From: Planctomonas sp. JC2975
GTDB lineage: Bacteria; Actinomycetota; Actinomycetes; Actinomycetales; Microbacteriaceae
Reading direction: 5' to 3'
DNA length: 64,000 nt
Assembly: GCF_012985205.1 (NCBI RefSeq)
Contig: NZ_JABEKS010000004.1
Location: 124,001-188,000, forward strand
Shown: positions 1-64,000 of the stretch, one piece after another
Layout: each line of letters begins with the position of its first letter
Numbering within the stretch: the first letter of the stretch is position 1
The notes under the pieces: model-generated
Seen by the model: only the letters and a program-made list of their open reading frames with translations
What the model was told of the DNA's origin: nothing
The model's database searches: none
Translations under genes and position numbers: made by a program

Positions 1-420
1 GCCGTCGATGGACGAGCCCGCGAGTGCTGCCGCGCCCGCATCGGTCTTCGCCGTCGAGGAGAGGTCGAGCGCCTGGATCTGGTCGGCGTCGACCATGGCC
101 TGCATCTTGCCGCCGCCGCGCTGCAGGAAGATGTCCGGCGCGGAGTTGGAGTTCAGTGCGGTCTGGAGCTTGCCGTCCAGGTCTTCGTTCTGGATCGACT
201 GCGGCTTGACCGTGACGTTCGGGTGGGCCTTGTGGTAGGCGGCAGCCGCGTCGTCGAAGAACTTCTGGCCGGGGCCGGTCGTCGAGTTGTCCCACAGCGT
301 GATGGTGACCTTGCCGTTGTCGGACGTGGCGCTTCCGTTGCCGCTCGAGGCACACCCGGCGATTGCGAGCACGAGGCCCGCGCCGACCGCGATCGCAGCG
401 AGACTGCGCATCTTCTTCAT
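1..420 (-). CDS. Sugar ABC transporter substrate-binding lipoprotein (5' part; runs off the left edge)
   Basis: Only the first 140 residues lie in the window. They start with a lipoprotein signal (MKKMRSLAAIAVGAGLV, then the lipobox AIAGC with Cys at residue 23). A typical family-1 sugar-binding N-terminus follows, with TLWDNSTTGPGQKFFDDAAAAY, a KAHPNVTV strand and a NSAPDIFLQ motif. Such proteins catch an oligosaccharide outside the membrane and deliver it to a MalFG-type permease. The ATG at 418-420 has an AAGGAG ribosome site about 11 bases upstream. The gene is divergent from the LacI gene at 592, with an operator-like palindrome between them, so repression by that LacI is likely. The substrate cannot be told from this fragment. 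Confidence 0.9.
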   Translation of the reverse strand, partial: MKKMRSLAAIAVGAGLVLAIAGCASSGNGSATSDNGKVTITLWDNSTTGPGQKFFDDAAAAYHKAHPNVTVKPQSIQNEDLDGKLQTALNSNSAPDIFLQRGGGKMQAMVDADQIQALDLSSTAKTDAGAAALAGSSIDG

Positions 421-504
421 GTGTTCAGGTACTCCTTGGTCATCGTTGACATGTCTGGCAGACGGGTTTCCGGACGAGTTCTGCTGTGCTCGGGCGGATT
501 CTGC

Positions 505-527
505 AAAACGATTTCGATAACGTTTTC
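505..527. promoter_or_regulatory. LacI-type operator between the divergent binding-protein and lacI genes
   Basis: A 22-base imperfect palindrome at 505-526 has AAAACG and CGTTTT at its ends. Inside it is a tighter site, GATAACGTTTTC (516-527), with the central ACGT/CG typical of LacI-family operators. It sits in the only intergenic space between the two divergent genes. Binding by the LacI protein at 592 is inferred from position. Confidence 0.55.
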
Positions 528-591
528 TATCACTGTTGACGCGGATCTGCGAATCGCCGGACGACACCAGCCCGTCCTGTACTGTGAACGG

Positions 592-1638
592 ATGATCACT
601 GGCGTCGACGCAGCCCCCCTGGCTTCGAGGGTGACCATCACAGACGTCGCACGGGCTGCCGGTGTCTCGGTCGCGACGGTGTCGAAGGTGATCAACGAGC
701 GCTACGGAGTTGCCCCGGCCACGATCGAGAAGGTCACCAGGGTGGTCGAGGAGCTCGGGTACGAGTCATCGCTGGTGGCCAGCAGCCTGCGCAGGCATCG
801 CACGAACGTGATCGGCATTCTGGTGGCCGGGTTCGAGCCGTACTCGGTGGAGCTGCTGAAAGGCGTCTCGGCCGCCGCCCATGACACGCAGTACGAACTG
901 CTGGCCTATTCGGGTCCGCTGACGGATGTCGCGCCCTCCGGCTGGGAGCGCCGCTCGCTCTCGCGTCTGGCCGGCACGCTCATCGACGGCGCGATCGTCG
1001 TCACGCCGACCGAGACGCTGCCGAGCACGAGCATCCCCGTCGTCGCGATCGACCCGCACGCGGGCAGAGGCGGGCCGGCGACCGTGGACTCGGACAACCG
1101 CAAGGGAGCCCGCACGGCCACGGAGTACCTCATCGAACTCGGACACCGGCGCATCGCTCACATCCAGGGACGCGGCGATCTCGAGTCGTCACGACTGCGC
1201 GAGCTCGGATACCGGGACGCGCTGAAGAACGCCGGAATCCCGTTCGACGAGGCTCTTCTCGCCAAGGGCGAGTACCGGCAGAGCGACGCGGAGGACGCAG
1301 CAAGGACGCTGCTGGCGCTTCCGGATCCGCCGACCGCGATCTTCGCGGCGAACGACCTCTCCGCCCTCGGCGTGCTGCACGTCGCGGAGGAGCTCGGACT
1401 TCAGGTGCCCCGCGACCTCTCCGTGATGGGATACGACGACATCCCCGACGCCGCGAGCTCCTCTCCCCCGCTGACGACCATCGCCCAGCCGCTGGCACGC
1501 ATGGGTGCCGAGGCTCTGCAGATGCTCACCAAGCTTCTGGCCGGCAAGGATGCCGCCCGCCACCGCCACCTGCAGGCCCGGCTCGTGGTGCGCGGCACCA
1601 CTGCGGCATCGCCACAGCCGGCCGCTGTGCGGCCCTGA
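592..1638 (+). CDS. LacI-family transcriptional regulator
   Basis: A 348-residue repressor of normal family length. The helix-turn-helix is at residues about 14-35 (VTITDVARAAGVSVATVSKV), followed by the hinge helix (SLVASSLRRHRTNVIGILV). A periplasmic-binding-protein-like sensor domain runs to the end, with the conserved AIFAANDLSALGVL and VMGYDDIPDA strands. The reading frame is open further upstream, but the ATG at 592 places the HTH near the N-terminus as in all LacI proteins. It is divergent from the sugar-binding-protein gene to the left and probably controls it and the operon that follows it outside the window. Confidence 0.9.
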   Translation: MITGVDAAPLASRVTITDVARAAGVSVATVSKVINERYGVAPATIEKVTRVVEELGYESSLVASSLRRHRTNVIGILVAGFEPYSVELLKGVSAAAHDTQYELLAYSGPLTDVAPSGWERRSLSRLAGTLIDGAIVVTPTETLPSTSIPVVAIDPHAGRGGPATVDSDNRKGARTATEYLIELGHRRIAHIQGRGDLESSRLRELGYRDALKNAGIPFDEALLAKGEYRQSDAEDAARTLLALPDPPTAIFAANDLSALGVLHVAEELGLQVPRDLSVMGYDDIPDAASSSPPLTTIAQPLARMGAEALQMLTKLLAGKDAARHRHLQARLVVRGTTAASPQPAAVRP

Positions 1639-1759
1639 GTCGACCTGTGCCGGACGTCGCAGACCCGGTCAGACACGACGCACCACACGGTCAGGACTCG
1701 GCGTCTCGGACCGGATCGCCGACTATCCGTGCACTCCCGACCGCTAAGACTCCCGACTG

Positions 1760-2881
1760 CTAAGGCCGCCCGGCGCGCTCCGCGAGCACGGCTCCCGCAC
1801 GCCGAAGCCAGCGCACCGGATCGTCGATCGCGGACTGCACGTCCCCCGCGAGCTCGGCCAGCGCGACCGCGTCGGCGAAGCCGACCGGCTTCACAGCTAT
1901 CGAGCCGGCGACGAGGGCCATCGGCACACCCGCCGCACCTGCACGCTCGGCGACGACCGCCGGAGCCTTGCCGCCGTCCGTCTGGGCGTCGTAGCGACCC
2001 TCGCCGGTGATGACCAGATCCGCGCCGCTCAGGGCGTCGTCGAGGCCGATGGCATCCGCGATCGTCGAGGCACCGGAGACGAGGGTCGCGCCCCACGCGA
2101 GCAACCCGAATCCGGTGCCTCCCGCGGCACCAGCCCCTGATGTCGACGGATCCACTGCTGCGCCCGCGTCCTGCGCGGCACGGGCCCAGTGGGCGAGGGC
2201 GAGGTCCAGGGCGGCGCGCTGCGCGGCATCCGCCCCCTTCTGCTCGCCGAACACGTGCGCGGCCCCCGTCTCGCCGAGCAACGGATTCGTCACGTCGCTC
2301 AGCACCAGCGCACCGGATGACGGCAGCGGTGGCAGCTCGGAGAGGTCGACCCTGGCCACATCGGACAGGACTCCGCCACCCAGCTCCAACGGATCGCCAT
2401 CCGCATCGAGCAGCGAGGCGCCGAGTGCGACCAGAGCACCGGTTCCACCGTCGGTGGAAGCGCTGCCGCCGATCGCGAGCAGGAGCCGGGAGACGCCGCG
2501 GTCGAGGGCATCGGCGATCGCCTGACCGAAGCCCAGGGTGTGCGCACCGAGCGGATCCGGATGGGTCATCAACGGAAGGCCGCTCGTCTCAGCCAGCTCG
2601 ACGACCCCGGTTCCTCCAGGCAGCTCGGGCGTTGGCGGCAGCAGCGCCCAGGACGCTTCGACCTCCTGGCCGTCGGGCCCGACCACTTCGACGTGCACGC
2701 GAGAGGATCCGGGAACGGCGAGCAGGAACGCGTCGAGCGTTCCCTCTCCGCCGTCCGCCATCGGCAGTAGGACCAGCTCGTCGTCGGGACGCACATCGCG
2801 CCAGCCGGCGGCGATCGCGTCGCACACGTGAACGGCAGACGCCGAGCCCTTGAAGGAGTCGGGAGCGATCACGATCCGCAT
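1760..2881 (-). CDS. Glycerate kinase (GarK/GlxK-type, PF02595)
   Basis: A 373-residue protein with the family N-terminus MRIVIAPDSFKGSASA, the LLPMADGGEGTLDAF motif, and the ALDLALAHWA and TGEGRYDAQTDGGKAP motifs of type-I glycerate kinases. These enzymes phosphorylate D-glycerate with ATP to give 2- or 3-phosphoglycerate, linking sugar-acid breakdown to glycolysis. The ATG at 2881 is chosen over an in-frame upstream start because the family begins exactly with this strand. It lies 164 bases downstream of the TIM-barrel gene on the same strand, so it may act at the end of the same catabolic route. A long inverted repeat separates them. Confidence 0.92.
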   Translation of the reverse strand: MRIVIAPDSFKGSASAVHVCDAIAAGWRDVRPDDELVLLPMADGGEGTLDAFLLAVPGSSRVHVEVVGPDGQEVEASWALLPPTPELPGGTGVVELAETSGLPLMTHPDPLGAHTLGFGQAIADALDRGVSRLLLAIGGSASTDGGTGALVALGASLLDADGDPLELGGGVLSDVARVDLSELPPLPSSGALVLSDVTNPLLGETGAAHVFGEQKGADAAQRAALDLALAHWARAAQDAGAAVDPSTSGAGAAGGTGFGLLAWGATLVSGASTIADAIGLDDALSGADLVITGEGRYDAQTDGGKAPAVVAERAGAAGVPMALVAGSIAVKPVGFADAVALAELAGDVQSAIDDPVRWLRRAGAVLAERAGRP

Positions 2882-2904
2882 GGGGCAACTCTCTCGCATT
2901 CTCT

Positions 2905-3001
2905 GTTCACAACTCGGGATCGGCGACCCGATGTGGCGTGCCGAACACCGAAATCACGCGGAATCGGGCGAGTCCGCGACCGGCCGTCCCGAGTTGTGAA
3001 C
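2905..3001. repeat. 15-bp perfect inverted repeat with 67-base spacer
   Basis: Arms GTTCACAACTCGGGA (2905-2919) and its exact reverse complement (2987-3001) flank 67 bases of GC-rich sequence with no good reading frame. It lies between the TIM-barrel gene and glycerate kinase. It could be a transcript hairpin limiting read-through, or a small repeated intergenic element. A similar 15-bp-armed structure with different sequence occurs at 6604-6670. Confidence 0.7.
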
Positions 3002-3045
3002 GACCAGCGCCGTCGCCGCGGCCTCTCCCGTCCCGTCTTGTCCGG

Positions 3046-3906
3046 TTACAGCAGTTCGGGCGCCACGACCCGGGTGAAGGCTGCGGAGACCTCGCACGCG
3101 ACCTCCGCGTACGGGCGGCTCCAGACATCCGCGTTGAAGATCTCGCATTCGATGTCTCCCGTGTAGCCGGCGTCCTCGACCGCACGGGTGAGCCCGCCGA
3201 AGTCGATGTGGCCGTCTCCCGGCACACCGCGTCCGAGCAGCACGTCGGCCGGAAGCGGGGTGAGCCAGTCGCACACCTGGTACGAGGCGATGCGGCCGAG
3301 GCGGCCGGCACGTTCGATCTGCTCGAACACGTCCGGATCCCACCACACGTGGTAGGTGTCGACGACGACGCCGACCGACGGTCCGGCGTCGACCGCGAGG
3401 TCGATCGCCTGGCCAAGGGTGGAGACGACGGCGCGATCCGCCGCGAACATCGGGTGCAGGGCCTCGACCGCCAGGGTGACCCCAGCGGATGCCGCGAACG
3501 GCTCGAGCGCACCCAGCGCGTCGCGCACGCGCTCGCGTGCACCTTTCAGGTCACGGGATCCGGCGGGCAGCCCGCCTGCGACGAGCACGAGGACCGCGGC
3601 GGATCCTGCGGCGCCCGCCGCAGCGAGCGCCGCCGTCTCATCGATCGCACGACGGTTGTCATCGAGGGCGGCCATCCGCTCCTGCCCCTCGGGCGTCGTG
3701 AAGAAGCCTGCACGGCACAGGCTGGAAACGCGGAGACCGGAGTCGGCGATCAGCCGTGTTGCGGCATCCAAGCCGATGTCGGCGACGGGCTCGCGCCACA
3801 CACCGATGCTCTCGATGCCTGCCGCCTTCGTGACGTCGATGGCCTCGGCGAGCGACGCGTACTTGACGGTCGCCTGGTTCAGCGAGAACCGCGGATGCGC
3901 GCTCAT
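3046..3906 (-). CDS. Sugar phosphate isomerase/epimerase-like TIM barrel (AP endonuclease 2 / xylose-isomerase-like)
   Basis: A 286-residue TIM-barrel protein with family features: N-terminal FSLNQATVKYASLAEAIDVTK, the LAVEALHPMFAADRAVVSTL strand bearing the usual metal-binding Glu, VVVDTYHVWWDP, VCDWLTPLPADVLLGRG and the late DIECEIFN strand with a second Glu. Members isomerise or epimerise keto-sugars, inosols and related compounds. The ATG overlaps the stop of the DUF993 gene by four bases (ATGA), so the two are translationally coupled. It is the last gene of the Gfo/Idh-DUF993-TIM operon. The exact substrate cannot be assigned. Confidence 0.88.
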   Translation of the reverse strand: MSAHPRFSLNQATVKYASLAEAIDVTKAAGIESIGVWREPVADIGLDAATRLIADSGLRVSSLCRAGFFTTPEGQERMAALDDNRRAIDETAALAAAGAAGSAAVLVLVAGGLPAGSRDLKGARERVRDALGALEPFAASAGVTLAVEALHPMFAADRAVVSTLGQAIDLAVDAGPSVGVVVDTYHVWWDPDVFEQIERAGRLGRIASYQVCDWLTPLPADVLLGRGVPGDGHIDFGGLTRAVEDAGYTGDIECEIFNADVWSRPYAEVACEVSAAFTRVVAPELL

Positions 3907-5246
3907 GCGTCGTCCTGTCCGTTGCTGCCTTCCGCGGCGGCGAGCTCGTCGGCCACGATGAGTCCGAGTGCGGCATCGAGCTCGGACGCTCCGGCGGCCG
4001 TCGCGTCTTCATCCGCGACGGGTTCGCCGTCGTGCCCGATTCCAGCGGTCACTTCCACGATCCCGTTCAGGGCGAGCAGTCCGTGCCAGCGCGCGGCGGC
4101 GAGCTCCGGACGCTCGAGGGCGCCGGATCCGTTCGCGAGACGCACGATCTCGGAGAGGTGCGGCAGGCTGCGCGCCGAGTGCAGGCCGCCCACCATGGTG
4201 AAGGACTCCTGGTGTCCGTTCAGCCAGCTGAGGAATGCGACGCCCGTCTTGTAGTAGAAGGTCGGCGCCGCGAAGACCTGGCGGCTCAGCGCCTCCGTCG
4301 GGCGCAGGATGCGCTCGTAGGCATCCGGATCGCCGGCGTCGAGTGCCCGGATCGCGCGTGAGGCGACAGGCGCGATGGCCGCGAACGCGCCGAGGAGGGC
4401 GTCCGAGTAGTGGCCGCGGGCGTCGACGCGGGATCCGTTCGCACCCTCCGTCGTCGTGCCGTCGCCCTTGATCAGGTCGACGTAGTTGAAGTCGTCACCC
4501 GTGTACATGGCCGCGGTCTGCGGGAGGCGAGAGCGAACCGCGATCTCGGCGTCGGCATCCAGGAGGCTCATCTTGACGCCGGAGACCTTGTCGGCGTGCG
4601 CCTCGATGATGCGGATGAGCGTGTCGGCCGCCGCGTCCCCTTCGCCGAAATACCCCTTCAGCACCGGGTCGAACGCCTCGCCGAGCCAGTGCAGCACGAC
4701 AGGTGTGGTCGCCCGCTCGAGCACGGCGGCGTAGACGCGCTCGTAGTCCGCCGGCGACTGCGCGGCGCGCGCCATGTGCCTGGAGGCCATCAGCACGACG
4801 CCGGCACCGGCGTTCTCGGTGAACTCGAGCTGCTCGACGTATGCATCGATCACGGCGTCGAGCGAGATGACCTCGTCGTCCACCTGATCCGTGTTCACAC
4901 CGACCACGAGCGCACCGCCGACGGATGCCGCCTCTCTGGCGCTCCGCGAGATCAGTTCGCGCGTGGCCGCGGCGTCCAGGCCCATGTTGCGCTGGGCCGT
5001 GTCCATTGCGTCCGCGACACCGAGTCCCTGCGACCACACGTGGTGGCGGAACGCGAGCGTGGCATCCCAGTCGAGGTCGGCGGGAGAGCCTGGCACGTTG
5101 TCTGCGTACGGCTTCGGGATGACGTGGGCCGCCGCGTAGGCGACGCGCGACTTCAGCGGGGTGGCGGGCGTCAGCGTCGGCTCGTGCTCGACGAGCGACT
5201 CGGATCGCACGACCCCGTCAGATCCGACGAGCAGCAGCTCGGTCAC
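3903..5246 (-). CDS. DUF993 family protein (putative TIM-barrel aldolase/lyase-like)
   Basis: A 447-residue protein of the DUF993 family, related in fold to dihydrodipicolinate synthase. Visible family stretches include PKPYADNVPGSPADLDWD, WSQGLGVADAMDTAQRNMGLD, the VLHWLGEAFDP strand, the KVSGVKMSLLD strand with a candidate lysine, and SWLNGHQESFTMVGGLHSAR. The start is the GTG at 5244-5246; the open frame upstream is Arg-rich and not protein-like. That GTG overlaps the stop of the dehydrogenase gene by four bases (GTGA), and its own stop overlaps the next ATG. The biochemical role of DUF993 is not established to my knowledge. Tight coupling to a dehydrogenase and an isomerase suggests a step on an oxidised sugar. 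Confidence 0.85.
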   Translation of the reverse strand: MTELLLVGSDGVVRSESLVEHEPTLTPATPLKSRVAYAAAHVIPKPYADNVPGSPADLDWDATLAFRHHVWSQGLGVADAMDTAQRNMGLDAAATRELISRSAREAASVGGALVVGVNTDQVDDEVISLDAVIDAYVEQLEFTENAGAGVVLMASRHMARAAQSPADYERVYAAVLERATTPVVLHWLGEAFDPVLKGYFGEGDAAADTLIRIIEAHADKVSGVKMSLLDADAEIAVRSRLPQTAAMYTGDDFNYVDLIKGDGTTTEGANGSRVDARGHYSDALLGAFAAIAPVASRAIRALDAGDPDAYERILRPTEALSRQVFAAPTFYYKTGVAFLSWLNGHQESFTMVGGLHSARSLPHLSEIVRLANGSGALERPELAAARWHGLLALNGIVEVTAGIGHDGEPVADEDATAAGASELDAALGLIVADELAAAEGSNGQDDA

Positions 5247-6457
5247 CGTGCGCCTCCGTCGCCGACCGCACCGGCGAGCTCGCGCAGCGATTCGGGCGTC
5301 ACGGCGGGGATGTCGACGCGCGCGCCGGTTCGGGAGCTCTCCAGCCCCTTCTCCGCCATGAGCACGCCGCGGGCTCCGGAGAGCAGGTCGTAGGGGAACG
5401 GCGCGTCCTCGGCGATGTGGCGGATGAACTCCTCCCACTGCACCTTGAAGCCGTTCTCGAACCCCTCCGTCCCGTTCAGATCGAGGCTCGGAACCTCGTG
5501 CCAGTCCGACGCGTAGTCGTGGCCGTCGGGGATGTCCGGGTTCCAGGTCGGACGCGGCGTCGCGTTGCGCGGCTGGATCTTGCAGCCGAACAGCCCGACG
5601 ACCGCGCTGCCGAGCGTGCCGTCCACCTGGAACTCCACGAGCTCGTCGCGGTTCACGCGCGTCGTCCAGCTCGAGTTGAGCTGCGCGGTGATGCCGCCCT
5701 CGAGGTCGAAGACGGCGTAGGCGGCGTCATCCGCTGTCGCCTTGTAGGAGTGGCCCTGCTCGTCGATCCGCTCAGGGATCTCGGTGACGGCGCGCGCGTA
5801 CACGGACTCCACACGTCCGAACAGGTACTCCAATACGTAGTTCCAGTGCGGGAACATGTCGACGATGATGCCGCCGCCGTCTTCGGTGCGATAGTTCCAG
5901 CTGGGGCGCTGAGCAGGCATCCAGTCGCCCTCGAAGACCCAGTAGCCGAACTCGCCGCGCACCGAGAGGATGCGGCCGAAGAACCCGGAGTCGATCAGTC
6001 GACGCAGCTTTCGCAGGCCCGGCAGGTAGAGCTTGTCGTGCACCACGCCGTTTTTGATGCCGGCCTCGTCGGCCAGACGGGCGAGTTCGAGCGCCTCCTC
6101 GAACGTCTCGGCCGTCGGCTTCTCGGTGTAGATCGCCTTGCCGGCCGCGATGGCCTTGCGGAGAGCGGATGCCCGCGCCTTCGTCACGAGGAAGTCCGAG
6201 TACACCTGCCAGCGAGGGTCGGCCAGCGCCGCGTCGAGGTCGGTCGTGTAGTGCTCGAGGCCGTGACGGGCGGCGAGCTCGGCGAGCTTCGCCTCGTTGC
6301 GTCCGACGAGCAGCGGCTCGACCTGTACGCGCCGCCCGTCCGAGAGCTCGACGCCGCCCTGTTCGCGGATCGCGAGGATGGAGCGCACGAGGTGCTGCCG
6401 ATAGCCCATGCGTCCGGAGACGCCGTTCATGATGATGCCGATGGTCGACTCTGACAC
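5243..6457 (-). CDS. Gfo/Idh/MocA-family NAD(P)-dependent oxidoreductase
   Basis: A 404-residue protein with an N-terminal nucleotide-binding fold (GIIMNGVSGRMGYRQHLVRS), the family EKP motif in YTEKPTAETFEEALELA, and the C-terminal alpha/beta domain (GGGIIVDMFPHWNYVLEYLFG). The family oxidises or reduces sugar and inositol hydroxyls with NAD(P). The GTG at 6455-6457 is used: it has an upstream AAAGAGAA stretch, and the longer frame adds a low-complexity leader. It is first in an operon with DUF993 and the TIM barrel. A promoter with a LacI-type operator lies about 90-130 bases upstream. Confidence 0.9.
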   Translation of the reverse strand: MSESTIGIIMNGVSGRMGYRQHLVRSILAIREQGGVELSDGRRVQVEPLLVGRNEAKLAELAARHGLEHYTTDLDAALADPRWQVYSDFLVTKARASALRKAIAAGKAIYTEKPTAETFEEALELARLADEAGIKNGVVHDKLYLPGLRKLRRLIDSGFFGRILSVRGEFGYWVFEGDWMPAQRPSWNYRTEDGGGIIVDMFPHWNYVLEYLFGRVESVYARAVTEIPERIDEQGHSYKATADDAAYAVFDLEGGITAQLNSSWTTRVNRDELVEFQVDGTLGSAVVGLFGCKIQPRNATPRPTWNPDIPDGHDYASDWHEVPSLDLNGTEGFENGFKVQWEEFIRHIAEDAPFPYDLLSGARGVLMAEKGLESSRTGARVDIPAVTPESLRELAGAVGDGGAR

Positions 6458-6542
6458 AGGGTTCTCTTTCGTGGTGGTTCGCGGTGGTGGCTGACCCGAG
6501 GAGTGTGGATGCTCCGCGATGAGGCGATGTCCATACACCCTC

Positions 6543-6587
6543 GGAAAGCGCTTACCACAGCGTACCAGCAGGGCTCACCGACGGCAA
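6543..6587 (-). promoter_or_regulatory. Promoter and LacI-type operator of the Gfo/Idh-DUF993-TIM operon
   Basis: On the minus strand, TTGCCG (6582-6587) and TACGCT (6559-6564) are spaced by 17 bases, a good sigma-70-type promoter. Immediately downstream, over the expected start of transcription, is GGTAAGCGCTTTCC (6543-6556), a near-perfect LacI-family operator around AAGCGCTT. The layout fits repression by a LacI protein, perhaps the one at 592. Confidence 0.65.
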
Positions 6588-6603
6588 TGCCGACCGCACC
6601 CGC

Positions 6604-6670
6604 CCGTATTCAGGACATTTCACGGGATGTCGACCCAGGGCGCACACGTGCCTGTATGTCCTGAATACGG
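6604..6670. repeat. 15-bp perfect inverted repeat with 37-base loop
   Basis: CCGTATTCAGGACAT (6604-6618) is repeated exactly in reverse complement at 6656-6670. It lies in the 344-base gap between the Gfo/Idh start (6457) and the UvrA-like stop (6802). It may form a transcript hairpin or be a small palindromic repeat element. Confidence 0.7.
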
Positions 6671-6783
6671 TCGGCGGGGAGGCGGCCGGCGGGAGGCGAT
6701 CGGCGGAGAGGCGGTCGGCGGCAAGGGTGGTCGGCGCGACGTGGTCGGCGGGAGGAAGTCGGCGGAAGGTGCGGCGGGGAGGC
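6669..6783. repeat. Imperfect GTCGGCGG-type tandem repeat, about eight units of ~15 bases
   Basis: The plus strand repeats a GTCGGCGGGAGGCG-like unit about every 14-16 bases, starting directly beside the inverted repeat and ending 19 bases before the UvrA-like stop codon. No coding region is supported here. The rest of the 6458-6801 gap holds the promoter and inverted repeat listed separately. Confidence 0.6.
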
Positions 6784-6801
6784 GGGCACGCGCCGTTCCG
6801 C

Positions 6802-9192
6802 TCAGGAGCGGACGTACTCCGCGAGGTGCTGTCCCGTGAGGGTCGCACGGGCGGCGACCAGGTCGGCAGGCGTGCCCTCGAAGACGACGCGGCCGCCGTC
6901 GTGGCCGGCGCCCGGTCCGAGGTCGATGATCCAGTCGGCGTGGGCCATCACCGCCTGGTGGTGCTCCACGACGATGACGGACTTGCCTGCGTCGACGAGG
7001 CGGTCGAGCAGGGAGAGCAGCTGCGCGACATCCGCGAGGTGCAGTCCGGCCGTCGGCTCATCGAGCACGAGTACGCCGCCCTTCTCCGTCATGTGGCTCG
7101 CGAGCTTGAGGCGCTGCCGCTCTCCGCCGGAGAGCGTCGTCAGCGGCTGGCCGATCGTGAGGTAGCCGAGGCCGACATCGGACATGCGATCCAGCACGGC
7201 GGAGGCCGCCGGTGTGCGCGCCTCGTCCGTCGCGAAGAATTCACGCGCGGCGTCCACGGAGAGTGCGAGCACCTCGCTGATGTCCTTGTCGCCCAGCTTG
7301 TACTCGAGCACCGCGGCGCTGAAGCGCTTGCCGTCGCATTCGTCGCACGCGGTGGCGACTCCGGCCATGATGCCGAGATCGGTGTAGATGACGCCGGCGC
7401 CGTTGCATGCGGGGCACGCGCCCTCGGAGTTGGAGCTGAACAGTGCGGGCTTCACGTCGTTGGCCTTCGCGAACGCCTTGCGGATCGGATCCAGCAGCCC
7501 GGTGTACGTCGCAGGGTTGCTGCGCCGTGACCCGCGGATCGGCGTCTGGTCCACCCACACGACGCCGTCGCGCCCGGCGACGGATCCGTCGATCAGCGAA
7601 CTCTTGCCCGACCCGGCCACGCCGGTGACGACGGTCAGCACGCCCAGCGGAATGTCGACATCCACGTTCTGCAGGTTGTGCTCGTCGGCTCCGCGAACCT
7701 CGAGTGTTCCGGATGCCCGCCTCACCTCGTCCTTGAGCGCTGCCCTGTCCTCGAGGTGGCGGCCGGTGATCGTGTCGCTCGCCCTCAGCTCCTCGACGGT
7801 GCCTTCGAAGCACACGGATCCGCCGGCGGCGCCGGCGCCGGGACCGAGGTCGACGGCATGGTCGGCGATCTCGATCACCTCCGGCTTGTGCTCGACGACG
7901 AGCACCGTGTTGCCCTTGTCGCGCAGCTGGCGCAAGAGGCCGTTCATCCGCTCGATGTCGTGCGGGTGCAGCCCGACGCTCGGCTCGTCGAACACGTACG
8001 TGACATCGGTGAGCGGCGACCCGAGGTGCTTGATCATCTTGGTGCGCTGCGCCTCGCCGCCGGACAGCGTGCCTGCCGAGCGGTCGAGCGAGAGGTATCC
8101 GAGCCCGATCTCGACGAAGGAGTCGAGGAGCTCGCCGAGTGCAGCGACGAGCGGTGCGACTCCCTGGGATGCCGGATCCGCGGAGGCGGCGCCTTTCGCC
8201 CCGACGCCGCGCACCCAGTCGGCGAGGTCGCTGATCTGCATGGCGCAGGCGTCCGCGATGCTCACGCCGTCGATCGTCGACGTCCTCGCGCCCTCGTTGA
8301 GGCGGGTTCCACCGCACTCCGGGCAGGTCGTGAACGTGATCGCCCTGTCGACGAATGCGCGCACGTGCGGCTGCATCGACTCGCGATCCTTGGACAGGAA
8401 CGACTGTTCGATGCGGGGGATCAGCCCCATGTACCAGACGTTGATGCCGTTGACCTTGATGCGCGTCGGCTCCTTGTAGAGCAACTCGTCCAGCTGGCGC
8501 TTCGAGTACTCGGCGATGGGCTTGTTCGGCGGCACGAAGCCGGACTCGCGGTAGATGCGGTTGTACCAGCTGTCGACTGTGTGATTGGGCACGGAGAGTG
8601 CGCCGTCGTCGAGCGACTTGCTGTCGTCGTACAACTGGCTGAGGTCGAAGTCCTGAACCGTTCCGCGCCCTTCGCACCGCGGGCACATGCCGCCGATGAC
8701 CGTGAATTCGCGGCGCTCCTTGACCTCGCGTCCGCCCTTCTGCATCTTCACCGCGCCGGCGCCCGACACCGTCGCCACGTTGAACGAGTACGCCTTCGGC
8801 GACCCGAGCTGCGGCTGAGCGAGTCTGGCGAACAGGATGCGCAGCATCGCGTTCGCATCCGTCGCCGTGCCCACCGTTGAGCGCGGGTCAGAACCCATGC
8901 GCTCCTGATCGACGGCGATCGCGGTGGTCAGCCCGTCGAGCACGTCGACGTCCGGACGGGGAACCGTCGGCATGAAGCCCTGCACGAACGCGCTGTACGT
9001 CTCGTTGATGAGCCTGCGCGATTCGGCAGCGATGGTGCCGAACACCAGGGAGCTCTTGCCGGACCCGGACACGCCCGTGAAGACGGTCATCCTCCGTTTC
9101 GGGATGACCACGTCGACGTTCTTCAGGTTGTTCTCCCTAGCGCCGTTCACCCGGATGGCGTCGTGCGGGTCGGCGGGTCTGCTCGCATCCAT
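6802..9192 (-). CDS. Short UvrA-like ABC ATPase (UvrA2/DrrC type)
   Basis: A 796-residue protein with two UvrA-type ATPase modules. Walker A motifs are GVSGSGKSSL (about residue 38) and GVAGSGKSSL. Signatures are LSGGEAQRTKM and LSGGERQRLKL. Walker B motifs are VFDEPSVGLH and VLDEPTAGLH. Zinc-type CxxC pairs are CPRCEGRG with CPECGG, and CPACNGAG with CDECDG. It is about 150 residues shorter than housekeeping UvrA, which fits the UvrA2/DrrC group lacking part of the UvrB-interaction region. Some members give resistance to DNA-binding drugs, others have unclear repair roles. The gene stands alone, with no uvrB or antibiotic genes beside it. Confidence 0.88.
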   Translation of the reverse strand: MDASRPADPHDAIRVNGARENNLKNVDVVIPKRRMTVFTGVSGSGKSSLVFGTIAAESRRLINETYSAFVQGFMPTVPRPDVDVLDGLTTAIAVDQERMGSDPRSTVGTATDANAMLRILFARLAQPQLGSPKAYSFNVATVSGAGAVKMQKGGREVKERREFTVIGGMCPRCEGRGTVQDFDLSQLYDDSKSLDDGALSVPNHTVDSWYNRIYRESGFVPPNKPIAEYSKRQLDELLYKEPTRIKVNGINVWYMGLIPRIEQSFLSKDRESMQPHVRAFVDRAITFTTCPECGGTRLNEGARTSTIDGVSIADACAMQISDLADWVRGVGAKGAASADPASQGVAPLVAALGELLDSFVEIGLGYLSLDRSAGTLSGGEAQRTKMIKHLGSPLTDVTYVFDEPSVGLHPHDIERMNGLLRQLRDKGNTVLVVEHKPEVIEIADHAVDLGPGAGAAGGSVCFEGTVEELRASDTITGRHLEDRAALKDEVRRASGTLEVRGADEHNLQNVDVDIPLGVLTVVTGVAGSGKSSLIDGSVAGRDGVVWVDQTPIRGSRRSNPATYTGLLDPIRKAFAKANDVKPALFSSNSEGACPACNGAGVIYTDLGIMAGVATACDECDGKRFSAAVLEYKLGDKDISEVLALSVDAAREFFATDEARTPAASAVLDRMSDVGLGYLTIGQPLTTLSGGERQRLKLASHMTEKGGVLVLDEPTAGLHLADVAQLLSLLDRLVDAGKSVIVVEHHQAVMAHADWIIDLGPGAGHDGGRVVFEGTPADLVAARATLTGQHLAEYVRS

Positions 9193-9261
9193 TCCCCCAG
9201 GCTAGGTGTGGCCGCCTGCCTGAGCGAGGACCATTCACCGCGGCGCCCCGGGCGAACGGGG

Positions 9262-10569
9262 TCACGCCGTGCCGGGCGCAGGCGCCGGCGCCGCGCCGCC
9301 TGCTGCAACCGCATCCGGTTCCTCGGCGTGGAAGTCCACCGCCTTCGCCTGCCTGCCGAACGCGGTGAGCAGGATGACTGCGATCGCCGCTCCGGCAACC
9401 GTGATGGCCATCGCCCACGGGTATCCGATGTGGGTCGCCAGCGACTGCTGGATGGGCAGGTTGAACGCGGCGATCACGTTGCCGAGCTGGTAGGTGACGC
9501 CGGGATAGAACCCGCGGATCGCGTTGGGCGACATCTCGTTGAGGTGCGCGGGGATCGCGCCCCACGCACCCTGTGTCGTGAACTGGATGAGTGCGGATCC
9601 GAGGCAGAGCAGTCCGGCCGTGTGCGAGAACGCGAAGATCGGGATGATCGGCAACGTCAGCGCGGCGCCGAGGATGATCGTGGCCTTGCGGCCCCAGCGG
9701 TCCGACAGAGAGCCGAGCACGATGCATCCGATGATCGCGCCGGCGTTGTAGACCACGGCGATCCAGCCGGCCACCGCCGCATCGAGGCCGGCGCCGCCCT
9801 GGTCCGTCGCCTTGAGGAAGGTCGGATAGATGTCCTGGGTGCCGTGCGACATCCAGTTGAACGCCGCCATCAGCAGCACGAGGTAGATGAACCGACGCAG
9901 AACCTTGCCGTTGAAGAACACGGCCTTGATCGACGTGTTCGACTTCTGCATGCGGTCACGAGTGTTCTCCCAGACCTCCGACTCCTTCACCCGCGAGCGG
10001 ATGATGAGGCTGATCAGCGCCGGCAGGATGCTGAGCACGAACAGCCAGCGCCAGTTCAGTCCCAGTGCGGAATGCACGAGCAGGAACGCGAGCGAGGCGA
10101 GGAGGTATCCGGCGGAGTATCCGCCCTGCAGCACGCCGGAGAAGAATCCGCGACGTTCGCGCGGAACCTTCTCCATGGTGAGGGCCGCACCGAGTCCCCA
10201 CTCACCGCCCATCCCGATGCCGTACAGCAGTCGCAGGATGAACAGCACCGTGAAGTTCGGCGCGAACGCGCAGAGGAATCCGACGACGGAGTAGAAGCAC
10301 ACGTCGACAATGAGCGGGATGCGACGCCCGACTCGATCCGCCCACAGCCCGAACAGATACGCACCGACCGGCCGCATGACGAGCGTGATGGTCGTGAGGA
10401 ACGCGATCTGTTCCAGCGACACCTTGAACTCGGCAGCGATGTCGGCGTAGACGAGCACGATGATGAAGTAGTCGAACGCGTCCATCATCCAGCCGAGCCA
10501 GGACGCCGCGAACGCGTTCCGCTGGTCGGAGGTGAGTCGTCGGGTTTCCGGTCTGGACGCCGTCGTCAT
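9262..10569 (-). CDS. MFS transporter, SHS (sialate/lactate:H+ symporter)-like
   Basis: A 435-residue, 12-helix major facilitator protein. The N-terminal FAASWLGWMMDAFDYFIIVLVY resembles SHS-family carboxylate symporters. The loop motif GLWADRVGRRIPL and its second-half counterpart GSLSDRWGRKATI are present, as is GIGMGGEWGLGAAL. These carriers import monocarboxylates or sugar acids with protons. The ATG at 10569 has a GAAGGGA ribosome site seven bases upstream; the longer frame is rejected for that reason. A promoter with a downstream LacI-type operator precedes it, suggesting sugar- or sugar-acid-controlled expression. The substrate is not determinable. Confidence 0.87.
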   Translation of the reverse strand: MTTASRPETRRLTSDQRNAFAASWLGWMMDAFDYFIIVLVYADIAAEFKVSLEQIAFLTTITLVMRPVGAYLFGLWADRVGRRIPLIVDVCFYSVVGFLCAFAPNFTVLFILRLLYGIGMGGEWGLGAALTMEKVPRERRGFFSGVLQGGYSAGYLLASLAFLLVHSALGLNWRWLFVLSILPALISLIIRSRVKESEVWENTRDRMQKSNTSIKAVFFNGKVLRRFIYLVLLMAAFNWMSHGTQDIYPTFLKATDQGGAGLDAAVAGWIAVVYNAGAIIGCIVLGSLSDRWGRKATIILGAALTLPIIPIFAFSHTAGLLCLGSALIQFTTQGAWGAIPAHLNEMSPNAIRGFYPGVTYQLGNVIAAFNLPIQQSLATHIGYPWAMAITVAGAAIAVILLTAFGRQAKAVDFHAEEPDAVAAGGAAPAPAPGTA

Positions 10570-10686
10570 GCTGATTCCCTTCGCCGCCGGGGCTCGCCTC
10601 GGCCTTGTCGTCATCGTCGGAGATGATCGATCGCATCCCGACCTCTGTCGCACCCTCCGGATTCTGTGTCCCCCAAGCGGGGGTCA

Positions 10687-10733
10687 GGAAAGCGATTGCC
10701 GCTCTAGCATAGGCTGACGTGCGAGTCGCGCAA
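10687..10733 (-). promoter_or_regulatory. Promoter and LacI-type operator of the SHS-like transporter gene
   Basis: Minus-strand TTGCGC (10728-10733) and TATGCT (10706-10711) are separated by 16 bases. Just downstream is GGCAATCGCTTTCC (10687-10700), a LacI-family operator-like sequence related to the other GAAAGCG sites in this window. The position downstream of the start site fits repression. Confidence 0.55.
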
Positions 10734-10803
10734 GGCCGTTGACATCCGCGGATCACGCTCCATCGATGACGGTCTGCCCCGCGGCTCGCACGAGAGGGGA
10801 ACC

Positions 10804-11520
10804 GTGAACGCCAACGTCGTCGTCGTCTCGGGAAGCGGCAGGTATGCCGACCCATGGCATCCGTTCGAGGTCACCTCGGCCAGAGTCGCCGAGGTGCTGC
10901 GTGACGCAGGGCACACGGTGACGGTGACCGACGACGTCGACGCACGTCTGGCAGCGCTCGCAGCACCAGGGGATGTCGACCTCCTCGTTCTCAACTTGGG
11001 CGCGGGCCGCACCCCCGATGAGCGCGACGTCGTGCAGAGCTCGGATGAGCGGGATCCACTCCCCCTCTCCGACGCGGATGCCGTGACACGGGAGGGTCTG
11101 CTCGCCTACCTCGAGCGCGGCGGACCGCTGCTCGCGCTGCACGTCTCGTCGACGAGCTTCGGATTCATGCCCGAGTGGGAGACCGCCCTCGGCGGCATCT
11201 GGGTGCGCGGCATCTCGATGCATCCGCCGTACTCGCGCGCCCACATCGAGGTGGCGACGGATGCGCACCCCGCCACAGCGGGCATCCACGACTTCGATGT
11301 CGACGACGAGCGCTACACGTACCTGAGGGTCTCACCCGAGGTGACCGAGCTGGCCTGGCACGAGCTCGACGGCTCGCGCGAGCCGGTGCTGTGGACCATC
11401 GAGCGCGGTGCATCACGCGTCGCGTACGACGCACTCGGACACGACGCCGCGTCGTACGACGCACCAGAGCACCGCGCGATCCTCGCGCAGACCGCAGCCT
11501 GGCTCCTCGGCGACGCCTGA
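10804..11520 (+). CDS. ThuA-like domain protein
   Basis: A 238-residue single-domain protein of the ThuA/glutamine-amidotransferase-like fold: NVVVVSGSGRYADPWHPFEVTSARV at the start, VDLLVLNLG, GLLAYLERGGPLLALHVSS, GGIWVRGISMHPPYSRAHIEV, and late AYDALGHDAASYDAPEHRAILAQTAAWLL. ThuA-family proteins take part in the 3-keto-sugar route for disaccharides in rhizobia, though the reaction is poorly defined. It starts with GTG at 10804, with AGAGGGGA just upstream. It is divergent from the MFS gene, and a terminator-like hairpin follows it. Confidence 0.82.
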   Translation: MNANVVVVSGSGRYADPWHPFEVTSARVAEVLRDAGHTVTVTDDVDARLAALAAPGDVDLLVLNLGAGRTPDERDVVQSSDERDPLPLSDADAVTREGLLAYLERGGPLLALHVSSTSFGFMPEWETALGGIWVRGISMHPPYSRAHIEVATDAHPATAGIHDFDVDDERYTYLRVSPEVTELAWHELDGSREPVLWTIERGASRVAYDALGHDAASYDAPEHRAILAQTAAWLLGDA

Positions 11521-11632
11521 CCCCACCGCAACACGCCTCTGGCCCCACAACGATGCCCGCGGTCCGACCGCGAGCCTCCCCGCGCACATCCATTCCACCG
11601 AGCCGCCCGGTTCTCGCGAGCCGCCCCCGAAC

Positions 11633-11657
11633 TCGAGCGAGCAAACGGCTCGCTCGA
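11633..11657. terminator. Bidirectional hairpin between convergent thuA-like and nmrA-like genes
   Basis: A 10-bp perfect stem (TCGAGCGAGC / GCTCGCTCGA) with a five-base loop lies in the 209-base gap between two converging genes. No T-run follows, as is common in high-GC actinobacteria. Confidence 0.55.
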
Positions 11658-11729
11658 CACGTACAGGGCGGCTGGCGAGAGATCGGTTGGACGCCATGCC
11701 GCTGGCGGCGTGGGTACAGGCGTCGACGG

Positions 11730-12590
11730 TTACGCGACAGACCGCAGGTACGGCTCGAGGTGCCTCTCACCGATCGGCGTGCCGACCGCATCGACGGTGA
11801 GCGACTCCACGAAGAAGCGGGTGAGGTTGCCCAGGCGCGGTGATCCGCGGTCGGCGAGCCATGTCATGGCGTCGCCGACGCCCTCGCCGACGCGCAGGAT
11901 GTGCGGCGTGCGGCCGGCGACGCGGAACGCGAGTTCCTCGAGTTGGCGGTACGTGAACGTGTCGGGTCCGCCGACATCCCAGGCGCCTCCTGCACCGCCG
12001 ACCCGGTCGACGATGAACGACGCGAGGTCCGCACCATGGATCGGGTTCACCTTCGTGGAACCCGATCCCATCGTGAAGCCCATGCCGCGCTGGGCCATGC
12101 GCAGGAAGTCGGTCATGTCGGAGAAATAGCCGGACGGGTTGACGATCTGGGGCGTCACGCGACTGCGTGACAACGCCTGCGCGAACGCGAACTTCGAGCG
12201 CATCGTCATGGAGTCCCCGGCGTCGGAGTGCAGCACGTTCACGTAGGCGAACGATGCCAGCGCGTGCTTCTCGGCGTCGGCGAGCACCGCGAGGTTCCCC
12301 CGGAAGTCGATCTGCCAGGGGCTCGCCTTCTGCCGGGTGACGCCTAGTGCGGAGACGACACGATCTGCGCCCTCGCACACGCCCTCGATCGTCTCTGGCG
12401 CCTCGAAATCGACGATGCGCCATTCGGCGACGTGCCCGGAAAGGGACGGCGCTCCGAACGCGCCCGGCTTCTCCGCGCGGTCGCGGGAACGCACAAGGGC
12501 ACGGACGCGATACCCGCGTGCGTCGAGCCCCTCGACGAGGTGCCTGCCGACGTATCCGGTGGCTCCTGCGACCACGACGAGCTCGTCCAT
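11730..12590 (-). CDS. NAD(P)H-binding atypical SDR / NmrA-like reductase
   Basis: A 286-residue atypical short-chain dehydrogenase with the N-terminal dinucleotide motif VVVAGATGYVGRHLVEGL, an RALVRSRDRAEKPG second strand, and a VNPSGYFSDMTDFLRMAQRG region instead of the classical YxxxK. Such proteins are NAD(P)H sensors or quinone/epimerase-like reductases. The ATG at 12590 follows GAGGATGCGAG. It is divergent from a TetR gene across a 56-base gap that contains one palindrome, so it is almost certainly the TetR target. Confidence 0.86.
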   Translation of the reverse strand: MDELVVVAGATGYVGRHLVEGLDARGYRVRALVRSRDRAEKPGAFGAPSLSGHVAEWRIVDFEAPETIEGVCEGADRVVSALGVTRQKASPWQIDFRGNLAVLADAEKHALASFAYVNVLHSDAGDSMTMRSKFAFAQALSRSRVTPQIVNPSGYFSDMTDFLRMAQRGMGFTMGSGSTKVNPIHGADLASFIVDRVGGAGGAWDVGGPDTFTYRQLEELAFRVAGRTPHILRVGEGVGDAMTWLADRGSPRLGNLTRFFVESLTVDAVGTPIGERHLEPYLRSVA

Positions 12591-12608
12591 CTCGCATCCT
12601 CGCATTCT

Positions 12609-12624
12609 TGTACTGACCGGTACA
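12609..12624. promoter_or_regulatory. TetR operator between the nmrA-like and tetR genes
   Basis: TGTACTGACCGGTACA has perfect five-base arms (TGTAC/GTACA). It is the only symmetric element in the 56 bases between the two divergent start codons. Binding by the adjacent TetR protein is inferred. Confidence 0.6.
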
Positions 12625-12646
12625 GGAATAGAGTAGACTCGAGCCC

Positions 12647-13270
12647 ATGCCTCGTCCAGCCCGTCCGCTCTCGCCGGAGGCGTCCGAACGGCTCAGGCTC
12701 GCCGCCGCGGAAGCGTTCGGGGCGAAAGGGCTCGATGATGCCTCGCTCAACGACATCCTGAAGCAGGCCGACATGGGCAAGGGGTCGTTCTACCATCGCT
12801 TCGCGGACAAGGCCGCGCTGCACGACTGGGTGGCAGACGCGATGGCGCGCGCCGTGATCGAGCAGTCCCGGCCGCCTGGCCTCTCCTCACTCACGGCGGA
12901 GACGTTCCGCGCCGAGCTGTCTGCGATGCTCGGGCGGTTCACCAGTCTCGCCGCCGAGCGGCCCGAGCTGGCGAACCTCGGCCTCATGTTCCACAACTCG
13001 GCCGGGTTGCCCGAGGAGCGGGCAATGACCATGGTTCGCGCCGCGGTGCTCCGTTGGATCGAGGATGCCCTGCTGAGAGGTCGGGAACTGGGCGTGATCC
13101 GCGCCGACCTTCCCGCGGATCTGCTCTCAGCGTTGGCCATCGCGTCGCTGACCACCATCGACACGTGGGTGCTGGCCGCCCCCTCCGAGCCCGCTGCCCG
13201 AGCGTCGACGGCATCAGCCGCGCTGGACGCGTTGTGGGCTCTGCTGGCCCCTCCCGCGCCGTCGCGCTGA
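12647..13270 (+). CDS. TetR-family transcriptional regulator
   Basis: A 207-residue repressor with the N-terminal TetR HTH at residues about 10-55: RLRLAAAEAFGAKGLDDASLNDILKQADMGKGSFYHRF. The last part, KGSFYHRFADK, is the recognition-helix signature. The C-terminal ligand domain is helical and Ala/Leu-rich, as usual. It is divergent from the NmrA-like reductase and probably represses both genes until an unknown ligand is present. Its stop is only four bases from the stop of the converging DUF624 gene. Confidence 0.92.
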   Translation: MPRPARPLSPEASERLRLAAAEAFGAKGLDDASLNDILKQADMGKGSFYHRFADKAALHDWVADAMARAVIEQSRPPGLSSLTAETFRAELSAMLGRFTSLAAERPELANLGLMFHNSAGLPEERAMTMVRAAVLRWIEDALLRGRELGVIRADLPADLLSALAIASLTTIDTWVLAAPSEPAARASTASAALDALWALLAPPAPSR

Positions 13271-13274
13271 CCCG

Positions 13275-14060
13275 TCAGCCCTTGGCGTCCTCCACCACAC
13301 GGTGGAAGGAGTACTGCGCGTTGGCGAAGACGGCGTAGAGCAGGATGCCCGGCACGAGCGCGGCGCCGAGCACCGGTTGCAGGAGCACGGCGGCCGCGAT
13401 GAGCGCGACCATGACGAGCGAGACGGCGCTGAAGTACCAGCGACGAACGGACAGGTAGAGCGCAGCCTTCGCGACCGCCTTGAGGGACGCGGTCTCGAAG
13501 ACGACGAGTCCGGCGAGCGCGAAGAGTGCAGCGGCGACGGATCCGATGCCGAGCACGGCGAACAGGGGTCCGAGCAGCGGCGCCCAGACGGTGCCGGCGG
13601 TGATCGTTCCGTCGAGCAGCACGACGCCGACGACCGCGGCCGTGACGAGTCCGACGATGAACGCCGGACCGCCGCGACGACGGTATCCCTGCCAGAAAGC
13701 GGCGAACGGTCGCGGACGTCCCTCGGTCTTCATGCTGCGGAACACCTCGAACGCGCCGACGAGCGATGGTGCCAGCGTGAGGGAGAGCAACAGGAAGAAC
13801 GGCCACGACGCGAGCGAGTCGACCGTGACGAACAGCATGACGGCCAGCGGCAGGTTGAAGACGACGAGGAGCACGTCGACCATGAGCAGCGCGTACGCGT
13901 AGCCGAAGATCGTCTCCATCGTCTCGTTGCGCAGGCCGAACAGACCGCGCCGCGCGCCCGACCCGTTCCGTGTCTTCGAGCCTTGCCCTGCGCCGGTGCC
14001 GATCCGCGTGCCCGCACCAGCACCGGTCGCGCGCCGTCCCGCGTGCGCCGTGGTGGTCAT
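13275..14060 (-). CDS. DUF624 (YesL-like) membrane protein
   Basis: A 261-residue membrane protein. After a Gly/Thr-rich start it has about five hydrophobic helices, including YALLMVDVLLVVFNLPLAVM, PFFLLLSLTLAPSLVGAFEVF and a C-terminal GILLYAVFANAQYSFHRV segment typical of DUF624. In Bacillus subtilis the DUF624 protein YesL is encoded with a rhamnogalacturonan-oligosaccharide ABC transporter. Here too it ends a sugar ABC operon. Its ATG overlaps the stop of the permease gene by four bases. The molecular role is unknown; an accessory or sensing role in uptake is inferred. Confidence 0.85.
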   Translation of the reverse strand: MTTTAHAGRRATGAGAGTRIGTGAGQGSKTRNGSGARRGLFGLRNETMETIFGYAYALLMVDVLLVVFNLPLAVMLFVTVDSLASWPFFLLLSLTLAPSLVGAFEVFRSMKTEGRPRPFAAFWQGYRRRGGPAFIVGLVTAAVVGVVLLDGTITAGTVWAPLLGPLFAVLGIGSVAAALFALAGLVVFETASLKAVAKAALYLSVRRWYFSAVSLVMVALIAAAVLLQPVLGAALVPGILLYAVFANAQYSFHRVVEDAKG

Positions 14061-14971
14061 CCCTTCATTCCGCTCGTCGCGATGCCGCTGATGAAGTACC
14101 GCTGGCCCGCGAGGAAGATCGCAAGTATCGGGATGATCGAGATCACCGATCCGGTCATGATCATCGCGTACTGAGCGGAGTACTGGCCGATGAACGACTT
14201 CAGCCCGATCTGCACGGTCCACAACTCGTTGCTGGAGAGGTAGATGAACGGACCCATGTAGTCGTTCCACGTGTTCACGAACGTGAGCAGGGCGAGGGAT
14301 GCGAGCGCGGGCTTGGACAGCGGCAGGATGATGCGCGCCCAGATGCCGTAGTCGTTGAGGCCGTCGATGCGGGCCGCTTCGTTCAGCTCGTCGGGGATCG
14401 TCATGTAGTACTGCCGCATCAGGAACACACCGAACGCGCCGAACGCCTGCAGCAGGATCAGCGCCAGGAACGTGTTCGTCAGCCCCGCCTTCTGCATCAT
14501 CACGTACTGCGGGATCATGTACGCCTGCCACGGCACGGCGATCGTGGCGATGTACGCCAGGAACAGGGCGTCGCGGCCGGGGAAGCGCACCTTGGAGAAC
14601 CCGTACGCGGCGAAGCTGCCCGTCAGCACCTGCAGGAACGTGATCGTGATCGCCAGGATCGCGGAGTTCATCAGGTATCCGGCCATCGGGATCTGCGTCC
14701 AGATCTGCCCGTAGTTGCTCCACACGAACGTGGACGGGATCCACTGGATCGGTACAGACAGCACCTCGTTGTCGTGCTTGAACGACGAGGACAGCATCCA
14801 GATGAACGGCAGCAGCACGACGGCCAGCAGCACGACGAGAAGCACGTACATGCCGACCTTGCCCACGCGGGAGCGGATGCCGCGCCTTCCCCCGCGGCGC
14901 TGCGGCCGCCGGCTGGGATGCGTGTGCTCGGTCTCCAGCTCCTGAACGAGATCGGAGGTGAGAGTGGACAT
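14057..14971 (-). CDS. Carbohydrate ABC transporter permease, MalG type
   Basis: A 304-residue inner-membrane permease of the MalG/CUT1 class with six predicted helices. It has the EAA loop near residue 200 (ELNEAARIDGLNDYGIWARIILPLSKP) that docks the ATPase, and ends with FISGIATSGMKG, the usual family terminus. The ATG at 14971 shares one base with the stop of the upstream MalF-type gene (TGATG), so the pair is coupled. The protein that docks on its EAA loop is not encoded in the window. Confidence 0.93.
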   Translation of the reverse strand: MSTLTSDLVQELETEHTHPSRRPQRRGGRRGIRSRVGKVGMYVLLVVLLAVVLLPFIWMLSSSFKHDNEVLSVPIQWIPSTFVWSNYGQIWTQIPMAGYLMNSAILAITITFLQVLTGSFAAYGFSKVRFPGRDALFLAYIATIAVPWQAYMIPQYVMMQKAGLTNTFLALILLQAFGAFGVFLMRQYYMTIPDELNEAARIDGLNDYGIWARIILPLSKPALASLALLTFVNTWNDYMGPFIYLSSNELWTVQIGLKSFIGQYSAQYAMIMTGSVISIIPILAIFLAGQRYFISGIATSGMKG

Positions 14972-15924
14972 CAGCGCTCCCTGATCTGCTGGATGCGGAA
15001 CTGGAAAACTGTCACGATCAACACGATCACGAACAGCACGAGCGAAATCGCGGACGAGTAGCCGAACTGACCGTTGATGATGCCGTCCTGGTAGATCAGC
15101 TGCGAGAGCACCAGCGTCGCCCGACCGGGACCGCCCTGCGTCATCACGAAGATGAGGTCGAACACCTTGAAGCTCGAGACGCTGAGCAGCACGAGCACGA
15201 GGAACGTGGTGGGCCGAAGCGACGGCAGGGTGATGGACCAGAATGTGCGCCACCTGCCGGCGCCGTCGACCTCTGCGGCCTCGTAGTACTCGTTCGGGAT
15301 CGCCTGCAGGCCGGCCAGGAACAAGACCATGTAGTAGCCCATGTCGCGCCACACGCTGGTGATGATCACCGCAGGAAGGGCCCAGCCGGTGGACGAGGTC
15401 CACCCTGGCGGGTTCGCGATGCCGATGAAGTGCAGGAACTGGTTGATCGGGCCCGACGTCGGGTCGAACAGCATGTTCCAGACGATGGCGATCGCCACCA
15501 GCGAGGTGATGTAGGGGAAGAAGATGGCGACCCGGAAGAACGCGATCCCGCGCAGCTTCTGGTTCAGCAACAATGCGAGTCCGAGCGAGAACGCCAAGGT
15601 GAGGGGAACGTGGCCGCCCGCATACAGCAGCGTATTGGCCAGGGCCACGTGGAAGTTGTCGTCGCCGAAGAGGCGAACGAAGTTGTGGAAGCCCGCCCAG
15701 GTCGGCGGGTTGTACGCATCCCAGTTCATGAACGCCAGCACGAAGGCGGCGATCACGGGCACGAGCGTGAACAGCGCGAAACCCAGGAAGTTCGGCAGGA
15801 TGAAACTCCAACCGATCAGGATGCTGCGCCTGCGCATCCTGTGGCCCGCGGCTTTGCGGGCGGGCGGCGCTCCGGACGGTGCGGTCTGCACTGTCGCGTT
15901 CGCGCGTTCAGTGATGGTGGTCAT
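14971..15924 (-). CDS. Carbohydrate ABC transporter permease, MalF type
   Basis: A 317-residue CUT1 permease with six helices, the NFLGFALFTLVPVIAAFVLAFMNW first-helix region and the EAA motif YYEAAEVDGAGRWRTFWSITLPSLRP. It pairs with the MalG-type protein immediately downstream. A 103-base gap with a 17-bp hairpin separates it from its binding-protein gene upstream, which probably sets unequal expression of the two. Confidence 0.93.
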   Translation of the reverse strand: MTTITERANATVQTAPSGAPPARKAAGHRMRRRSILIGWSFILPNFLGFALFTLVPVIAAFVLAFMNWDAYNPPTWAGFHNFVRLFGDDNFHVALANTLLYAGGHVPLTLAFSLGLALLLNQKLRGIAFFRVAIFFPYITSLVAIAIVWNMLFDPTSGPINQFLHFIGIANPPGWTSSTGWALPAVIITSVWRDMGYYMVLFLAGLQAIPNEYYEAAEVDGAGRWRTFWSITLPSLRPTTFLVLVLLSVSSFKVFDLIFVMTQGGPGRATLVLSQLIYQDGIINGQFGYSSAISLVLFVIVLIVTVFQFRIQQIRER

Positions 15925-15972
15925 GGTTTGTCGTCCGGCTCAGCGGAACAGCTCCGTTCTCTGGGGAACCTC

Positions 15973-16014
15973 GGGTGCGGTCGGCGCGGACATCACGCCG
16001 CGCCGACCGCACCC
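15973..16014 (-). terminator. Strong hairpin after the binding-protein gene (operon-internal)
   Basis: A perfect 17-bp stem (15973-15989 with 15998-16014, starting GGGTGCGGTCGGCGCGG) and an eight-base loop lie 13 bases after the binding-protein stop and before the permease start. There is no T-run, so it may act as a leaky terminator or as a block to 3' exonucleases. Similar hairpins follow the binding-protein genes at 28635-28668 and 51158-51192. Confidence 0.7.
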
Positions 16015-16027
16015 TACGGGGCAGTGA

Positions 16028-17308
16028 CTACTGGTTCAAAACCTCGGACTTGACACGGCTGGCCATCTCGGCGAGTCCGTCGTCGACGGACTTGCTGCCG
16101 GTCATGATCAGCTGGTGCTCCTGGTTGAGGATGGTGCCGATCGCTGCGGTGTTCGCCGCGACCGGGGCGTCGAGCTTGATCGTGTCGGGGTTGAACGCCT
16201 TCTTGGAGGTGGAGTCCTGCGGCATGCCGTCGAGCGCGAAGTACGCCTTCGTGATGTCGGGGCTGTGGTACGCGGGCACGATGCCGATGGATGCCACGGC
16301 CTTTGCGCCCTCGGGGCTCACCGCGAACTGCAGGAACTTCTTCGCCGCTGCCTGGTTCTTGGAGTTCTTGTTGATGCCGAACCCGGTCGGGCCGCCGTCG
16401 GTCGTGATCTTGCCGTTGGCCTTGATCTGCGGGAGCGGTGCGATACCCCAGTCCACGTTCGTCGTGCCTGCCGCCTTGTCGGCGAGCAGCGGCGCGATCA
16501 GCCACGTGCCCATCGGCACCATGGCGGCCTGGCCCTTCTCGAACACGTCCTTGTAGGCCACCTGCTGGCTGTTCGCCGTCGCCCAGTTCATGATCGTGCC
16601 CGCGTTCTGCATGCCGAGCGTCAGGTTGTACTGGTCCTTCATCCAGTCATAGCTGGGGTCATTCGGGTTGTTGCCCGTCTGCGCAGCAGCGATGCCCTGC
16701 ACCATGGAGTTCCAGGTGTGGATGTAGGCGCCGTAGACCTTGGAGGCACCGTCGCCCTTGGTGAGCTTGGCGGCGTCGGCCGCGAACTCCTTCCAGGTGA
16801 GGTTCGTCGGGTCGGCGACGCCGGCATCCTTGAACATCGTCTTGTTGTAGTAGAGGACGTTGAAGTCCTGCCGGTACGGGATCGCGTACGTCTTGCCCTT
16901 GAAGTCGTAGTTCGCCAGGGCGGGGATCTTGTCCGACGGCAGCGACTTCGCGATGTCCGAGACGTCGACGAACTGCTGCTTCTGCGCGTAGCCCGAGTAG
17001 TCGGTGAGGTTCTTCACCGTGATGATGTCGGTGGTGTCACCGCCGGCCAGCATGGTGGTGATCTTGTCCTCGTAGTTGGCGGCGAGGATGTCGACGGGCT
17101 GGATGGTGATGTTCGGGTTCGCCTTGTGGAAGGCGTCGAACAGTGCCTTGAACTCCGGCGTCTGCGCGTAGTTCCAGACGGAGACGCGCAGTGTGGTCTT
17201 GCCGGGGGTCGAGCTGGCCGAGGTGTCGGACGCGGTGCCGGCGCATCCGGAGAGCGCGAGCGCCGCGGCAGCGATGACCGCGCCTGCCGCGATCAGAGAG
17301 CGTTTCAT
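16028..17308 (-). CDS. Sugar ABC transporter substrate-binding lipoprotein
   Basis: A 426-residue lipoprotein with signal MKRSLIAAGAVIAAAALALSGC and Cys at residue 22. It shows the usual family-1 domain pattern: LRVSVWNYAQTPEFKALFDAFHKANPNITI, DIITVKNLTDY, AIPYRQDFNVLYYNKTMF, MVPMGTWLIAPLL and TDGGPTGFGINKNSKNQAAAKKFL. It binds an oligosaccharide for the MalFG pair downstream. A strong AAGGAG ribosome site precedes the ATG. It lies between a 2-hydroxyacid dehydrogenase gene and the permease genes, in a module whose other enzymes suggest uronate-containing sugars. The ligand is not determined. Confidence 0.93.
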   Translation of the reverse strand: MKRSLIAAGAVIAAAALALSGCAGTASDTSASSTPGKTTLRVSVWNYAQTPEFKALFDAFHKANPNITIQPVDILAANYEDKITTMLAGGDTTDIITVKNLTDYSGYAQKQQFVDVSDIAKSLPSDKIPALANYDFKGKTYAIPYRQDFNVLYYNKTMFKDAGVADPTNLTWKEFAADAAKLTKGDGASKVYGAYIHTWNSMVQGIAAAQTGNNPNDPSYDWMKDQYNLTLGMQNAGTIMNWATANSQQVAYKDVFEKGQAAMVPMGTWLIAPLLADKAAGTTNVDWGIAPLPQIKANGKITTDGGPTGFGINKNSKNQAAAKKFLQFAVSPEGAKAVASIGIVPAYHSPDITKAYFALDGMPQDSTSKKAFNPDTIKLDAPVAANTAAIGTILNQEHQLIMTGSKSVDDGLAEMASRVKSEVLNQ

Positions 17309-17421
17309 GAGGACATAACTCCTTTGTTATCGGGTTGCTTCTCGGTGGTGGTGAGGGTCTGGTGTTCTTCGGAATTGCTGGTCGGTGGTGAAGGTCTGTT
17401 CTGGTGCTGTGCAGCTCAGCG

Positions 17422-18456
17422 TCAGGCGCTCAGCTGCAGTTCTTCGCTCGTGATCTCGTCGAGCAGCGGCACGCCGGCGACGTAGCGCTCGAGCTCGTCG
17501 AGCGCGGCATCGGTGAGGCGGTGCACTTCTGAGCCGAGGGATCCGGCCACATGCGGCGTGATCATCACGTTGGGCAGGCCGAAGAGCACGGATTCCGCGC
17601 TGAGCGGCTCGGGGTCGGTCACGTCGAGCATCGCGTTGATGCGTCCGCTGGCGCATTCCGCCTCGAGGGCGGCCGTGTCGACGAGGCTTCCGCGGGCCGT
17701 GTTGATGAGCGTTGCGTGGTCGCGCAAGGCGGCCAGCTGGGTTGCGCCGATCATGTGTTGTGTCGACGGCAGCGCCGGCGCGTGCAGCGAGAGCACATCG
17801 ACCAGCGGCAGGAGCTCCTCGAGCGCGACGAGTTCGCCGCCTGCTGCGCGCACCTCGAGCGGATCGGCGTACGGATCCGACACGAGCACGGTGACGTCGT
17901 CGAGCTGCTGCACGAGTTCGACGACTCGGCGCCCGACGCGACTGAATCCAACGACGCCGATCGTGAGCCCGAGGTTGGAGAGCTCGCCGTATCCGCTGAT
18001 CTTGGCGGGGCTTTCCCGACGGGCGATCGGGTCGGCCGCGATGAAGGGCGCCTTCTTGCCCGCCATGATGATGGCGGCGAGCGTGAACTCGGCAACGGGG
18101 ATCGCGTTGGTGTCCGCAGCGTTCGAAGCACGGATACCACGGCGCCAGAACTCCTCTGTCACCTGCGGTCGGATGGTTCCGGCGCAGTGCAGCATGGCGC
18201 GGAGCGCGGGCATGCGGTTCAACCGCGCTGCATCGAGGCGGGGGGCGCCCCAGCCGGTGAGCAGCACCTCGACACGCTCGAGACGATCAGCGAGCGCCGG
18301 AGCATCAAGGTCATCCGTGAACACCGGCTCCGGCACGTCCGCCAGGCTGTGCAGCCGAGCGAGACGGTCGGCGTCGAACTGCATCTCGAAGGTGTCGCGG
18401 GACATCACCACGAGGGCCTGTGGTTTGCCCGGCTCGGGCGTGGTCGGTGCGGTCAT
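17422..18456 (-). CDS. D-2-hydroxyacid dehydrogenase (NAD-dependent)
   Basis: A 344-residue enzyme with the C-terminal NAD domain LTIGVVGFSRVGRRVVELV and the family catalytic set: Arg in LINTARGSLVDTAAL, Glu in DVTDPEPLSAES and His in NVMITPHVAGSLGSEV. It interconverts a 2-keto acid and a D-2-hydroxy acid. The ATG at 18456 is preferred over an upstream start because the longer N-terminus is Arg/Ser-rich and overlaps the divergent promoter. It leads the ABC operon and is divergent from the heparinase-like gene. In this setting a sugar-acid intermediate from uronate breakdown is a plausible substrate, by inference. Confidence 0.9.
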   Translation of the reverse strand: MTAPTTPEPGKPQALVVMSRDTFEMQFDADRLARLHSLADVPEPVFTDDLDAPALADRLERVEVLLTGWGAPRLDAARLNRMPALRAMLHCAGTIRPQVTEEFWRRGIRASNAADTNAIPVAEFTLAAIIMAGKKAPFIAADPIARRESPAKISGYGELSNLGLTIGVVGFSRVGRRVVELVQQLDDVTVLVSDPYADPLEVRAAGGELVALEELLPLVDVLSLHAPALPSTQHMIGATQLAALRDHATLINTARGSLVDTAALEAECASGRINAMLDVTDPEPLSAESVLFGLPNVMITPHVAGSLGSEVHRLTDAALDELERYVAGVPLLDEITSEELQLSA

Positions 18457-18510
18457 GCGGTGGGAGCTCCAGCGGATTCGTTCGGGAGTCGGAGTGCGTC
18501 GGAGTCGCCG

Positions 18511-18539
18511 TTGCGCCGTCGCAGAAGACAGTACATACT
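18511..18539 (+). promoter_or_regulatory. Promoter of the heparinase/regulator/DUF2264 operon
   Basis: TTGCGC (18511-18516) and CATACT (18534-18539) are spaced by 17 bases. Downstream are candidate operator repeats and then the heparinase GTG at 18645. Confidence 0.5.
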
Positions 18540-18553
18540 CAAACCCGATCGAG

Positions 18554-18587
18554 TTCAAACAGAACGATCAGATTCGAACACAAACAG
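18554..18587. promoter_or_regulatory. Candidate operator repeats for the DeoR/LacI-hybrid regulator
   Basis: Two related elements, TTCAAACAGAAC (18554-18565) and TTCGAACACAAACAG (18573-18587), share CAAACAG at a 25-base interval. The first forms a GTTC/GAAC inverted repeat. They lie between the divergent hydroxyacid dehydrogenase and heparinase genes. DeoR-type regulators often bind such short repeats; the link to the regulator at 20774 is inference. Confidence 0.4.
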
Positions 18588-18644
18588 ACGCGAAAGTTCA
18601 AGAGGCCCGTCAGAACGGGCCACTCACCGGGGAGGTCGGCGACG

Positions 18645-20777
18645 GTGCCGCAACTGGGAACTCACGATGCACGAGCCACCACCGAGGCAGCGCCCGAGGA
18701 GAACGGGACCGCCGACCGGCGCGGGATCGAAGACGCTCCCGACTCCCGCGTCAACGCCCACGCGACGCCGCCCGCCGGCTTCCGCGTCGAGCACGCCGAG
18801 TTCCGCGGGCCGCTCTACGCGGAGTGGGGCGAGCGGATGCGCGAACCCGCCCTGCTCCCCACGCTGGCCGGTGCGCGCGGCCGGCTCGGCATCCCGTGCA
18901 GCTCCGACCGCGAAGCCTGGTCACGGGTGGATCCCGCGACCTCGGCGGCGGTGACCGAAGTCGCCGAGCGGGAGGCAGGCGGTCCCTGGCCGAACGCGCT
19001 GGCATCCTCGTTCGCACGGTTCGTGCGCGACGGCGATCGGGACGAGTTCCAGAACGCGGTGTTCGCCAGGCAGCATCGTCTGACTCGCGCCGTCGTGATG
19101 GCCGCTGTCACCGACGAACCGCGCTGGATCGACGAGGCGACTGACGGCACCGTTCTGTTCTGCGAGCAGTCCACCTGGTCGTGGCCGGCGCACGACGACG
19201 CGCACGCCCGGAGTGGATTCGTCATCTCCGACGCGTCCTCCCCCTACGTCGATCTGCAGGCCGGCGACATCGTTGCGCAGCTCGCCCTCGCCGACCACGT
19301 GCTCGGCGAGCGCTGGGATGCCACGTGGCCAGGGCTCAGGGAACGCATCCGTCACGAGGCCGAGCTGCGGGTGTTCATCCCGTTCGAGTCGCGCGACGAC
19401 TTCTGGTGGCTCGGCTACTGGCGCGAGGTGAACAACTGGAACCCGTGGATCCTCGGCAACGTCCTGCTCGCCGCTGTACTGCTGATCGATGACGAAGAAC
19501 GCCTCGCCCGGATCGTCGCGCGCGCTCTGGAGAGCCTCGATCGCTACGTCGCGGAGCTGCCGGCCGACGGCGCCATCGACGAGGGCGTCTCGTACTGGTG
19601 GAACGGCGCTGTGCGCATGCTCGAGTGCCTCGACCTCGTCGAGCGCATCACCGGCGGCGGACCGGCGGGGAGCGCTCTGGCCGGATCCGGCGTGCCCGTC
19701 GTGGCGCAGACCCTGCACTATCCGCTGCGCATGCAGCTCTCGGACGGGTGGTACGTGAACGTCGCGGACGGGCGTCCCGTCACAACGGGCAACGAGCCGT
19801 GGCACGTGCCGTTCCGGTGGGGACGCCGCCTCGGCGACGATCGCGTCGTGGCCTGGGCATCCGGAGCACGTCGTCCCGGTTCCCCGGTCGGCACCGCAGA
19901 GGGCGGACTCCCTCGCCTGCTGCACGCGATCGCCGACGCCGAATGGTGCGCGGCTGAGCCCGGTCCGCTTCCGCTGCCTGCTGGGGTCTGGCTCCCGTCC
20001 GTGCAGCTGGCCGTGATCCGTGCACGAAGCGGTTCGGCGGACGGGCTGGCGCTGGCCGCGAAGGGCGGCACCAACGACGAGAACCACAACCACAAGGACC
20101 TCGGTTCGTTCATCGTGGCGGCGGGCGGTCATCCGCTCGTCATCGACGCAGGCAAGCCGGTCTACACCGCGCAGACGTTCAGCCCGGAGCGCTACGAGAT
20201 CCGGGTGATGCAGAGCGGATGGCACAACGCACCTGCTCCCTTCGGCCTCGAGCAGGGTGCCGGCCCCCGGTTCGCCGCTGCGGTGGTCACCGCCCCGTTC
20301 GGTGCGGCCGACGAGGTGCGCGAGCTCGACGCCATCGACCTGCCTGTCGAGTTCGCCCTCGAGCTGGCCGGCGCGTATCCGCTGGCGGAGCGACACGGAT
20401 GGCGCCGCGCGTTCCGTCTCGTCTCCCCGACGCGGGCCGAAATCGTCGACGAGTGGAAGCTCAGCTCCCTGCCGCCAGCAGCGGATGCCACCGAGCCGAG
20501 GAACGGCTCCGCCCCCGTGCACGAGGTGCATCTGCTGCTCGCCGGCGCCGTGCGCCAGGACGACGGCCGGATCATCGTGCACCAGGACGGGCACGCGGTC
20601 GCGATCACCACAGCCGAGGGGATAGCACCGACGCTGGAGGTCTGGGAACTGGACGACCACGAGCTGAGCGCTGTCTGGGGCGATCGACTGACGAGGGCCA
20701 CGTTCATCGTCGCGGGTCTCTCCGGGCGCCTGACCACCGTCATCGACGAGGTCGCCGACGATGGGCGTCTGCGATGA
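18645..20777 (+). CDS. Heparinase II/III-family polysaccharide lyase-like protein
   Basis: A 710-residue protein in two parts. The first is an N-terminal alpha/alpha-toroid (EVNNWNPWILGNVLLAAVLL, DGAIDEGVSYWWNGAVRMLECLDLV). The second is a beta-sandwich domain with the heparinase II/III signature GGTNDENHNHKDLGSFIVAAGGHPLVIDAGKPVY, which carries the conserved His residues. No signal peptide is seen, so it should act in the cytoplasm on imported oligosaccharides. Such enzymes beta-eliminate uronic-acid linkages or trim oligo-alginate/heparin-like chains. The GTG at 18645 has GGGGAGG about nine bases upstream. Its stop overlaps the next ATG (ATGA). The exact polysaccharide-lyase family was not checked. 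Confidence 0.85.
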   Translation: MPQLGTHDARATTEAAPEENGTADRRGIEDAPDSRVNAHATPPAGFRVEHAEFRGPLYAEWGERMREPALLPTLAGARGRLGIPCSSDREAWSRVDPATSAAVTEVAEREAGGPWPNALASSFARFVRDGDRDEFQNAVFARQHRLTRAVVMAAVTDEPRWIDEATDGTVLFCEQSTWSWPAHDDAHARSGFVISDASSPYVDLQAGDIVAQLALADHVLGERWDATWPGLRERIRHEAELRVFIPFESRDDFWWLGYWREVNNWNPWILGNVLLAAVLLIDDEERLARIVARALESLDRYVAELPADGAIDEGVSYWWNGAVRMLECLDLVERITGGGPAGSALAGSGVPVVAQTLHYPLRMQLSDGWYVNVADGRPVTTGNEPWHVPFRWGRRLGDDRVVAWASGARRPGSPVGTAEGGLPRLLHAIADAEWCAAEPGPLPLPAGVWLPSVQLAVIRARSGSADGLALAAKGGTNDENHNHKDLGSFIVAAGGHPLVIDAGKPVYTAQTFSPERYEIRVMQSGWHNAPAPFGLEQGAGPRFAAAVVTAPFGAADEVRELDAIDLPVEFALELAGAYPLAERHGWRRAFRLVSPTRAEIVDEWKLSSLPPAADATEPRNGSAPVHEVHLLLAGAVRQDDGRIIVHQDGHAVAITTAEGIAPTLEVWELDDHELSAVWGDRLTRATFIVAGLSGRLTTVIDEVADDGRLR

Positions 20778-21976
20778 GCGGAACGGGAGATTCGCTGTTC
20801 TCGCTGCAGCGGCGGGAACGGATCATGGACGAGGTGCGCGGGCACGGATCCGTCAGCGTGAGCGAGATGGCCACCCGGCTCGGCGTCAGCGAGCTGACGA
20901 TTCGTCGTGACATCAACGCGCTCGCCCAGCAGGGCCTGGTGACCCGCGTGCACGGCGGCGCGACGCTGCGCAGCTCGATCGAGCCGGGCCTGACCCCCGG
21001 GCTGGCTGGACACGATCCGACACTGACCAAGTACACGATCGGCATGGTCGTGCCGTCGCTCGACTATTACTGGCCGGCGATCGTGAGCGGTGCCAGGGCG
21101 CAGGCGACGCAACTGAGGGCACGGTTCCTGTTGCGGGCATCCACGTACGACGTGCGCGACAACCGCAAGCAGGTGGAGGCGCTGCTCAACACGCCGGGCA
21201 TGCACGGGCTGATCGTCGCGCCCGCCACCTCGGGCCAGGAAGGCATCGAGATGCTGCGCTGGCTGGACTCGCTGCCTGTTCCGGTGGTGCTGGCCGAGCG
21301 GCGCATCCGCTCAGCAGCAGCAGTGCAACGCCTCGAGTCCGTCGCGACGGATCACGCGGCGGGCGCGGCACAGGCCGTCCGCCACCTGAGGGCGGTCGGT
21401 CACGAGCGCATCGGACTTCTCGCGCACTGGCACAATCCCACCTCGCGCTTCGTGCGGCACGGCTGGCGCAAGGCGCTGAAGTCGCTCGGCCTGCCGACGG
21501 ACGTCGCCGATGTGGACACCACGAACTTCGACGGTCCGGATCGCGAACGCGCCATGGACGACGTGCTGCAGACCTGCAAGGACACCGGAACGACGGCTCT
21601 CATCGTGCTGTCGGATCCGCCTGCGCTCGCGTTGGAGCAGCACGCGCGCGACCGCGGCATCCGCGTGCCCGACGACCTCGCGCTCGTCGCGTACGACGAC
21701 GAGGTGGCGCGCTTCGGCGACCCGGCGATCTCGGCCGTGCGTCCGCCCAAGCAGTTCGTGGGCCGCGAGGCCGTCAACCTTCTGATCGCCCGCCTGGATG
21801 CCGGATCCAGTCGTCCCGCGCACCGCGTGATGCTCAACCCGGAACTGCACGTGCGCGAGTCGTCCCGCCCGGCGGTTCCCGTGTCCGCGGGAGCCACGGC
21901 CCCCGACACCGCCCAGACCCCTGCCGCGGTCCCCGCTGCAATGCCCTCACCCACCCGAACCGAGGAAGATTCGTGA
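20774..21976 (+). CDS. Hybrid regulator: DeoR-type HTH fused to a LacI-type sugar-sensing domain
   Basis: A 400-residue regulator. Residues about 8-60 form a DeoR/GlpR helix-turn-helix (SLQRRERIMDEVRGHGSVSVSEM, then SELTIRRDINALAQQG and TRVHGG). Instead of the DeoR phosphosugar domain, residues about 85-375 form a periplasmic-binding-protein-like domain as in LacI/GntR-type regulators (IGMVVPSLDYYW, SVATDHAAGAAQAVRHL, VPDDLALVAYDDEVARFGDP). It is sandwiched with four-base overlaps between the heparinase and DUF2264 genes, so it is made in fixed ratio with the enzymes. It probably controls the divergent promoters at 18457-18644. Confidence 0.88.
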   Translation: MSGTGDSLFSLQRRERIMDEVRGHGSVSVSEMATRLGVSELTIRRDINALAQQGLVTRVHGGATLRSSIEPGLTPGLAGHDPTLTKYTIGMVVPSLDYYWPAIVSGARAQATQLRARFLLRASTYDVRDNRKQVEALLNTPGMHGLIVAPATSGQEGIEMLRWLDSLPVPVVLAERRIRSAAAVQRLESVATDHAAGAAQAVRHLRAVGHERIGLLAHWHNPTSRFVRHGWRKALKSLGLPTDVADVDTTNFDGPDRERAMDDVLQTCKDTGTTALIVLSDPPALALEQHARDRGIRVPDDLALVAYDDEVARFGDPAISAVRPPKQFVGREAVNLLIARLDAGSSRPAHRVMLNPELHVRESSRPAVPVSAGATAPDTAQTPAAVPAAMPSPTRTEEDS

Positions 21977-23988
21977 CTCTGCTGTCCCTGCCGCCCGAAG
22001 ACCGCGCCCTCTCGCCGTACACGGGCTGGACGCGAGAGCACTGGGCGGCCGTCGCCGATCACCTGCTGCTGTCCCTTCGCCCGTTCTTCTCGCCGACCGG
22101 CAGCCGGGTCGCGCTGGAAGGCCGAACGAGCGCGAACGGCGCCGACAGCGACGGCTTCGAGGGCTTCGCGCGCTCCCTTCTTCTCTATGCGTTCCGCTCT
22201 GCCGGCGAGAACGGGCGCGATCCGCTCGGCTTCACGCCGTGGTACCGGGACGGCCTCCTCGCCGGAACGGATCCCGCGAATCCCGAGCGCTGGCCCCTTC
22301 CGGGCGAGAGCGACCAGGCCAAGGTGGAGGCGGCATCCATCGCCCTCGCCCTACAGCTGACCAGGCCGTGGATCTGGGACACCTACACCGCGGATGAGCA
22401 GCGGCGCATCATCGACTGGCTCGCCCAGTCGCCCATCGGCTGGTACCCGGACAACAACTGGCTGTGGTTCCGCCTCACCGTCGAGACGTTCCTGGCGTCG
22501 GTCGGCGGGCCGCATGACCTCGATCGTGTGACGCACGACCTGGCGACGATCGAGTCCTACTACCGGGCCGACGGATGGTACGCCGACGGTTCCGTTCGCG
22601 CCTTCGACTACTACTGCGGCTGGGCCATGCACGTCTACCCGCTGCTCTGGACGGCCGCCGAGGGATCGGCCGAGCTCGGCGGACGCACCCTGGATCCGGT
22701 GTTCCGCGGCCGGCTGAGCGAGTTCCTCGACGACTACGTGCACCTGATCGGGGCGGACGGCGTGCCCGTCATCCAGGGCCGCAGCCTCATCTACCGGTTC
22801 GCGACCGCAGCACCGCTCTGGATGGGTGCCGTCAGCGGCGCGACGACCATCGCCCCTGGCCTCATCCGCCGTGCAGCATCCGGCGTGCTCAAGGCGTTCG
22901 TCGAACGCGGATCCATCACGCCCGACGGGCTTCTCACGCTCGGGTTCTTCGGCGAGTGGCCGGACATGGCGCAGAACTACTCGGGACCCGGATCTCCGTA
23001 TTGGGCTTCCAAGGGGATGCTCGGCCTCCTGCTGCCCGCCGACCATCCGGTCTGGCAGGCGGTCGAGGAGCCCCTGCCGGTGGAGGTGGCGGACACCAGG
23101 ACGGTCATCAGGCCGGCCGGATGGATCCTGAGCGGAACCCGCGACGACGGCATCGTCCGGTTGTTCAACCACGGCGCCGACCACGCGGCGAAGGGCGACG
23201 GCGCTGGCGACTCGCCCCTGTACGCGCGCTTCGGCTACTCGACGGCGACGATCCCGCCGCTGATCGGTGTCGCGATCGACGACCCTGCAGACAACTCGGC
23301 CGGTGTGCTCGACGCAGCAGGCCGATCCAGTCATCGCACCGGCTTCGACCGTGGCCTCATCGGAGACGACGGCATCGCGGCATGCGCGACCTCGGTCACG
23401 CACGCGCACTGGGTGGACTCCAGCGGCGACACGTCGCCCGATCACGGATCCGGCCGGCAGGGCGTCGTCGTCCCGGGCCCCGACCTCCAGACGGCTTCCG
23501 TCGTGCGCGGATCATGGGAGGTGCGGGCGGTGCGGGTCGCTCCACTCGATGCGGACGCGCCGGCGGATCGCAGCGGTGCCGACACGAGCAGGGCGGACGC
23601 ATTCGCCGCGGCGCCCGTCGCCATCCGGATCAGCGGATGGCCGCTGTCCTCACCCACGCCGGCCGCAGCGGAGGTGAGTGCGCTGCACGCTCGGGTCGAG
23701 GCGGACCGTCTCGTGGCCGAACTCGTCGCGCTGACGGCCGGCGGACGTCCGTCGGTGCATGAGGAGTCGGGAACCTCGCCGCTCGGCGAGCACGTCTCGG
23801 TGCCGAGGCTCGAGTTCGACGACGTCGCGCCCGGCGAGACCGTCATCGTCGCATCCCGGCTGGGACGCGGTGAATCGCAGGCGCCGTCGGCGCGCGTCGT
23901 ACGCAGCGGGGCCGGCGACGAGCTCGAAGTGACCTGGCCCGACGGCGCCCTGACCACGGTCCTTCTCGCCGCGGCCCGAGCGGTCTGA
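21973..23988 (+). CDS. DUF2264 family protein (putative glycoside hydrolase)
   Basis: A 671-residue protein of the DUF2264 family (PF10022). Its N-terminal half is an alpha-toroid with typical stretches such as LEGRTSANGADSDGFEGFARSLLLYAF, NNWLWFRLTVETFLASVG, RADGWYADGSVRAFDYYCGWAMHVYPLLW and GRSLIYRFATAAPLWMGA. The C-terminal half is beta-rich. No signal peptide is present. Some DUF2264-type proteins have, as I recall, been placed in CAZy family GH154 (beta-glucuronidase), which would fit this uronate-rich context; this needs checking. It starts with a GTG overlapping the regulator stop by four bases. Confidence 0.85.
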   Translation: MTLLSLPPEDRALSPYTGWTREHWAAVADHLLLSLRPFFSPTGSRVALEGRTSANGADSDGFEGFARSLLLYAFRSAGENGRDPLGFTPWYRDGLLAGTDPANPERWPLPGESDQAKVEAASIALALQLTRPWIWDTYTADEQRRIIDWLAQSPIGWYPDNNWLWFRLTVETFLASVGGPHDLDRVTHDLATIESYYRADGWYADGSVRAFDYYCGWAMHVYPLLWTAAEGSAELGGRTLDPVFRGRLSEFLDDYVHLIGADGVPVIQGRSLIYRFATAAPLWMGAVSGATTIAPGLIRRAASGVLKAFVERGSITPDGLLTLGFFGEWPDMAQNYSGPGSPYWASKGMLGLLLPADHPVWQAVEEPLPVEVADTRTVIRPAGWILSGTRDDGIVRLFNHGADHAAKGDGAGDSPLYARFGYSTATIPPLIGVAIDDPADNSAGVLDAAGRSSHRTGFDRGLIGDDGIAACATSVTHAHWVDSSGDTSPDHGSGRQGVVVPGPDLQTASVVRGSWEVRAVRVAPLDADAPADRSGADTSRADAFAAAPVAIRISGWPLSSPTPAAAEVSALHARVEADRLVAELVALTAGGRPSVHEESGTSPLGEHVSVPRLEFDDVAPGETVIVASRLGRGESQAPSARVVRSGAGDELEVTWPDGALTTVLLAAARAV

Positions 23989-24060
23989 GCGAGCTCGGAC
24001 CCACCCGAGCACCCCGAGCAAGCGCGGGGAGAAGAACGCCTCCGCGCCGGCCCGGCAGCG

Positions 24061-25119
24061 TCAGACGGCGGGAGTACTGTCTCGCAACGTCACGACGCCA
24101 CGGATCGGCGCCGCATCGGTGTCACCATCGGTGAGCGCGAGTTCGAGGGACTGTTCGCCGAGGTCGCGCAGCGGCAGCGACACCGTCGTCAGCGATGGCA
24201 CCACGTCCTGCAGCATCTCGATGTCGTCGAATCCGGCGACGGCGATCTCGGTTCCGGGCATGATCCCGCGCTCCCGCATCGCCGTCATGGCGCCGACCGC
24301 CATCACGTCGGTGACGGCGAAGACGCACTGCGGACGGATGCCGGCATCCAGCAGCGCGAGCATGTCGCGATATCCGCCGTGCCGCGAGAATCCGCCGTGC
24401 ACGATCGCCGATTCCGCCGGACGGATGCCGTGTCCGGCCAGAGCGCCCAGGAACCCGCTCGCGCGATCCGCAGCGGTCGTCAGGCCGGCCGGACCGGCGA
24501 GTACGGCGAAGTCGCGATATCCGCGACCGATCAGGGCTTCGGCCAGCTCCGCCGCGCTTTCGGCATTCAGCACCGGAACCGCCCTGAAGCCGTTCGCCCG
24601 CGCGCCGATCAGCGCGACGCTGCCGCCCTGGCTCTCCACGGCGTTCAGCTCTGCAGCGATCGCTGCCTCGGTCGTCTCGTCGACGTAGCGGCTTCCGACG
24701 ACGATCACGGCCGTCGGACGCTGGCCGCGCAGAGCGGCGATCGTCTCCACGACGTGCTCAGGCTCTGTGCCGGCTGAGGACATCGTCACGACGAGGCGAT
24801 GACGGGCCGCGGCATCCACCACGCCCGCCGTGATCGCCGAGAAGTACGGGTCGGCGATGTCGCCGAGTACCAGCGCGACGGTGCGGCTCGTGCCGCGTGC
24901 GACCGCCTGCGCCTGCACGTTGGTCGTGTAGCGAAGCTCGAGCGCCGAGGCCTCCACCTTCGCCTTGAGCTCCGGGTTCACCGTGCGCGTGCTGCCGTTG
25001 AGTGCCCGGGACGCCGTCGCCAGTGAAACGCCGGCGTGCCGTGCGACGTCGGCCAGCGTGGGAACTGACGATGTCGCGCCCGATTCCTCACCCAGTGTGG
25101 TGTCGGTCCCTGTTGCCAC
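24061..25119 (-). CDS. LacI-family transcriptional regulator
   Basis: A 352-residue repressor with the HTH at residues about 20-45 (TLADVARHAGVSLATASRAL), hinge helix (NVQAQAVARGTSRTVALVL) and a sugar-sensing domain (AVTDVMAVGAMTAM, EIAVAGFDDIEMLQDV). It starts at GTG 25119 with AAGGAG upstream. It lies directly downstream of the two permease genes on the same strand, 132 bases on, so it is likely in their operon. It is the best candidate to bind the GAAAGCG-type operators at 27168-27251 and 36551-36641, by inference. Confidence 0.92.
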   Translation of the reverse strand: MATGTDTTLGEESGATSSVPTLADVARHAGVSLATASRALNGSTRTVNPELKAKVEASALELRYTTNVQAQAVARGTSRTVALVLGDIADPYFSAITAGVVDAAARHRLVVTMSSAGTEPEHVVETIAALRGQRPTAVIVVGSRYVDETTEAAIAAELNAVESQGGSVALIGARANGFRAVPVLNAESAAELAEALIGRGYRDFAVLAGPAGLTTAADRASGFLGALAGHGIRPAESAIVHGGFSRHGGYRDMLALLDAGIRPQCVFAVTDVMAVGAMTAMRERGIMPGTEIAVAGFDDIEMLQDVVPSLTTVSLPLRDLGEQSLELALTDGDTDAAPIRGVVTLRDSTPAV

Positions 25120-25251
25120 TGCTGCTCCTTCGCACGCCGACCTCGGCGGTCCTCCTCACGATTCTCCCGCACACCGTAGGCAACCGCTGGTCGCAGCCGA
25201 GCGCAGCGACGGCACTCGGCGCCGGCGTCGCGGCGGAGGCCGGAAATGGCG

Positions 25252-26160
25252 CTACTTGATGCCGGTGGTGGCGATGCCTCGGATGAGGAAACGCTGGCCG
25301 ACGAGGAACGCGAGGAAAACGGGTATCAGCGACACGACCGACATGGCGAACAGAGCTCCCCAGTTGCCGCCCGTCTGGTTGTCGATGAACTGTCCGAGAG
25401 CCACCTGCACCGTCCACGTGTGCGGCTGGGTCAGGTAAACGATCGGGCCGAAGAACTCGTTCCACATCCAGATGAACGTGAAGATCGTCGTCGTCGCCAG
25501 GGCCGGCGTCATGAGGGGCAGGATGACGCGGAAGAAGATCCGCGGATGCCCGCAGCCGTCGATGCGCGCCGCCTCGTCGAGCTCGCGCGGGATGCCGCGG
25601 ATGAACTGCACCATCAGAAAGATGAAGAACGAGTCCGTGCCGAGGACCTTGGGCAGGATCAGCGGCCAGAAGGTGTTCAGCATGTGCACGAACGAGAACA
25701 TGATGTACTGCGGCACCAGCGTCACCTGGAACGGCAGCATGATCGTCAGCAGCATGATCGTGAACGCGACCCGCTTGAACCGGAACTCCAGCCGGGCGAA
25801 CGCGTAGGCGGCGAGCGAGCAGGCGAGCAGGTTTCCCAGGATCGCGCCGAGCACGATGATGATCGAGTTGCCGAGGTAGAGGCTGAACGGATCCGACAGC
25901 GCGTTCCAGCCTGCGGTGTAGTTGCTCCACTGGAAGCTGTTCGGAATGATGCTCGCGTCGGTGAAGATCGCGTTGTTCGGTCGCAGCGAGCTGACGACCA
26001 TCCACAGCAGCGGATAGAGCATCACGAACGCCAGCAGGATCATGATGACGTGCTTGGCGACGCTCCACACCGAGCGCTTCACGCCACGCGACGCGGACCG
26101 GCTGCGCCTGCGCTCCTTCTCCGGCACCACGAGGGCTCGGGTTGCGGTCTCAGTTGTCAT
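25252..26160 (-). CDS. Carbohydrate ABC transporter permease, MalG type
   Basis: A 302-residue CUT1 permease: hydrophobic first helix VIMILLAFVMLYPLLWMVVSSLRP, the EAA loop ELDEAARIDGCGHPRIFFRVILPLMTP and the terminus FLIRGIATTGIK. It overlaps the upstream MalF-type gene by 11 bases. It should form a membrane channel with that partner and receive substrate from the Tat-type binding proteins encoded at 28695 and/or 36673. Confidence 0.93.
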   Translation of the reverse strand: MTTETATRALVVPEKERRRSRSASRGVKRSVWSVAKHVIMILLAFVMLYPLLWMVVSSLRPNNAIFTDASIIPNSFQWSNYTAGWNALSDPFSLYLGNSIIIVLGAILGNLLACSLAAYAFARLEFRFKRVAFTIMLLTIMLPFQVTLVPQYIMFSFVHMLNTFWPLILPKVLGTDSFFIFLMVQFIRGIPRELDEAARIDGCGHPRIFFRVILPLMTPALATTTIFTFIWMWNEFFGPIVYLTQPHTWTVQVALGQFIDNQTGGNWGALFAMSVVSLIPVFLAFLVGQRFLIRGIATTGIK

Positions 26161-27073
26161 AGAACACCCAATACTTCGAGGTGGCGAACGTCACGGCCGT
26201 GATGATCGCGATGATGATGAACAGCAACCACGCCATCGCGGATGCGTAGCCCATATTGAATTGGTTGAAGCCCTGCTGGTACAGGTACAGCGTGTAGAAC
26301 ATGGTCGAGTCCGAGGGACCGCCTGTTCCTCCCGACACCACGAACGCCTGCGTGAACGACTGGAACGCTCCGATCAGCTGCAGGATGATGTTGAAGAAGA
26401 TGATCGGCGAGAGCATCGGCAGCGTGATCCGGAAGAACCGGGTCCACCATCCGGCTCCGTCGATCGACGCAGCCTCGTAGTACATGTCGGGAATCTGGCG
26501 CAGGCCGGCGAGGAAGATGATCATCGGGGCGCCGAACGTCCACACGTTCAGGATGATGATCGTGCCGAGCGCGTACTGCGGGTCGGAGATCCATCCGGGC
26601 ATGTTGTGCAGCCCGAACAGCCCCAGCACCTGGTTCACCAGGCCCGTCTGGCTGAAGATCTGACGCCACAGGATCGCGACCGCGACCGAGCTGCCCAGCA
26701 GCGACGGCAGGTAGAACACCGACCGGTAGAACGGCAGCGCCCGCATCCCCTTGTCGAGAACGAGTGCCGCCGCGAGCGCGATCACCAGCTGGATCGGCAC
26801 CGAGATGAACACGTACTCGAAGGTGACGCGCAGCGAGTTCAGCAGGCGCGCGTCCTGGAACATGCGCACGTAGTTGTCGAACCCGATGAAGTGCGGAGCC
26901 TGAATCAGGTTGTAGTTCGTGAACGACAACCAGAGCGACGCGATCATCGGACCGGCGGTGATGAGCACCAGGCCCAAGAGCCATGGCAGCAGGAAGAAGA
27001 ATGCCGCCTTGTTGTCGCGTTTGCCGGTCGTCTTCGACGACCTCACAGAACGCAACTCTTCGAAGACGCTCAC
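26150..27073 (-). CDS. Carbohydrate ABC transporter permease, MalF type
   Basis: A 307-residue CUT1 permease with FLLPWLLGLVLITAGPMIASLWLSFTNY as first helix and the EAA motif YYEAASIDGAGWWTRFFRITLPMLSP. It is the first gene after a strong promoter with two flanking operators in the 184-base gap to the BNR-4 gene, so the permease-lacI unit can be transcribed separately from the binding-protein/BNR-4 genes upstream. Confidence 0.93.
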   Translation of the reverse strand: MSVFEELRSVRSSKTTGKRDNKAAFFFLLPWLLGLVLITAGPMIASLWLSFTNYNLIQAPHFIGFDNYVRMFQDARLLNSLRVTFEYVFISVPIQLVIALAAALVLDKGMRALPFYRSVFYLPSLLGSSVAVAILWRQIFSQTGLVNQVLGLFGLHNMPGWISDPQYALGTIIILNVWTFGAPMIIFLAGLRQIPDMYYEAASIDGAGWWTRFFRITLPMLSPIIFFNIILQLIGAFQSFTQAFVVSGGTGGPSDSTMFYTLYLYQQGFNQFNMGYASAMAWLLFIIIAIITAVTFATSKYWVFYDN

Positions 27074-27167
27074 GCGAGCCCCCTTGTAATCGACACTGAA
27101 TACATGGTGCGGATCCGCCGGCGTCCCGCACTGGCTGACAGTACAGGACCGGTGGCGAAGTCACCCC

Positions 27168-27251
27168 GGAAAGCGCTTCCCGCCCGATGTCCGAGCAACG
27201 GTACCTGTAGGGACCCGTACTCGTCAAGCGCACTCAGAAAGCGATTTCTGA
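27168..27251 (-). promoter_or_regulatory. Operator-promoter-operator region of the permease operon
   Basis: Minus strand, in order of transcription: operator at 27235-27251 (in plus orientation CAGAAAGCGATTTCTGA), -35 TTGACG (27222-27227), 18-base spacer, -10 TACCGT (27198-27203), operator GGAAGCGCTTTCC (27168-27180). The operator centres are about 69 bases apart. The same 17-base operator sequence and the same order recur at 36551-36641 before the second binding-protein gene. Confidence 0.75.
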
Positions 27252-27257
27252 CACAGA

Positions 27258-28574
27258 CTAACATCCGTGCCCGCCTCCTCTGACCACGTCGCGGAGCACG
27301 ACCTCGCAACGGAAGTGCTGCGATGCCGTCATCTCCCCGCGGAACCAGAGCAGAAGACTGCGATCCGGGTCACCGGGAACCGCGATCGGGCGCAGATTGT
27401 CGACGTCCGAGCCGCAAGTGATCGCCTCCCACCTCCAGCTCGCGCCCGAATCCGTCGTTCGGCCGGCATAGATCTCGTGGTGTGCGGTGCGCTCGTCGGT
27501 CCGCGGGTCGAACGGAGTCGACAGGTAGACGACGTCCAGGTCGTCGGGGTCGATGACGGCGAGTCCCGTGTAGTCCTGCTCGTGCGGCAGCAGCCCGGCA
27601 CCCGCCTTGGCGAGCGGATGCCGCACCCAGGATCCGTCCGCCTCCAGCCGTGCGTAGACGAAGCGGTGGTCCAGCACCGGACGCATCCTGGCGAACTCCT
27701 CGTCGGGCCCGGGATCGTCGTCCCCGCGCGCCGAGAGGGTGGCGGCGATCGTTCCAGCCGCATCCCGACGGATGTCGGACGTCCAGGCGTGCGTGAGCGC
27801 TACGCCGCCGATCCGCTCCCCCGCACGCAGCACCGTCGTCAGCCCCACCTGCGACGCGCCATCGGTCTGCGGATCGAACGGATGCTCGTCGAACACGGAT
27901 CCGTCGCTCCTGCGCAGCGCGCCGCCCGCGAAGTAGCCGTGGTAGATCGAGTTGTCGTAGTCGCGCGGATGATGGTCCGTCGTGACCAGATCGATCCGGC
28001 CATCGGATGCCGCATACCGCGTGTACCCGTTGACGTAGCCGACCTTGGGCCTGGTGAAGACCTTGCCGGCATACGCCCACGTGTCGCCGTCATCGTCGGA
28101 GACGAGCACGCAGGGATCGTCGTTGACGGCCCTGCTGAAGCAGTACAGTCGTCCGTCCAGCTCGTGAAGATTGCAGTAGGTGACACCGCGCCCGCCGGTG
28201 AACGGAGCCCAGTCGAAGGTGTGCTCGGGTCCCCAGGTGGTGGGATCACCCGGCTCGCTGACTCGCCAGCACATCAGGTCGTTGGTCTTGTGCTTCGTGT
28301 AGGCGGCGAGCCAGCGGCCGTCGGCGCGTCGCCACAGCGCAGGAACGTCGTGGTCGTCCGTCTCGAACGCCTCGTGCAGCACGACGATCCTGGCCGTCTG
28401 CGACGCGAGATCGACAACGGTCAGCTCGACGTTCCCGGCTCGCGTCTCGCCCCCCGGTCCCTCCCCAGCGGCGATCGAGCCGACGACCAAGGTCTGCGTG
28501 TCCCGGTCGACGATGGCGCGCTCGTCCTGAAACCAGCACCAGGCCCCGTTGTCATTGATGACGTACTCGGTCAT
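27258..28574 (-). CDS. BNR-4 repeat beta-propeller protein (putative GH145/PL42-like rhamnosyl-uronate enzyme)
   Basis: A 438-residue protein built of propeller blades, with recurring Asp-box-like turns (VSDDDGDTWAYAGKVF, TTDSGASWRWEAI) and the BNR-4 (PF15892) stretch TTDHHPRDYDNSIYHGYFAGG. The beginning, DNGAWCWFQDERAIVD, is also characteristic. No signal peptide is visible, so it should be cytoplasmic. Related propellers include GH145 alpha-L-rhamnosidase and PL42/PL24/PL25 lyases, which act at rhamnose-glucuronate linkages. The assignment here is by fold and context only. It follows the first Tat-type binding-protein gene, with a 13-bp hairpin between. Ribosome site AAAGGAATCC precedes the ATG. 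Confidence 0.8.
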   Translation of the reverse strand: MTEYVINDNGAWCWFQDERAIVDRDTQTLVVGSIAAGEGPGGETRAGNVELTVVDLASQTARIVVLHEAFETDDHDVPALWRRADGRWLAAYTKHKTNDLMCWRVSEPGDPTTWGPEHTFDWAPFTGGRGVTYCNLHELDGRLYCFSRAVNDDPCVLVSDDDGDTWAYAGKVFTRPKVGYVNGYTRYAASDGRIDLVTTDHHPRDYDNSIYHGYFAGGALRRSDGSVFDEHPFDPQTDGASQVGLTTVLRAGERIGGVALTHAWTSDIRRDAAGTIAATLSARGDDDPGPDEEFARMRPVLDHRFVYARLEADGSWVRHPLAKAGAGLLPHEQDYTGLAVIDPDDLDVVYLSTPFDPRTDERTAHHEIYAGRTTDSGASWRWEAITCGSDVDNLRPIAVPGDPDRSLLLWFRGEMTASQHFRCEVVLRDVVRGGGHGC

Positions 28575-28634
28575 GGATTCCTTTCACGCGACCGCACGGC
28601 GTCGGGAACATCCGTCAGGTCGCAGGCAGCGATG

Positions 28635-28668
28635 CTCGGCCCGAGCGAGGAGTCGCGCTCGGGCCGAG
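28635..28668 (-). terminator. Strong hairpin after the binding-protein gene (operon-internal)
   Basis: A perfect 13-bp stem (28635-28647, CTCGGCCCGAGCG, with 28656-28668) and eight-base loop lie 26 bases after the binding-protein stop, before the BNR-4 gene. No T-run follows. Same arrangement as at 15973-16014 and 51158-51192. Confidence 0.68.
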
Positions 28669-28694
28669 AGTTCACGTGCGTCGATGCGTCTGGG

Positions 28695-30032
28695 CTACGA
28701 GTTGGTGTCCAGCAGGCTCTGGACCTCGGACTTGAACGCAGCGGCGGCATCGGCGGGAGTCGCGCGGTTGAAGATGACGTCCTGCGTGTGGCGCTGCGCC
28801 ACCTGGGCCACCGTGCTCGTTCCCTTCGGCGGCACCGGCGGCACCCAGCTGATCTCGCTCGTGACGTTCTGCATGTAGGCGATGGCGAGCTGGTCTGTCT
28901 TCGCGAGCAGCGGCGTGATCGTCTCGAGCACCTTCTCGTTCGTGGGAATGCCTCGATCGATCAGTTGCAGCTTCGCTGCCGACGTGTCGTTCAGGAAGAC
29001 GTTGATCAGGCCGCCGGCCTGCGCCGGATACTTCGTCTGCGCCGACATCGACCAGTACATCGACGGCTTGAGGTAGAGGCCGTTCTTCTTCGCCGAACCG
29101 GACGAGCTCGGCGGGCGGAGCAGCACCAGGTCACCGCCGTTCGCCTGGGCGAGCGCCGTGAGCTGGGAGTTCCAGTGCCATCCCATGGCGGACTTGCTCG
29201 TGCCGAAGAGCTCCTGCTGCACTGACGAAGCGATGTCGTTGGTGTACTGGTCGGCGGTGGGGCCGCCGCCGGATGCGAAGAGTTTCTTGACCATCGTGAA
29301 CCAGCTCGCGACCCCGTCGGCCGTGAAGGCGAGCTTGCCCTTGTCCGTGTAGAGCTGCTGGCCGTGCTGGTGCAGCCAGATCTGCAGATCCTGGTCGGCT
29401 CCGTACCACGACGTACCGGTGAAGGCGCCGCCGGAGGCCTTCGCGAGCTTCGTGCTCAAGGCGATGTAGTCATCCCAGGTCCAGGTCTTGTCGTCGGGGA
29501 GATCGACACCGGCCTTCTCGAACAGCGACTTGTTCGCGAACACGCTGTAGACCGTGTTGCCGGCGGGGATGCCGTACAGCTTGCCGCCCTGCGTTCCCGC
29601 GGCCAGCGACGATTTCAGAGGCGCCGTGTCGATGCTGCCGACGTTGCTCATGTCGAGCAGCGCGCCGCGGCCGCCGTACTCGGCGATGTACGCCTGGTCC
29701 ATCTGGATGATGTCCGGCGCCGTCTGCGCTGCCACCTGCGTGGACAGCTTGGTCCAGTACGTCGCCCACTCTCCGGGCGCCTGGGTGACAGTGACCTTCG
29801 GATGCGCCGTCGTGAAGTTCGTCACGATCGTGCCGGTGTACTGCGTGCGAAGCGGATTGGTCCACCACGCGAGCGTGAGCGTCGACTTCTTGAAGGCGTC
29901 GCCCGCGGCCGCCGTCGTCGTCGCGCCCCCGCCGGTCGGCGCGGAGGTTCCGCACCCCGCGAGTAGGAATGTCGTGCCGATACCGGTCAGTGCGAGCGCA
30001 CCGAACTGGCGCCGAGAGAGCTGCTGTGACAT
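28695..30032 (-). CDS. Sugar ABC transporter substrate-binding lipoprotein, Tat-type signal (paralogue 1)
   Basis: A 445-residue binding protein. The signal MSQQLSRRQFGALALTGIG has the twin-arginine motif SRRQF, then a hydrophobic stretch and lipobox LLAGC: a Tat lipoprotein. The mature part has the family-1 pattern (TLAWWTNPLRTQYTGTIVTNF, DIIQMDQAYIAEYGGRGALLDM, WVPPVPPKGTS). The ATG at 30032 has an excellent AAGGAGG site. It is clearly paralogous to the protein at 36673; the genes share 27 identical bases around the start codon and most protein motifs. It should feed the permeases at 25252-27073. The operator at 30101-30120 suggests control by the divergent LacI. Confidence 0.92.
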   Translation of the reverse strand: MSQQLSRRQFGALALTGIGTTFLLAGCGTSAPTGGGATTTAAAGDAFKKSTLTLAWWTNPLRTQYTGTIVTNFTTAHPKVTVTQAPGEWATYWTKLSTQVAAQTAPDIIQMDQAYIAEYGGRGALLDMSNVGSIDTAPLKSSLAAGTQGGKLYGIPAGNTVYSVFANKSLFEKAGVDLPDDKTWTWDDYIALSTKLAKASGGAFTGTSWYGADQDLQIWLHQHGQQLYTDKGKLAFTADGVASWFTMVKKLFASGGGPTADQYTNDIASSVQQELFGTSKSAMGWHWNSQLTALAQANGGDLVLLRPPSSSGSAKKNGLYLKPSMYWSMSAQTKYPAQAGGLINVFLNDTSAAKLQLIDRGIPTNEKVLETITPLLAKTDQLAIAYMQNVTSEISWVPPVPPKGTSTVAQVAQRHTQDVIFNRATPADAAAAFKSEVQSLLDTNS

Positions 30033-30100
30033 GTGGCCTCCTTGCCAAGCTGTGATCGAGCGGATCCGGCTGCGCGGAGCGTGCGTCACGGCAACCTCGT

Positions 30101-30138
30101 GAAAGTGAACGCTCACTTTCTAGAGTGCAGAATGCACT
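30101..30138. promoter_or_regulatory. Operators between the divergent binding-protein and lacI genes
   Basis: GAAAGTGAACGCTCACTTTC (30101-30120) is palindromic in 18 of 20 positions. A second palindrome, AGTGCAGAATGCACT (30124-30138), has perfect six-base arms. The core AGTGAACG-TCACT recurs at 31410-31425 before the beta-helix gene, so the LacI at 30297 probably controls both. Confidence 0.65.
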
Positions 30139-30296
30139 ATCGACCCCTTAAGATGCAAATGGATCGACCACGACGCGCATCGAATACGGCCATCACCGAC
30201 GAGATCCGGCCGAATGCCCCGGCGTCGGATACCGTGACGAACGCGGAGCGGTCGCTCGCCGCGAGACGAAGGACGTCCGCCCGAAGGGACCACCGG

Positions 30297-31343
30297 ATGA
30301 GGGATCAGATGGCCAACAAAGCGACACGAGCGACGGCTCCGAGGCGCAAGCGCGTGACGATCATGGAAGTGGCGGGTCACGCGGGCGTCTCGCACCAGAC
30401 CGTGTCCCGCTATCTGCAGTTCAACGGCGGGCTCAAGCCTGCGACGGTCGAGAAGATCGAGGCCGCGATCCGGGACCTGGACTACAAGCCGGATCTCATC
30501 GCCCGGTCGATGCGCACGCGTCGCACCAACCGCATCGCGATCGTGCTTCCCGAGCTCACGTACTACCTGCCCATGCCGTTCCAGGGCGCGACGGCCGTGG
30601 CGCACGAGGCCGGATACGAAGTCGACGTCGTGAGCCTGGAGGGCGACGAAGCCCGTCGGCGCGATCGAGTGCGCTCGCTCCTGGAGAGCGAACGGGTCGA
30701 GGGGGTGCTCTCCCTGACTCCGCTCGGAGACACGCTGTCCCTGGAGGCGGAGCCATCGACGCCGATCCTCGTCGTCGGTCAATACGACGACAAGATGCGC
30801 TCGACGGGCTCATTCGCCGACGGCGCCTTCGCCGCCGAGGTCGTCAAGCACCTGGCCGACCACGGCCACCGCCGATTCCTGCACGTGGCCGGTGACCAGC
30901 GGTGGGCATCCGCCCGCAATCGCCTGCTCGTCTACGAGCAGACCATCGAACGGCTCGGCCTCGAGTCGTACGGCATCGTCGGCGGCGAGTGGACGGCGCA
31001 GTCCGGCTACGACGCGGCCAGAGATCTGCCGGCGAACTCCGGAGTGACCGCTGTCTTCGCCGCGAAGGACACCATCGCGTTCGGTGTGATCCGCGGACTG
31101 CAGGATCGCGGCATGCGCGTTCCCGACGACATCAGCGTCGTCGGATGGGACAACGACGAGTTCGCTCGCTTCTCCGCTCCCACGCTGTCGACGGTCGAGG
31201 ACAACCTCGAACTCATCGGCCGACGGAGCATGCAGCAGCTGATCGCCCGCATCGAGGGAATGGAGCCGCCCGAGGTACCGCAGGAACTCATCGGCCGGCT
31301 GATCCCTAGGGGATCCAGCGGACCGGCACCAGTCTCCCGCTGA
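30297..31343 (+). CDS. LacI-family transcriptional regulator
   Basis: A 348-residue repressor with the HTH at residues about 19-45 (VTIMEVAGHAGVSHQTVSRYL), hinge helix (LIARSMRTRRTNRIAIVLP), and sensing domain (FAAKDTIAFGVIRGL, ISVVGWDNDEFARFS). The ATG at 30297 has AAGGGA seven bases upstream; an alternative ATG at 30309 is possible. It lies between the first binding-protein gene and the secreted beta-helix gene. Operators of one type (AGTGAACG-TCACT) lie on both sides, arguing for autoregulation and control of both neighbours. Confidence 0.92.
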   Translation: MRDQMANKATRATAPRRKRVTIMEVAGHAGVSHQTVSRYLQFNGGLKPATVEKIEAAIRDLDYKPDLIARSMRTRRTNRIAIVLPELTYYLPMPFQGATAVAHEAGYEVDVVSLEGDEARRRDRVRSLLESERVEGVLSLTPLGDTLSLEAEPSTPILVVGQYDDKMRSTGSFADGAFAAEVVKHLADHGHRRFLHVAGDQRWASARNRLLVYEQTIERLGLESYGIVGGEWTAQSGYDAARDLPANSGVTAVFAAKDTIAFGVIRGLQDRGMRVPDDISVVGWDNDEFARFSAPTLSTVEDNLELIGRRSMQQLIARIEGMEPPEVPQELIGRLIPRGSSGPAPVSR

Positions 31344-31399
31344 GCAGTGCCACGAACGCGTCGACCAACCGCCGTGCCGGAGCGAGTTGCCCGTGGGCG

Positions 31400-31427
31400 T
31401 TGACATCAATAGTGAACGATCACTAAT
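31400..31427 (+). promoter_or_regulatory. Promoter and operator of the secreted beta-helix gene
   Basis: TTGACA (31400-31405) is followed after 16 bases by ACTAAT (31422-31427). The operator TAGTGAACGATCACTA (31410-31425; 14 of 16 symmetric) fills the spacer and overlaps the -10, a classic repressor position. About 186 bases of leader follow before the ATG at 31614; I see no other element there. Confidence 0.65.
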
Positions 31428-31613
31428 GTCCTCAACATCCGCTCATGACCGGGCGGTTCCGTGAACTCGCATCGAGTTCGAGCAGCGACCCCACCATGAG
31501 TCCCGTGGGGCGCGCACCTCGTGAAGGCGTCGCTCCGACGCCTGAATCGTCGACCCCGCGCGCCCTCGGCCTCCGCCCGCTGCCCACGACCTGCAGAAGC
31601 GAAAGGAACACCG

Positions 31614-34600
31614 ATGTCCCTCTTCTCGACAGCACGACGAACTCGAGGTCTCGCCGTCGTCGCGCTGACCGCTGCGGTGGTCGCGACGGTGACGGGGCTA
31701 GCAGCGATCCCGCCCGCGGCCGCCTCGACGACCACCGGCTTCACCGGTTACACCGACAAGGCGCAGCTCCAGGCGACGGGTCGTGGTGTGGTTCAAAGCG
31801 GTGTTCTTCCCGTGTCGGACGCCACCGTGCCGTCCGGCAGCGGAACGACGTACTACGTCGATTCGCAGAACGGCGACGATTCGCAGAGCGGCACGACTGA
31901 AGCGACAGCATGGAAGTCGTTCGCGCACGTGAACGCGACGGTCTTCCAGCCGGGCGACCGCATCCTCCTCAAGGCGGGGAGCACATGGGCGGCATCGGGC
32001 GACCAGGTCGCGAAGGAGGCGTTCGACTACACCACCTGGAGCAACGGCGTGCCGACGGATGTGACGGAGCCGGCGCCGACCGCGCTGGTCGCCCCGCAGG
32101 GTTCGGGCACCGCCGCCGCTCCGATCGTGATCTCCAGTTACGGCACGGGCAATGCCCCGAAGCTCGCCGGTCGCGGCGTCGTCAACGACGTTCTGCAGCT
32201 CACGAACCAGCAGCACTGGGACATCTCCAACCTCGACATCAGCAACGTGACAGACGGATTCGACCCCTCCGTCTGGCAGCCCGGCGCGAACCAGGGGCTG
32301 CTGCCAGGCGAGGAGAACCCGAAGACCGGTGACCTGCGCGGCATCCACGTGCAGGGCGAGAACGCGGGCACGCTCAGCGGATTCGACATACACGACGTCT
32401 TCGTCCACGACGTCAGCGGCGTCACCTGGTCGATCGGCAGTGCCGGCCTCGACAGATCGAAGCGCACCGGCGGAATCCTGTTCGAAGGGCTCAAGGGCGA
32501 CGGCCGCACCGTCTCGCGATTCGATGACGTGGTGATCAGCGACGACTACGTCGCCAACACGTCGTTCGCGAACGTCATCTTCAAGCAGTTCTCCGGCATG
32601 GGCACGGACAGGTACCAGGACCGCGCTCCCGGATGGGGCGACAGGGCCGTCGCGAAGGCCAGCAACACCGGTGTGATCACCGAGGACCCGAACTGGCGCC
32701 CGAACACCGACATCCGCATCTCCGACAACTACCTCACCAACCGCGACACCCAGTACGGATGGGACTCGCTCTACCTGACGAGCGTTCAGGGAGCGACGGT
32801 CGAGGGCAACCTCATCGACGGCGCAGGCGTCTCCGGTATCGAGATGTACTACTCGGACAACATCGTCGTGCAGAACAACGAGGTCGCGGCCATTCTCAAC
32901 AGGGCGAACGCCGCCGACTCCAACGCGCTCGACGGCGACCGCGGAACGTCCAACATCCTGATGCAGGACAACTACCTCCACGACTCCGGTGAGGGCGTGC
33001 TGCTCTGCGGGTTCGGCTTCGGCACGTCGATCGTGCGCTACAACGTGATCCAGGATGTCGCGCGCAACTACGTGAACCCGCACGGCGACTCCGGCGTGAA
33101 CGTCATCTACGGCAACCTCATGTACAACACACGCGCGCCGTCGTCGAACAACTCCGTCGGATTCTTCAACTCGTCGGGTACGAACGGCAGCGTCCTGACG
33201 GACAAGAACCGGCACTACCTGTACGACAACGTCTTCGTCAACACGCTCGCATCGGTGAGCGGTGCCGCACTGCAGGCATCCTTCCCTGGCGTCTCGTTCG
33301 GCAACAACGCCTACTACGGTCCCGACGTCAGCGCGCCGGCTCAGGATGCGCATCCCACCACGAGCGATCCGGGCATCGGCGATCCTTCGACCGCCATTGC
33401 GAACATCGCACCCGGTTCGGCGTCGTCGCCGCTCATCGCGGCCGGCACTCCCGTCGATCTGAGCCAGGTCGCCCCCGGCATGGCCGTGACAGGTGCCTCG
33501 GGCACGAGCGCACTCCCGGTCGGATCCGACTTCTTCGGCAACGCGCTGACCTCTCCGCCGACCATCGGACCGTCGTCCTACACTCCGGCCAGCGGCAAGG
33601 CCGTCGTGGTCGGTATCGTCCGCGACCAGGACGGCGTGGCCGTGCCGGGCGCGCAGGTCCGCTACGGAAGCGCGTCGCTGACCAGCGGTGCGGACGGACG
33701 CTACGCCATCGAGGTTCCGGCAGGCGACTACTCGCTCGCGGCGACCGCGGCGGGATACGCCGATGGCTCACCCGTCGCGATCACTGTCAGCGCCGGGCAG
33801 ACGCTCGCTGAGGATCTCGCACTCGGCCAGACCACGTCGACGGTGGGAACGGTCACCGGAACCGTCACTTCCGGAGGCAAGCCGATCGCCGGCGCCGAGA
33901 TCACCCTCGCGCAGGGCACGACGACTGTCGCAACGGCGACGAGCGACGCGAACGGCGTGTACACGATGTCGGACGTTCCGATGGGCACCGGCTACACGCT
34001 GGAGGCGGCGAAGTCCGGATACCAGACGGCGTCGCAATCCGACGTCGAGGTGAAGCCGGCGCGGACCGTGACGGTCGATCTCACGGTCTCAGCCGAGGTC
34101 GGTGCCACGCACTACGCGATCGACGAGACGTTCGACAACGATCCGACGGGTGCCTTCACCCAGACATCCGACGGCGCACTGGTGGCGAACACGGCGCCGG
34201 CCGTCGGATCCATCAGCGTCGTGGACAACCCCGACCAGCCGGGCGACAAGTACCTCAGCATCGCCAAGACCAGCTCCAGCTCCGGCGTGCTCGCCGTGCA
34301 CAACACGTCGGCACTCGGCCTCACCGGCACCGTGACGATCGAGGCGCGGATAGAGCGCACGAGCACCAACACGTCGGCGAACCAGGTGGCGATGTACTCC
34401 TACGGCGCATCGGACTGGAACGCCGCGAACCCGGCATCGTCTGCGAACCCCGCTGCGACGTTCGGCTTCGCCAAGGGCCAGATCATGACCCACAACGTCA
34501 CGGGCTCCAGCAGCGTGAAGAACGTCGTCGGGTACAACGTCGGGCAGTGGTACACCGTGCGCAACGTGGTCGACCTGGACACCGGGACCTTCGACTTCTA

Positions 34601-36266
34601 CGTCGACGACATGAGCACGCCCGTGCTCACGGACCAGCCGCTGCGCACCAAGGTCGGCTCGCTCGACTACTTCGACTTCTTCGTCAACGGGTCGAACGTC
34701 GGCGACATGCTCGTCGATTACTTCCGAGTCAACACTGGCGCTCCCGTCGACTACGACGACACGGCGCTCGGCGCGGTCTCGGCTCACGCCGAGAGCGGCG
34801 ACGTCGCGCTGACCCCGACCCAGGGCGGAACGACCTACACCGGCACGACCGATCCGTACGACACCTCGGCGACGGTCTCGGTGACGCCGGACAGCCCGTT
34901 CGCGAAGCTGACGATCGGCGGAACGCCGGCATCCGCCGGTACTCCGGTCGAGGTCGCACTCGATGACGGATCGGACGGCGACGAGTCGGTGACGACGAAC
35001 GTTCCGGTCGTCATCACGGCCGAGAACGGCGCGCAGAAGACCTATACCGTCGCTCTTTCCAGGACGAATCCGAATCAGCTGGCGCGCCTGCGCGACCTCT
35101 CGATCGACGGGCTCACGCTCGATCCCGCTTTCTCGAGCGAACGTCAGGGAGCCGGCGATCCGTACACCGTCACCCAGGCCCTCGGCTCTGCGGTCTCGTC
35201 CGTGCACCTCACGTGGCGACTCGGCTGGGCGGGGCAGCAGGTACAGGTGAACGGCACGTCGCTTCCCTCGGGGACGACGGATGCGACGGTCCCTGTGCAG
35301 CCGGGCGCGAACACGATCGAGGTGGCCGTGGACTCGTATCCGGGCGACTCCGGCACGTACGTGATCGAGCTCGCCCGCGAGACAGCAGACTTCAGCGCGC
35401 TGAACGCCGCCATCGCCGACGCGGACGCCCTGGATCCGAACCGCTACAGCGCCGACAGCTGGACGGTGCTCATGGTGGCCAGGAACGCCGGAGCCGAGGT
35501 CGCGAAGAATCTCGGTGCGTCGCAGGGGCAGGTGGATGCGGCATCCTCAGCCATCGCCTCGGCGAAGTCGGCGCTCGTGCCTGCGGTGCTGACGCTGTCT
35601 GCGACTCCGGCCGAAGAGGCGTTCGCGACCGGAACGCCCGAGCCGGGCAGCGCTGTGCTGCACGCCACGCGGGCCGACGGCTCGACCGTCGTACTCAGCG
35701 ACGGCGACGTGACGGTCTCCGGATGGGATTCGTCGGCTGCCGGATCCGTCACCGTCACCTTCGCCGTGCGTCCCGGCCTCGCACCGACCGGATCCGCTCC
35801 CGTCACCGCGACCGCCACCTTCGTGTTCGCCCGCGCATGGTCGCCGACGGCTGCGTACACCACGGGCACGACCGTTGTGTACCAGAACACCCTGTGGTCG
35901 GCGTCCTGGTGGAGCCAGGGCCAGGCTCCCGGCGACCCGACCGGACCGTGGCAGCAGCTGCGCACCGCGTCCGACGGCACCGCCGTCTGGACCCCGACCC
36001 GCATCTTCGACACGGGCGACGTCGTGATCTACCAGGGGCAGCGGTACAAGGCCGACTACTGGACGCGCAACCAGACGCCCGGGGACGCGAATGGACCGTG
36101 GGAGCAGCTCGCCGCCACGAGTGACGGGACGACGCTGTGGACCGCATCCCGGATCTTCCACGCCGGCGACATCGTGAGCTACGACGGTGTGCTCTACTCG
36201 GCGAAGTGGTGGACGAGGAACGAGGTACCGACCGCGGCGGACGGGCCGTGGCAGCTCGTCGGATGA
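31614..36266 (+). CDS. Large secreted multidomain right-handed beta-helix protein with C-terminal carbohydrate-binding modules
   Basis: A 1550-residue exported protein. Residues 1-40 form a Sec signal (VVALTAAVVATVTGLAAIPPAAAS). Residues about 50-650 form a right-handed parallel beta-helix opening with TYYVDSQNGDDSQSGTTEATAWKSF, as in pectate-lyase-like and rhamnogalacturonan-degrading proteins, with many Asn-rich turns. Then come two carboxypeptidase-regulatory-like folds (about 660-830), a jelly-roll/laminin-G-like domain (about 830-1040), two cadherin-like beta-sandwiches (about 1045-1250), a FIVAR-like helical segment (about 1255-1320), a bacterial Ig-like domain (about 1321-1400), and three CBM5/12-type repeats (AWSPTAAYTTGTTVVYQNTLWSASWW and two like it, 1402-1550). 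The catalytic residues and substrate are unassigned. No LPXTG anchor is seen, so it is released or polysaccharide-bound. Confidence 0.85.
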   Translation: MSLFSTARRTRGLAVVALTAAVVATVTGLAAIPPAAASTTTGFTGYTDKAQLQATGRGVVQSGVLPVSDATVPSGSGTTYYVDSQNGDDSQSGTTEATAWKSFAHVNATVFQPGDRILLKAGSTWAASGDQVAKEAFDYTTWSNGVPTDVTEPAPTALVAPQGSGTAAAPIVISSYGTGNAPKLAGRGVVNDVLQLTNQQHWDISNLDISNVTDGFDPSVWQPGANQGLLPGEENPKTGDLRGIHVQGENAGTLSGFDIHDVFVHDVSGVTWSIGSAGLDRSKRTGGILFEGLKGDGRTVSRFDDVVISDDYVANTSFANVIFKQFSGMGTDRYQDRAPGWGDRAVAKASNTGVITEDPNWRPNTDIRISDNYLTNRDTQYGWDSLYLTSVQGATVEGNLIDGAGVSGIEMYYSDNIVVQNNEVAAILNRANAADSNALDGDRGTSNILMQDNYLHDSGEGVLLCGFGFGTSIVRYNVIQDVARNYVNPHGDSGVNVIYGNLMYNTRAPSSNNSVGFFNSSGTNGSVLTDKNRHYLYDNVFVNTLASVSGAALQASFPGVSFGNNAYYGPDVSAPAQDAHPTTSDPGIGDPSTAIANIAPGSASSPLIAAGTPVDLSQVAPGMAVTGASGTSALPVGSDFFGNALTSPPTIGPSSYTPASGKAVVVGIVRDQDGVAVPGAQVRYGSASLTSGADGRYAIEVPAGDYSLAATAAGYADGSPVAITVSAGQTLAEDLALGQTTSTVGTVTGTVTSGGKPIAGAEITLAQGTTTVATATSDANGVYTMSDVPMGTGYTLEAAKSGYQTASQSDVEVKPARTVTVDLTVSAEVGATHYAIDETFDNDPTGAFTQTSDGALVANTAPAVGSISVVDNPDQPGDKYLSIAKTSSSSGVLAVHNTSALGLTGTVTIEARIERTSTNTSANQVAMYSYGASDWNAANPASSANPAATFGFAKGQIMTHNVTGSSSVKNVVGYNVGQWYTVRNVVDLDTGTFDFYVDDMSTPVLTDQPLRTKVGSLDYFDFFVNGSNVGDMLVDYFRVNTGAPVDYDDTALGAVSAHAESGDVALTPTQGGTTYTGTTDPYDTSATVSVTPDSPFAKLTIGGTPASAGTPVEVALDDGSDGDESVTTNVPVVITAENGAQKTYTVALSRTNPNQLARLRDLSIDGLTLDPAFSSERQGAGDPYTVTQALGSAVSSVHLTWRLGWAGQQVQVNGTSLPSGTTDATVPVQPGANTIEVAVDSYPGDSGTYVIELARETADFSALNAAIADADALDPNRYSADSWTVLMVARNAGAEVAKNLGASQGQVDAASSAIASAKSALVPAVLTLSATPAEEAFATGTPEPGSAVLHATRADGSTVVLSDGDVTVSGWDSSAAGSVTVTFAVRPGLAPTGSAPVTATATFVFARAWSPTAAYTTGTTVVYQNTLWSASWWSQGQAPGDPTGPWQQLRTASDGTAVWTPTRIFDTGDVVIYQGQRYKADYWTRNQTPGDANGPWEQLAATSDGTTLWTASRIFHAGDIVSYDGVLYSAKWWTRNEVPTAADGPWQLVG

Positions 36267-36370
36267 CCACGTGTGCAGCGCTGAGCTGGTCCGGCCGCGC
36301 AGCGAGCTGTGGTTCAGGATTCGTCCAGGGTTGATCGCGCAGACCAAGACACCACCGGATCCATCGACTT

Positions 36371-36446
36371 CGGTCCGAGCGGCGACGAAATGCCGCTCGG
36401 ACCGGCTCGATCCGCTGAGTCGTCCACCGAGTCGTGGACGAGTCAG
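36371..36446 (+). terminator. Tandem hairpins after the beta-helix gene
   Basis: The first hairpin has a perfect 13-bp stem (36371-36383 with 36392-36404) and an eight-base loop. The second (36415-36427 with 36434-36446) has 12 of 13 pairs and a six-base loop. They follow the beta-helix stop by 105 bases. No T-run is present. In the 406-base gap 36267-36672 the only other elements seen are the promoter and operators listed next. Confidence 0.6.
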
Positions 36447-36550
36447 CCGGTAGCCTCTGGCCGATCACCCGCACGACATTCATGGCCCGCGCATAACGTT
36501 CCCGACACGGAGAACATGCGCCGGCAGCGGGTCCGTCTACACTGGTCATC

Positions 36551-36641
36551 CAGAAAGCGATTTCTGAAAGTGTCGTAGAGCGCTTGACGCCGCCCGAACG
36601 GGGTCTGGATAATGAGCGAAACGATGCTGGAAAGCGTTTCC
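36551..36641 (+). promoter_or_regulatory. Operator-promoter-operator region of the second binding-protein operon
   Basis: Operator CAGAAAGCGATTTCTGA (36551-36567), -35 TTGACG (36584-36589), 18-base spacer, -10 GATAAT (36608-36613), operator GGAAAGCGTTTCC (36629-36641). The first operator is identical over 17 bases to 27235-27251, and GCGCTTGACG around the -35 is also shared. Operator centres are about 76 bases apart, compatible with a repression loop. Confidence 0.78.
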
Positions 36642-36672
36642 CCGCGTGACCACAGCATGGCAAGGAGGCCAC

Positions 36673-38016
36673 ATGTCACAGCAGCAGATTTCCCGACGCC
36701 AGTTCGGTGCCCTCGCATTGACTGGAATCGGTACCACTCTTCTTCTCGCCGGATGCGGTACATCCGCGACTCCGGCAGGAGCCGGAGCGTCCTCGACGGC
36801 CAAGGCCGGCGATGCGTTCAAGAAGGCAACGCTCAACTTCGAGTGGTGGTCCAACCCCGTCCGCACCGAATACACCAACAAGCTCCTGACCAACTACACG
36901 ACCGCTCACTCGCAGATCACCATCAACCCGGCTCCGGGCGAATGGGCGACGTACTGGACCAAGCTGTCGACGCAGGTCGCCGGCCAGACCGAGCCCGATG
37001 TCATCCAGATGGACCAGGCGTACATCGCCGAGTACGGCGGACGTGGCGCCCTGCTCGACATGTCGACGGTCTCGAGCATCGACACGGCACCCCTGAAGGC
37101 ATCGCTGCCGGCGGGAACGCTGGACGGCAAGCTGTACGGCATCCCGACGGGCAACAATGCCTACGGAGTCGCGGCGAACAAGACGCTGTTCGAGAAGGCC
37201 GGTGTCAAGGTCCCCGACGACAAGACCTGGACCTGGGATGACTTCGTCGACATCTGCGACAAGCTGAAGAAGGGATCCGGCGGCGCCTTCACGGGAACGA
37301 ACTGGAACAGCGGCGACCAGGATCTGCAGATCTGGCTGCACCAGCACGGCCAGCAGCTCTACACGGACAAGGGCAAGCTCGGGTTCACGGCAGCCAACGT
37401 GACCAGCTGGTTCACGATGATCAAGAAGCTGTTCGACAACGGTGACGGCCCCACCCCCGACCAGTTCACGAACGATGTCGCGGCATCGCTGAACCAGACG
37501 TTGTTCGGCACCAGCAAGGCGGCGCTGGGCTGGATGTGGAGCAACCAGATCACGGCGTACCAGCAGTCCAACGGCGGCGACGTGGTGCTCCTGCGTCCGC
37601 CGAGCATCGCAGGCTCCGCGTCGAAGAACGGACTGTACTTCAAGCCGTCGATGTTCTGGTCGATCGGATCGCAGACGAAGTACCCGGCACAGGCCGGCGG
37701 CGTGATCAACTACTTCCTGAACAGCACGGAGGCCGGCAAGCTGCAGCTCGCAGAGCGCGGCATCCCAGCCAACGCGAAGGTGCTCGCCGTCGTCAAGCCG
37801 CTGCTGTCGACGACCGACCAGCTCGCGGTCAGCTACCTCGAGAACATCAAGTCCGAGATCAAGTGGGTGCCGCCGGTGCCGCCGAAGGGCACCAGCACCG
37901 CAGCTTCCGTCGCTCAGCGACACACGCAGGACGTCATCTTCGGACGGGCAACACCCGCCGACGCTGCAACCGCGTTCCGGTCGGAGCTGCAGAGCCTGAT
38001 CGACGCCGCCTCGTGA
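36673..38016 (+). CDS. Sugar ABC transporter substrate-binding lipoprotein, Tat-type signal (paralogue 2)
   Basis: A 447-residue protein, a close paralogue of the one at 28695-30032. It has the same twin-arginine signal (MSQQQISRRQFGALALTGIG, lipobox LLAGC) and near-identical blocks such as PGEWATYWTKLSTQVAGQTEPD, IQMDQAYIAEYGGRGALLDM and QDLQIWLHQHGQQLYTDKGK. Differences concentrate in spacer regions and loops. It has its own promoter and no permease genes of its own, so it most likely shares the permeases at 25252-27073, whose promoter carries the same operator. Downstream are an esterase-like and a GH106-like gene. Confidence 0.93.
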   Translation: MSQQQISRRQFGALALTGIGTTLLLAGCGTSATPAGAGASSTAKAGDAFKKATLNFEWWSNPVRTEYTNKLLTNYTTAHSQITINPAPGEWATYWTKLSTQVAGQTEPDVIQMDQAYIAEYGGRGALLDMSTVSSIDTAPLKASLPAGTLDGKLYGIPTGNNAYGVAANKTLFEKAGVKVPDDKTWTWDDFVDICDKLKKGSGGAFTGTNWNSGDQDLQIWLHQHGQQLYTDKGKLGFTAANVTSWFTMIKKLFDNGDGPTPDQFTNDVAASLNQTLFGTSKAALGWMWSNQITAYQQSNGGDVVLLRPPSIAGSASKNGLYFKPSMFWSIGSQTKYPAQAGGVINYFLNSTEAGKLQLAERGIPANAKVLAVVKPLLSTTDQLAVSYLENIKSEIKWVPPVPPKGTSTAASVAQRHTQDVIFGRATPADAATAFRSELQSLIDAAS

Positions 38017-38033
38017 CGTCGGAGGACGGATCC

Positions 38034-39245
38034 GTGGACTCAGGCGGCCGCACGTCGCCGCACCGCATCCTCGGGTCCGTCCCCTCGTCGTCCGCCATCC
38101 CCGGCTACGAGGACTGGCCGACTCACGCATCCGCCGCGGCGCCCTTCGCCGCGGCGGATCCGCGTTCCCAAGAACTTGCGGATGTGTTCGGGCTGCGCGA
38201 GCGGCCGGTCGTTCCGCAGGTCGACCGGGGCGCATCCGTCGAGGTGTCCGGCCTGCTGATCACGCCGCTGCGCTGGCGGATGCCGTACGGACCGCCGACC
38301 CAGGCCTGGGAGCTGCGACCGAAAGGCGCTCGGGGGCCGCTGCCCGGCATCCTCGCGCTGCATCCGCACGGTGGGCGACGCTCGATCGGTGCTGCACAAC
38401 TCGTCGATCTCGTCGGCGACCGGCCGGAGGCGCTTGCCAACCGACTGGCGCGCTCTGATGCCGTCGTGCTCGCGCACGACACGTTCTCGTGGGCGAGCAG
38501 GAGTTTCGATCTCACACGGCTGCCGCCGAAGCTCGCGCACACGCGTGACGCCCTCCTCGCGCTCTGGGCGGCCGATGGCCACGCGCCGAGCCCCGAGGAG
38601 GAGTTCGACGCGGTCTCCAGCGCCCACGAGGAGCTGATCGCGAAGGCGGCAGGCGCACTCGGACAGACCTTCGCCGGCATGGTCCTCGCGGACGATCTCG
38701 TCGCGCTCGACGTGCTCGCCGGCCTCGACGGAGTGGATGCCGCTCGACTGGCGACCGTCGGCTTCTCCGGCGGCGGCGGACGCGCCCAGCTCGCCGGCGC
38801 TCTCGATCCCCGGGTCGGCGCGACGGTGATCGGCGGCATGATGGCGACGTTCGAGTCGCTGATGCCCGACTACATCGAGGCCCACTCCTGGCTGCTGCAC
38901 AGCCCCGGCCTGCCGCGGGTCTCCGACTGGCCGGACATCGCCCGGATCGGACGCCCGCGCGAGCTCTTCGTGCTCTACGGCGAGCGCGACCCCCTCTTCC
39001 CACCTGCAGGCATGCGCGCGGCTCACGAACTCCTGCTGAACCTGCCCGGCTACCGCGGACGCTTCTTCGACGCCGGCCACGAGCTGACCCGGGAGATGGT
39101 GGATGCCATCGTGGACTTCCTGCGGTCGTGGCGCGAAGATGCGGCGCCGATCGGCTCCGCATCCGTCCAGCCGGCAACGCGCAAGGCGCCGCCCATCGCC
39201 GCGGCCTCGACAGACCATGCGGCGATCGACCGCGACCGTCGATAG
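38034..39245 (+). CDS. Alpha/beta-hydrolase (putative sugar-ester esterase)
   Basis: A 403-residue protein of the large alpha/beta-hydrolase type seen in carbohydrate esterases. The nucleophile elbow is VGFSGGGGRAQL, the acid is probably Asp in LYGERDPLFPP, and the His is in FFDAGHELTREM. GILALHPHGGRRS is the oxyanion-region strand. No signal peptide is seen, so it would be cytoplasmic. The GTG at 38034 is chosen because GGAGGA lies seven bases before it; an earlier GTG at 38013 overlaps the binding-protein stop and is also possible. By context it may remove acetyl or other ester groups from imported oligosaccharides. Confidence 0.78.
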   Translation: MDSGGRTSPHRILGSVPSSSAIPGYEDWPTHASAAAPFAAADPRSQELADVFGLRERPVVPQVDRGASVEVSGLLITPLRWRMPYGPPTQAWELRPKGARGPLPGILALHPHGGRRSIGAAQLVDLVGDRPEALANRLARSDAVVLAHDTFSWASRSFDLTRLPPKLAHTRDALLALWAADGHAPSPEEEFDAVSSAHEELIAKAAGALGQTFAGMVLADDLVALDVLAGLDGVDAARLATVGFSGGGGRAQLAGALDPRVGATVIGGMMATFESLMPDYIEAHSWLLHSPGLPRVSDWPDIARIGRPRELFVLYGERDPLFPPAGMRAAHELLLNLPGYRGRFFDAGHELTREMVDAIVDFLRSWREDAAPIGSASVQPATRKAPPIAAASTDHAAIDRDRR

Positions 39246-39293
39246 CCCCGACGTCCACACCGCAGCCCGCCGTCACCCCGGAGGAACCATCGC

Positions 39294-42035
39294 ATGACCG
39301 CTCAGCCGACCGCGCCGACGGACGGGCCTTCCGCCGACTCGGTGATCGAGTCCTTCCGCACTCCGCCTTCCGACAGCCGTCCGATGATGCGCTGGTGGTG
39401 GTTCGGTCCGGATGTCGAGCGCGGCGAACTGGCGCGCGAGCTGCGCGCCATGAGGGATGCGGGCATCGGCGGGGTCGAGGTGGCGTTCGTGTATCCGCTG
39501 TCGCGGGTGGAGCATCCGTTCCTCTCCCCTGAATCGCTGGATGACGTGGCGTTCGCCGCGCGCACGGCACGCGAGCTCGGGCTGCGTTTCGACCTCACCC
39601 TCGGCAGCGGCTGGTCGTACGGCGGCCCGCACATCGCCTCCGACACGGCGGCCCGCACGCTGCGCTGGGACGTGCGCGACATCGGCATGGACGCGCTCGA
39701 CCTGGGGACGGAGTCCGCGCATCCCGACGACGTCGTGGTCGCCGTGTTCGTCGCCGAAGGCACGGTGCACGACCGTCCGGGCGCGTTCGCGCAGGTGCCG
39801 GTGCGCGAAGGGCGCGTGCACGTCGGATCCGGACGCGGACCGCGCCAGCTCGCGATCGCGTGGTCCTCGCCGACCGGACAGCAGGTGAAGCGTGCGGCAT
39901 CCGGTGCCGAAGGGCCCGTGCTCGACCACTACAGCGCGGCAGCGACGGCCGCGCACCTGGCCGCCGTCGCGGATCCGCTGCTGGATGCCGTGCCTGCGGA
40001 GCTCGTCGGATCGGTGTTCTGCGACAGTCTCGAGGTCTACGACGCCAACTGGACGCCGCGCCTGCCGGCGGAGTTCCTCGCCCGTCGCGGCCACGACCCG
40101 ATCCCGGACCTGTGGCGGCTGCGTTTCGACGCTCCTGGTTCGGCGGAGTTCCGCGCCGAGTACTACACGACCCTCGGCGAACTGTACGAGGAGAACTTCC
40201 TCGACGTTGTGCGCGGATGGGCCGGCCGCCGAGGCGTTCGGTTCCGTGTGCAGAGCTACGGAGCGCCGCCGGCCCGGCTAGGGAGTTACGGTCATGCCGA
40301 CCTGGTCGAAGGCGAGGGCTGGGGATGGCGCGGCATTCCGCAGACCAGGTGGGCGTCATCCGCAGCCCATCACCTCGGTCGGTCCGTGGTCTCGGCCGAG
40401 ACGTGGACGTGGGTGCACTCCCCGTCGTTCCGCGCGACACCGCTCGACCTCAAGGGCGAGGCGCACGAGCACTTCCTGCTCGGGATCAACCAGCTGATCG
40501 GACACGGCTGGCCGTACAGTGCACCGGACGCCGCCGGGCTGGGCTGGTTCTTCTACGCCTCCGGCGCACTGGACGACCGCAACGCATGGTGGCCCGCCAT
40601 GCCGGCGCTCACGGAGTACCTCGCCCGGCTGAGTGCCCTGCTCCGCCAGGGCTCTCCCGTGCGCGACGTGCTGCTCTACCTGCCGTCATCCGACGTGTAT
40701 CCACGACTGGGGCCGGAGAAGGGCGGCAACCTCGATCTGTGGCGAACGCTCCGCGCGCACATCGGCGATGAGATCCCCGCGGCCATCCGCGACGCCGGAT
40801 TCGACTTCGACCTCGTCGACGACGACGCGCTCGATATCCTCTCGAACTCCGCATCGATCGGCGCCGCGTCGGCGAGGACGGCATCGATCGGCGAGAACAC
40901 CGCCATCGTGCTGCCGTTCGCCACGGATCTGCCCGAGCGCACGCGTCGCGCGCTCCGTGCCGCCGAGGCTGCCGGCGCCCTCGTCGTCTCCGTCGTCCCG
41001 GCAGGCTCGGAACTCGCGGGCGACGATCCGGAACGCTCTCGGCCTGAGGCCGCTGCGGAAACCGTTGTTGCCCCTGACGAACTCGCCACCGTGCTCCGCC
41101 TCGGTCGCTCGCCCGACCTCGTTCTCGATCCCCCGGCGCCTCAGGTCGGATTCGTGCACAGGGCGATCGGGGACGGGCACGCGTACCTGCTGGCGAACAC
41201 GGGACCTGAACCCGTGTCGTTCGTCGCCCATCCGCGCGAGTTGAGGAACGGATGGCAGCTGTGGCGTCCTGAGAACGGGCGCGTGACCGGCAGCGGCGAG
41301 GCGGGCACGCCGCCACGCGTGCGTCTCGAGGCGTACCAGGCGGTGGTGATCGCGACCGATGGCATCCGCGGTCAGGACTGGCTCGCGGGCCACGAAAACT
41401 CCGGCACGGATGCCGGCGAGTCCGTGCGCCGGACGCCGCACGACACAGCGGCGCCCTCTTCCGAGTCGTCGCCGCTGTCGACCGGATGGCGCGTCCGTTA
41501 CGACGACCGCGTCGACGTGGATCCGGTCGAGCTCCCGCACGACTGGCGGGCGGATCGCCCAGGATTCTCAGGCTCCGCGACGTACGACATCGCGTTCGAC
41601 GCCGAGACGCTCTGGCCGGGCGGCGTGCCGCACCGGGTGGAACTCGACCTCGGCGACGCCGTGCCCGAAGCGCCGGGCGACGGACGTGCGCTGCCTGGTG
41701 CGTCCTACCATGCGGGCGTCAAGCCACCGGTCTGCGACGTGGCGACGGTGGAGCTCAACGGACGGGCATGCGGCACGCTGTTCGCGCCGCCTTACGCGGT
41801 GGACGTGACGGATGCCCTCCAGCCAGGGCTCAACGTCCTCCGCGTGACCGTGTCGAACAGCACCGCAGCGGCGCTGACGGATCCCGAGGTGCGCGCAAGC
41901 GTCGACGAACTCGTCGCGCGATCACGCGAGCTCTACGGCATGCGGTTCGTGATGCAGGATCTGGACGCCGCGGGTGAGGGCCTGCGGTCGGGGCTGGTGT
42001 CGGTGCCGCGGTTGCGCTGGAGCGCCGGGGACTGA
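39294..42035 (+). CDS. Glycosyl hydrolase, GH106-like (putative alpha-L-rhamnosidase)
   Basis: A 913-residue protein whose start, PMMRWWWFGPDVERGELARELRAM, with RDAGIGGVEVAFVYPLS, is the hallmark of the GH106-type TIM barrel. It continues with FDLTLGSGWSYGGPHI, VFCDSLEVYDANWTPRLPAEF, and SAETWTWVHSPSFRATPLDLK. The C-terminal third holds beta-sandwich sugar-binding folds (VATVELNGRACGTLFAPPYAVDVT). No signal peptide is seen. GH106 enzymes remove alpha-L-rhamnose from rhamnogalacturonan and related glycans. The family call rests on recognition of the N-terminal motif, not a search. A GGAGG site precedes the ATG, 48 bases after the esterase gene. Confidence 0.78.
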   Translation: MTAQPTAPTDGPSADSVIESFRTPPSDSRPMMRWWWFGPDVERGELARELRAMRDAGIGGVEVAFVYPLSRVEHPFLSPESLDDVAFAARTARELGLRFDLTLGSGWSYGGPHIASDTAARTLRWDVRDIGMDALDLGTESAHPDDVVVAVFVAEGTVHDRPGAFAQVPVREGRVHVGSGRGPRQLAIAWSSPTGQQVKRAASGAEGPVLDHYSAAATAAHLAAVADPLLDAVPAELVGSVFCDSLEVYDANWTPRLPAEFLARRGHDPIPDLWRLRFDAPGSAEFRAEYYTTLGELYEENFLDVVRGWAGRRGVRFRVQSYGAPPARLGSYGHADLVEGEGWGWRGIPQTRWASSAAHHLGRSVVSAETWTWVHSPSFRATPLDLKGEAHEHFLLGINQLIGHGWPYSAPDAAGLGWFFYASGALDDRNAWWPAMPALTEYLARLSALLRQGSPVRDVLLYLPSSDVYPRLGPEKGGNLDLWRTLRAHIGDEIPAAIRDAGFDFDLVDDDALDILSNSASIGAASARTASIGENTAIVLPFATDLPERTRRALRAAEAAGALVVSVVPAGSELAGDDPERSRPEAAAETVVAPDELATVLRLGRSPDLVLDPPAPQVGFVHRAIGDGHAYLLANTGPEPVSFVAHPRELRNGWQLWRPENGRVTGSGEAGTPPRVRLEAYQAVVIATDGIRGQDWLAGHENSGTDAGESVRRTPHDTAAPSSESSPLSTGWRVRYDDRVDVDPVELPHDWRADRPGFSGSATYDIAFDAETLWPGGVPHRVELDLGDAVPEAPGDGRALPGASYHAGVKPPVCDVATVELNGRACGTLFAPPYAVDVTDALQPGLNVLRVTVSNSTAAALTDPEVRASVDELVARSRELYGMRFVMQDLDAAGEGLRSGLVSVPRLRWSAGD

Positions 42036-42052
42036 CATCCGTTCTCCCGGGC

Positions 42053-42565
42053 TCAGGCTCGCGCCCTGTGTGCCAGCCCCTTCACGTATTCCGCCTGCCC
42101 GAGGTGCTTGACGTCATCGTCGATGATGCTGATGAGCCGCGCGCCGAGCGTCACCGGCGGGTTCCAGCGGGTGTCGACGATGCGGTCCAGGTCGGCGTCG
42201 CTCGTCGCATCGATCTGTGCGATGGTGACCCGCTGCGTCGCGTCGTAATAGCCGGCGAGCAACTCCGCCGAGACGTCGACGGCCGCGACTTCGTCCGCGG
42301 ACTGTCCGTAGCCCGTCGCTCCGGGCGAGAACGGCAGACCGAAGCGGTCGACCCAGCCCTCGGCCGTCCAGACCTGTTCACGTGAGTAGACGTCGGCGAT
42401 CTGGGCGTCCTGGCCTCGCGTGAGATGCCAGACCAGCCATGCGATGCTGTTGGCGTCGTCGTCCGGCCGGAACGTCAGCGTCGCACGATCCACGCCATCG
42501 AGCAGGCGGTGCACTCCCTCTCCGATGCGTCCGGCGGCGTCCGACAGAAGGTCTCTGGTGTCCAT
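42053..42565 (-). CDS. DinB/DUF664-family protein, mycothiol transferase-like
   Basis: A 170-residue four-helix protein of the DinB superfamily: DTRDLLSDAAGRIGEGVHRLLDGV, ANSIAWLVWHLTRGQDAQIADV with metal-binding His, and IIDDDVKHLGQAEYVKGL with the last His of the metal triad. In actinobacteria DUF664 members are mycothiol-dependent transferases in detoxification. The ATG at 42565 is selected because the longer frame is Arg-rich. It converges on the GH106-like gene with 17 bases between. Confidence 0.82.
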   Translation of the reverse strand: MDTRDLLSDAAGRIGEGVHRLLDGVDRATLTFRPDDDANSIAWLVWHLTRGQDAQIADVYSREQVWTAEGWVDRFGLPFSPGATGYGQSADEVAAVDVSAELLAGYYDATQRVTIAQIDATSDADLDRIVDTRWNPPVTLGARLISIIDDDVKHLGQAEYVKGLAHRARA

Positions 42566-42731
42566 GTGGTGTCCGTGCTCGCTTCCCGCTCGTGATCTGT
42601 TCGCTTCCCGCGCCCACGTTACGCGGGCGGGTCGGCGCGCGGGACGGGCGATCTCGCCCCTCCGCACCAGTACACGTCCGCGTCGGTCGTGCGCGCCTCA
42701 CCCGGAGGCGGCCATCCGCGCTCCGCCGGGC

Positions 42732-43667
42732 TCAGACGATGGCGTACGCGCGCACCGGGAACGTTGCGAATCCCTCGACCGCCGGCGGCGCCGCGGTGAA
42801 CCGCGCCCCGTGCGGAGGCAGTGCACCGAGGTTCGTCAGGTGCTCAACGACGTGGATGCCCGCGGCCAGCAGCCCGGAGTGCGCGGGACGCTCTCCACCC
42901 GATTCCGTGTCGTCGATGTTGAGGGAATCGATGCCCACGAGCGTCGCACCCTGCTCGACGAGGTACGTGACGGCATCCGTCGTCAGGAAGGGTGCGCCCT
43001 TCGCGTACTCGGGTGAGCCGAAGTGGCGATCCCATCCGGTGTCCACGAGCACGGCGGCACCGCGTACGTCGCGGTCGAAGAACACGGAGGCAGGCACGCC
43101 GCGCTCTCGGGCGTCCTCGACATGCACCACCTCGGCGCGCAGGTCGACGAGGCTCGCGAGGTCGAGCGACGCGAGGTCTCCCCCGTCGGCATAACGGTGG
43201 AAGGGACTGTCGAGATACGTGCCGGTGTTGCCGATCATGGTGATGATGTCCATCGCGAACTCGGTGCCCGGCGCGTAGATGCTGCGCGAGTCCTCTCGAG
43301 TGAGGTGCGGCGCGATCGTGGGGGTCGGCAGTCCCGGGTAGGTGACGAGTCCCTCGCGGATGCGATGGCTGAGGTCGACCACGCGACGTGCGCCGTCGAC
43401 CGGCCGCACGGCATCCGCCGTTTCGGTCACGGACATTCCGCGGCTGCCCCGATGCGGCTCCTCGACGATGACGAGATCGCGCAGCTCGACGCGGCCGACG
43501 AGAGCAAGGCCGAGGTGCTGCACGAAGAGGCGAGCGACGGCATCCGCGTCAAGGCGCGCTGCGCGCGAATCGTCTCCCGGCAGGTCGAGGCGGAAGCCCT
43601 CGACGGTCAGCGAACCGCCGTTGACGAACTCGACGGTGGCATCGAAGTGAGCGCGGTATTCGGTCAT
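42732..43667 (-). CDS. Cyclase-family protein (kynurenine formamidase-like fold) with an extra N-terminal region
   Basis: A 311-residue protein. Residues about 92-311 form the cyclase/KynB-type fold (RVVDLSHRIREGLVTYPGLPTP, AAVLVDTGWDRHFGSPEY, GATLVGIDSLNIDD). The normal metal motif HxGTHxDxPxH reads here GNTGTYLDSPFHR, so two metal-binding His are Asn and Tyr while Asp and the last His remain. Residues 1-85 are an added segment (DATVEFVNGGSLTVEGFRLDL) not found in KynB itself. It may be a hydrolase with altered metal use; the substrate is unknown. It stands alone between the DinB and metB genes. Confidence 0.82.
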   Translation of the reverse strand: MTEYRAHFDATVEFVNGGSLTVEGFRLDLPGDDSRAARLDADAVARLFVQHLGLALVGRVELRDLVIVEEPHRGSRGMSVTETADAVRPVDGARRVVDLSHRIREGLVTYPGLPTPTIAPHLTREDSRSIYAPGTEFAMDIITMIGNTGTYLDSPFHRYADGGDLASLDLASLVDLRAEVVHVEDARERGVPASVFFDRDVRGAAVLVDTGWDRHFGSPEYAKGAPFLTTDAVTYLVEQGATLVGIDSLNIDDTESGGERPAHSGLLAAGIHVVEHLTNLGALPPHGARFTAAPPAVEGFATFPVRAYAIV

Positions 43668-43755
43668 AGCTGATTCTCTCAGCGGCGGACGCCCCTGATC
43701 GCCACTCCGTAGTGGGCGCTGCCACGCAGCGCCCTTCGGCCCGCGCCGCCGGGTC

Positions 43756-44952
43756 TCAGCTCACGCGGTCGAGCGCCTGCTCGACGTCGGCGACGAGGTC
43801 GTTCACGTCCTCGATGCCCACCGACAGTCGCACGATGTTCGCCGGCACCTCCAGCGCCGTGCCTCGCACGGAGGCGTGCGTCATCTCGCTGGGGTATCCG
43901 ATGAGGGACTCGACGCCGCCGAGGGACTCGGCCAGCTGGAAGACGCGGGTGGACTCGGCGAAGGTGCGCGCGGCATCCGCTCCTGCTCGCAACGCGACGG
44001 ACAGCATGCCGCCGAAGCGCGACATCTGGCGTGCAGCCAGTTCGTGGCCGGGGTGCGACGGCAGGCCGGGGTAGTAGACGTTCTCGACCGCCGGATGCTC
44101 CGCAAGACGCTCCGCGATCGCCTGCGCGTTCTCCGAGTGGCGCTGCACGCGCACGTCCAGTGTCTTGATGCCGCGCACCGTGAGCCACGCCTCCATCGGA
44201 GCCAGGATGGCACCGGCCGCGAACTGCTGGAACGCGAGCTTCTCCGCCAGGTCGTGCAACTCGGGAGTGGCTTCGCCGAGCACGACGGCGCCGCCGATCA
44301 CGTCCGAGTGCCCGCCGAGGTACTTCGTCGTGGAGTGCACCACCACGTCGGCGCCGAGCGACAGCGGCTGCTGCAGCGCAGGCGACGCGAACGTGTTGTC
44401 CACGACCACCACCGCCCCGACGGCGTGACCGAGCTCGGCCAGTGCCGCGATGTCGCTGATCTTCATCAGCGGGTTGCTCGGCGTCTCGATCCACAGCATC
44501 TTCGTGCCGTCGATGCCGAGAGCCTCGCGCACGCCCTCCAGATCGGTCAGGTCGACCGCGGTGTGGCGGATGCCCCACTCGCCGTGGATCCGGTTGATGA
44601 GCCGGTGCGTGCCACCGTAGACGTCGTTGCCGAGCACGATGTGGTCGCCGGGGCGCAGCGCAGAGCGCAGCAGCGCGTCCTCTGCCGCGAGTCCGGATGC
44701 GAAGGCAAGTCCGCGGTCGCCTCCCTCGAGGGCGGCAAGAACCGTCTCGAGCGACGTGCGGGTCGGGTTGCCGCTTCGGCCGTACTCGTAGCCGCCGCGG
44801 AGCCCTCCGATGCCGTCCTGCACGAACGTGGAGGTCTGGTAGATGGGCGGAACGACCGCGCCGGTCGTCGGGTCGAACTCCTGTCCGGCGTGGATGGCGC
44901 GGGTGGCGAATCCGGTCGGGACGTCGTTCGCGGTGTCGTGGGTGTCAGTCAT
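43756..44952 (-). CDS. metB: Cystathionine gamma-synthase / gamma-lyase (PLP enzyme)
   Basis: A 398-residue Cys/Met-metabolism PLP enzyme: FATRAIHAGQEFDPTTGAVVPPIYQTSTF at the start, YEYGRSGNPTR, SGLAAEDALL, the PLP-Lys region VVHSTTKYLGGHSDVIGG, and C-terminal SLGGVESLIGYPSEMTHASV. It makes cystathionine from an activated homoserine and cysteine, or works in reverse transsulfuration. Its partner cystathionine beta-synthase gene lies 51 bases upstream on the same strand, so the pair likely runs reverse transsulfuration (homocysteine to cysteine), and lyase activity is then probable. Confidence 0.93.
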   Translation of the reverse strand: MTDTHDTANDVPTGFATRAIHAGQEFDPTTGAVVPPIYQTSTFVQDGIGGLRGGYEYGRSGNPTRTSLETVLAALEGGDRGLAFASGLAAEDALLRSALRPGDHIVLGNDVYGGTHRLINRIHGEWGIRHTAVDLTDLEGVREALGIDGTKMLWIETPSNPLMKISDIAALAELGHAVGAVVVVDNTFASPALQQPLSLGADVVVHSTTKYLGGHSDVIGGAVVLGEATPELHDLAEKLAFQQFAAGAILAPMEAWLTVRGIKTLDVRVQRHSENAQAIAERLAEHPAVENVYYPGLPSHPGHELAARQMSRFGGMLSVALRAGADAARTFAESTRVFQLAESLGGVESLIGYPSEMTHASVRGTALEVPANIVRLSVGIEDVNDLVADVEQALDRVS

Positions 44953-45003
44953 GGGAGATCTCGTTTTCGAAAGTCGTTGGGTTGAGCGTCAGGGGGCCGC
45001 GAG

Positions 45004-46368
45004 TCAGTGGCTGAGGAAGGCGAGCAGGTCGGCGCGGGTGATCACCGAGAGCGGCTTGCCGCCGTCCGTCACCAGGAGGGCATCCGAGTCGCCGAGGGCG
45101 GAGCGAGCGGCGAAGACCGTCTCGTTGACGCCGATGAGCGGCAACGGTGCGGCCACGACGGATCCGACGCTGTCCGCCATCTTCGCCGACCCCGCGAACA
45201 CCTGGTCGAGCAGGGTTCGCTCGTCGAGGGATCCGACGACCTCGCCGATCACGACGGGCGGCTCAGCGCTGAGGATCGGCAGCTGACTCACGCCGTACTC
45301 GTTCATGATCGCGATGGCGTCGTGCACGGTGTCTGACGGATGCGCGTGCACGAGATCCGGAAGATCCCCCGACTTCGTGGCGATCACCTCGCGCACCGTC
45401 GCCTCGCCCGAAACGTCACTGAAGCCGTATGAGCGCATCCAGGCGTCGTTGAAGATCTTGCCGAGGTAGCCGCGGCCGCCGTCGGGAAGCAGCACGACGA
45501 CGACGTCATCCGGTCCGAGCTCTGCGGCAGCCCGGAGCGCTGCAACGACGGCCATGCCACTGGAGCCGCCGACGAGCAGACCCTCCTCGCGGGCCAGCCT
45601 GCGTGTCATGGCGAAGGAGTCGGCATCCGACACGGCGATGATCTCGTCGGGCACGCCCGGGTCGTAGGCGGCGGGCCAGAAGTCCTCGCCGACGCCCTCC
45701 ACGAGGTACGGGCGGCCGGTGCCTCCTGAGTAGACCGATCCCTCTGGGTCGGCGCCCACGATCCGCACCCGTCCCTCCGACACCTCCTTGAGGAAGCGTC
45801 CCGTTCCGGTGATCGTTCCGCCCGTGCCGACGCCGGCGACGAAGTGCGTGACCTTGCCGTCGGTGTCCCGCCAGATCTCAGGTCCGGTGGTCTCGTAGTG
45901 GCTCAGCGGACCATTCGGATTCGCATACTGGTTCGGCTTGTACGCACCGGGGATCTCGCGCACCAGGCGATCCGAGACGCTGTAGTACGAGTCGGGGTCG
46001 TCCGGCGCCACGGCGGTCGGCGTGACGTGGATCTCGGCGCCGTACGCGGTCAGCACGTTGCGCTTGTCCTCGCCCACCTTGTCGGGCAGCACGAAGACGC
46101 AGCGGTATCCGCGCTGCTGCGCGACCAGTGCGAGGCCGACGCCAGTGTTGCCGCTCGTGGGCTCCACGATCGTGCCGCCGGGCTTCAGCAGGCCGTCGCG
46201 CTCAGCGGCGTCGATGATCCGCTCCGCGATGCGGTCCTTGCTGGATCCGCCCGGATTCAGGTATTCCACCTTGACGAGCACCGTTGCGGCGATGCCGTCG
46301 GTGACGTGGTTCAGGCGTACGAGGGGCGTGTTGCCGATGAGGTCGGTGATGGATGCCGCGAACTTCAT
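45004..46368 (-). CDS. cbs: Cystathionine beta-synthase with C-terminal CBS domain pair
   Basis: A 454-residue enzyme. Residues 1-310 are the PLP fold: ITDLIGNTPLVRLNHV, PLP Lys in YLNPGGSSKDRIAERII, PTSGNTGVGLALVA and GVGTGGTITGTGRFLKE. Residues about 340-454 hold two CBS motifs (AHPSDTVHDAIAIMNEYGVSQLPIL and the final ALLVTDGGKPLSVITRADLLAFL). It condenses homocysteine with serine to give cystathionine. The CBS pair normally senses adenosyl compounds. It is the first gene of the cbs-metB operon. The 269-base gap upstream to the divergent MntR-like gene shows no clear riboswitch. Confidence 0.94.
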   Translation of the reverse strand: MKFAASITDLIGNTPLVRLNHVTDGIAATVLVKVEYLNPGGSSKDRIAERIIDAAERDGLLKPGGTIVEPTSGNTGVGLALVAQQRGYRCVFVLPDKVGEDKRNVLTAYGAEIHVTPTAVAPDDPDSYYSVSDRLVREIPGAYKPNQYANPNGPLSHYETTGPEIWRDTDGKVTHFVAGVGTGGTITGTGRFLKEVSEGRVRIVGADPEGSVYSGGTGRPYLVEGVGEDFWPAAYDPGVPDEIIAVSDADSFAMTRRLAREEGLLVGGSSGMAVVAALRAAAELGPDDVVVVLLPDGGRGYLGKIFNDAWMRSYGFSDVSGEATVREVIATKSGDLPDLVHAHPSDTVHDAIAIMNEYGVSQLPILSAEPPVVIGEVVGSLDERTLLDQVFAGSAKMADSVGSVVAAPLPLIGVNETVFAARSALGDSDALLVTDGGKPLSVITRADLLAFLSH

Positions 46369-46637
46369 GGTCGTCCTGCTGTCTCCGTGGTGTCTTCGCT
46401 GGGGTCGGTCGTCGGTCGGATGCCGCGCGCACGTCCCTCAGGCCGGCGCGGCCTCAGCGACAACAACAGTTCAGGAACACGCGCTCCAGACTACGTCACG
46501 GGGAACCCATCTCCCGAAACCGCCGTGGATCGCTCAACCCGCGGGAGGATCGGGGTGGTCGTGCGGCGGCTGCGGTCACATGGCAAGCGACAGCCGGGAC
46601 TGCGGTGGGCGCTCACCGCGACCATAGACTGATCCGC

Positions 46638-47312
46638 ATGTCCGTGTCCTCCCTCACGAACGCCGCTCAGGACTACCTCAAGGTGATCTGGACGGCGAAC
46701 GAATGGGAGTCGACGCCCGTGACCGTGACGGCGCTCGCCGCGCGGTTCGGGGTGAGGGCCGCGACCGTGTCCGACGGCATCCGCCGTCTGACGGAGCAGG
46801 GTCTCGTCGTTCACCAGCCGTACGGCGCCGTCGGGCTCACCGAGGCCGGACGCGCTCATGCCTTGGCCATGGTGCGGCGCCACCGGCTGATCGAGACGTT
46901 CCTCGTCGAGACGCTCGGGTACCCGTGGGACGAGGTGCACGACGAGGCCGAGGTGCTGGAGCACGCCGTCTCCGACACGCTCATCGACCGGATCGACGCG
47001 GCGCTGGGGCATCCGGTGCGGGATCCGCACGGGGATCCGATCCCGACCGCCGACGGCGACCCGCGGACACCGCACGCCGTCCCGCTCACCGATGCGGCGG
47101 CCGGCGAGCGCCTCACCGTCGTGCGCATCTCGGACGCGGATCCGGCCGTGCTGCGGTATCTGGCCGAGCTCGGTGTCCGGCTGGATGCCGGCATCTCCTT
47201 GCTCGAGGCACGACCGTTCGCGGGCGACTTGGTCGTCTCCATCGACGGCGGAGACCCGATCACCGCGGGCTCGGTGGCCGCGAACGCGATCTGGGTGTCG
47301 CCAGCAGCCTGA
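46638..47312 (+). CDS. DtxR/MntR-family metal-dependent repressor, probably manganese-type
   Basis: A 224-residue regulator with the DtxR layout: winged HTH at residues about 5-65 (TNAAQDYLKVIWTANEW, VRAATVSDGIRRLTEQGLV), dimerisation/metal domain (residues 66-140) and a C-terminal SH3-like part. The metal ligands are visible: His82, Glu86, Glu105, Glu108 and His109 in HDEAEVLEH. At the position where DtxR/IdeR has Cys102 there is Glu105, as in MntR, which points to Mn2+ rather than Fe2+ sensing. It is divergent from cbs. No transporter gene is adjacent, so its targets are elsewhere. Confidence 0.88.
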   Translation: MSVSSLTNAAQDYLKVIWTANEWESTPVTVTALAARFGVRAATVSDGIRRLTEQGLVVHQPYGAVGLTEAGRAHALAMVRRHRLIETFLVETLGYPWDEVHDEAEVLEHAVSDTLIDRIDAALGHPVRDPHGDPIPTADGDPRTPHAVPLTDAAAGERLTVVRISDADPAVLRYLAELGVRLDAGISLLEARPFAGDLVVSIDGGDPITAGSVAANAIWVSPAA

Positions 47313-47388
47313 TGCCGCTGCCGGCGTGAGCCTCACGACCGCTGCTCGAGCCTGGTTTCGACGAGCGCGAGCAGCGGCGTCGGCGTCG

Positions 47389-48666
47389 TCAGGCTCGACC
47401 TGCTGTCGGTGACGTGTCCAGTCCGGGACTCGCAATGGAGACGAGCTCGTCCTCGGCGTCCTTCGCCTCGCGCGGCACCAGCGGCACCGCGGCCACCGGC
47501 GCCAGGGCGACGAGTGCGAACGCGAGCGGATATCCGACCAGCGTGATGAGCCCGCCGACGGCCGGCCCCACGATCGACGCCGCCAGGAACTGTCCGGTGT
47601 TCTGCGCACCGAGCGCCCTGCCGGACCAGAACGGTCCGGCGATCTCGGCGACCGCCGTGTACGCCAGCCCGTTGTCCGCGACGGTGATGGTTGCGGCGAC
47701 GATCAGTGCTGCCGCTGCCGTCCACGCCGGTGCCAGCTCACTCAGGCCCAGCACGACCATCACGGCTGCCGCTGCCCACGCCACCTGACGGAGCGGCCTC
47801 AGCCTGCTTCCGACGCGATCCGACCAGACGCCGACGGCGACGCGTCCCAGCGCGCCAACGAACTGCGAGACACCGACGACGATGCCTGCCGCCGTCGCCG
47901 ACATCCCGCGGTCCGATGTCAGCCAGATCAGCCCGAAGATCGACACGGTGAACTGCGGAACGACCAGCAGCGCGGAGGCGGCATGGATGCGCACCAGCAC
48001 CGCTGTCGACCGGTACGGGTTCGCGGGACGGTCGCCGGCATCCGCTCCCTTGCGCGCCGGACGCGGCGGATCGATGATCACCACGGCGCTCAGCACGGCC
48101 AAGACCGCGGTCAGCACCAACGGCAACGTCATCGCTGCCGCAACTCCACCGGATGCTGCCAGCGGCGGGATCGCGATCGCTGCGACCGCGACGCCCAGCG
48201 GCTGGCACATCTGCCTGATGCCCATCGCCAGCCCGCGACGTTCCTTGCGGAACCAGCCGACGACGACCCGTCCGCTCGCCGCATTCGTGCTGCCGGATGC
48301 CGCACCGCCGAGCAGCAGGAATCCGCCCAGCCCCAGATATCCCGACGCCGTCATCGCCCCTGCTGCGGCGAGCGCCGTCAGCGCCATGCCGCCTGCGATC
48401 ACCCAGCGCTCCCCGACCCGGTCGGTCAGCGCCCCCCAGGCCACCAGTGTGAAGACCAGGCCCAACGTCGGCGCAGATGCCAGCAGGCCGGCCTGCGCCA
48501 GCGGGATGCCCCGCTCGGTGTGCAACAGCGGGATCAGGAACGCCGGAGCGGACTGGAACACAGTGCCTGCTGCCTGTGCCAGCACCGCCGTCGCGAGCAT
48601 GAGCCACGGCCGGACCGACCCCGTTCGGGGCGTCGATGCGGGGTGTGCTGGTCGCCTCGTCGCCAT
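47389..48666 (-). CDS. MFS transporter
   Basis: A 425-residue, 12-helix major facilitator protein: SVRPWLMLATAVLAQAAGTVFQSAPAFLIPLL at the start, loop motif WGALTDRVGERWVIAGGM, and a second-half loop VGVWSDRVGSRLRPLRQ. It begins at ATG 48666 after GGAGAAGCCCTC. The substrate is not recognisable. It is divergent from a GntR/FCD regulator, with an operator across its own promoter, so the regulator probably represses it until an organic acid or similar ligand appears. Confidence 0.88.
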   Translation of the reverse strand: MATRRPAHPASTPRTGSVRPWLMLATAVLAQAAGTVFQSAPAFLIPLLHTERGIPLAQAGLLASAPTLGLVFTLVAWGALTDRVGERWVIAGGMALTALAAAGAMTASGYLGLGGFLLLGGAASGSTNAASGRVVVGWFRKERRGLAMGIRQMCQPLGVAVAAIAIPPLAASGGVAAAMTLPLVLTAVLAVLSAVVIIDPPRPARKGADAGDRPANPYRSTAVLVRIHAASALLVVPQFTVSIFGLIWLTSDRGMSATAAGIVVGVSQFVGALGRVAVGVWSDRVGSRLRPLRQVAWAAAAVMVVLGLSELAPAWTAAAALIVAATITVADNGLAYTAVAEIAGPFWSGRALGAQNTGQFLAASIVGPAVGGLITLVGYPLAFALVALAPVAAVPLVPREAKDAEDELVSIASPGLDTSPTAGRA

Positions 48667-48724
48667 GAGGGCTTCTCCTTGCCGTTCGGGGCCGGATCGG
48701 CCGTGGCTCATGTTCGTGTACGGG

Positions 48725-48756
48725 ATACCATATTGGTATACCACCAAGCATTGCAA
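48725..48756 (-). promoter_or_regulatory. MFS promoter with overlapping GntR/FCD operator
   Basis: Minus strand TTGCAA (48751-48756), 18-base spacer, TATGGT (48727-48732). The operator ATACCATATTGGTAT (48725-48739) covers the -10, and the perfect palindrome TGGTATACCA (48734-48743) overlaps it. TGGTATACCA-type sites are usual for FCD-class GntR repressors. Confidence 0.65.
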
Positions 48757-48938
48757 CACGACTCGCTCGAGACCGCGTCCGTCGGGCAACGCCGCCGACG
48801 AGGACCGGCAGAGCGCACGAACACTTCGAGTGACGCATCGCGACCTGGTGGGAAGAGATGTCCGCCGCGCACCCGGCGACGCTCATACTTGTTCGGACGG
48901 ATCCATCGCCGAACCCACGAAAGCAGATCGAATCCCCC

Positions 48939-49616
48939 ATGCCCACTGCATCCCAGACCGAGCAGGTGTACGAGCAGGTGCGCCAGGCCATTCTGTCGCT
49001 GGACATCGTGCCGGGAGCGCGGCTCAGCGAACGCGGGCTCGAGGGCGAATTCGGGGCGTCCCGCACGCCGGTCAGGGCCGCCCTGATGCGTCTGCAGGCC
49101 GAGGGGCTGGTGGCCAGGGACGGACGCAACTGGCACGCGACGCCTATCGACCTGGACGAGGTGGCGGCGCTCGCCGAGTACCGCGAGGCCGTCGAGTCGG
49201 CGGCAGCACGGCTGGCGTGCGAACGTGCATCCGACGATGATCTCGCCGCCTTCGCCGCTGCCGTCACCGCGCGTGGCGAGGACCCCGACGACGAGCACAC
49301 CGGGATGCGCCGCGGCTCCGACTTCCACGAGGGACTGGCTGCGCTGAGCGGGAATCCGTTCATCGAGCAGGCCGTCTCTGATGCGATCACCCGCATGGCG
49401 CGCGCCCGCTGGCTCGAGATGCGCACCGAGGAGGGCCGGGCATCCGCATGGGAAGAGCACGCCGCGATCGTGGACGCCATCCGCGCCAGAGACACGGATG
49501 CCGCCGCCGCCGCGATCGCCCGCCACAGCCATGCCAACCTCGAGCGTCTGCTGGCCTCGATCCGGTCCGATCGGCGCGCTTTCGGTGCCAGAGGTTTGCG
49601 CATCGTCGGCGAATGA
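48939..49616 (+). CDS. GntR-family regulator, FadR/FCD subfamily
   Basis: A 225-residue regulator: N-terminal winged HTH (QVYEQVRQAILSLDIVPGARLSERGLEGEFGASRTPVRAALMRLQAEGL) and a helical FCD ligand domain (AALAEYREAVESAAARLACE, GSDFHEGLAALSGNPFIEQAV, HAAIVDAIRARDTDAAAAAIARHSHANLERLL) with the His residues that usually bind a metal or acid ligand. The ATG at 48939 puts the HTH at the N-terminus. It is divergent from the MFS gene and is expected to control it. Confidence 0.9.
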   Translation: MPTASQTEQVYEQVRQAILSLDIVPGARLSERGLEGEFGASRTPVRAALMRLQAEGLVARDGRNWHATPIDLDEVAALAEYREAVESAAARLACERASDDDLAAFAAAVTARGEDPDDEHTGMRRGSDFHEGLAALSGNPFIEQAVSDAITRMARARWLEMRTEEGRASAWEEHAAIVDAIRARDTDAAAAAIARHSHANLERLLASIRSDRRAFGARGLRIVGE

Positions 49617-49631
49617 CACGCCAGTACACCC

Positions 49632-49658
49632 TGTAAGCGGTTAACGCAAACGCTTACA
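49632..49658. promoter_or_regulatory. LacI-type double operator of the third sugar ABC operon
   Basis: TGTAAGCG (49632-49639) and its exact reverse complement CGCTTACA (49651-49658) enclose GTTAACGCAAA, giving two overlapping LacI-type half-site pairs. It lies about 155 bases before the binding-protein ATG. The LacI at 53504, last in this operon, is the likely binder. Confidence 0.6.
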
Positions 49659-49812
49659 TTTCGTGCCCGATCGTGCTTATCGTGCGTTACACGGATGTCC
49701 TTCGAGCCCGTCATGCGTGGGTGATGAAGCATCCGGGAATGCCGCGGCGTTCATGAGGAACTCCGCAGTCAATGCACAGCACACGAAGCACCACGCTCGA
49801 AGAGGAGTGGAC

Positions 49813-51102
49813 ATGAGAAGAGCGCGCATCACGCCCCTGCGTCTGTCGGGTCTCGCCGGCGTCGCGGTGCTCGGCCTGGTACTGGCCGGTTGCTCGGGTG
49901 GCGGAAGTTCCAATCCGCAAAGCGAGAATCTGGATGGCAAGGGTCCCATCACGTACGTGCAGGGCAAGGACAACAGCAACGTCGTCCGTCCGCTGCTCGA
50001 CAAGTGGAACAAGGCGCATCCTGACGAGAAGGTCACCTTCAAGGAGCAATCCGACCAGGCCGACCAGCAGCACGACGACCTCGTGCAGAACTTCCAGGCG
50101 AAGAACGCCAACTACGACGTCGTCGACGTCGACGTCGTGTGGACGGCGGAGTTCGCCGCCAAGGGATGGCTTCAACCGCTGACCGGGTCGCTGAAGATGG
50201 ACACGTCGAAGCTGTTCAAGCCGACCGTGGCGACCGCGACGTACAACGGCACGCAGTACGCTGCGCCGCAGACCAGTGACGGCGGCCTGCTGTACTACCG
50301 CACCGACCTGGTGAAGACGCCGCCCACGTCGTGGGACGACATGATGAACGACTGCACCATCGCGAAGCAGGCGGGAATCGGATGCTACGCCGGCCAGTTC
50401 GCGCAGTACGAGGGCCTCACGGTGAACACCGCAGAGGCCGTCAACACCGCAGGCGGCACGATCGTCGCCAAGGACGGCAAGACGCCGACCGTGAATTCGT
50501 CCGAGGCCAAGAAGGGCCTGCAGCGTCTGGTCGACGGCTTCAAGGACGGCAACATCCCGGCGGATGCCATCACCTATCAGGAGGAGCAGGGCCGGCAAGC
50601 GTTCGAGGCAGGCAAGCTGTTGTTCCTGCGCAACTGGCCGTATGTCTACAACCTGGCCAAGACCGACGGATCCAGCGTCGTGAAGGACAAGTTCGCTGTG
50701 GCACCGCTGCCGGGCAACGGCGACGGCACCCCTGGCGCGTCCAGCCTCGGTGGTCACAACGCGGCCATCAGCGTGTACTCGAAGCACAAGCAGACGGCGC
50801 ACGACTTCATCGAGTTCCTGCAGACCGAAGAGACCCAGAAGTTCTTCATGACGCAGGGCTCGCTGGCGCCGGTGCTCGCCTCGCTGTACGACGACCCCGA
50901 CCTGAACAAGCAGTTCGGGTATCTCAGCACGCTGAAGAAGTCGATCGAGAGCGCTGTCCCCCGTCCGGTGACGCCGTTCTACCCGGCCGTCACCAAGGCC
51001 ATCCAGGACAACTCCTACGCGGCGTTGAAGGGTGACAAGACGGTCGACCAGGCGATGAGCGATATGGAAGCAGCGATCAAGGCGGCCAGCTCAGGCAGTT
51101 AG
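49813..51102 (+). CDS. Sugar ABC transporter substrate-binding lipoprotein (LpqY/ThuE-like)
   Basis: A 429-residue lipoprotein: signal MRRARITPLRLSGLAGVAVL with lipobox VLAGC, then ITYVQGKDNSNVVRPLLDKWNKAHP, NYDVVDVDVVWTAEFAAKGWLQPL, and the substrate-loop SSLGGHNAAISVYSKHKQTAHDFIEFL. The pattern resembles trehalose/maltose-type binders such as LpqY and ThuE; the actual sugar is inferred only. ATG 49813 has GAGGAG upstream. It heads an operon with two permeases, a small membrane protein and a LacI; two hairpins follow its stop. Confidence 0.92.
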   Translation: MRRARITPLRLSGLAGVAVLGLVLAGCSGGGSSNPQSENLDGKGPITYVQGKDNSNVVRPLLDKWNKAHPDEKVTFKEQSDQADQQHDDLVQNFQAKNANYDVVDVDVVWTAEFAAKGWLQPLTGSLKMDTSKLFKPTVATATYNGTQYAAPQTSDGGLLYYRTDLVKTPPTSWDDMMNDCTIAKQAGIGCYAGQFAQYEGLTVNTAEAVNTAGGTIVAKDGKTPTVNSSEAKKGLQRLVDGFKDGNIPADAITYQEEQGRQAFEAGKLLFLRNWPYVYNLAKTDGSSVVKDKFAVAPLPGNGDGTPGASSLGGHNAAISVYSKHKQTAHDFIEFLQTEETQKFFMTQGSLAPVLASLYDDPDLNKQFGYLSTLKKSIESAVPRPVTPFYPAVTKAIQDNSYAALKGDKTVDQAMSDMEAAIKAASSGS

Positions 51103-51120
51103 GCGAGCCGTACGGCACGG

Positions 51121-51192
51121 TGCCGTACTCGGGCATCGAGTACGGCAACGTCACTCAGGACCGGCGGCGCGGCATCCGCTCGCCGCCGGTCC
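51121..51192 (+). terminator. Two strong hairpins after the binding-protein gene (operon-internal)
   Basis: The first hairpin has a perfect 11-bp stem (51121-51131 with 51137-51147, TGCCGTACTCG) and a five-base loop. The second has a perfect 12-bp stem (51158-51169 with 51181-51192, GGACCGGCGGCG) and an 11-base loop. Both lie between the binding-protein stop and the permease start at 51258. There is no T-run. Confidence 0.7.
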
Positions 51193-51257
51193 GCTCCACC
51201 CAGACCCCGCCGACGATCGGCCGCATGGTCGACGGCTTCACGTGAGAAGAGGCGTGC

Positions 51258-52270
51258 ATGTCAACGGAGACAGCAACACCCGTGAGCACCCCGCGTCGAC
51301 CACCTCGGTCCGACGAATCGCACAAGCGCGGGCAGGCGCGCTGGGCGATCTGGCTGATCCTGCCCACCATGGCCCTTCTGGCGGTGGTGATCGGCTACCC
51401 GATCGTCAGCGCCATCGTGATGTCGTTCCAGAAGGATGCCGGCCTCGACCCCGCAACGGGCATGTTCGTCCAGGGCGGCTTCGCGGGCTTCCAGAACTAC
51501 ACGCACTGGCTGTTCCAGCAGTGCTCGTCCCCGACCGGAACGGTGGCCTGTCCGCCGGGAAGCCTGGGCGCCCAGTTCTGGAACGCGGTCGGCGTGACGT
51601 TCTTCTTCACCGTCGTGACCGTGATCCTGGAGACGCTGTTCGGGCTCTGGATGGCCATCATCATGAACCGCGCGTTCCACGGACGCGGTATCGTGCGCGC
51701 GGCCATCCTCATCCCGTGGGCCATCCCCACGGCGGTCACCGCGAAGCTCTGGTACTTCGTGTTCTCTGCGGCGGGCATCGCGAACGCTCTCATCGGACAA
51801 CGAGTGCTGTGGGTGAGCGGCGAATGGTCGTCGAGGTGGGCGATCATCATCGCGGACACCTGGAAGACCACGCCCTTCATGGCGCTGCTCATCCTCGCTG
51901 GGCTGCAGCTCATCCCTGAGGAGCTCTACGAGGCCGCGAAGGTCGACGGCACCACGACCATTCAGAGGTTCTGGCGCGTCACGCTGCCTCTGCTGAAACC
52001 GGCGCTCATGGTCGCGGTGCTGTTCCGCATCCTCGACGCGCTGCGCATCTACGACCTGCCAGCCATCCTCACCGGAGGCGGCGGTGGCAGCGGCAACGCG
52101 ACGACGACGCTGTCGATCCTCGTGGTGCAACAGATCAGACAGGGTCCGAACAGCGCATCGGCGCTGTCGACGATCACGTTCATCATCATCTTCCTGGTCG
52201 CCTTCATCTTCGTGCGGTTCCTCGGCGCGAACGTCGTGCGAACACAGGAGTCCCAGCAGAAGGGCACGCT

Positions 52271-52274
<4 letters not shown>
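51258..52274 (+). CDS. Carbohydrate ABC transporter permease, MalF type
   Basis: A 338-residue CUT1 permease: LILPTMALLAVVIGYPIVSAIVMSF first helix, a longer periplasmic loop after it (with QCSSPTGTVACPPGSLG, two Cys), the EAA loop LYEAAKVDGTTTIQRFWRVTLPLLKP, and DLPAILTGGGGGSGNATTTLSILV. It overlaps the next permease gene by four bases. The Cys-bearing loop insertion is unlike the other two MalF proteins here. Confidence 0.93.
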
Positions 52275-53194
<920 letters not shown>

Positions 53195-53200
53195 TCCGGC

Positions 53201-53491
53201 ATGCGCATCCGCATACTGAACAATGAGTCGCAGCGGGATCCGCGCGAGACCCTCGACGTCTTCGTCGGCATCGTCGCATTCTTCACGTTCGCCTTCTTCG
53301 TCATCGCGGCCATTGCGGAGGTGACCGGCCAGGATGCCCTGGGCTGGGCGCTCACGTTGCTCGCGTTCGTCGTGCTCCTGGCGCTGCTCCTTGCAGCCCG
53401 CCATCGCGTGACGACGAGGATGCGTGCGCGGCCGGCGCGCCTGGAACGGCCGGGCGCCGCGCCTGAGAAGACGGACGTCATCCGCCCGTAG
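53201..53491 (+). CDS. Small two-helix membrane protein of unknown function
   Basis: A 96-residue protein with two hydrophobic segments (about 21-42, FVGIVAFFTFAFFVIAAIAEV, and 47-66, LGWALTLLAFVVLLALLLAA) and a basic Arg-rich C-terminal tail. It begins six bases after the permease stop and ends 12 bases before lacI, so it is in the operon. I recognise no family. A role as transporter accessory protein is only inference from position. Confidence 0.72.
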   Translation: MRIRILNNESQRDPRETLDVFVGIVAFFTFAFFVIAAIAEVTGQDALGWALTLLAFVVLLALLLAARHRVTTRMRARPARLERPGAAPEKTDVIRP

Positions 53492-53503
53492 GGCAGCAGC
53501 GTC

Positions 53504-54520
53504 ATGACCGGTATCGACGACGTCGCACGAGCGTGCGGCGTGTCCACGGCGACCGTCTCGCGGGCGCTGCGCGGGCTGCCCAATGTGTCGGATGCCACCC
53601 GCGCCGCGGTGCGCCGGGCCGCCGACGACCTCGGATACGTCGCATCGTCGAGCGCGTCGGGACTGGCATCCGGTCGCACCCTTGCGATGGGCGCCGTCGT
53701 GCCCTCCGTGAGCCGCTGGTTCTACACGGCCGTGCTGGAGGGTCTGGACAGCGAGCTGCGCGCGGCGAGCTACGACCTCATCCTATTCAACCTCGGCGGT
53801 AGGGGCACGGATCGATCGAGGGTGTTCCACCGCTCCATCCTGCGCAAGCGCACGGATGCCCTCGTCGCGTTGTGCCTGGACTTCAGCGCCGAGGAGCGTC
53901 GCCAGCTGGCGTCGACGGGGCATCCGACGGTCGTGATCGGCGGACCGGTGCGAGGCCTCAGACACATCGGGATCGACGACCTCGGTGTCGCGTCAGCCGC
54001 CACCCAGCACCTCATCGATCTCGGCCACACCGACATCGCGCACCTCGGCGGCGAGGACGAGGCGGGCCTGAACCACCATGTGCCGGCTGCGCGACGCGCC
54101 GGTTGGGAACGGACCCTCGATGCCGCCGGACTCCCCGTGCGCGCCGACCGCTTCCTGCCGGGCCGCTTCGACGCGGAGACGAGCAGGCGAGCCGTCGACG
54201 AGTTGCTGGATCTCGGCGGCGATCGGCCCACCGCCATCTTCGCGGGCAGCGACGAGATGGCGATGGGCGCGATGCTCTCGCTCTGGTCGCACGGGCTGCG
54301 GGTCCCGCAGGACATGTCGGTGGTGGGCATCGACGGACACCGGCTCGGCGAAGCGTTCGGGCTGACCACGTTCGAGCAGGATCCGTTCGAGCAGGGCGCG
54401 GCTGCCGCGCGGATGCTGCTGGCCGAGCTGGCCGGCCGACGCACGAGGGCGCGCTCGACGCGGCATCCGGTGCGCTTCGTCGAGCGCGGGAGCACGGCAC
54501 CGCCTGCCGTCGATTCGTGA
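53504..54520 (+). CDS. LacI-family transcriptional regulator
   Basis: A 338-residue repressor whose HTH starts at residue 3 (GIDDVARACGVSTATVSRALRGLPNVSDATRAAV), hinge SSSASGLASGRTLAMG, and sensing domain with AIFAGSDEMAMGAML and MSVVGIDGHRLGEAFGLTTFEQDP. As last gene of the sugar ABC operon it is expected to autoregulate through the 49632-49658 operator. Confidence 0.92.
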   Translation: MTGIDDVARACGVSTATVSRALRGLPNVSDATRAAVRRAADDLGYVASSSASGLASGRTLAMGAVVPSVSRWFYTAVLEGLDSELRAASYDLILFNLGGRGTDRSRVFHRSILRKRTDALVALCLDFSAEERRQLASTGHPTVVIGGPVRGLRHIGIDDLGVASAATQHLIDLGHTDIAHLGGEDEAGLNHHVPAARRAGWERTLDAAGLPVRADRFLPGRFDAETSRRAVDELLDLGGDRPTAIFAGSDEMAMGAMLSLWSHGLRVPQDMSVVGIDGHRLGEAFGLTTFEQDPFEQGAAAARMLLAELAGRRTRARSTRHPVRFVERGSTAPPAVDS

Positions 54521-54577
54521 GCGATGGGCTCGCTGGACAGCATCACTGCTGTCGGTGGCGGCTGGCACGCTGAATGC

Positions 54578-54988
54578 ATGTCTGCCACGCTGCTGCAACC
54601 GGATGGGCTCGTGAAGAGCCCCGCATTCAGTCACGTCGCGATCGTTCCGCCTGGGGCCGCCACCGTCTACCTGGGCGGCCAGAACGGAGTGGACGGGGCC
54701 GGTGCCCTCGTCTCTGCCGAAATCGGACAGCAGGCCGCGAGAGCCCTCGCCAACGCCGAGGTCGCCCTGGCCGCTGCCGGGGCGTCACTGGACGACGTGA
54801 TCCAATGGCTCATCCTGTTCCAGGAGGGCGCCGATCTGAACGCCGCCTACGGCGCCATCGCCCCGAAACTCGCTCGCGACGGCGCCCCGCCGCTCGTCAC
54901 CGGTGCTCGTGTGGCAGGACTGGGCGTGCCCGGCGCGCTCATCGAGATCAGTGCGGTCGCGGCGATCCAGCCGCGGGCATCCGTCTGA
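54578..54988 (+). CDS. RidA-family protein
   Basis: A 136-residue YjgF/YER057c/UK114-type protein: SPAFSHVAIVPPGAATVYLGGQNGVDGAG, NAEVALAAAGASLDDVIQWLILF, and the final VAGLGVPGALIEISAVAAI strand. RidA hydrolyses reactive enamine/imine intermediates from PLP enzymes; however, the usual Arg105 region (PxRxxV) reads here TGARVAGLG, so activity may differ. The ATG at 54578 is used. Stand-alone gene after lacI. Confidence 0.85.
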   Translation: MSATLLQPDGLVKSPAFSHVAIVPPGAATVYLGGQNGVDGAGALVSAEIGQQAARALANAEVALAAAGASLDDVIQWLILFQEGADLNAAYGAIAPKLARDGAPPLVTGARVAGLGVPGALIEISAVAAIQPRASV

Positions 54989-55216
54989 CGCAGCGCGCCG
55001 CCGGCCTCACGCGGCGGTGCAAGTGAACGTGCGAATGCACAGATGCACCCACCGCCTCGCAGTAGCTACGAACCCCAGCTGTGCCGCCGGACCTGGACCC
55101 GCGGAGCACTGACTGCCCGCGTCGGGTTCCACCTGCTCTGTCGCGCATGCCCTTTCCGGTTCTAGAGTGAGCGGACTCCGACCGGCGGACGACCGGTCGG
55201 ACGACCAGGAGGACGC

Positions 55217-56044
55217 ATGCCGGAAGCCCCGTCCCCGAATGAGGCGGCCAGCGCGCCGACATCGACGTTGGATGGATGGATTCGGCATCCCTTCACCGGC
55301 GGCGGCCTCACGTACGACTGCTTCGAGAAGGGCTCCGGAGCCGGCGTGGTGCTGATCCCGGAGGCTCCGGGCATCACGCCGGAGGTCCTGGGGCTTGCGG
55401 ACCACCTCGTAGGTGAGGGGTTCACCGTCGTCATCCCGTCCCCGTTCGGAGAGCCGGGGCGAGAGCCCACCATCGGATACACGATGCGCACCGTCGTCCG
55501 TTTGTGCGTCTCGGCCGAGATGCGGGCTTTCGCTCGGAACGCGCATCGACCCATCACGGATTTCCTGCGCGCCGTCGCCGCCGACCTCGCGACCCGCACG
55601 CCGGGGCGCGGTGTCGGCGTCATCGGCATGTGCTTCACTGGCGGGTTCGCCCTCGCGACGGCCACCGACGATGCCGTGCTCGCCCCGGTGCTCGCCGAAC
55701 CGGCCGTCCCGTTCCCGGTCAGCGCGCAGCGCCGGGCCGATGCCGGCGTCGGCCCCGACGAGCTCGAGCGCGTGGCCGCCCGGGCCCGCGACGACGGTCT
55801 CTGCGTGCTCGGACTGCGCTTCAGCCGGGATGTGTCGGCGCCCGTCGCCCGATTCGCGACGCTCAGAGAGCGCCTCGGCGACGCCTTCGAGGTGATCGAG
55901 CTGGACTCCTCCCCCGGCAACCCTGACGGTTACTCCGGCCGCGCTCACTCCGTGCTCACCACCGAGGTACGCGAAACGCCGCCGAACAGCGCATTCGCTG
56001 CCCGGCGGCGTGTCGTCGAGTTCCTGCGAGAGCGGATCGTCTGA
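55217..56044 (+). CDS. Dienelactone hydrolase-family protein
   Basis: A 275-residue alpha/beta-hydrolase of the dienelactone type: GVVLIPEAPGITPEVLGLADHLVGEGFTVVIPSPFG, the Cys nucleophile elbow VGVIGMCFTGGFALA (Cys as in DLH), and the final SVLTTEVRETPPNSAFAARRRVVEFL. The usual triad Asp lies near LGLRFSRDVSAP and the His is probably in GRAHSVLT. It may hydrolyse a lactone or ester; the substrate is unknown. The 228 bases before it show no clear site beyond a possible TAGAGT -10. Confidence 0.82.
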   Translation: MPEAPSPNEAASAPTSTLDGWIRHPFTGGGLTYDCFEKGSGAGVVLIPEAPGITPEVLGLADHLVGEGFTVVIPSPFGEPGREPTIGYTMRTVVRLCVSAEMRAFARNAHRPITDFLRAVAADLATRTPGRGVGVIGMCFTGGFALATATDDAVLAPVLAEPAVPFPVSAQRRADAGVGPDELERVAARARDDGLCVLGLRFSRDVSAPVARFATLRERLGDAFEVIELDSSPGNPDGYSGRAHSVLTTEVRETPPNSAFAARRRVVEFLRERIV

Positions 56045-56080
56045 GCCGACCGCTCACAAGGAGCCGCTTGCGGTATCCGA

Positions 56081-57397
56081 TCAGGCCGCGTCGCCCAGTC
56101 CGATGGCCTCGGCCTCGGCCTGTGCGCTCTCGATCATCCCGTCGGCGCGGCGCAAGGCACGGCGACCGAAGACGATGACGATGGCGGCGATCACGAGCAC
56201 GAGCGTTCCGAAGAAGAACGGCACTGCTGCACCGAATGCGCCGCCAAGGGCTGCTGCGATCGGAGGCGCGACCGCACCGCCGATGAATCGCACACCGGAG
56301 TAGGCCGACGAGGCCACGGGACGCGGCAGGTCGGTCGCCTCCATCGAGCACTCCGTGAGCACCGTGTTGAGGATGCCGAGGAAGATGCCGCCGATGATCA
56401 CGAACACGATGATCGCGACGATGGACTTCACGAACAGCCCGACCATCAGCAGGTCGATGGCGAGCAGCGGAATGACCGTGATGAGCACCGTGGTGCGGCG
56501 CATCCTGTTGGTCAGTGCCGGCGCGATCCAGACGGACGAGATCGCGAGGGCGATGCCCCAGCCGGTGAAGATGAGACCGAGCGGGATTGCTGCGTCGAGT
56601 CCGAGATCCGCCAGCGCGAACGGCGTGTAGGCCAGCAGCACGAAGAAGCCCATGTTGTAGAACAGCGCGGCAGAGGCCATCACGCGCAGGCCCGGCTTGG
56701 CCAGCCCACGGAACGGCGCCGTGAGCTTGGTGGGTGTCAGCTTCGCCTCGCCCTTGCTGCGCAGCATGGTCATGATCGCGATGAAGCCGACGGCCATCAG
56801 CGTGGCCGTGCCGAAGAACGGGCCGCGCCACGACACGTTGCCGAGCAGGCCGCCGACGAGCGGGCCGAGCGCCATGCCCAGTCCCAGCGCCGCCTCGTAC
56901 AGGATGATGGCCTGCGATGCGCCGCCCGACGCTGCACCGACGATGGCGGCCAGCGCCGTGGAGATGAACAGGGCGTTGCCGAGTCCCCAGCCGGCGCGGA
57001 ATCCGATGATCTCCCACACGGATCCGCTGGAACCGGCGAGTGCCGCGAAGACGACGATGACGGCCAGGCCGATGAGCAACGTCTTCTTGGTGCCGATGCG
57101 GGTCGACAGCCAGCTCGTGAAGAACATGGCGACACCGGTGATGAGCAGGTAGGTCGTGAAGAGCAGCTCGGTCTGCGCCGACGTGGCCTTCAGGCTGTTC
57201 GCGATCGCAGGGAGGATCGGGTCGACCAGGCCGATGCCCATGAACGAGACGACGCAGGCGAATGCGACGGCCCACACGGCGATGGGCTGGTTCAGGATGC
57301 CTGCCCCGCCGGAGTGCCCCGCGGGCGCGTTGTGCGCTGCGCCGTGGTTCGGGAGGGAGATGGAATTGGTATCGGGTGCTGTGTCTGTCTGCGTCAT
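56081..57397 (-). CDS. MFS transporter (multidrug-type efflux)
   Basis: A 438-residue, 12-helix protein with FACVVSFMGIGLVDPILPAIANSL as helix 1, typical of drug-efflux DHA1 carriers. It continues TSAQTELLFTTYLLITGVAMFFTSWLSTRIGTKKTLLIG, and GLILYEAALGLGMALGPLVGGLLGN-like motif C (ILYEAALGLGMALGPLVGG). The ATG at 57397 is six bases after the marR stop, so the two form an operon and the MarR likely controls efflux. Confidence 0.88.
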   Translation of the reverse strand: MTQTDTAPDTNSISLPNHGAAHNAPAGHSGGAGILNQPIAVWAVAFACVVSFMGIGLVDPILPAIANSLKATSAQTELLFTTYLLITGVAMFFTSWLSTRIGTKKTLLIGLAVIVVFAALAGSSGSVWEIIGFRAGWGLGNALFISTALAAIVGAASGGASQAIILYEAALGLGMALGPLVGGLLGNVSWRGPFFGTATLMAVGFIAIMTMLRSKGEAKLTPTKLTAPFRGLAKPGLRVMASAALFYNMGFFVLLAYTPFALADLGLDAAIPLGLIFTGWGIALAISSVWIAPALTNRMRRTTVLITVIPLLAIDLLMVGLFVKSIVAIIVFVIIGGIFLGILNTVLTECSMEATDLPRPVASSAYSGVRFIGGAVAPPIAAALGGAFGAAVPFFFGTLVLVIAAIVIVFGRRALRRADGMIESAQAEAEAIGLGDAA

Positions 57398-57402
57398 CGA
57401 GA

Positions 57403-57912
57403 TCAGTCGTTCGTCTTTCGCGTCAGGGTTTCCGGGGAGGCATAGGCCTTGGTGATGCGGGGCTGCACGAGCTCGACAGCACGCTGGATGGTGCGACGCT
57501 CCTCGTCGTCGAGATCCTCGAAGAGCGGGAGCAACGCGGTCGCCATGTTGTTGCGCCATTCGGAGAGCTGGATGATGCCCTTGGCGGAGATGCCGATCTG
57601 CCACGCCCTGGCGTCGTCGGCATCCGCGATGCGCTTCACCCACTCGCGCTCGACGAGGCCCGCGACGATCTTGGTCATGGTCGGCTGAGCGACCTGGCTC
57701 ACGGCAGCGAGTTCGCCGAGGCGCATCGGCCCCGACGTCTGCAGTGCGGCGAGCGTGCGCCACGTTGCGGGGCCTTCCGGCCCTCCGGAGAGGCGGTGGG
57801 CGAGGCGCGTGATCCGGCCGGAGAGCTGCGCCAGGTCACTGATCAGGAACCGCAGTTCGGCCTCGGACCCCGTCTCGTCCCGCAGGGGAAGAGAGATCGG
57901 TTCGGTAAGCAT
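57403..57912 (-). CDS. MarR-family transcriptional regulator
   Basis: A 169-residue winged-helix repressor: SDLAQLSGRITRLAHRLSGG, TWRTLAALQTSGPMRLGELAAVSQVAQPTMTKIVAGLVEREWVKR (recognition helix and wing), then the C-terminal dimer helices. The ATG at 57912 lies only six bases after a TATAAT -10, so the mRNA is probably leaderless; no ribosome site is seen. It is followed directly by the efflux MFS gene. Confidence 0.88.
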   Translation of the reverse strand: MLTEPISLPLRDETGSEAELRFLISDLAQLSGRITRLAHRLSGGPEGPATWRTLAALQTSGPMRLGELAAVSQVAQPTMTKIVAGLVEREWVKRIADADDARAWQIGISAKGIIQLSEWRNNMATALLPLFEDLDDEERRTIQRAVELVQPRITKAYASPETLTRKTND

Positions 57913-57918
57913 GTAACC

Positions 57919-57948
57919 ATTATATATAGCCAGGCTATATAAACGCAA
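57919..57948 (-). promoter_or_regulatory. marR promoter with embedded MarR operator (leaderless start)
   Basis: Minus strand TTGCGT (57943-57948), 18-base spacer, TATAAT (57919-57924). The palindrome TATATAGCCTGGCTATATA (57923-57941), symmetric except for its centre, fills the spacer. Transcription would start at or next to the ATG at 57912. Confidence 0.7.
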
Positions 57949-58015
57949 GTGGCCCGTTCCCCTGCTCACCGTTCGTCGGCCTGCGCCGAAAACAGGACTG
58001 ATCGCGCTCTCGCGC

Positions 58016-58144
58016 CGAAAACAGGCCGAATTCGCCTGTTTTCGAGCGGATGGCCTGATTTCGGGCGGATGTCGTGTTTTCGAGCCGGATGTCGTATTTT
58101 CGAGCCGGATGTCCTGTTGTCGAGCGGATGTCCTGTTGTCGAGG
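58016..58144. repeat. Hairpin plus ~19-20-bp tandem repeat (six units)
   Basis: Six imperfect units of the type CCTGTTTTCGAGCGGATGT run from 58035 to 58144 (units at 58035, 58054, 58073, 58093, 58113, 58132). The first unit also pairs with an inverted copy upstream: CGAAAACAGGC (58016-58026) and its exact complement (58034-58044), loop seven bases. A further GCCGAAAACAGG lies near 57975. It sits in the 393-base gap between marR and rplL; the remainder holds only the rplL terminator. Confidence 0.72.
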
Positions 58145-58194
58145 TGCCCTGCTCCGACCCGGGAGTCGACACAGGCGCACGACCAGACACGACG

Positions 58195-58226
58195 AAGGGC
58201 GCCACCCCTGACGGGATGACGCCCTT
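58195..58226 (-). terminator. Probable rplJ-rplL terminator
   Basis: A seven-bp stem (AAGGGCG 58195-58201 with 58220-58226) and 18-base loop lie 80 bases after the rplL stop, in the minus direction. A T-containing stretch (TCGTCGTGTCT) follows. Moderate support. Confidence 0.45.
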
Positions 58227-58305
58227 GCGACATGGTTCCGCAAGATGCGGAACTGTTCCGTCAGGCGAATGCCCTCGGGAACGGATGCCCCAACCGGGGC
58301 GGTTA

Positions 58306-58698
58306 CTACTTGAGCGTGACGGTCGCGCCGGCCTCTTCGAGGGACGCCTTCGCCTTCTCGGCGGTCTCCTTGTTCGCGCCCTCGAGCACGGCCTTCGGAG
58401 CACCGTCGACGACGGCCTTCGCCTCACCGAGGCCGAGGGAGGTCAGCTCGCGCACGACCTTGATGACCTGGATCTTCTTCTCACCGGCAGCCTCGAGGAT
58501 GACGTCGAAGGAATCCTTCTCCTCAACCTCTTCGGCAGCGGCACCGGCGCCACCGGCGGCCGGGGCGGCAACGGCGACGGGCGCAGCAGCGGTGACCTCG
58601 AAGGTCTCCTCGAACGCCTTGACGAACTCCGACAGCTCGATGAGCGTCAGACCCTTGAACTGCTCGAGCAGCTCCTCGGTGGACAGCTTTGCAGCCAT
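58306..58698 (-). CDS. rplL: 50S ribosomal protein L7/L12
   Basis: A 130-residue ribosomal stalk protein: N-terminal dimerisation part ([28 protein letters not shown]), Ala-rich hinge ([20 protein letters not shown]), and the conserved C-terminal domain ([27 protein letters not shown], then KEEAEKAK-like helix). It recruits translation factors. It lies 72 bases after rplJ in the usual rplJ-rplL order. Confidence 0.98.
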
Positions 58699-58770
58699 TT
58701 TCTTCTCCTTGGTTTCTTGTCGTTACTCACCGCGGCGAGCATCCCGAACCCCGATAGGGGGAACGGATGC

Positions 58771-59286
58771 CTACGCTGCGGACTCCTGCTTCTCACGCAG
58801 CGCGTCGACCGTGCGAACGGCCTTCGACAGCGGTGCGTTGAACAGATATGCGGCTCCGAACAGCGAGGCCTTGAAGGCACCGGCCAGCTTGGCCAGCAGC
58901 ACCTCACGGGACTCGAGGTCGGCGAGCTTGCCTACCTCTTCGGCGGAAAGGGCGGCACCGTCGAAGTACCCTCCCTTGACCACGAGAAGAGGGTTCGCCT
59001 TGGCGAAGTCACGAAGACCCTTCGCGACGTTCACGGGGTCACCGTGCACGAAGGCGATCGCGGACGGTCCGGCGAGTTCATCGTCGAAAGCCGTGATGCC
59101 GGCGTTGTTCGCCGCGATCTTGGTCAGCGTGTTCTTCACCACGGCGTAGGTCGCGTCTGCACTGATAGACCTGCGAAGCTCCTTGAGCTGCGCAACAGAC
59201 AGACCGCGGTACTCGGTCAGCAGAACGGCAGTCGAGCTCTTGAACTTGTCCTCGAGCTCGGCAACCGCGGCTTCCTTGTTCGCCAT
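58771..59286 (-). CDS. rplJ: 50S ribosomal protein L10
   Basis: A 171-residue stalk-base protein: [38 protein letters not shown], then [15 protein letters not shown], and the C-terminal helix that holds L7/L12 dimers. The ATG at 59286 has AGGAG five bases upstream; a GTG six bases earlier is too near that site. It binds its own leader to regulate synthesis in other bacteria. The usual upstream rplK-rplA pair is absent here; an efflux gene on the other strand lies upstream instead. Confidence 0.97.
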
Positions 59287-59354
59287 GGCCACTCCTCTTA
59301 CATACGAGACGCGCGGCGGATGCCCCGCGTCGCCCAGGACTCGGTACGGAAATC

Positions 59355-59390
59355 AAAAAAACGCTCCTCGCACAGGCGCGGAGCGTGTCG
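59355..59390 (-). promoter_or_regulatory. Attenuator/terminator in the rplJ leader (L10-leader-like)
   Basis: On the minus strand a 7-bp stem (ACGCTCC/GGAGCGT, 59361-59367 with 59380-59386), 12-base loop and a run of seven T form an intrinsic terminator inside the leader between the promoter (59532-59560) and rplJ. It is the only clear U-tract terminator in the window. A feedback attenuator as in L10 leaders is inferred. Confidence 0.7.
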
Positions 59391-59531
59391 GATTCGGTTC
59401 GCAAACCGGAATCGTCTCGTTCTTCACCTGCGCGGGCCGTCCCGATGAGCGATGCACCTGAGTGCTTCGCTCCCGAGAACCTTCGTTCGTCATGCACGCA
59501 CGACGAAGACCGGCGGTCTTGGGCTCCGTCA

Positions 59532-59560
59532 ATGGTACGCGACGGTTCGCGGATGCTCAA
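59532..59560 (-). promoter_or_regulatory. rplJ-rplL promoter
   Basis: Minus strand TTGAGC (59555-59560), 17-base spacer, TACCAT (59532-59537). It gives a leader of about 240 bases before the rplJ ATG. In the 493-base gap 59287-59779 the other elements are the attenuator and the efflux promoter listed separately. Confidence 0.6.
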
Positions 59561-59639
59561 ATCGGCACCGCTCCGACACCTCACACGGGTCCGCGCGCAC
59601 CGCGCAGTGCGTGAGGGGACCTACTGGCCAGCTGGGAAT

Positions 59640-59701
59640 AGTTGACCAACTGCATTAGTTGACGAATGTGAAGCAATTATCTATAGTTGACATTCATCAA
59701 C
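59640..59701 (+). promoter_or_regulatory. Promoter and MarR operators of the DHA2 efflux operon
   Basis: TTGACG (59659-59664), 17-base spacer, TATAGT (59682-59687). Two inverted repeats of GTTG/CAAC type flank it: AGTTGACCAACT (59640-59651) and GTTGACATTCATCAAC (59686-59701). TAGTTGAC occurs three times. The MarR encoded at the end of the operon is the likely binder. Confidence 0.65.
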
Positions 59702-59779
59702 GGATCTCGGGCGCAGCGTCGAGCCACAGCCATCCGCTTCGCCACCCGTCCACACATCCATCGTTTGGAGTTCTCCTCT

Positions 59780-61585
59780 ATGTCGCACGCCGCAACGAAG
59801 GCCGAGCCGGAGGCATCCGCTTCCGGATCGCCCAAGATGTCGCCGCGGCAGGTGCTCGAGGCGCTCTCCGGCCTGTTGCTCGGCATGTTCGTGTCGATCC
59901 TCGCCGGTACCGTCGTCTCCACCTCGCTGCCGAAGATCGTCTCCGACCTCAAGGGCGATCAGACCGCCTACACCTGGGTCGTCGTCGCCACCCTTCTGGC
60001 CACCACCGTCACCACGCCCATCTGGGGCAAGCTGTCCGACCTGTTCAACCGCAAGCTGCTGATCCAGCTCTCGCTCGCCATCTTCGTGATCGGTTCCGCG
60101 CTGGCCGGGTTCTCGCAGGATCCGTCGATGCTGATCGGCTTCCGCGTCGTGCAGGGTGTCGGCGCCGGCGGTCTCACCGCCCTCAGCCAGGTCATCATGG
60201 CCGACATCATCAGCCCGCGTGAGCGCGGCAAGTACATGGGCATATTCGGGGCCATCATGGCCATCGGCACCGTCGGCGGACCACTGCTCGGCGGCCTGCT
60301 CACCGACTCGATCGGATGGCGCTGGAACTTCTTCGTCGGCGTCCCGTTCGCGGTGCTCGCCATCATCCTGCTGCAGGTCACGCTCCGTCTGCCCAAGCGG
60401 CCGAAGCGGAAGGTGTCGATCGACTACCTCGGTGCGGTGCTGATCGCCGCGGGCGTATCGATCCTGCTGATCTGGGTTTCGCTCGCCGGCCAGAAGGGTC
60501 AGTTCGAGTGGGCGTCCGCCACCAGCTTCTGGATGGTCGCCGGAGCAGCGCTCGCGCTGATCCTCGCCGTCATCGTCGAGCTGAAGGCGAAGGAGCCGGT
60601 CATCCCGCTTCGTCTCTTCAAGAACCGCACCTTCACGTTCGCGGTGATCGCGAGCATCTCCGTCGGTGTCGCGATGTTCGGCACCTCGGTGTTCCTCGGT
60701 CAGTACATGCAGCTGGCCCGTGGCGCCACCCCGACGCAGTCCGGTCTGCTGACTCTGCCGATGATGGCGGGCATCCTGCTGTCGTCGATCGTGGTCGGCC
60801 AGATCATCAGCCGTACCGGCAAGTGGAAGGCCTTCATGGTGGTGGGCAGCGTGCTCCTCATCGCCGGCCTGTTCCTGATGGGAACCATCACCTACGACAC
60901 GAACTACGTGCTCCTGTCGATCTACATGTTCGTGCTCGGCGCCGGCGTCGGAATGGTCATGCAGAACCTGGTGCTGATCGTGCAGAACGTCGTCGCGCCG
61001 AGCGAGATGGGTGCGGCGAGCGCGGGTGTGACATTCTTCCGCAGCCTCGGCGGCACAGCGGGCGTCTCGGTGCTGGGCTCCGTGCTGGGCACGCAGGTCG
61101 CGAACCACATCAGCGACAGCGGTCCGGACCTCACCAAGGCGATCATGGACCTCGGTCCCGCCGGTGCACCGATCGCCAAGTCGCTGCAGGCCGGCACCAT
61201 CCCGGCCGTGTCGTCGCTGCCCGACAGCGTGCGGGTGATCGTCGAGTCCGCCTACGGACAGTCCGTGGCGTTCGTCTTCCTGATCGCGGCGCCGCTCGCG
61301 ATCATCACCCTCATCGCGGTGTGCCTGCTGCCCAACAAGCGGCTCGGCACCAAGACCGCCATCGAGCGCCAGCACGACGAGGATGCAGCCTCTCTCGACA
61401 GCGAAGGCGCGATCGCCCTCGCCGCGGCGGAGGTCATCGACGACGCGGAGGCGCTGATCGGAGGTGAGCCGCTGGAGGTGGCGGAGTCCCTCGCGGATGC
61501 CGACCACGAGGATGACTCGCGACGGCGTGCGGCGCAGGCGGCGGGCATCCGCCGCGCAGGGGTGGAGGAGAGCGCGTCGCTATGA
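59780..61585 (+). CDS. DHA2-family multidrug efflux MFS transporter (EmrB/QacA type)
   Basis: A 601-residue, 14-helix drug:H+ antiporter: LLLGMFVSILAGTVVSTSLPKIVSDL as helix 1, motif A GKLSDLFNRKLLIQLSLAIF, motif GFRVVQGVGAGGLTALSQVIMADIISPRERGKYMG, and motif C MGIFGAIMAIGTVGGPLLGGLL. The acidic C-terminal tail (about residues 530-601) is longer than usual. The ATG at 59780 has GGAG nine bases upstream. It is coupled to the MarR gene by a four-base overlap; transport of toxic compounds under MarR control is expected. Confidence 0.92.
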   Translation: MSHAATKAEPEASASGSPKMSPRQVLEALSGLLLGMFVSILAGTVVSTSLPKIVSDLKGDQTAYTWVVVATLLATTVTTPIWGKLSDLFNRKLLIQLSLAIFVIGSALAGFSQDPSMLIGFRVVQGVGAGGLTALSQVIMADIISPRERGKYMGIFGAIMAIGTVGGPLLGGLLTDSIGWRWNFFVGVPFAVLAIILLQVTLRLPKRPKRKVSIDYLGAVLIAAGVSILLIWVSLAGQKGQFEWASATSFWMVAGAALALILAVIVELKAKEPVIPLRLFKNRTFTFAVIASISVGVAMFGTSVFLGQYMQLARGATPTQSGLLTLPMMAGILLSSIVVGQIISRTGKWKAFMVVGSVLLIAGLFLMGTITYDTNYVLLSIYMFVLGAGVGMVMQNLVLIVQNVVAPSEMGAASAGVTFFRSLGGTAGVSVLGSVLGTQVANHISDSGPDLTKAIMDLGPAGAPIAKSLQAGTIPAVSSLPDSVRVIVESAYGQSVAFVFLIAAPLAIITLIAVCLLPNKRLGTKTAIERQHDEDAASLDSEGAIALAAAEVIDDAEALIGGEPLEVAESLADADHEDDSRRRAAQAAGIRRAGVEESASL

Positions 61586-62073
61586 TGCCGACCATGACCG
61601 AGAGCGACCGCGCCGCAGGCGGCGACGCCCGTGACCGTGGCGCCTCGGACCTCGACGATGCGATCGCCTCGGTCGAGCGCGAGTTCGGCTCGCTGTTCGT
61701 CAAGCTCCGCACCCGGATGCGTGCCCAGGCTCTCGAAGTCGACCCCCAGCTGCCGCCGTTCGGCTACATCATGCTCGGTGCGCTCGCGCGCTCCGGTCCG
61801 ATGCACGCCGGCGCTCTCGCCGAGGAGTTGTACGCGGACAAGAGCCTGGTGAGCAGACAGGCAAGCCAGCTCGAGCAGCTCGGTCTGCTGCGACGGGAGC
61901 AGGATCCGGTCGACCGCCGGGCGACCTATTTCGCCGCCACCGATGAGGCACGACGCCGGCTGGAAGCGATCGCGAACCGCAACCGCGCCGAGATGCGCAG
62001 CGGGCTCGCGGACTGGGACGTGAGCGACCTGCACCTGTTCGCCCAGTTGATGCACCGGCTCAACGAGCTCTGA
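61582..62073 (+). CDS. MarR-family transcriptional regulator
   Basis: A 163-residue regulator: LDDAIASVEREFGSLFVKLRTRMRAQALEVD, PPFGYIMLGALARSGPMHAGALAEELYADKSLVSRQASQLEQLGLLRREQDPVDRRATYFAATDEARRRL, the standard MarR wing motif DPVDRRA. It starts in an ATGA overlap with the efflux gene and probably represses the operon at 59640-59701. A second ATG four codons in is also possible. Confidence 0.9.
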   Translation: MMPTMTESDRAAGGDARDRGASDLDDAIASVEREFGSLFVKLRTRMRAQALEVDPQLPPFGYIMLGALARSGPMHAGALAEELYADKSLVSRQASQLEQLGLLRREQDPVDRRATYFAATDEARRRLEAIANRNRAEMRSGLADWDVSDLHLFAQLMHRLNEL

Positions 62074-62128
62074 GCCGGCGCTTGTCGTCCGTGCCGGATC
62101 GGCGGGGACGAGGCGAGCCGAGAACCGG

Positions 62129-62168
62129 CGATGCGCCGTGAGAAGCGACACCTTCTCACGGCGCATCG
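62129..62168. terminator. Strong bidirectional terminator hairpin
   Basis: A perfect 17-bp stem (62129-62145, CGATGCGCCGTGAGAAG, with 62152-62168) and six-base loop, followed on the plus strand by TTCATTT, lie between the convergent marR and epimerase genes. Confidence 0.8.
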
Positions 62169-62193
62169 TTCATTTCCGGCGCCAGGCCCGGAC

Positions 62194-63045
62194 TCAGACG
62201 TGGTCGCGCCAGGAATGCTGCGGGTCGTAGCCGAGCAGGCGTCGCGCCTTGTCGACGGACAGCATGGTGTCGTGCTCGCCGAGCTCGCGCGCGATCTCGA
62301 CGTTCGGGAACTCCGCGGCGGCGAGTTCGGCGTTCGTCCGGTCCGAGACCGTGTCGGCCGCGGCGATGATGAACGCCTCGAAGCCGGTGAGATCCGACTC
62401 CACCGCCTTGAGGATGGCCTGGCCGCCGTCGCGCGCGTCGATGTATCCGAAGGCGTTCCAGCGCCGGTTCGAGGTGTCGACGTCGTATCCGGGGAAGGCG
62501 GCGTAGTCATCCGGATCCATCACGTTGGAGAACCGGAGGCCGATGATCTTCAGCTGCGGATCCCACCGGATGAACTGCTTCGCCATCGTCTCTTCGAGGT
62601 GCTTGACGAGCGAATACGTCGACTCAGGGCGTCCCGGGTACTCCTCGTCGATCGGCAGGTAGGGCGGATCGATGTCGAACGGAAGACCGAGCACCGTCTC
62701 GCTCGACGCGTAGACGATGTTGCGGATGCCGAGCGTCCGGGCCGCCTGGAACACGTGATACGTGCTCAGGATGTTGTTCTCGAACGTGGCGACGTCGCTG
62801 CGGATGCCCGGCGCCGGGATGGCTCCGAGGTGGACGATGGCGTCGTATCCGGGCTGGCGCGCACCGTCGCGAACGCCGGCGAGGGCGTCCACCACCTGCC
62901 CGTAGTCCTTCAGGTCGACCTGCAGGAAGCCGGGACCACGACTGCCCGCCACATCGAAGTTGGTGACATCGTGCCCCGCTTCACGAAGCACGCGAACGGC
63001 CGTACGGCCGAGCTTTCCAGAACCGCCGGTGAGTGCAATGCGCAT
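62194..63045 (-). CDS. NAD-dependent epimerase/dehydratase (extended SDR)
   Basis: A 283-residue extended SDR: IALTGGSGKLGRTAVRVLREAGHDV dinucleotide motif, DAIVHLGAIPAPG, NIVYASSETVLG, and catalytic YSLVKHLEE (YxxxK). It continues LRFSNVMDPDDYAAFPGY. Such enzymes epimerise or oxidise nucleotide sugars or uronates (uronate dehydrogenases share this size and the YSLVK-type motif). The ATG at 63045 starts directly at the Rossmann strand. Stand-alone; function not specific from sequence. Confidence 0.85.
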   Translation of the reverse strand: MRIALTGGSGKLGRTAVRVLREAGHDVTNFDVAGSRGPGFLQVDLKDYGQVVDALAGVRDGARQPGYDAIVHLGAIPAPGIRSDVATFENNILSTYHVFQAARTLGIRNIVYASSETVLGLPFDIDPPYLPIDEEYPGRPESTYSLVKHLEETMAKQFIRWDPQLKIIGLRFSNVMDPDDYAAFPGYDVDTSNRRWNAFGYIDARDGGQAILKAVESDLTGFEAFIIAAADTVSDRTNAELAAAEFPNVEIARELGEHDTMLSVDKARRLLGYDPQHSWRDHV

Positions 63046-63139
63046 GCCGCCCAGTCTTCCACCGCGGGACCGTGCGATGTCGGGACCGGTACGGACGCCA
63101 TGCGAGTCCTGAATGACGAGGTGTCGACTCGCCGCCGGC

Positions 63140-64000
63140 TCAGGGAGCGACTGAGCCGCGCTCGGTGAACTCGGAGACCTCGTCGCTCGCTCCCGCCGCC
63201 GACCGATCGGTCGCCCGCGACTCGATCTCCGGTACCTCGACCTCCGGTACCTCGGCCTCCGACACCTCCGTTTCGGGCCCATTGGCTTCCGGCACGTCGA
63301 CCTGCGGCTTCTCGGCCTCCGGTCCTTCGGCCTCTGACACCTCGCCCTCCGACACCTCGTCCTCCGGCACATCGATCTCGGGCGCTTCGTCGGTCACCGG
63401 CGTCGACTCGTCAAGCGGCAGCCGCACCGTGAAGCACGTGCGCCCCGGCTCGCTGTCGACCTCGACGGATCCGCCCTGCGCGACGGCGACCGCCCGCACG
63501 ATGGCCAGCCCCAGGCCGGTCGACCCGGTGTGCCTCGACCTGGATGAGTCCCCGCGCGCGAACCGCTCGAAGAGCGTCGGCTGCAGGTCGTCGGGGATGC
63601 CGGGGCCGTCGTCCGTCACGGTCACGACCGCCTGCGGGATGCCGCTGCCGTCGTCCGGCGTGCGGTCCACGCTGAGCTCGGTCGCGACGTTCGTGCCCTC
63701 CGGCGTGTGCACGCGGGCGTTCGTCAGCAGGTTGGCGATCACCTCGTAGAGGCGCGGTCCGTCGCCGAGCACGGTGACCGGCTCGGACGGAAGGTCCATG
63801 CTCCAGCGGTGGTCGCGTCCCGCGGCGTGGGCATCCGAGACGGCGTCGATCACCAGACGCGACAGGTCAACGGGCTCGTGATCCAGTTCGCGGCCTTCGT
63901 CGAGACGGGCGAGCAGCAGCAGGTCTTCGACGAGCGCCGTCATCCGCTCGGCCTCCGACTCGATCCGCCCCAGGGAGTGCACAGCGTCCTCCGGCAGCGG
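63140..64000 (-). CDS. Sensor histidine kinase (C-terminal part; runs off the right edge)
   Basis: The last 286 residues are in the window. They begin inside the HisKA dimerisation helix (HSLGRIESEAERMTALVEDLLLLARLDEGR), followed by the ATPase domain with N box LYEVIANLLTNARVHTP, G1 VTDDGPGIPDDL, F box TLFERFARGDSSRS and G2 TGLGLAIVRAVAVAQGG. After the domain comes a tail with ten pentapeptide units of E-x-E/D-x-P/S type (63218-63379), then a short Ser/Thr-rich end. The phosphorylated His and the sensor part are outside the window. The response-regulator gene is expected further right. Confidence 0.92.
   Translation of the reverse strand, partial: PLPEDAVHSLGRIESEAERMTALVEDLLLLARLDEGRELDHEPVDLSRLVIDAVSDAHAAGRDHRWSMDLPSEPVTVLGDGPRLYEVIANLLTNARVHTPEGTNVATELSVDRTPDDGSGIPQAVVTVTDDGPGIPDDLQPTLFERFARGDSSRSRHTGSTGLGLAIVRAVAVAQGGSVEVDSEPGRTCFTVRLPLDESTPVTDEAPEIDVPEDEVSEGEVSEAEGPEAEKPQVDVPEANGPETEVSEAEVPEVEVPEIESRATDRSAAGASDEVSEFTERGSVAP
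63218..63379 (-). repeat. 15-bp/5-residue tandem repeat in the kinase tail
   Basis: 162 bases code for ten five-residue units (EIDVP, EDEVS, EGEVS, EAEGP, EAEKP, QVDVP, EANGP, ETEVS, EAEVP, EVEVP) plus EIES. The DNA unit is close to CTCCGGCACCTCGGC in plus orientation. The repeat makes a long acidic, proline-spaced tail after the ATPase domain. Confidence 0.85.

Follow-up and report, generated by a model that had tools for sequence, protein, structure and literature searches.

The locus described here lies in a window of 64,000 nucleotides analysed from the soil bacterium Planctomonas sp. JC2975, and it raises the question of which glycan is handled by a set of genes that pairs two binding proteins (SBPs) and two LacI-family regulators with only one permease pair. 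The evidence favours a set for the capture, import and splitting of plant-wall sugars in which rhamnose is joined to an acidic sugar; systems of this type are already known, and two of the enzymes look like candidate new branches of their own families. We think it probable, if well short of certain, that the locus serves the catabolism of rhamnose-uronate oligosaccharides from plant pectin through two regulatory arms sharing one ABC permease pair, with arm A devoted to rhamnogalacturonan-I (RG-I) and arm B perhaps to rhamnose-glucuronate. The RG-I backbone, its arabinogalactan side chains and gum-arabic-type glycans are unproven candidates for the source. An initial annotation had guessed at rhamnose joined to uronic acid, a guess that gains support from the YesO-like SBPs, the GH106 active site, the BNR-4 fold and an operator common to GH28 and KdgD.

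Gene order and predicted operators

The genes listed in Table 1 are borne out as real by their open reading frames, third-position G+C, translations and Pfam matches, including the beta-helix, BNR-4 and GH106-like proteins, the two SBPs, the permease pair and the two LacI regulators already named in the initial annotation. Gene order is maintained in Humibacter albus DSM 18994 (G003) and Humibacter sp. RRB41 (G004), and synteny was found in three of the five Humibacter genomes tested. Compared with the window, G004 has three additional genes between BNR4 and permA, and its beta-helix protein is just 33% identical. Breakdown had been expected to be mostly intracellular, and the N-termini agree: that of the beta-helix protein is of Sec type and, judged by eye, no export signal is present on the BNR4, hydrolase, GH106, PL33-like or DUF2264 proteins.

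Table 1. Predicted genes and candidate operator sites of the locus and its adjoining module, with positions in the window.
Feature	Position	Strand	Evidence
PL33-like lyase (heparinase II/III-like)	about 18768..20777	+	8r73 E 1.5e-69
DeoR-type HTH with sugar-binding domain	20768..21976	+	Pfam HTH_DeoR 64.4 bits, Peripla_BP_3 115.6 bits
DUF2264, uronate-dehydratase-like (former GH154)	about 21973..23988	+	Pfam 370 bits
LacI1, LacI-family regulator	24061..25119	-	Pfam LacI 48.6 bits, Peripla_BP_3 91.1 bits
permB, ABC sugar permease	25252..26160	-	BPD_transp_1 72.8 bits
permA, ABC sugar permease	26150..27073	-	BPD_transp_1 47.4 bits
Candidate operator site A1, CAGAAAGCGATTTCTG	27235..27250	.	upstream of permA-permB-LacI1
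BNR4	27258..28574	-	Pfam BNR_4 38.5 bits, cut-off 27.3
SBP1, Tat-type lipoprotein, YesO-like	28695..30038	-	nearest solved structure YesO 5z6b, E 4.4e-56
Candidate operator site B1, AGTGAACGCTCACT	30104..30117	.	between divergent SBP1-BNR4 and LacI2
LacI2, LacI-family regulator	30297..31343 (start about)	+	Pfam
Candidate operator site B2, AGTGAACGATCACT	31411..31424	.	upstream of beta-helix gene
Secreted 1550-residue beta-helix protein	31614..36266	+	Pfam; Sec-type N-terminus
Candidate operator site A2, CAGAAAGCGATTTCTG	36551..36566	.	upstream of SBP2-esterase-GH106
SBP2, Tat-type lipoprotein, YesO-like	36673..38016	+	YesO 5z6b E 2.1e-54 and alignment
Alpha/beta-hydrolase	38040..39245 (start uncertain, 38013-38040)	+	motifs S243, D317, H347
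GH106-type alpha-L-rhamnosidase	39294..42035	+	PF17132 155 bits, cut-off 29

The intergenic gaps contain two operator families that the initial annotation had missed. These predicted operators split the locus into the permeases and SBP2-esterase-GH106 under site A, and SBP1-BNR4/LacI2 and the beta-helix gene under site B. Site A1 has counterparts in the same place in G003 and G004, with 2-3 mismatches. Site A occurs in five places in G000 (none for the reversed-pattern control). Its three copies outside the locus fall within 41 kb, one each ahead of a gene for a secreted GH28 protein, a KdgD operon and a gene for DUF6807, in the neighbourhood of genes for PL26, RhaI and GH78. Allowing one mismatch, site A was not found near a KdgD operon in G003 and was found in one place in G001, where the reversed control likewise gave one. 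Exact matches to site B are confined to this locus in G000, G003 and G004 (reversed-pattern control, none), with none in G001; at up to two mismatches the window holds 4 against 1.22 expected, a count that 8 of 100 shuffles reach. These two mismatch-tolerant searches weigh against the two-arm reading.

The helix-turn-helix of LacI1, GVSLATASRALNGST, is similar to that of the LacI adjoining the KdgD operon, GVSLSTVSRVMNGST, and the LacI1 orthologues in G004 and G003 are 75-81% identical. In Streptomyces tuirus L094, the gene for a 50% identical relative of LacI2 and that for BNR4 are divergently oriented, and a palindrome resembling site B separates them. We infer, and propose, that LacI1 is a ligand-responsive binder of site A and that LacI2 binds site B.

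These operators bear on a simpler alternative, under which the whole locus would serve the RG-I backbone, with near-redundant SBPs and a cytosolic BNR4 that splits the Rha-alpha1,4-GalA of RG-I oligosaccharides. The common permease pair and the presence, outside the locus, of PL26, GH28, GH78 and RhaI genes are in keeping with one substrate, but two distinct operators are kept in three species, and we regard this alternative as rather unlikely.

Binding proteins, and enzymes of the proposed arm A

SBP1 and SBP2 are paralogues with 73% identity, a relationship absent from the initial annotation and, being so close, a point against separate arms. Both carry a twin-arginine N-terminus and an LAGC lipobox (by eye). 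The nearest solved relative of both, YesO, is an RG-I binder, a resemblance that counts towards a single RG-I substrate; against 2uvh, SBP1 gives E 1.1e-21 and SBP2 E 5.5e-27. The contacts of YesO with delta-GalUA are reported as R25, N127, N254 and S286 (PMC7596534), and all four are kept in SBP2. SBP1 keeps two and has Thr in place of N127 and Ser in place of N254. At these two positions the site-A protein has Asn/Asn and the site-B protein Thr/(Ser or Thr) in all three species, and so consistent a change speaks against one substrate. In G313, two SBPs adjoin a relative of the beta-helix protein, and neither has Thr/Thr, which weighs against the two-arm reading. The ligands that we assign to SBP1 and SBP2 are predictions. 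The closest permB paralogue in the part of the genome examined (67% identical) adjoins a PcRGLX-type PL26 gene, beside which lies a permA paralogue with 62% identity.

The gene initially called an esterase does encode alpha/beta-hydrolase motifs (G-x-S-x-G, Asp and His), and a carbohydrate esterase is its probable class. Pfam gave no match at E 0.001 and NCBIfam nothing better than E 0.12; similarity to an acetyl xylan esterase is weak (E 3e-4), and the orthologues in G003 and G004 are 60-62% identical. The GH106 protein aligns with BT0986 (5mqm, E 2e-32) and keeps, as E247 and E369, the equivalents of E461 and E593, the catalytic glutamates of BT0986; the mutant chain of 5mwk carries Q in place of E461. 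The metal-site residues D458 and E561 have equivalents and E538 is aligned to Gln, at a site whose residues are described as varying within the family (PMC6828813). The best NCBIfam model for this protein is NF049897 (BT4145), at 283 bits far under the equivalog cut-off of 1300. BT4145 itself is described as an RG-I-specific rhamnosidase (PMC8002723, PMC6828813), and a GH106 of this type is a further point for the one-substrate alternative. Unlike the Bacteroides thetaiotaomicron RG-I locus (BT4145-BT4183) to which this match leads, the present locus has neither SusCD nor unsaturated galacturonidases.

In the two-arm reading that we prefer, arm A would be controlled through site A, probably via LacI1. 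SBP2 would catch an RG-I-type oligosaccharide, PermA and PermB would import it, the esterase would take off an acyl group and GH106 would cut terminal alpha-L-rhamnose in the cytosol; copies of the site-A operator also precede the GH28 gene and the KdgD-containing operon elsewhere in the genome. As in the Bacillus subtilis YesOPQ/YesR system for RG-I uptake, a binding protein and two permeases are coupled to cytosolic breakdown. Unlike that system, there are two SBPs and two operators for one permease pair, GH106 and BNR4 stand in place of YesR, and the Humibacter genome bearing the locus has no GH105/GH88 match over the cut-off.

Beta-helix and propeller proteins of the proposed arm B

The secreted 1550-residue protein recognised in the initial annotation is real, and its family, left unnamed there, can now be given: judged by sequence, it is a distant relative of GH136. 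Known GH136 enzymes are lacto-N-biosidases, with a partner subunit or domain (LnbY or Lnb136I). The best phmmer match to lacto-N-biosidase structures has E 3.1e-16, and the top six Foldseek rows are GH136 (E 1.4e-12 to 2.2e-8), from a low-confidence model with pLDDT 51. Alignments to TnX, BsaX and LnbX identify a putative catalytic pair, D435 and D442, invariant in six alignment rows, of which one duplicates the window. The same Asp-x6-Asp arrangement is reported for ErLnb136, where the acid/base and nucleophile are D568 and D575, seven residues apart (PMC7335108).

A true lacto-N-biosidase, with arm B importing amino-sugar disaccharides, would account for this homology, the Asp pair and the CBM5/12 modules. 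We nevertheless consider it highly improbable: the LnbX NCBIfam model scores just 43.7 bits against a cut-off of 2500, YesO is the nearest relative of SBP1, to which the GNB/LNB-binding protein (2z8d) is more distant at E 3.8e-7, and relatives of the beta-helix protein are tied to uronate genes. In G427 a relative sits in a glucuronate-type operon (UxuA, ManD, KDPG aldolase and a sugar kinase) whose permeases are 60-63% identical to those of the locus, 63% for permA, and in G313 one adjoins a GH115 gene. Neighbours of GlcA rather than GalA type also argue against RG-I as the one substrate. The accessory domains differ from those of known GH136 enzymes, Pfam finding CarboxypepD_reg, Cadherin-like and FIVAR-like stretches and three CBM5/12. 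These CBMs, of chitin/cellulose type, give no pointer to pectin.

The initial annotation had suggested comparing the BNR-4 protein with GH145 and PL42 structures. By Foldseek and VIA, its predicted structure (pLDDT 91.9) resembles PL25, GH145 and PL42 propellers, and BNR4 would be a cytosolic seven-bladed-propeller enzyme of this fold group. Foldseek rows 1-11 are PL25, PL42 and GH145-study proteins and 4irt (E 1.5e-13 to 1.4e-11, with 9e-9 for the row that follows); VIA rows 1-10 reach Z 29.5-32.5 (next 25.5), and the propeller fold scores Z 25.5 against lectins too. Against 7esk, whose fold is common to PL25 and GH145, the values are Foldseek E 1.6e-12 and VIA Z 31.0 (370 aligned, 3.3 Å). 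Identity in structural alignments to PL42, GH145 and PL25 propellers is 12-14%, and, unlike them, BNR4 is cytosolic. The GH145 reference, BT3686, has a posterior catalytic His48. Neither phmmer with the protein nor a five-sequence profile found a relative of BNR4 in the PDB at E up to 10, FoRham1 included, so PL42, PL25 and GH145 are not distinguishable and the active-site match is one of spacing. The residues concerned (H75, H95, Y133, R148 and Y184) are invariant in 33 of 33 relatives and again in all of a set of eight, three of which have no more than 26-28% identity; their spacing, and not a superposition, resembles that of H85, H105, Y150, R166 and Y202 of the PL42 L-rhamnose-alpha-1,4-D-glucuronate lyase FoRham1 (PMC8377490). 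We propose that BNR4 is a rhamnose-uronate lyase.

Arm B, under site B and probably via LacI2, would then begin with a small unit freed by the GH136-like protein, which SBP1 would bind and pass to the permeases of arm A; BNR4 would split it in the cytosol, with beta-elimination at the rhamnose-uronate linkage as the most likely reaction. These activities are predicted, as is the nature of the unit. Were it a disaccharide with a free reducing-end uronate, such as Rha-alpha1,4-GlcA, an unsaturated-uronyl hydrolase would be unneeded, consistent with the missing GH88/GH105: PF07470 exceeded its cut-off in none of five Humibacter genomes (B. subtilis control positive; in G001 the match was partial and weak, at 20.3 bits). 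UxuA was also found in none of the five, which weighs against the two-arm reading. Only tentatively would we go further and propose a route not described before, with the GH136-related protein as a uronobiosidase releasing Rha-GlcA from plant glycans, and the cytosolic BNR_4 protein as a member of a new lyase family that splits it to yield rhamnose and an unsaturated uronate that rearranges by itself, dispensing with GH88/GH105 and acting as a general disaccharide scavenger of Actinomycetes. One genome collection holds 144 confirmed BNR_4 relatives, and in Actinomycetes BNR4 is mostly a single gene. No other gene of this locus was found at 50% identity or more at 77 of the 80 named BNR4 loci, and BNR4 thus often works without them.

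The adjoining module and the significance of the locus

The heparinase/DUF2264 module was correctly described as abutting the locus, as it does in all three genomes having both. It has its own DeoR-type regulator, neither site A nor site B was found in it, and G001 has the module but no BNR4; it therefore cannot yet be counted as part of the same system. The heparinase II/III-like gene is real and is closest to PL33, with equivalents of N238, Y291 and H444 (BtPL33HA numbering), Y470 and F475. The DUF2264 protein (8oi4, E 8e-28; 9o4u, E 8.1e-22) aligns with eight of the ten active-site residues (N176, N177, W178, F181, Y229, R285, Y289 and Y354) of the Bacteroides caccae glucuronate dehydratase BcGDH, formerly GH154; the other two, E74 and R78, fall outside the local alignment and were assigned by the motif E63-x3-R67. 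The earlier label of possible glucuronidase has to be given up, members of DUF2264/GH154 having been reported to dehydrate terminal glucuronate and not to hydrolyse it (PMC12269599). The protein has 671 residues and extends at its C-terminus beyond BcGDH, which has about 400; unlike BcGDH, it has no GH88/GH105 partner in the genome.

Both modules might instead form one system for a polymer containing glucuronate, for instance a bacterial exopolysaccharide such as gellan; the PL33-like lyase and the dehydratase-like DUF2264 protein would then act on the same imported chains. Adjacency would fit, as would the reported cleavage by PL33 members of gellan, whose repeat contains GlcA and rhamnose (PMC11848413). 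Set against this are the separate regulator and missing operators, G001, the 8 of 9 examined relatives in which PL33 adjoins DUF2264 but the enzymes of the main locus are missing, and the inactivity, on the panel used in that source, of the sole Curtobacterium PL33 tested there (PMC11848413); we judge a joint system improbable.

The locus makes two enzyme groups testable. Together with its relatives it ties a distant GH136 branch to uronate catabolism, and it draws attention to a BNR_4 group with a PL25/GH145/PL42-type fold yet no solved sequence relative. Two SBPs whose residues contrast at two positions of the pocket, each with its own operator but with common permeases, offer a simple route to specificity rules. 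Finally, one operator of the locus is linked to pectin and uronate genes within 41 kb elsewhere in the genome, and the small regulon so outlined is open to expression tests.

Gene content and operators of the locus

The gene list of the initial annotation was confirmed gene by gene through ORFs, translations and Pfam: two LacI-type regulators (LacI1, LacI2), two permeases (permA, permB), a Pfam BNR_4 propeller protein (BNR4), two binding proteins (SBP1, SBP2), a 1550-residue secreted beta-helix protein, an alpha/beta-hydrolase (the probable esterase) and a GH106 enzyme. By locus, the closest relatives are Humibacter albus DSM 18994 and Humibacter sp. RRB41, in both of which the gene order from DUF624 to GH106 is conserved entire. 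RRB41 differs in carrying three additional genes (DUF6807, Gfo/Idh/MocA and cupin) between BNR4 and permA, and its beta-helix protein is a more distant version. No mention of Humibacter was found among the literature matches listed.

Two palindromes, each present twice in gaps between genes, divide these genes into a site-A arm (arm A: permA-permB-LacI1 and SBP2-esterase-GH106) and a site-B arm (arm B: SBP1-BNR4/LacI2 and the beta-helix gene). Site A gave four rows in the window, a count reached by 0 of 100 shuffles. Site B at up to two mismatches is not striking within the window alone, with 8 of 100 shuffles reaching the observed count. As the exact pattern AGTGAWCGNTCACT, site B is confined to this locus in the window's genome (two places), H. 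albus (one) and RRB41 (two), and is absent from a further Humibacter genome, G001; the reversed pattern gave no match. Both sites were found at the matching promoters of H. albus and RRB41, with 0-3 mismatches. Furthermore, Streptomyces tuirus carries a site-B-like palindrome with one mismatch between BNR4 and a 50% identical LacI2 relative.

Features and their coordinates (window positions unless a fetched locus, L, is named; the window is 124001-188000 of contig C4 in a 4.36 Mb genome)
Feature	Position	Remark
TIM-barrel (AP_endonuc_2), DUF993 and Gfo/Idh/MocA genes	3046-6538	possibly a sugar-oxidation cluster
Module versions in Microbacteriaceae (PL33-like/DUF2264)	12790-23988; L111-L124	two versions
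2-hydroxyacid dehydrogenase	17422-18459	
Site A	27235	palindrome CAGAAAGCGATTTCTG, before permA-permB-LacI1
SBP1 gene	28695-30038	
Site B	30104	palindrome AGTGAACGNTCACT, between SBP1-BNR4 and LacI2
Site B	31411	before the beta-helix gene
Site A	36551	identical to the copy at 27235, before SBP2-esterase-GH106
SBP2 gene	36673-38016	DNA 78% identical to the SBP1 gene over 1377 bases
Second 2-hydroxyacid dehydrogenase	L163:7709-8638	beside the site-A GH28 gene; 41% identical to 17422-18459
DUF6807 with Gfo/Idh/MocA	L009:745-3627	inserted in the RRB41 locus
DUF6807 with Gfo/Idh/MocA	L165:6597-8615	site-A gene in the window's genome
Rhamnose-isomerase relative	L053:8024-9202	Brachybacterium, close to BNR4

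Across the whole genome, site A occurs at five places with at most one mismatch (reversed control, 0): the two in the locus and three inside 41 kb on another contig, C1. The latter precede a secreted GH28 gene, a DUF6807/Gfo-Idh gene, and an operon of Gfo/Idh, an epimerase-family protein, KdgD (382 bits, cut-off 278) and a galactarate-dehydratase-like enzyme. The same region holds a GH78 gene, RhaI and a PcRGLX-type PL26 gene, the last of which lies next to permeases that share 62% identity with permA and 67% with permB. The LacI protein adjoining the KdgD operon has a helix-turn-helix resembling that of LacI1, not that of LacI2. In RRB41, a third site-A place precedes an operon recognised by its resemblance to the KdgD operon; in H. 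albus no site A was found at a KdgD-type operon at up to one mismatch. G001 has one match each for site A, at an epimerase-like ORF, and for the reversed control pattern.

Binding proteins and GH106

SBP1 and SBP2 share 73% identity, and the gene pair is, as judged from the sequences, an old or gene-converted duplication. The best solved match of both is Bacillus subtilis YesO (E 4.4e-56 and 2.1e-54), followed by the sugar-binding proteins 2uvh/2uvg (E 1e-21 to 5e-27). According to the available text of PMC7596534, YesO binds delta-GalUA-Rha-Gal from rhamnogalacturonan-I (RG-I), with R25, N127, N254 and S286 contacting the uronate; this numbering equals the chain index minus 20, which yields R, N, N and S at all four places. 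In the alignment SBP2 keeps 4/4 of these contacts, and SBP1 has Thr at N127 and Ser at N254. The distinction extends to three species, in which the site-A protein has Asn at both positions whereas the site-B protein has Thr at N127 with Ser, Thr or Thr at N254. Two PL26-linked binding proteins have Asn at N127 and, at N254, an alignment gap adjoining an Asn. The binding protein of a beta-helix operon in another genome, G427, has Thr at both positions and Gly at S286. The two binding proteins adjoining a beta-helix gene in a further genome, G313, depart from the pattern: at N127, N254 and S286 one reads Asn/Ser/Ser and the other Ser/Ser/Gly.

Aligned with BT0986, GH106 has both catalytic glutamates in register and retains D458 and E561, with Gln replacing E538. 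Its top NCBIfam model is BT4145 (283 bits, cut-off 1300), an RG-I rhamnosidase according to the available text of PMC6828813 and PMC8002723. Searches of Pfam, NCBIfam and solved structures gave no family assignment for the esterase.

The propeller and beta-helix proteins

A search of 59 relatives found BNR4 orthologues in 6, counting the window's own genome. The initial annotation had pointed to GH145 and PL42 propellers, and structure comparison bears this out at the level of fold. With an AlphaFold2 model (33 sequences, pLDDT 91.9), the top eleven Foldseek rows are PL25 and PL42 proteins and proteins from the GH145 study, together with 4irt, labelled a putative neuraminidase (E 1.5e-13 to 1.4e-11; twelfth row, 9e-9), and VIA gives Z 29.5-32.5 for ten PL25/PL42/GH145-type rows, ahead of a lectin at 25.5. 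H75, H95, Y133, R148 and Y184 are invariant among the 33 relatives, and an alignment that takes in three BNR_4 proteins only 26-28% identical preserves all five. Their spacing (H75-H95, 20; Y133-R148, 15; R148-Y184, 36) resembles that given in the available text on FoRham1 (H85-H105, 20; Y150-R166, 16; R166-Y202, 36; PMC8377490). This resemblance and the invariance suggest a lyase-type front pocket in BNR4, a putative lyase. Placement of BNR4 in PL42, PL25 or GH145 by sequence failed, as PDB searches, including one with a BNR_4 relative as query, returned no sequence relatives; we therefore do not assign it to PL42.

Orthologues of other locus genes (at least 50% identity) accompany BNR4 at 3 of 80 named loci, two in Humibacter (L018, L096) and one with LacI2 only (L094); flanks were annotated in part, with the neighbours of 18 loci read by eye and some loci short. 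A rhamnose-isomerase-like cluster lies at 5 of the 80. RhaI was dropped as a marker of BNR4 because strong matches, in 10 of 11 genomes tested, occur both with and without BNR4.

Lacto-N-biosidases of solved structure align with the beta-helix protein (best E 3.1e-16), the Asp pair included; against the LnbX NCBIfam model it reaches only 43.7 bits. Foldseek with a poor model (pLDDT 51, three-sequence alignment) placed GH136 in the best six rows (1.4e-12 to 2.2e-8; next row, 1.3e-4), fold matches that lend weak support to GH136 kinship. Among the literature matches listed, none tied GH136 to rhamnogalacturonan or glucuronic acid. Of the 297 genomes searched across the order, 20 contain the protein or a relative, and four of these were examined closely. 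In G427, a 43% identical relative is accompanied by UxuA (435 bits), ManD (694 bits, above cut-off), KDPG aldolase, a PfkB kinase and a protein of the mannitol dehydrogenase family, together with permeases that share 63% identity with permA and 60% with permB. In G313, the relative is 56% identical and its neighbours include a GH115 gene (186 bits) as well as an ABC system. Both contexts point to glucuronate.

The adjoining module and uronate metabolism

The heparinase II/III-like and DUF2264 genes do abut the locus, as the initial annotation had it; the reading of the two as one system was dropped because the module has its own regulation and because G001 carries it without BNR4. The heparinase-like protein is nearest to PL33 (8r73, E 1.5e-69), with N238, Y291, H444, Y470 and F475 kept. 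DUF2264 matches 8oi4 (E 8e-28), deposited as a beta-galactosidase, and BcGDH, a glucuronate dehydratase (E 8.1e-22); the active-site residues are retained. In PMC12269599, members of the former GH154 family are proposed to act as dehydratases whose products go to GH88/GH105. Of 249 genomes of the bacterial family, 34 carry a DUF2264 orthologue. Among the 29 DUF2264 genomes outside the genus, 13 match the GH88/GH105 model PF07470, and in 10 of these the match is no more than about 7 kb from DUF2264. The window, G001, G003 (H. albus), G004 (RRB41), G012, G149, G080 and G077 instead have a 2-hydroxyacid dehydrogenase in the module, and none of these eight genomes has PF07470 above cut-off. Since the two alternate among the genomes examined, the module may exist in two versions, one with GH88 nearby and one with the dehydrogenase.

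A GH88/GH105 hydrolase for unsaturated products was likewise rejected for the locus, no match lying above cut-off in the genome, and a UxuA route for glucuronate was rejected because UxuA is present in 0 of 5 Humibacter genomes. The PF04962 match in the window's genome (227 bits) is, judged from scores only, probably the related IolB and not KduI. Arm A is linked to RG-I through its binding protein, GH106 and the shared operator. Arm B is linked by its operator to this locus alone, and by two beta-helix relatives to glucuronate. We hypothesise that arm B handles a free disaccharide, in which case a GH88/GH105 gene would not be needed. Overall, a two-armed rhamnose-uronate system of the pectin type is the reading that the evidence favours.
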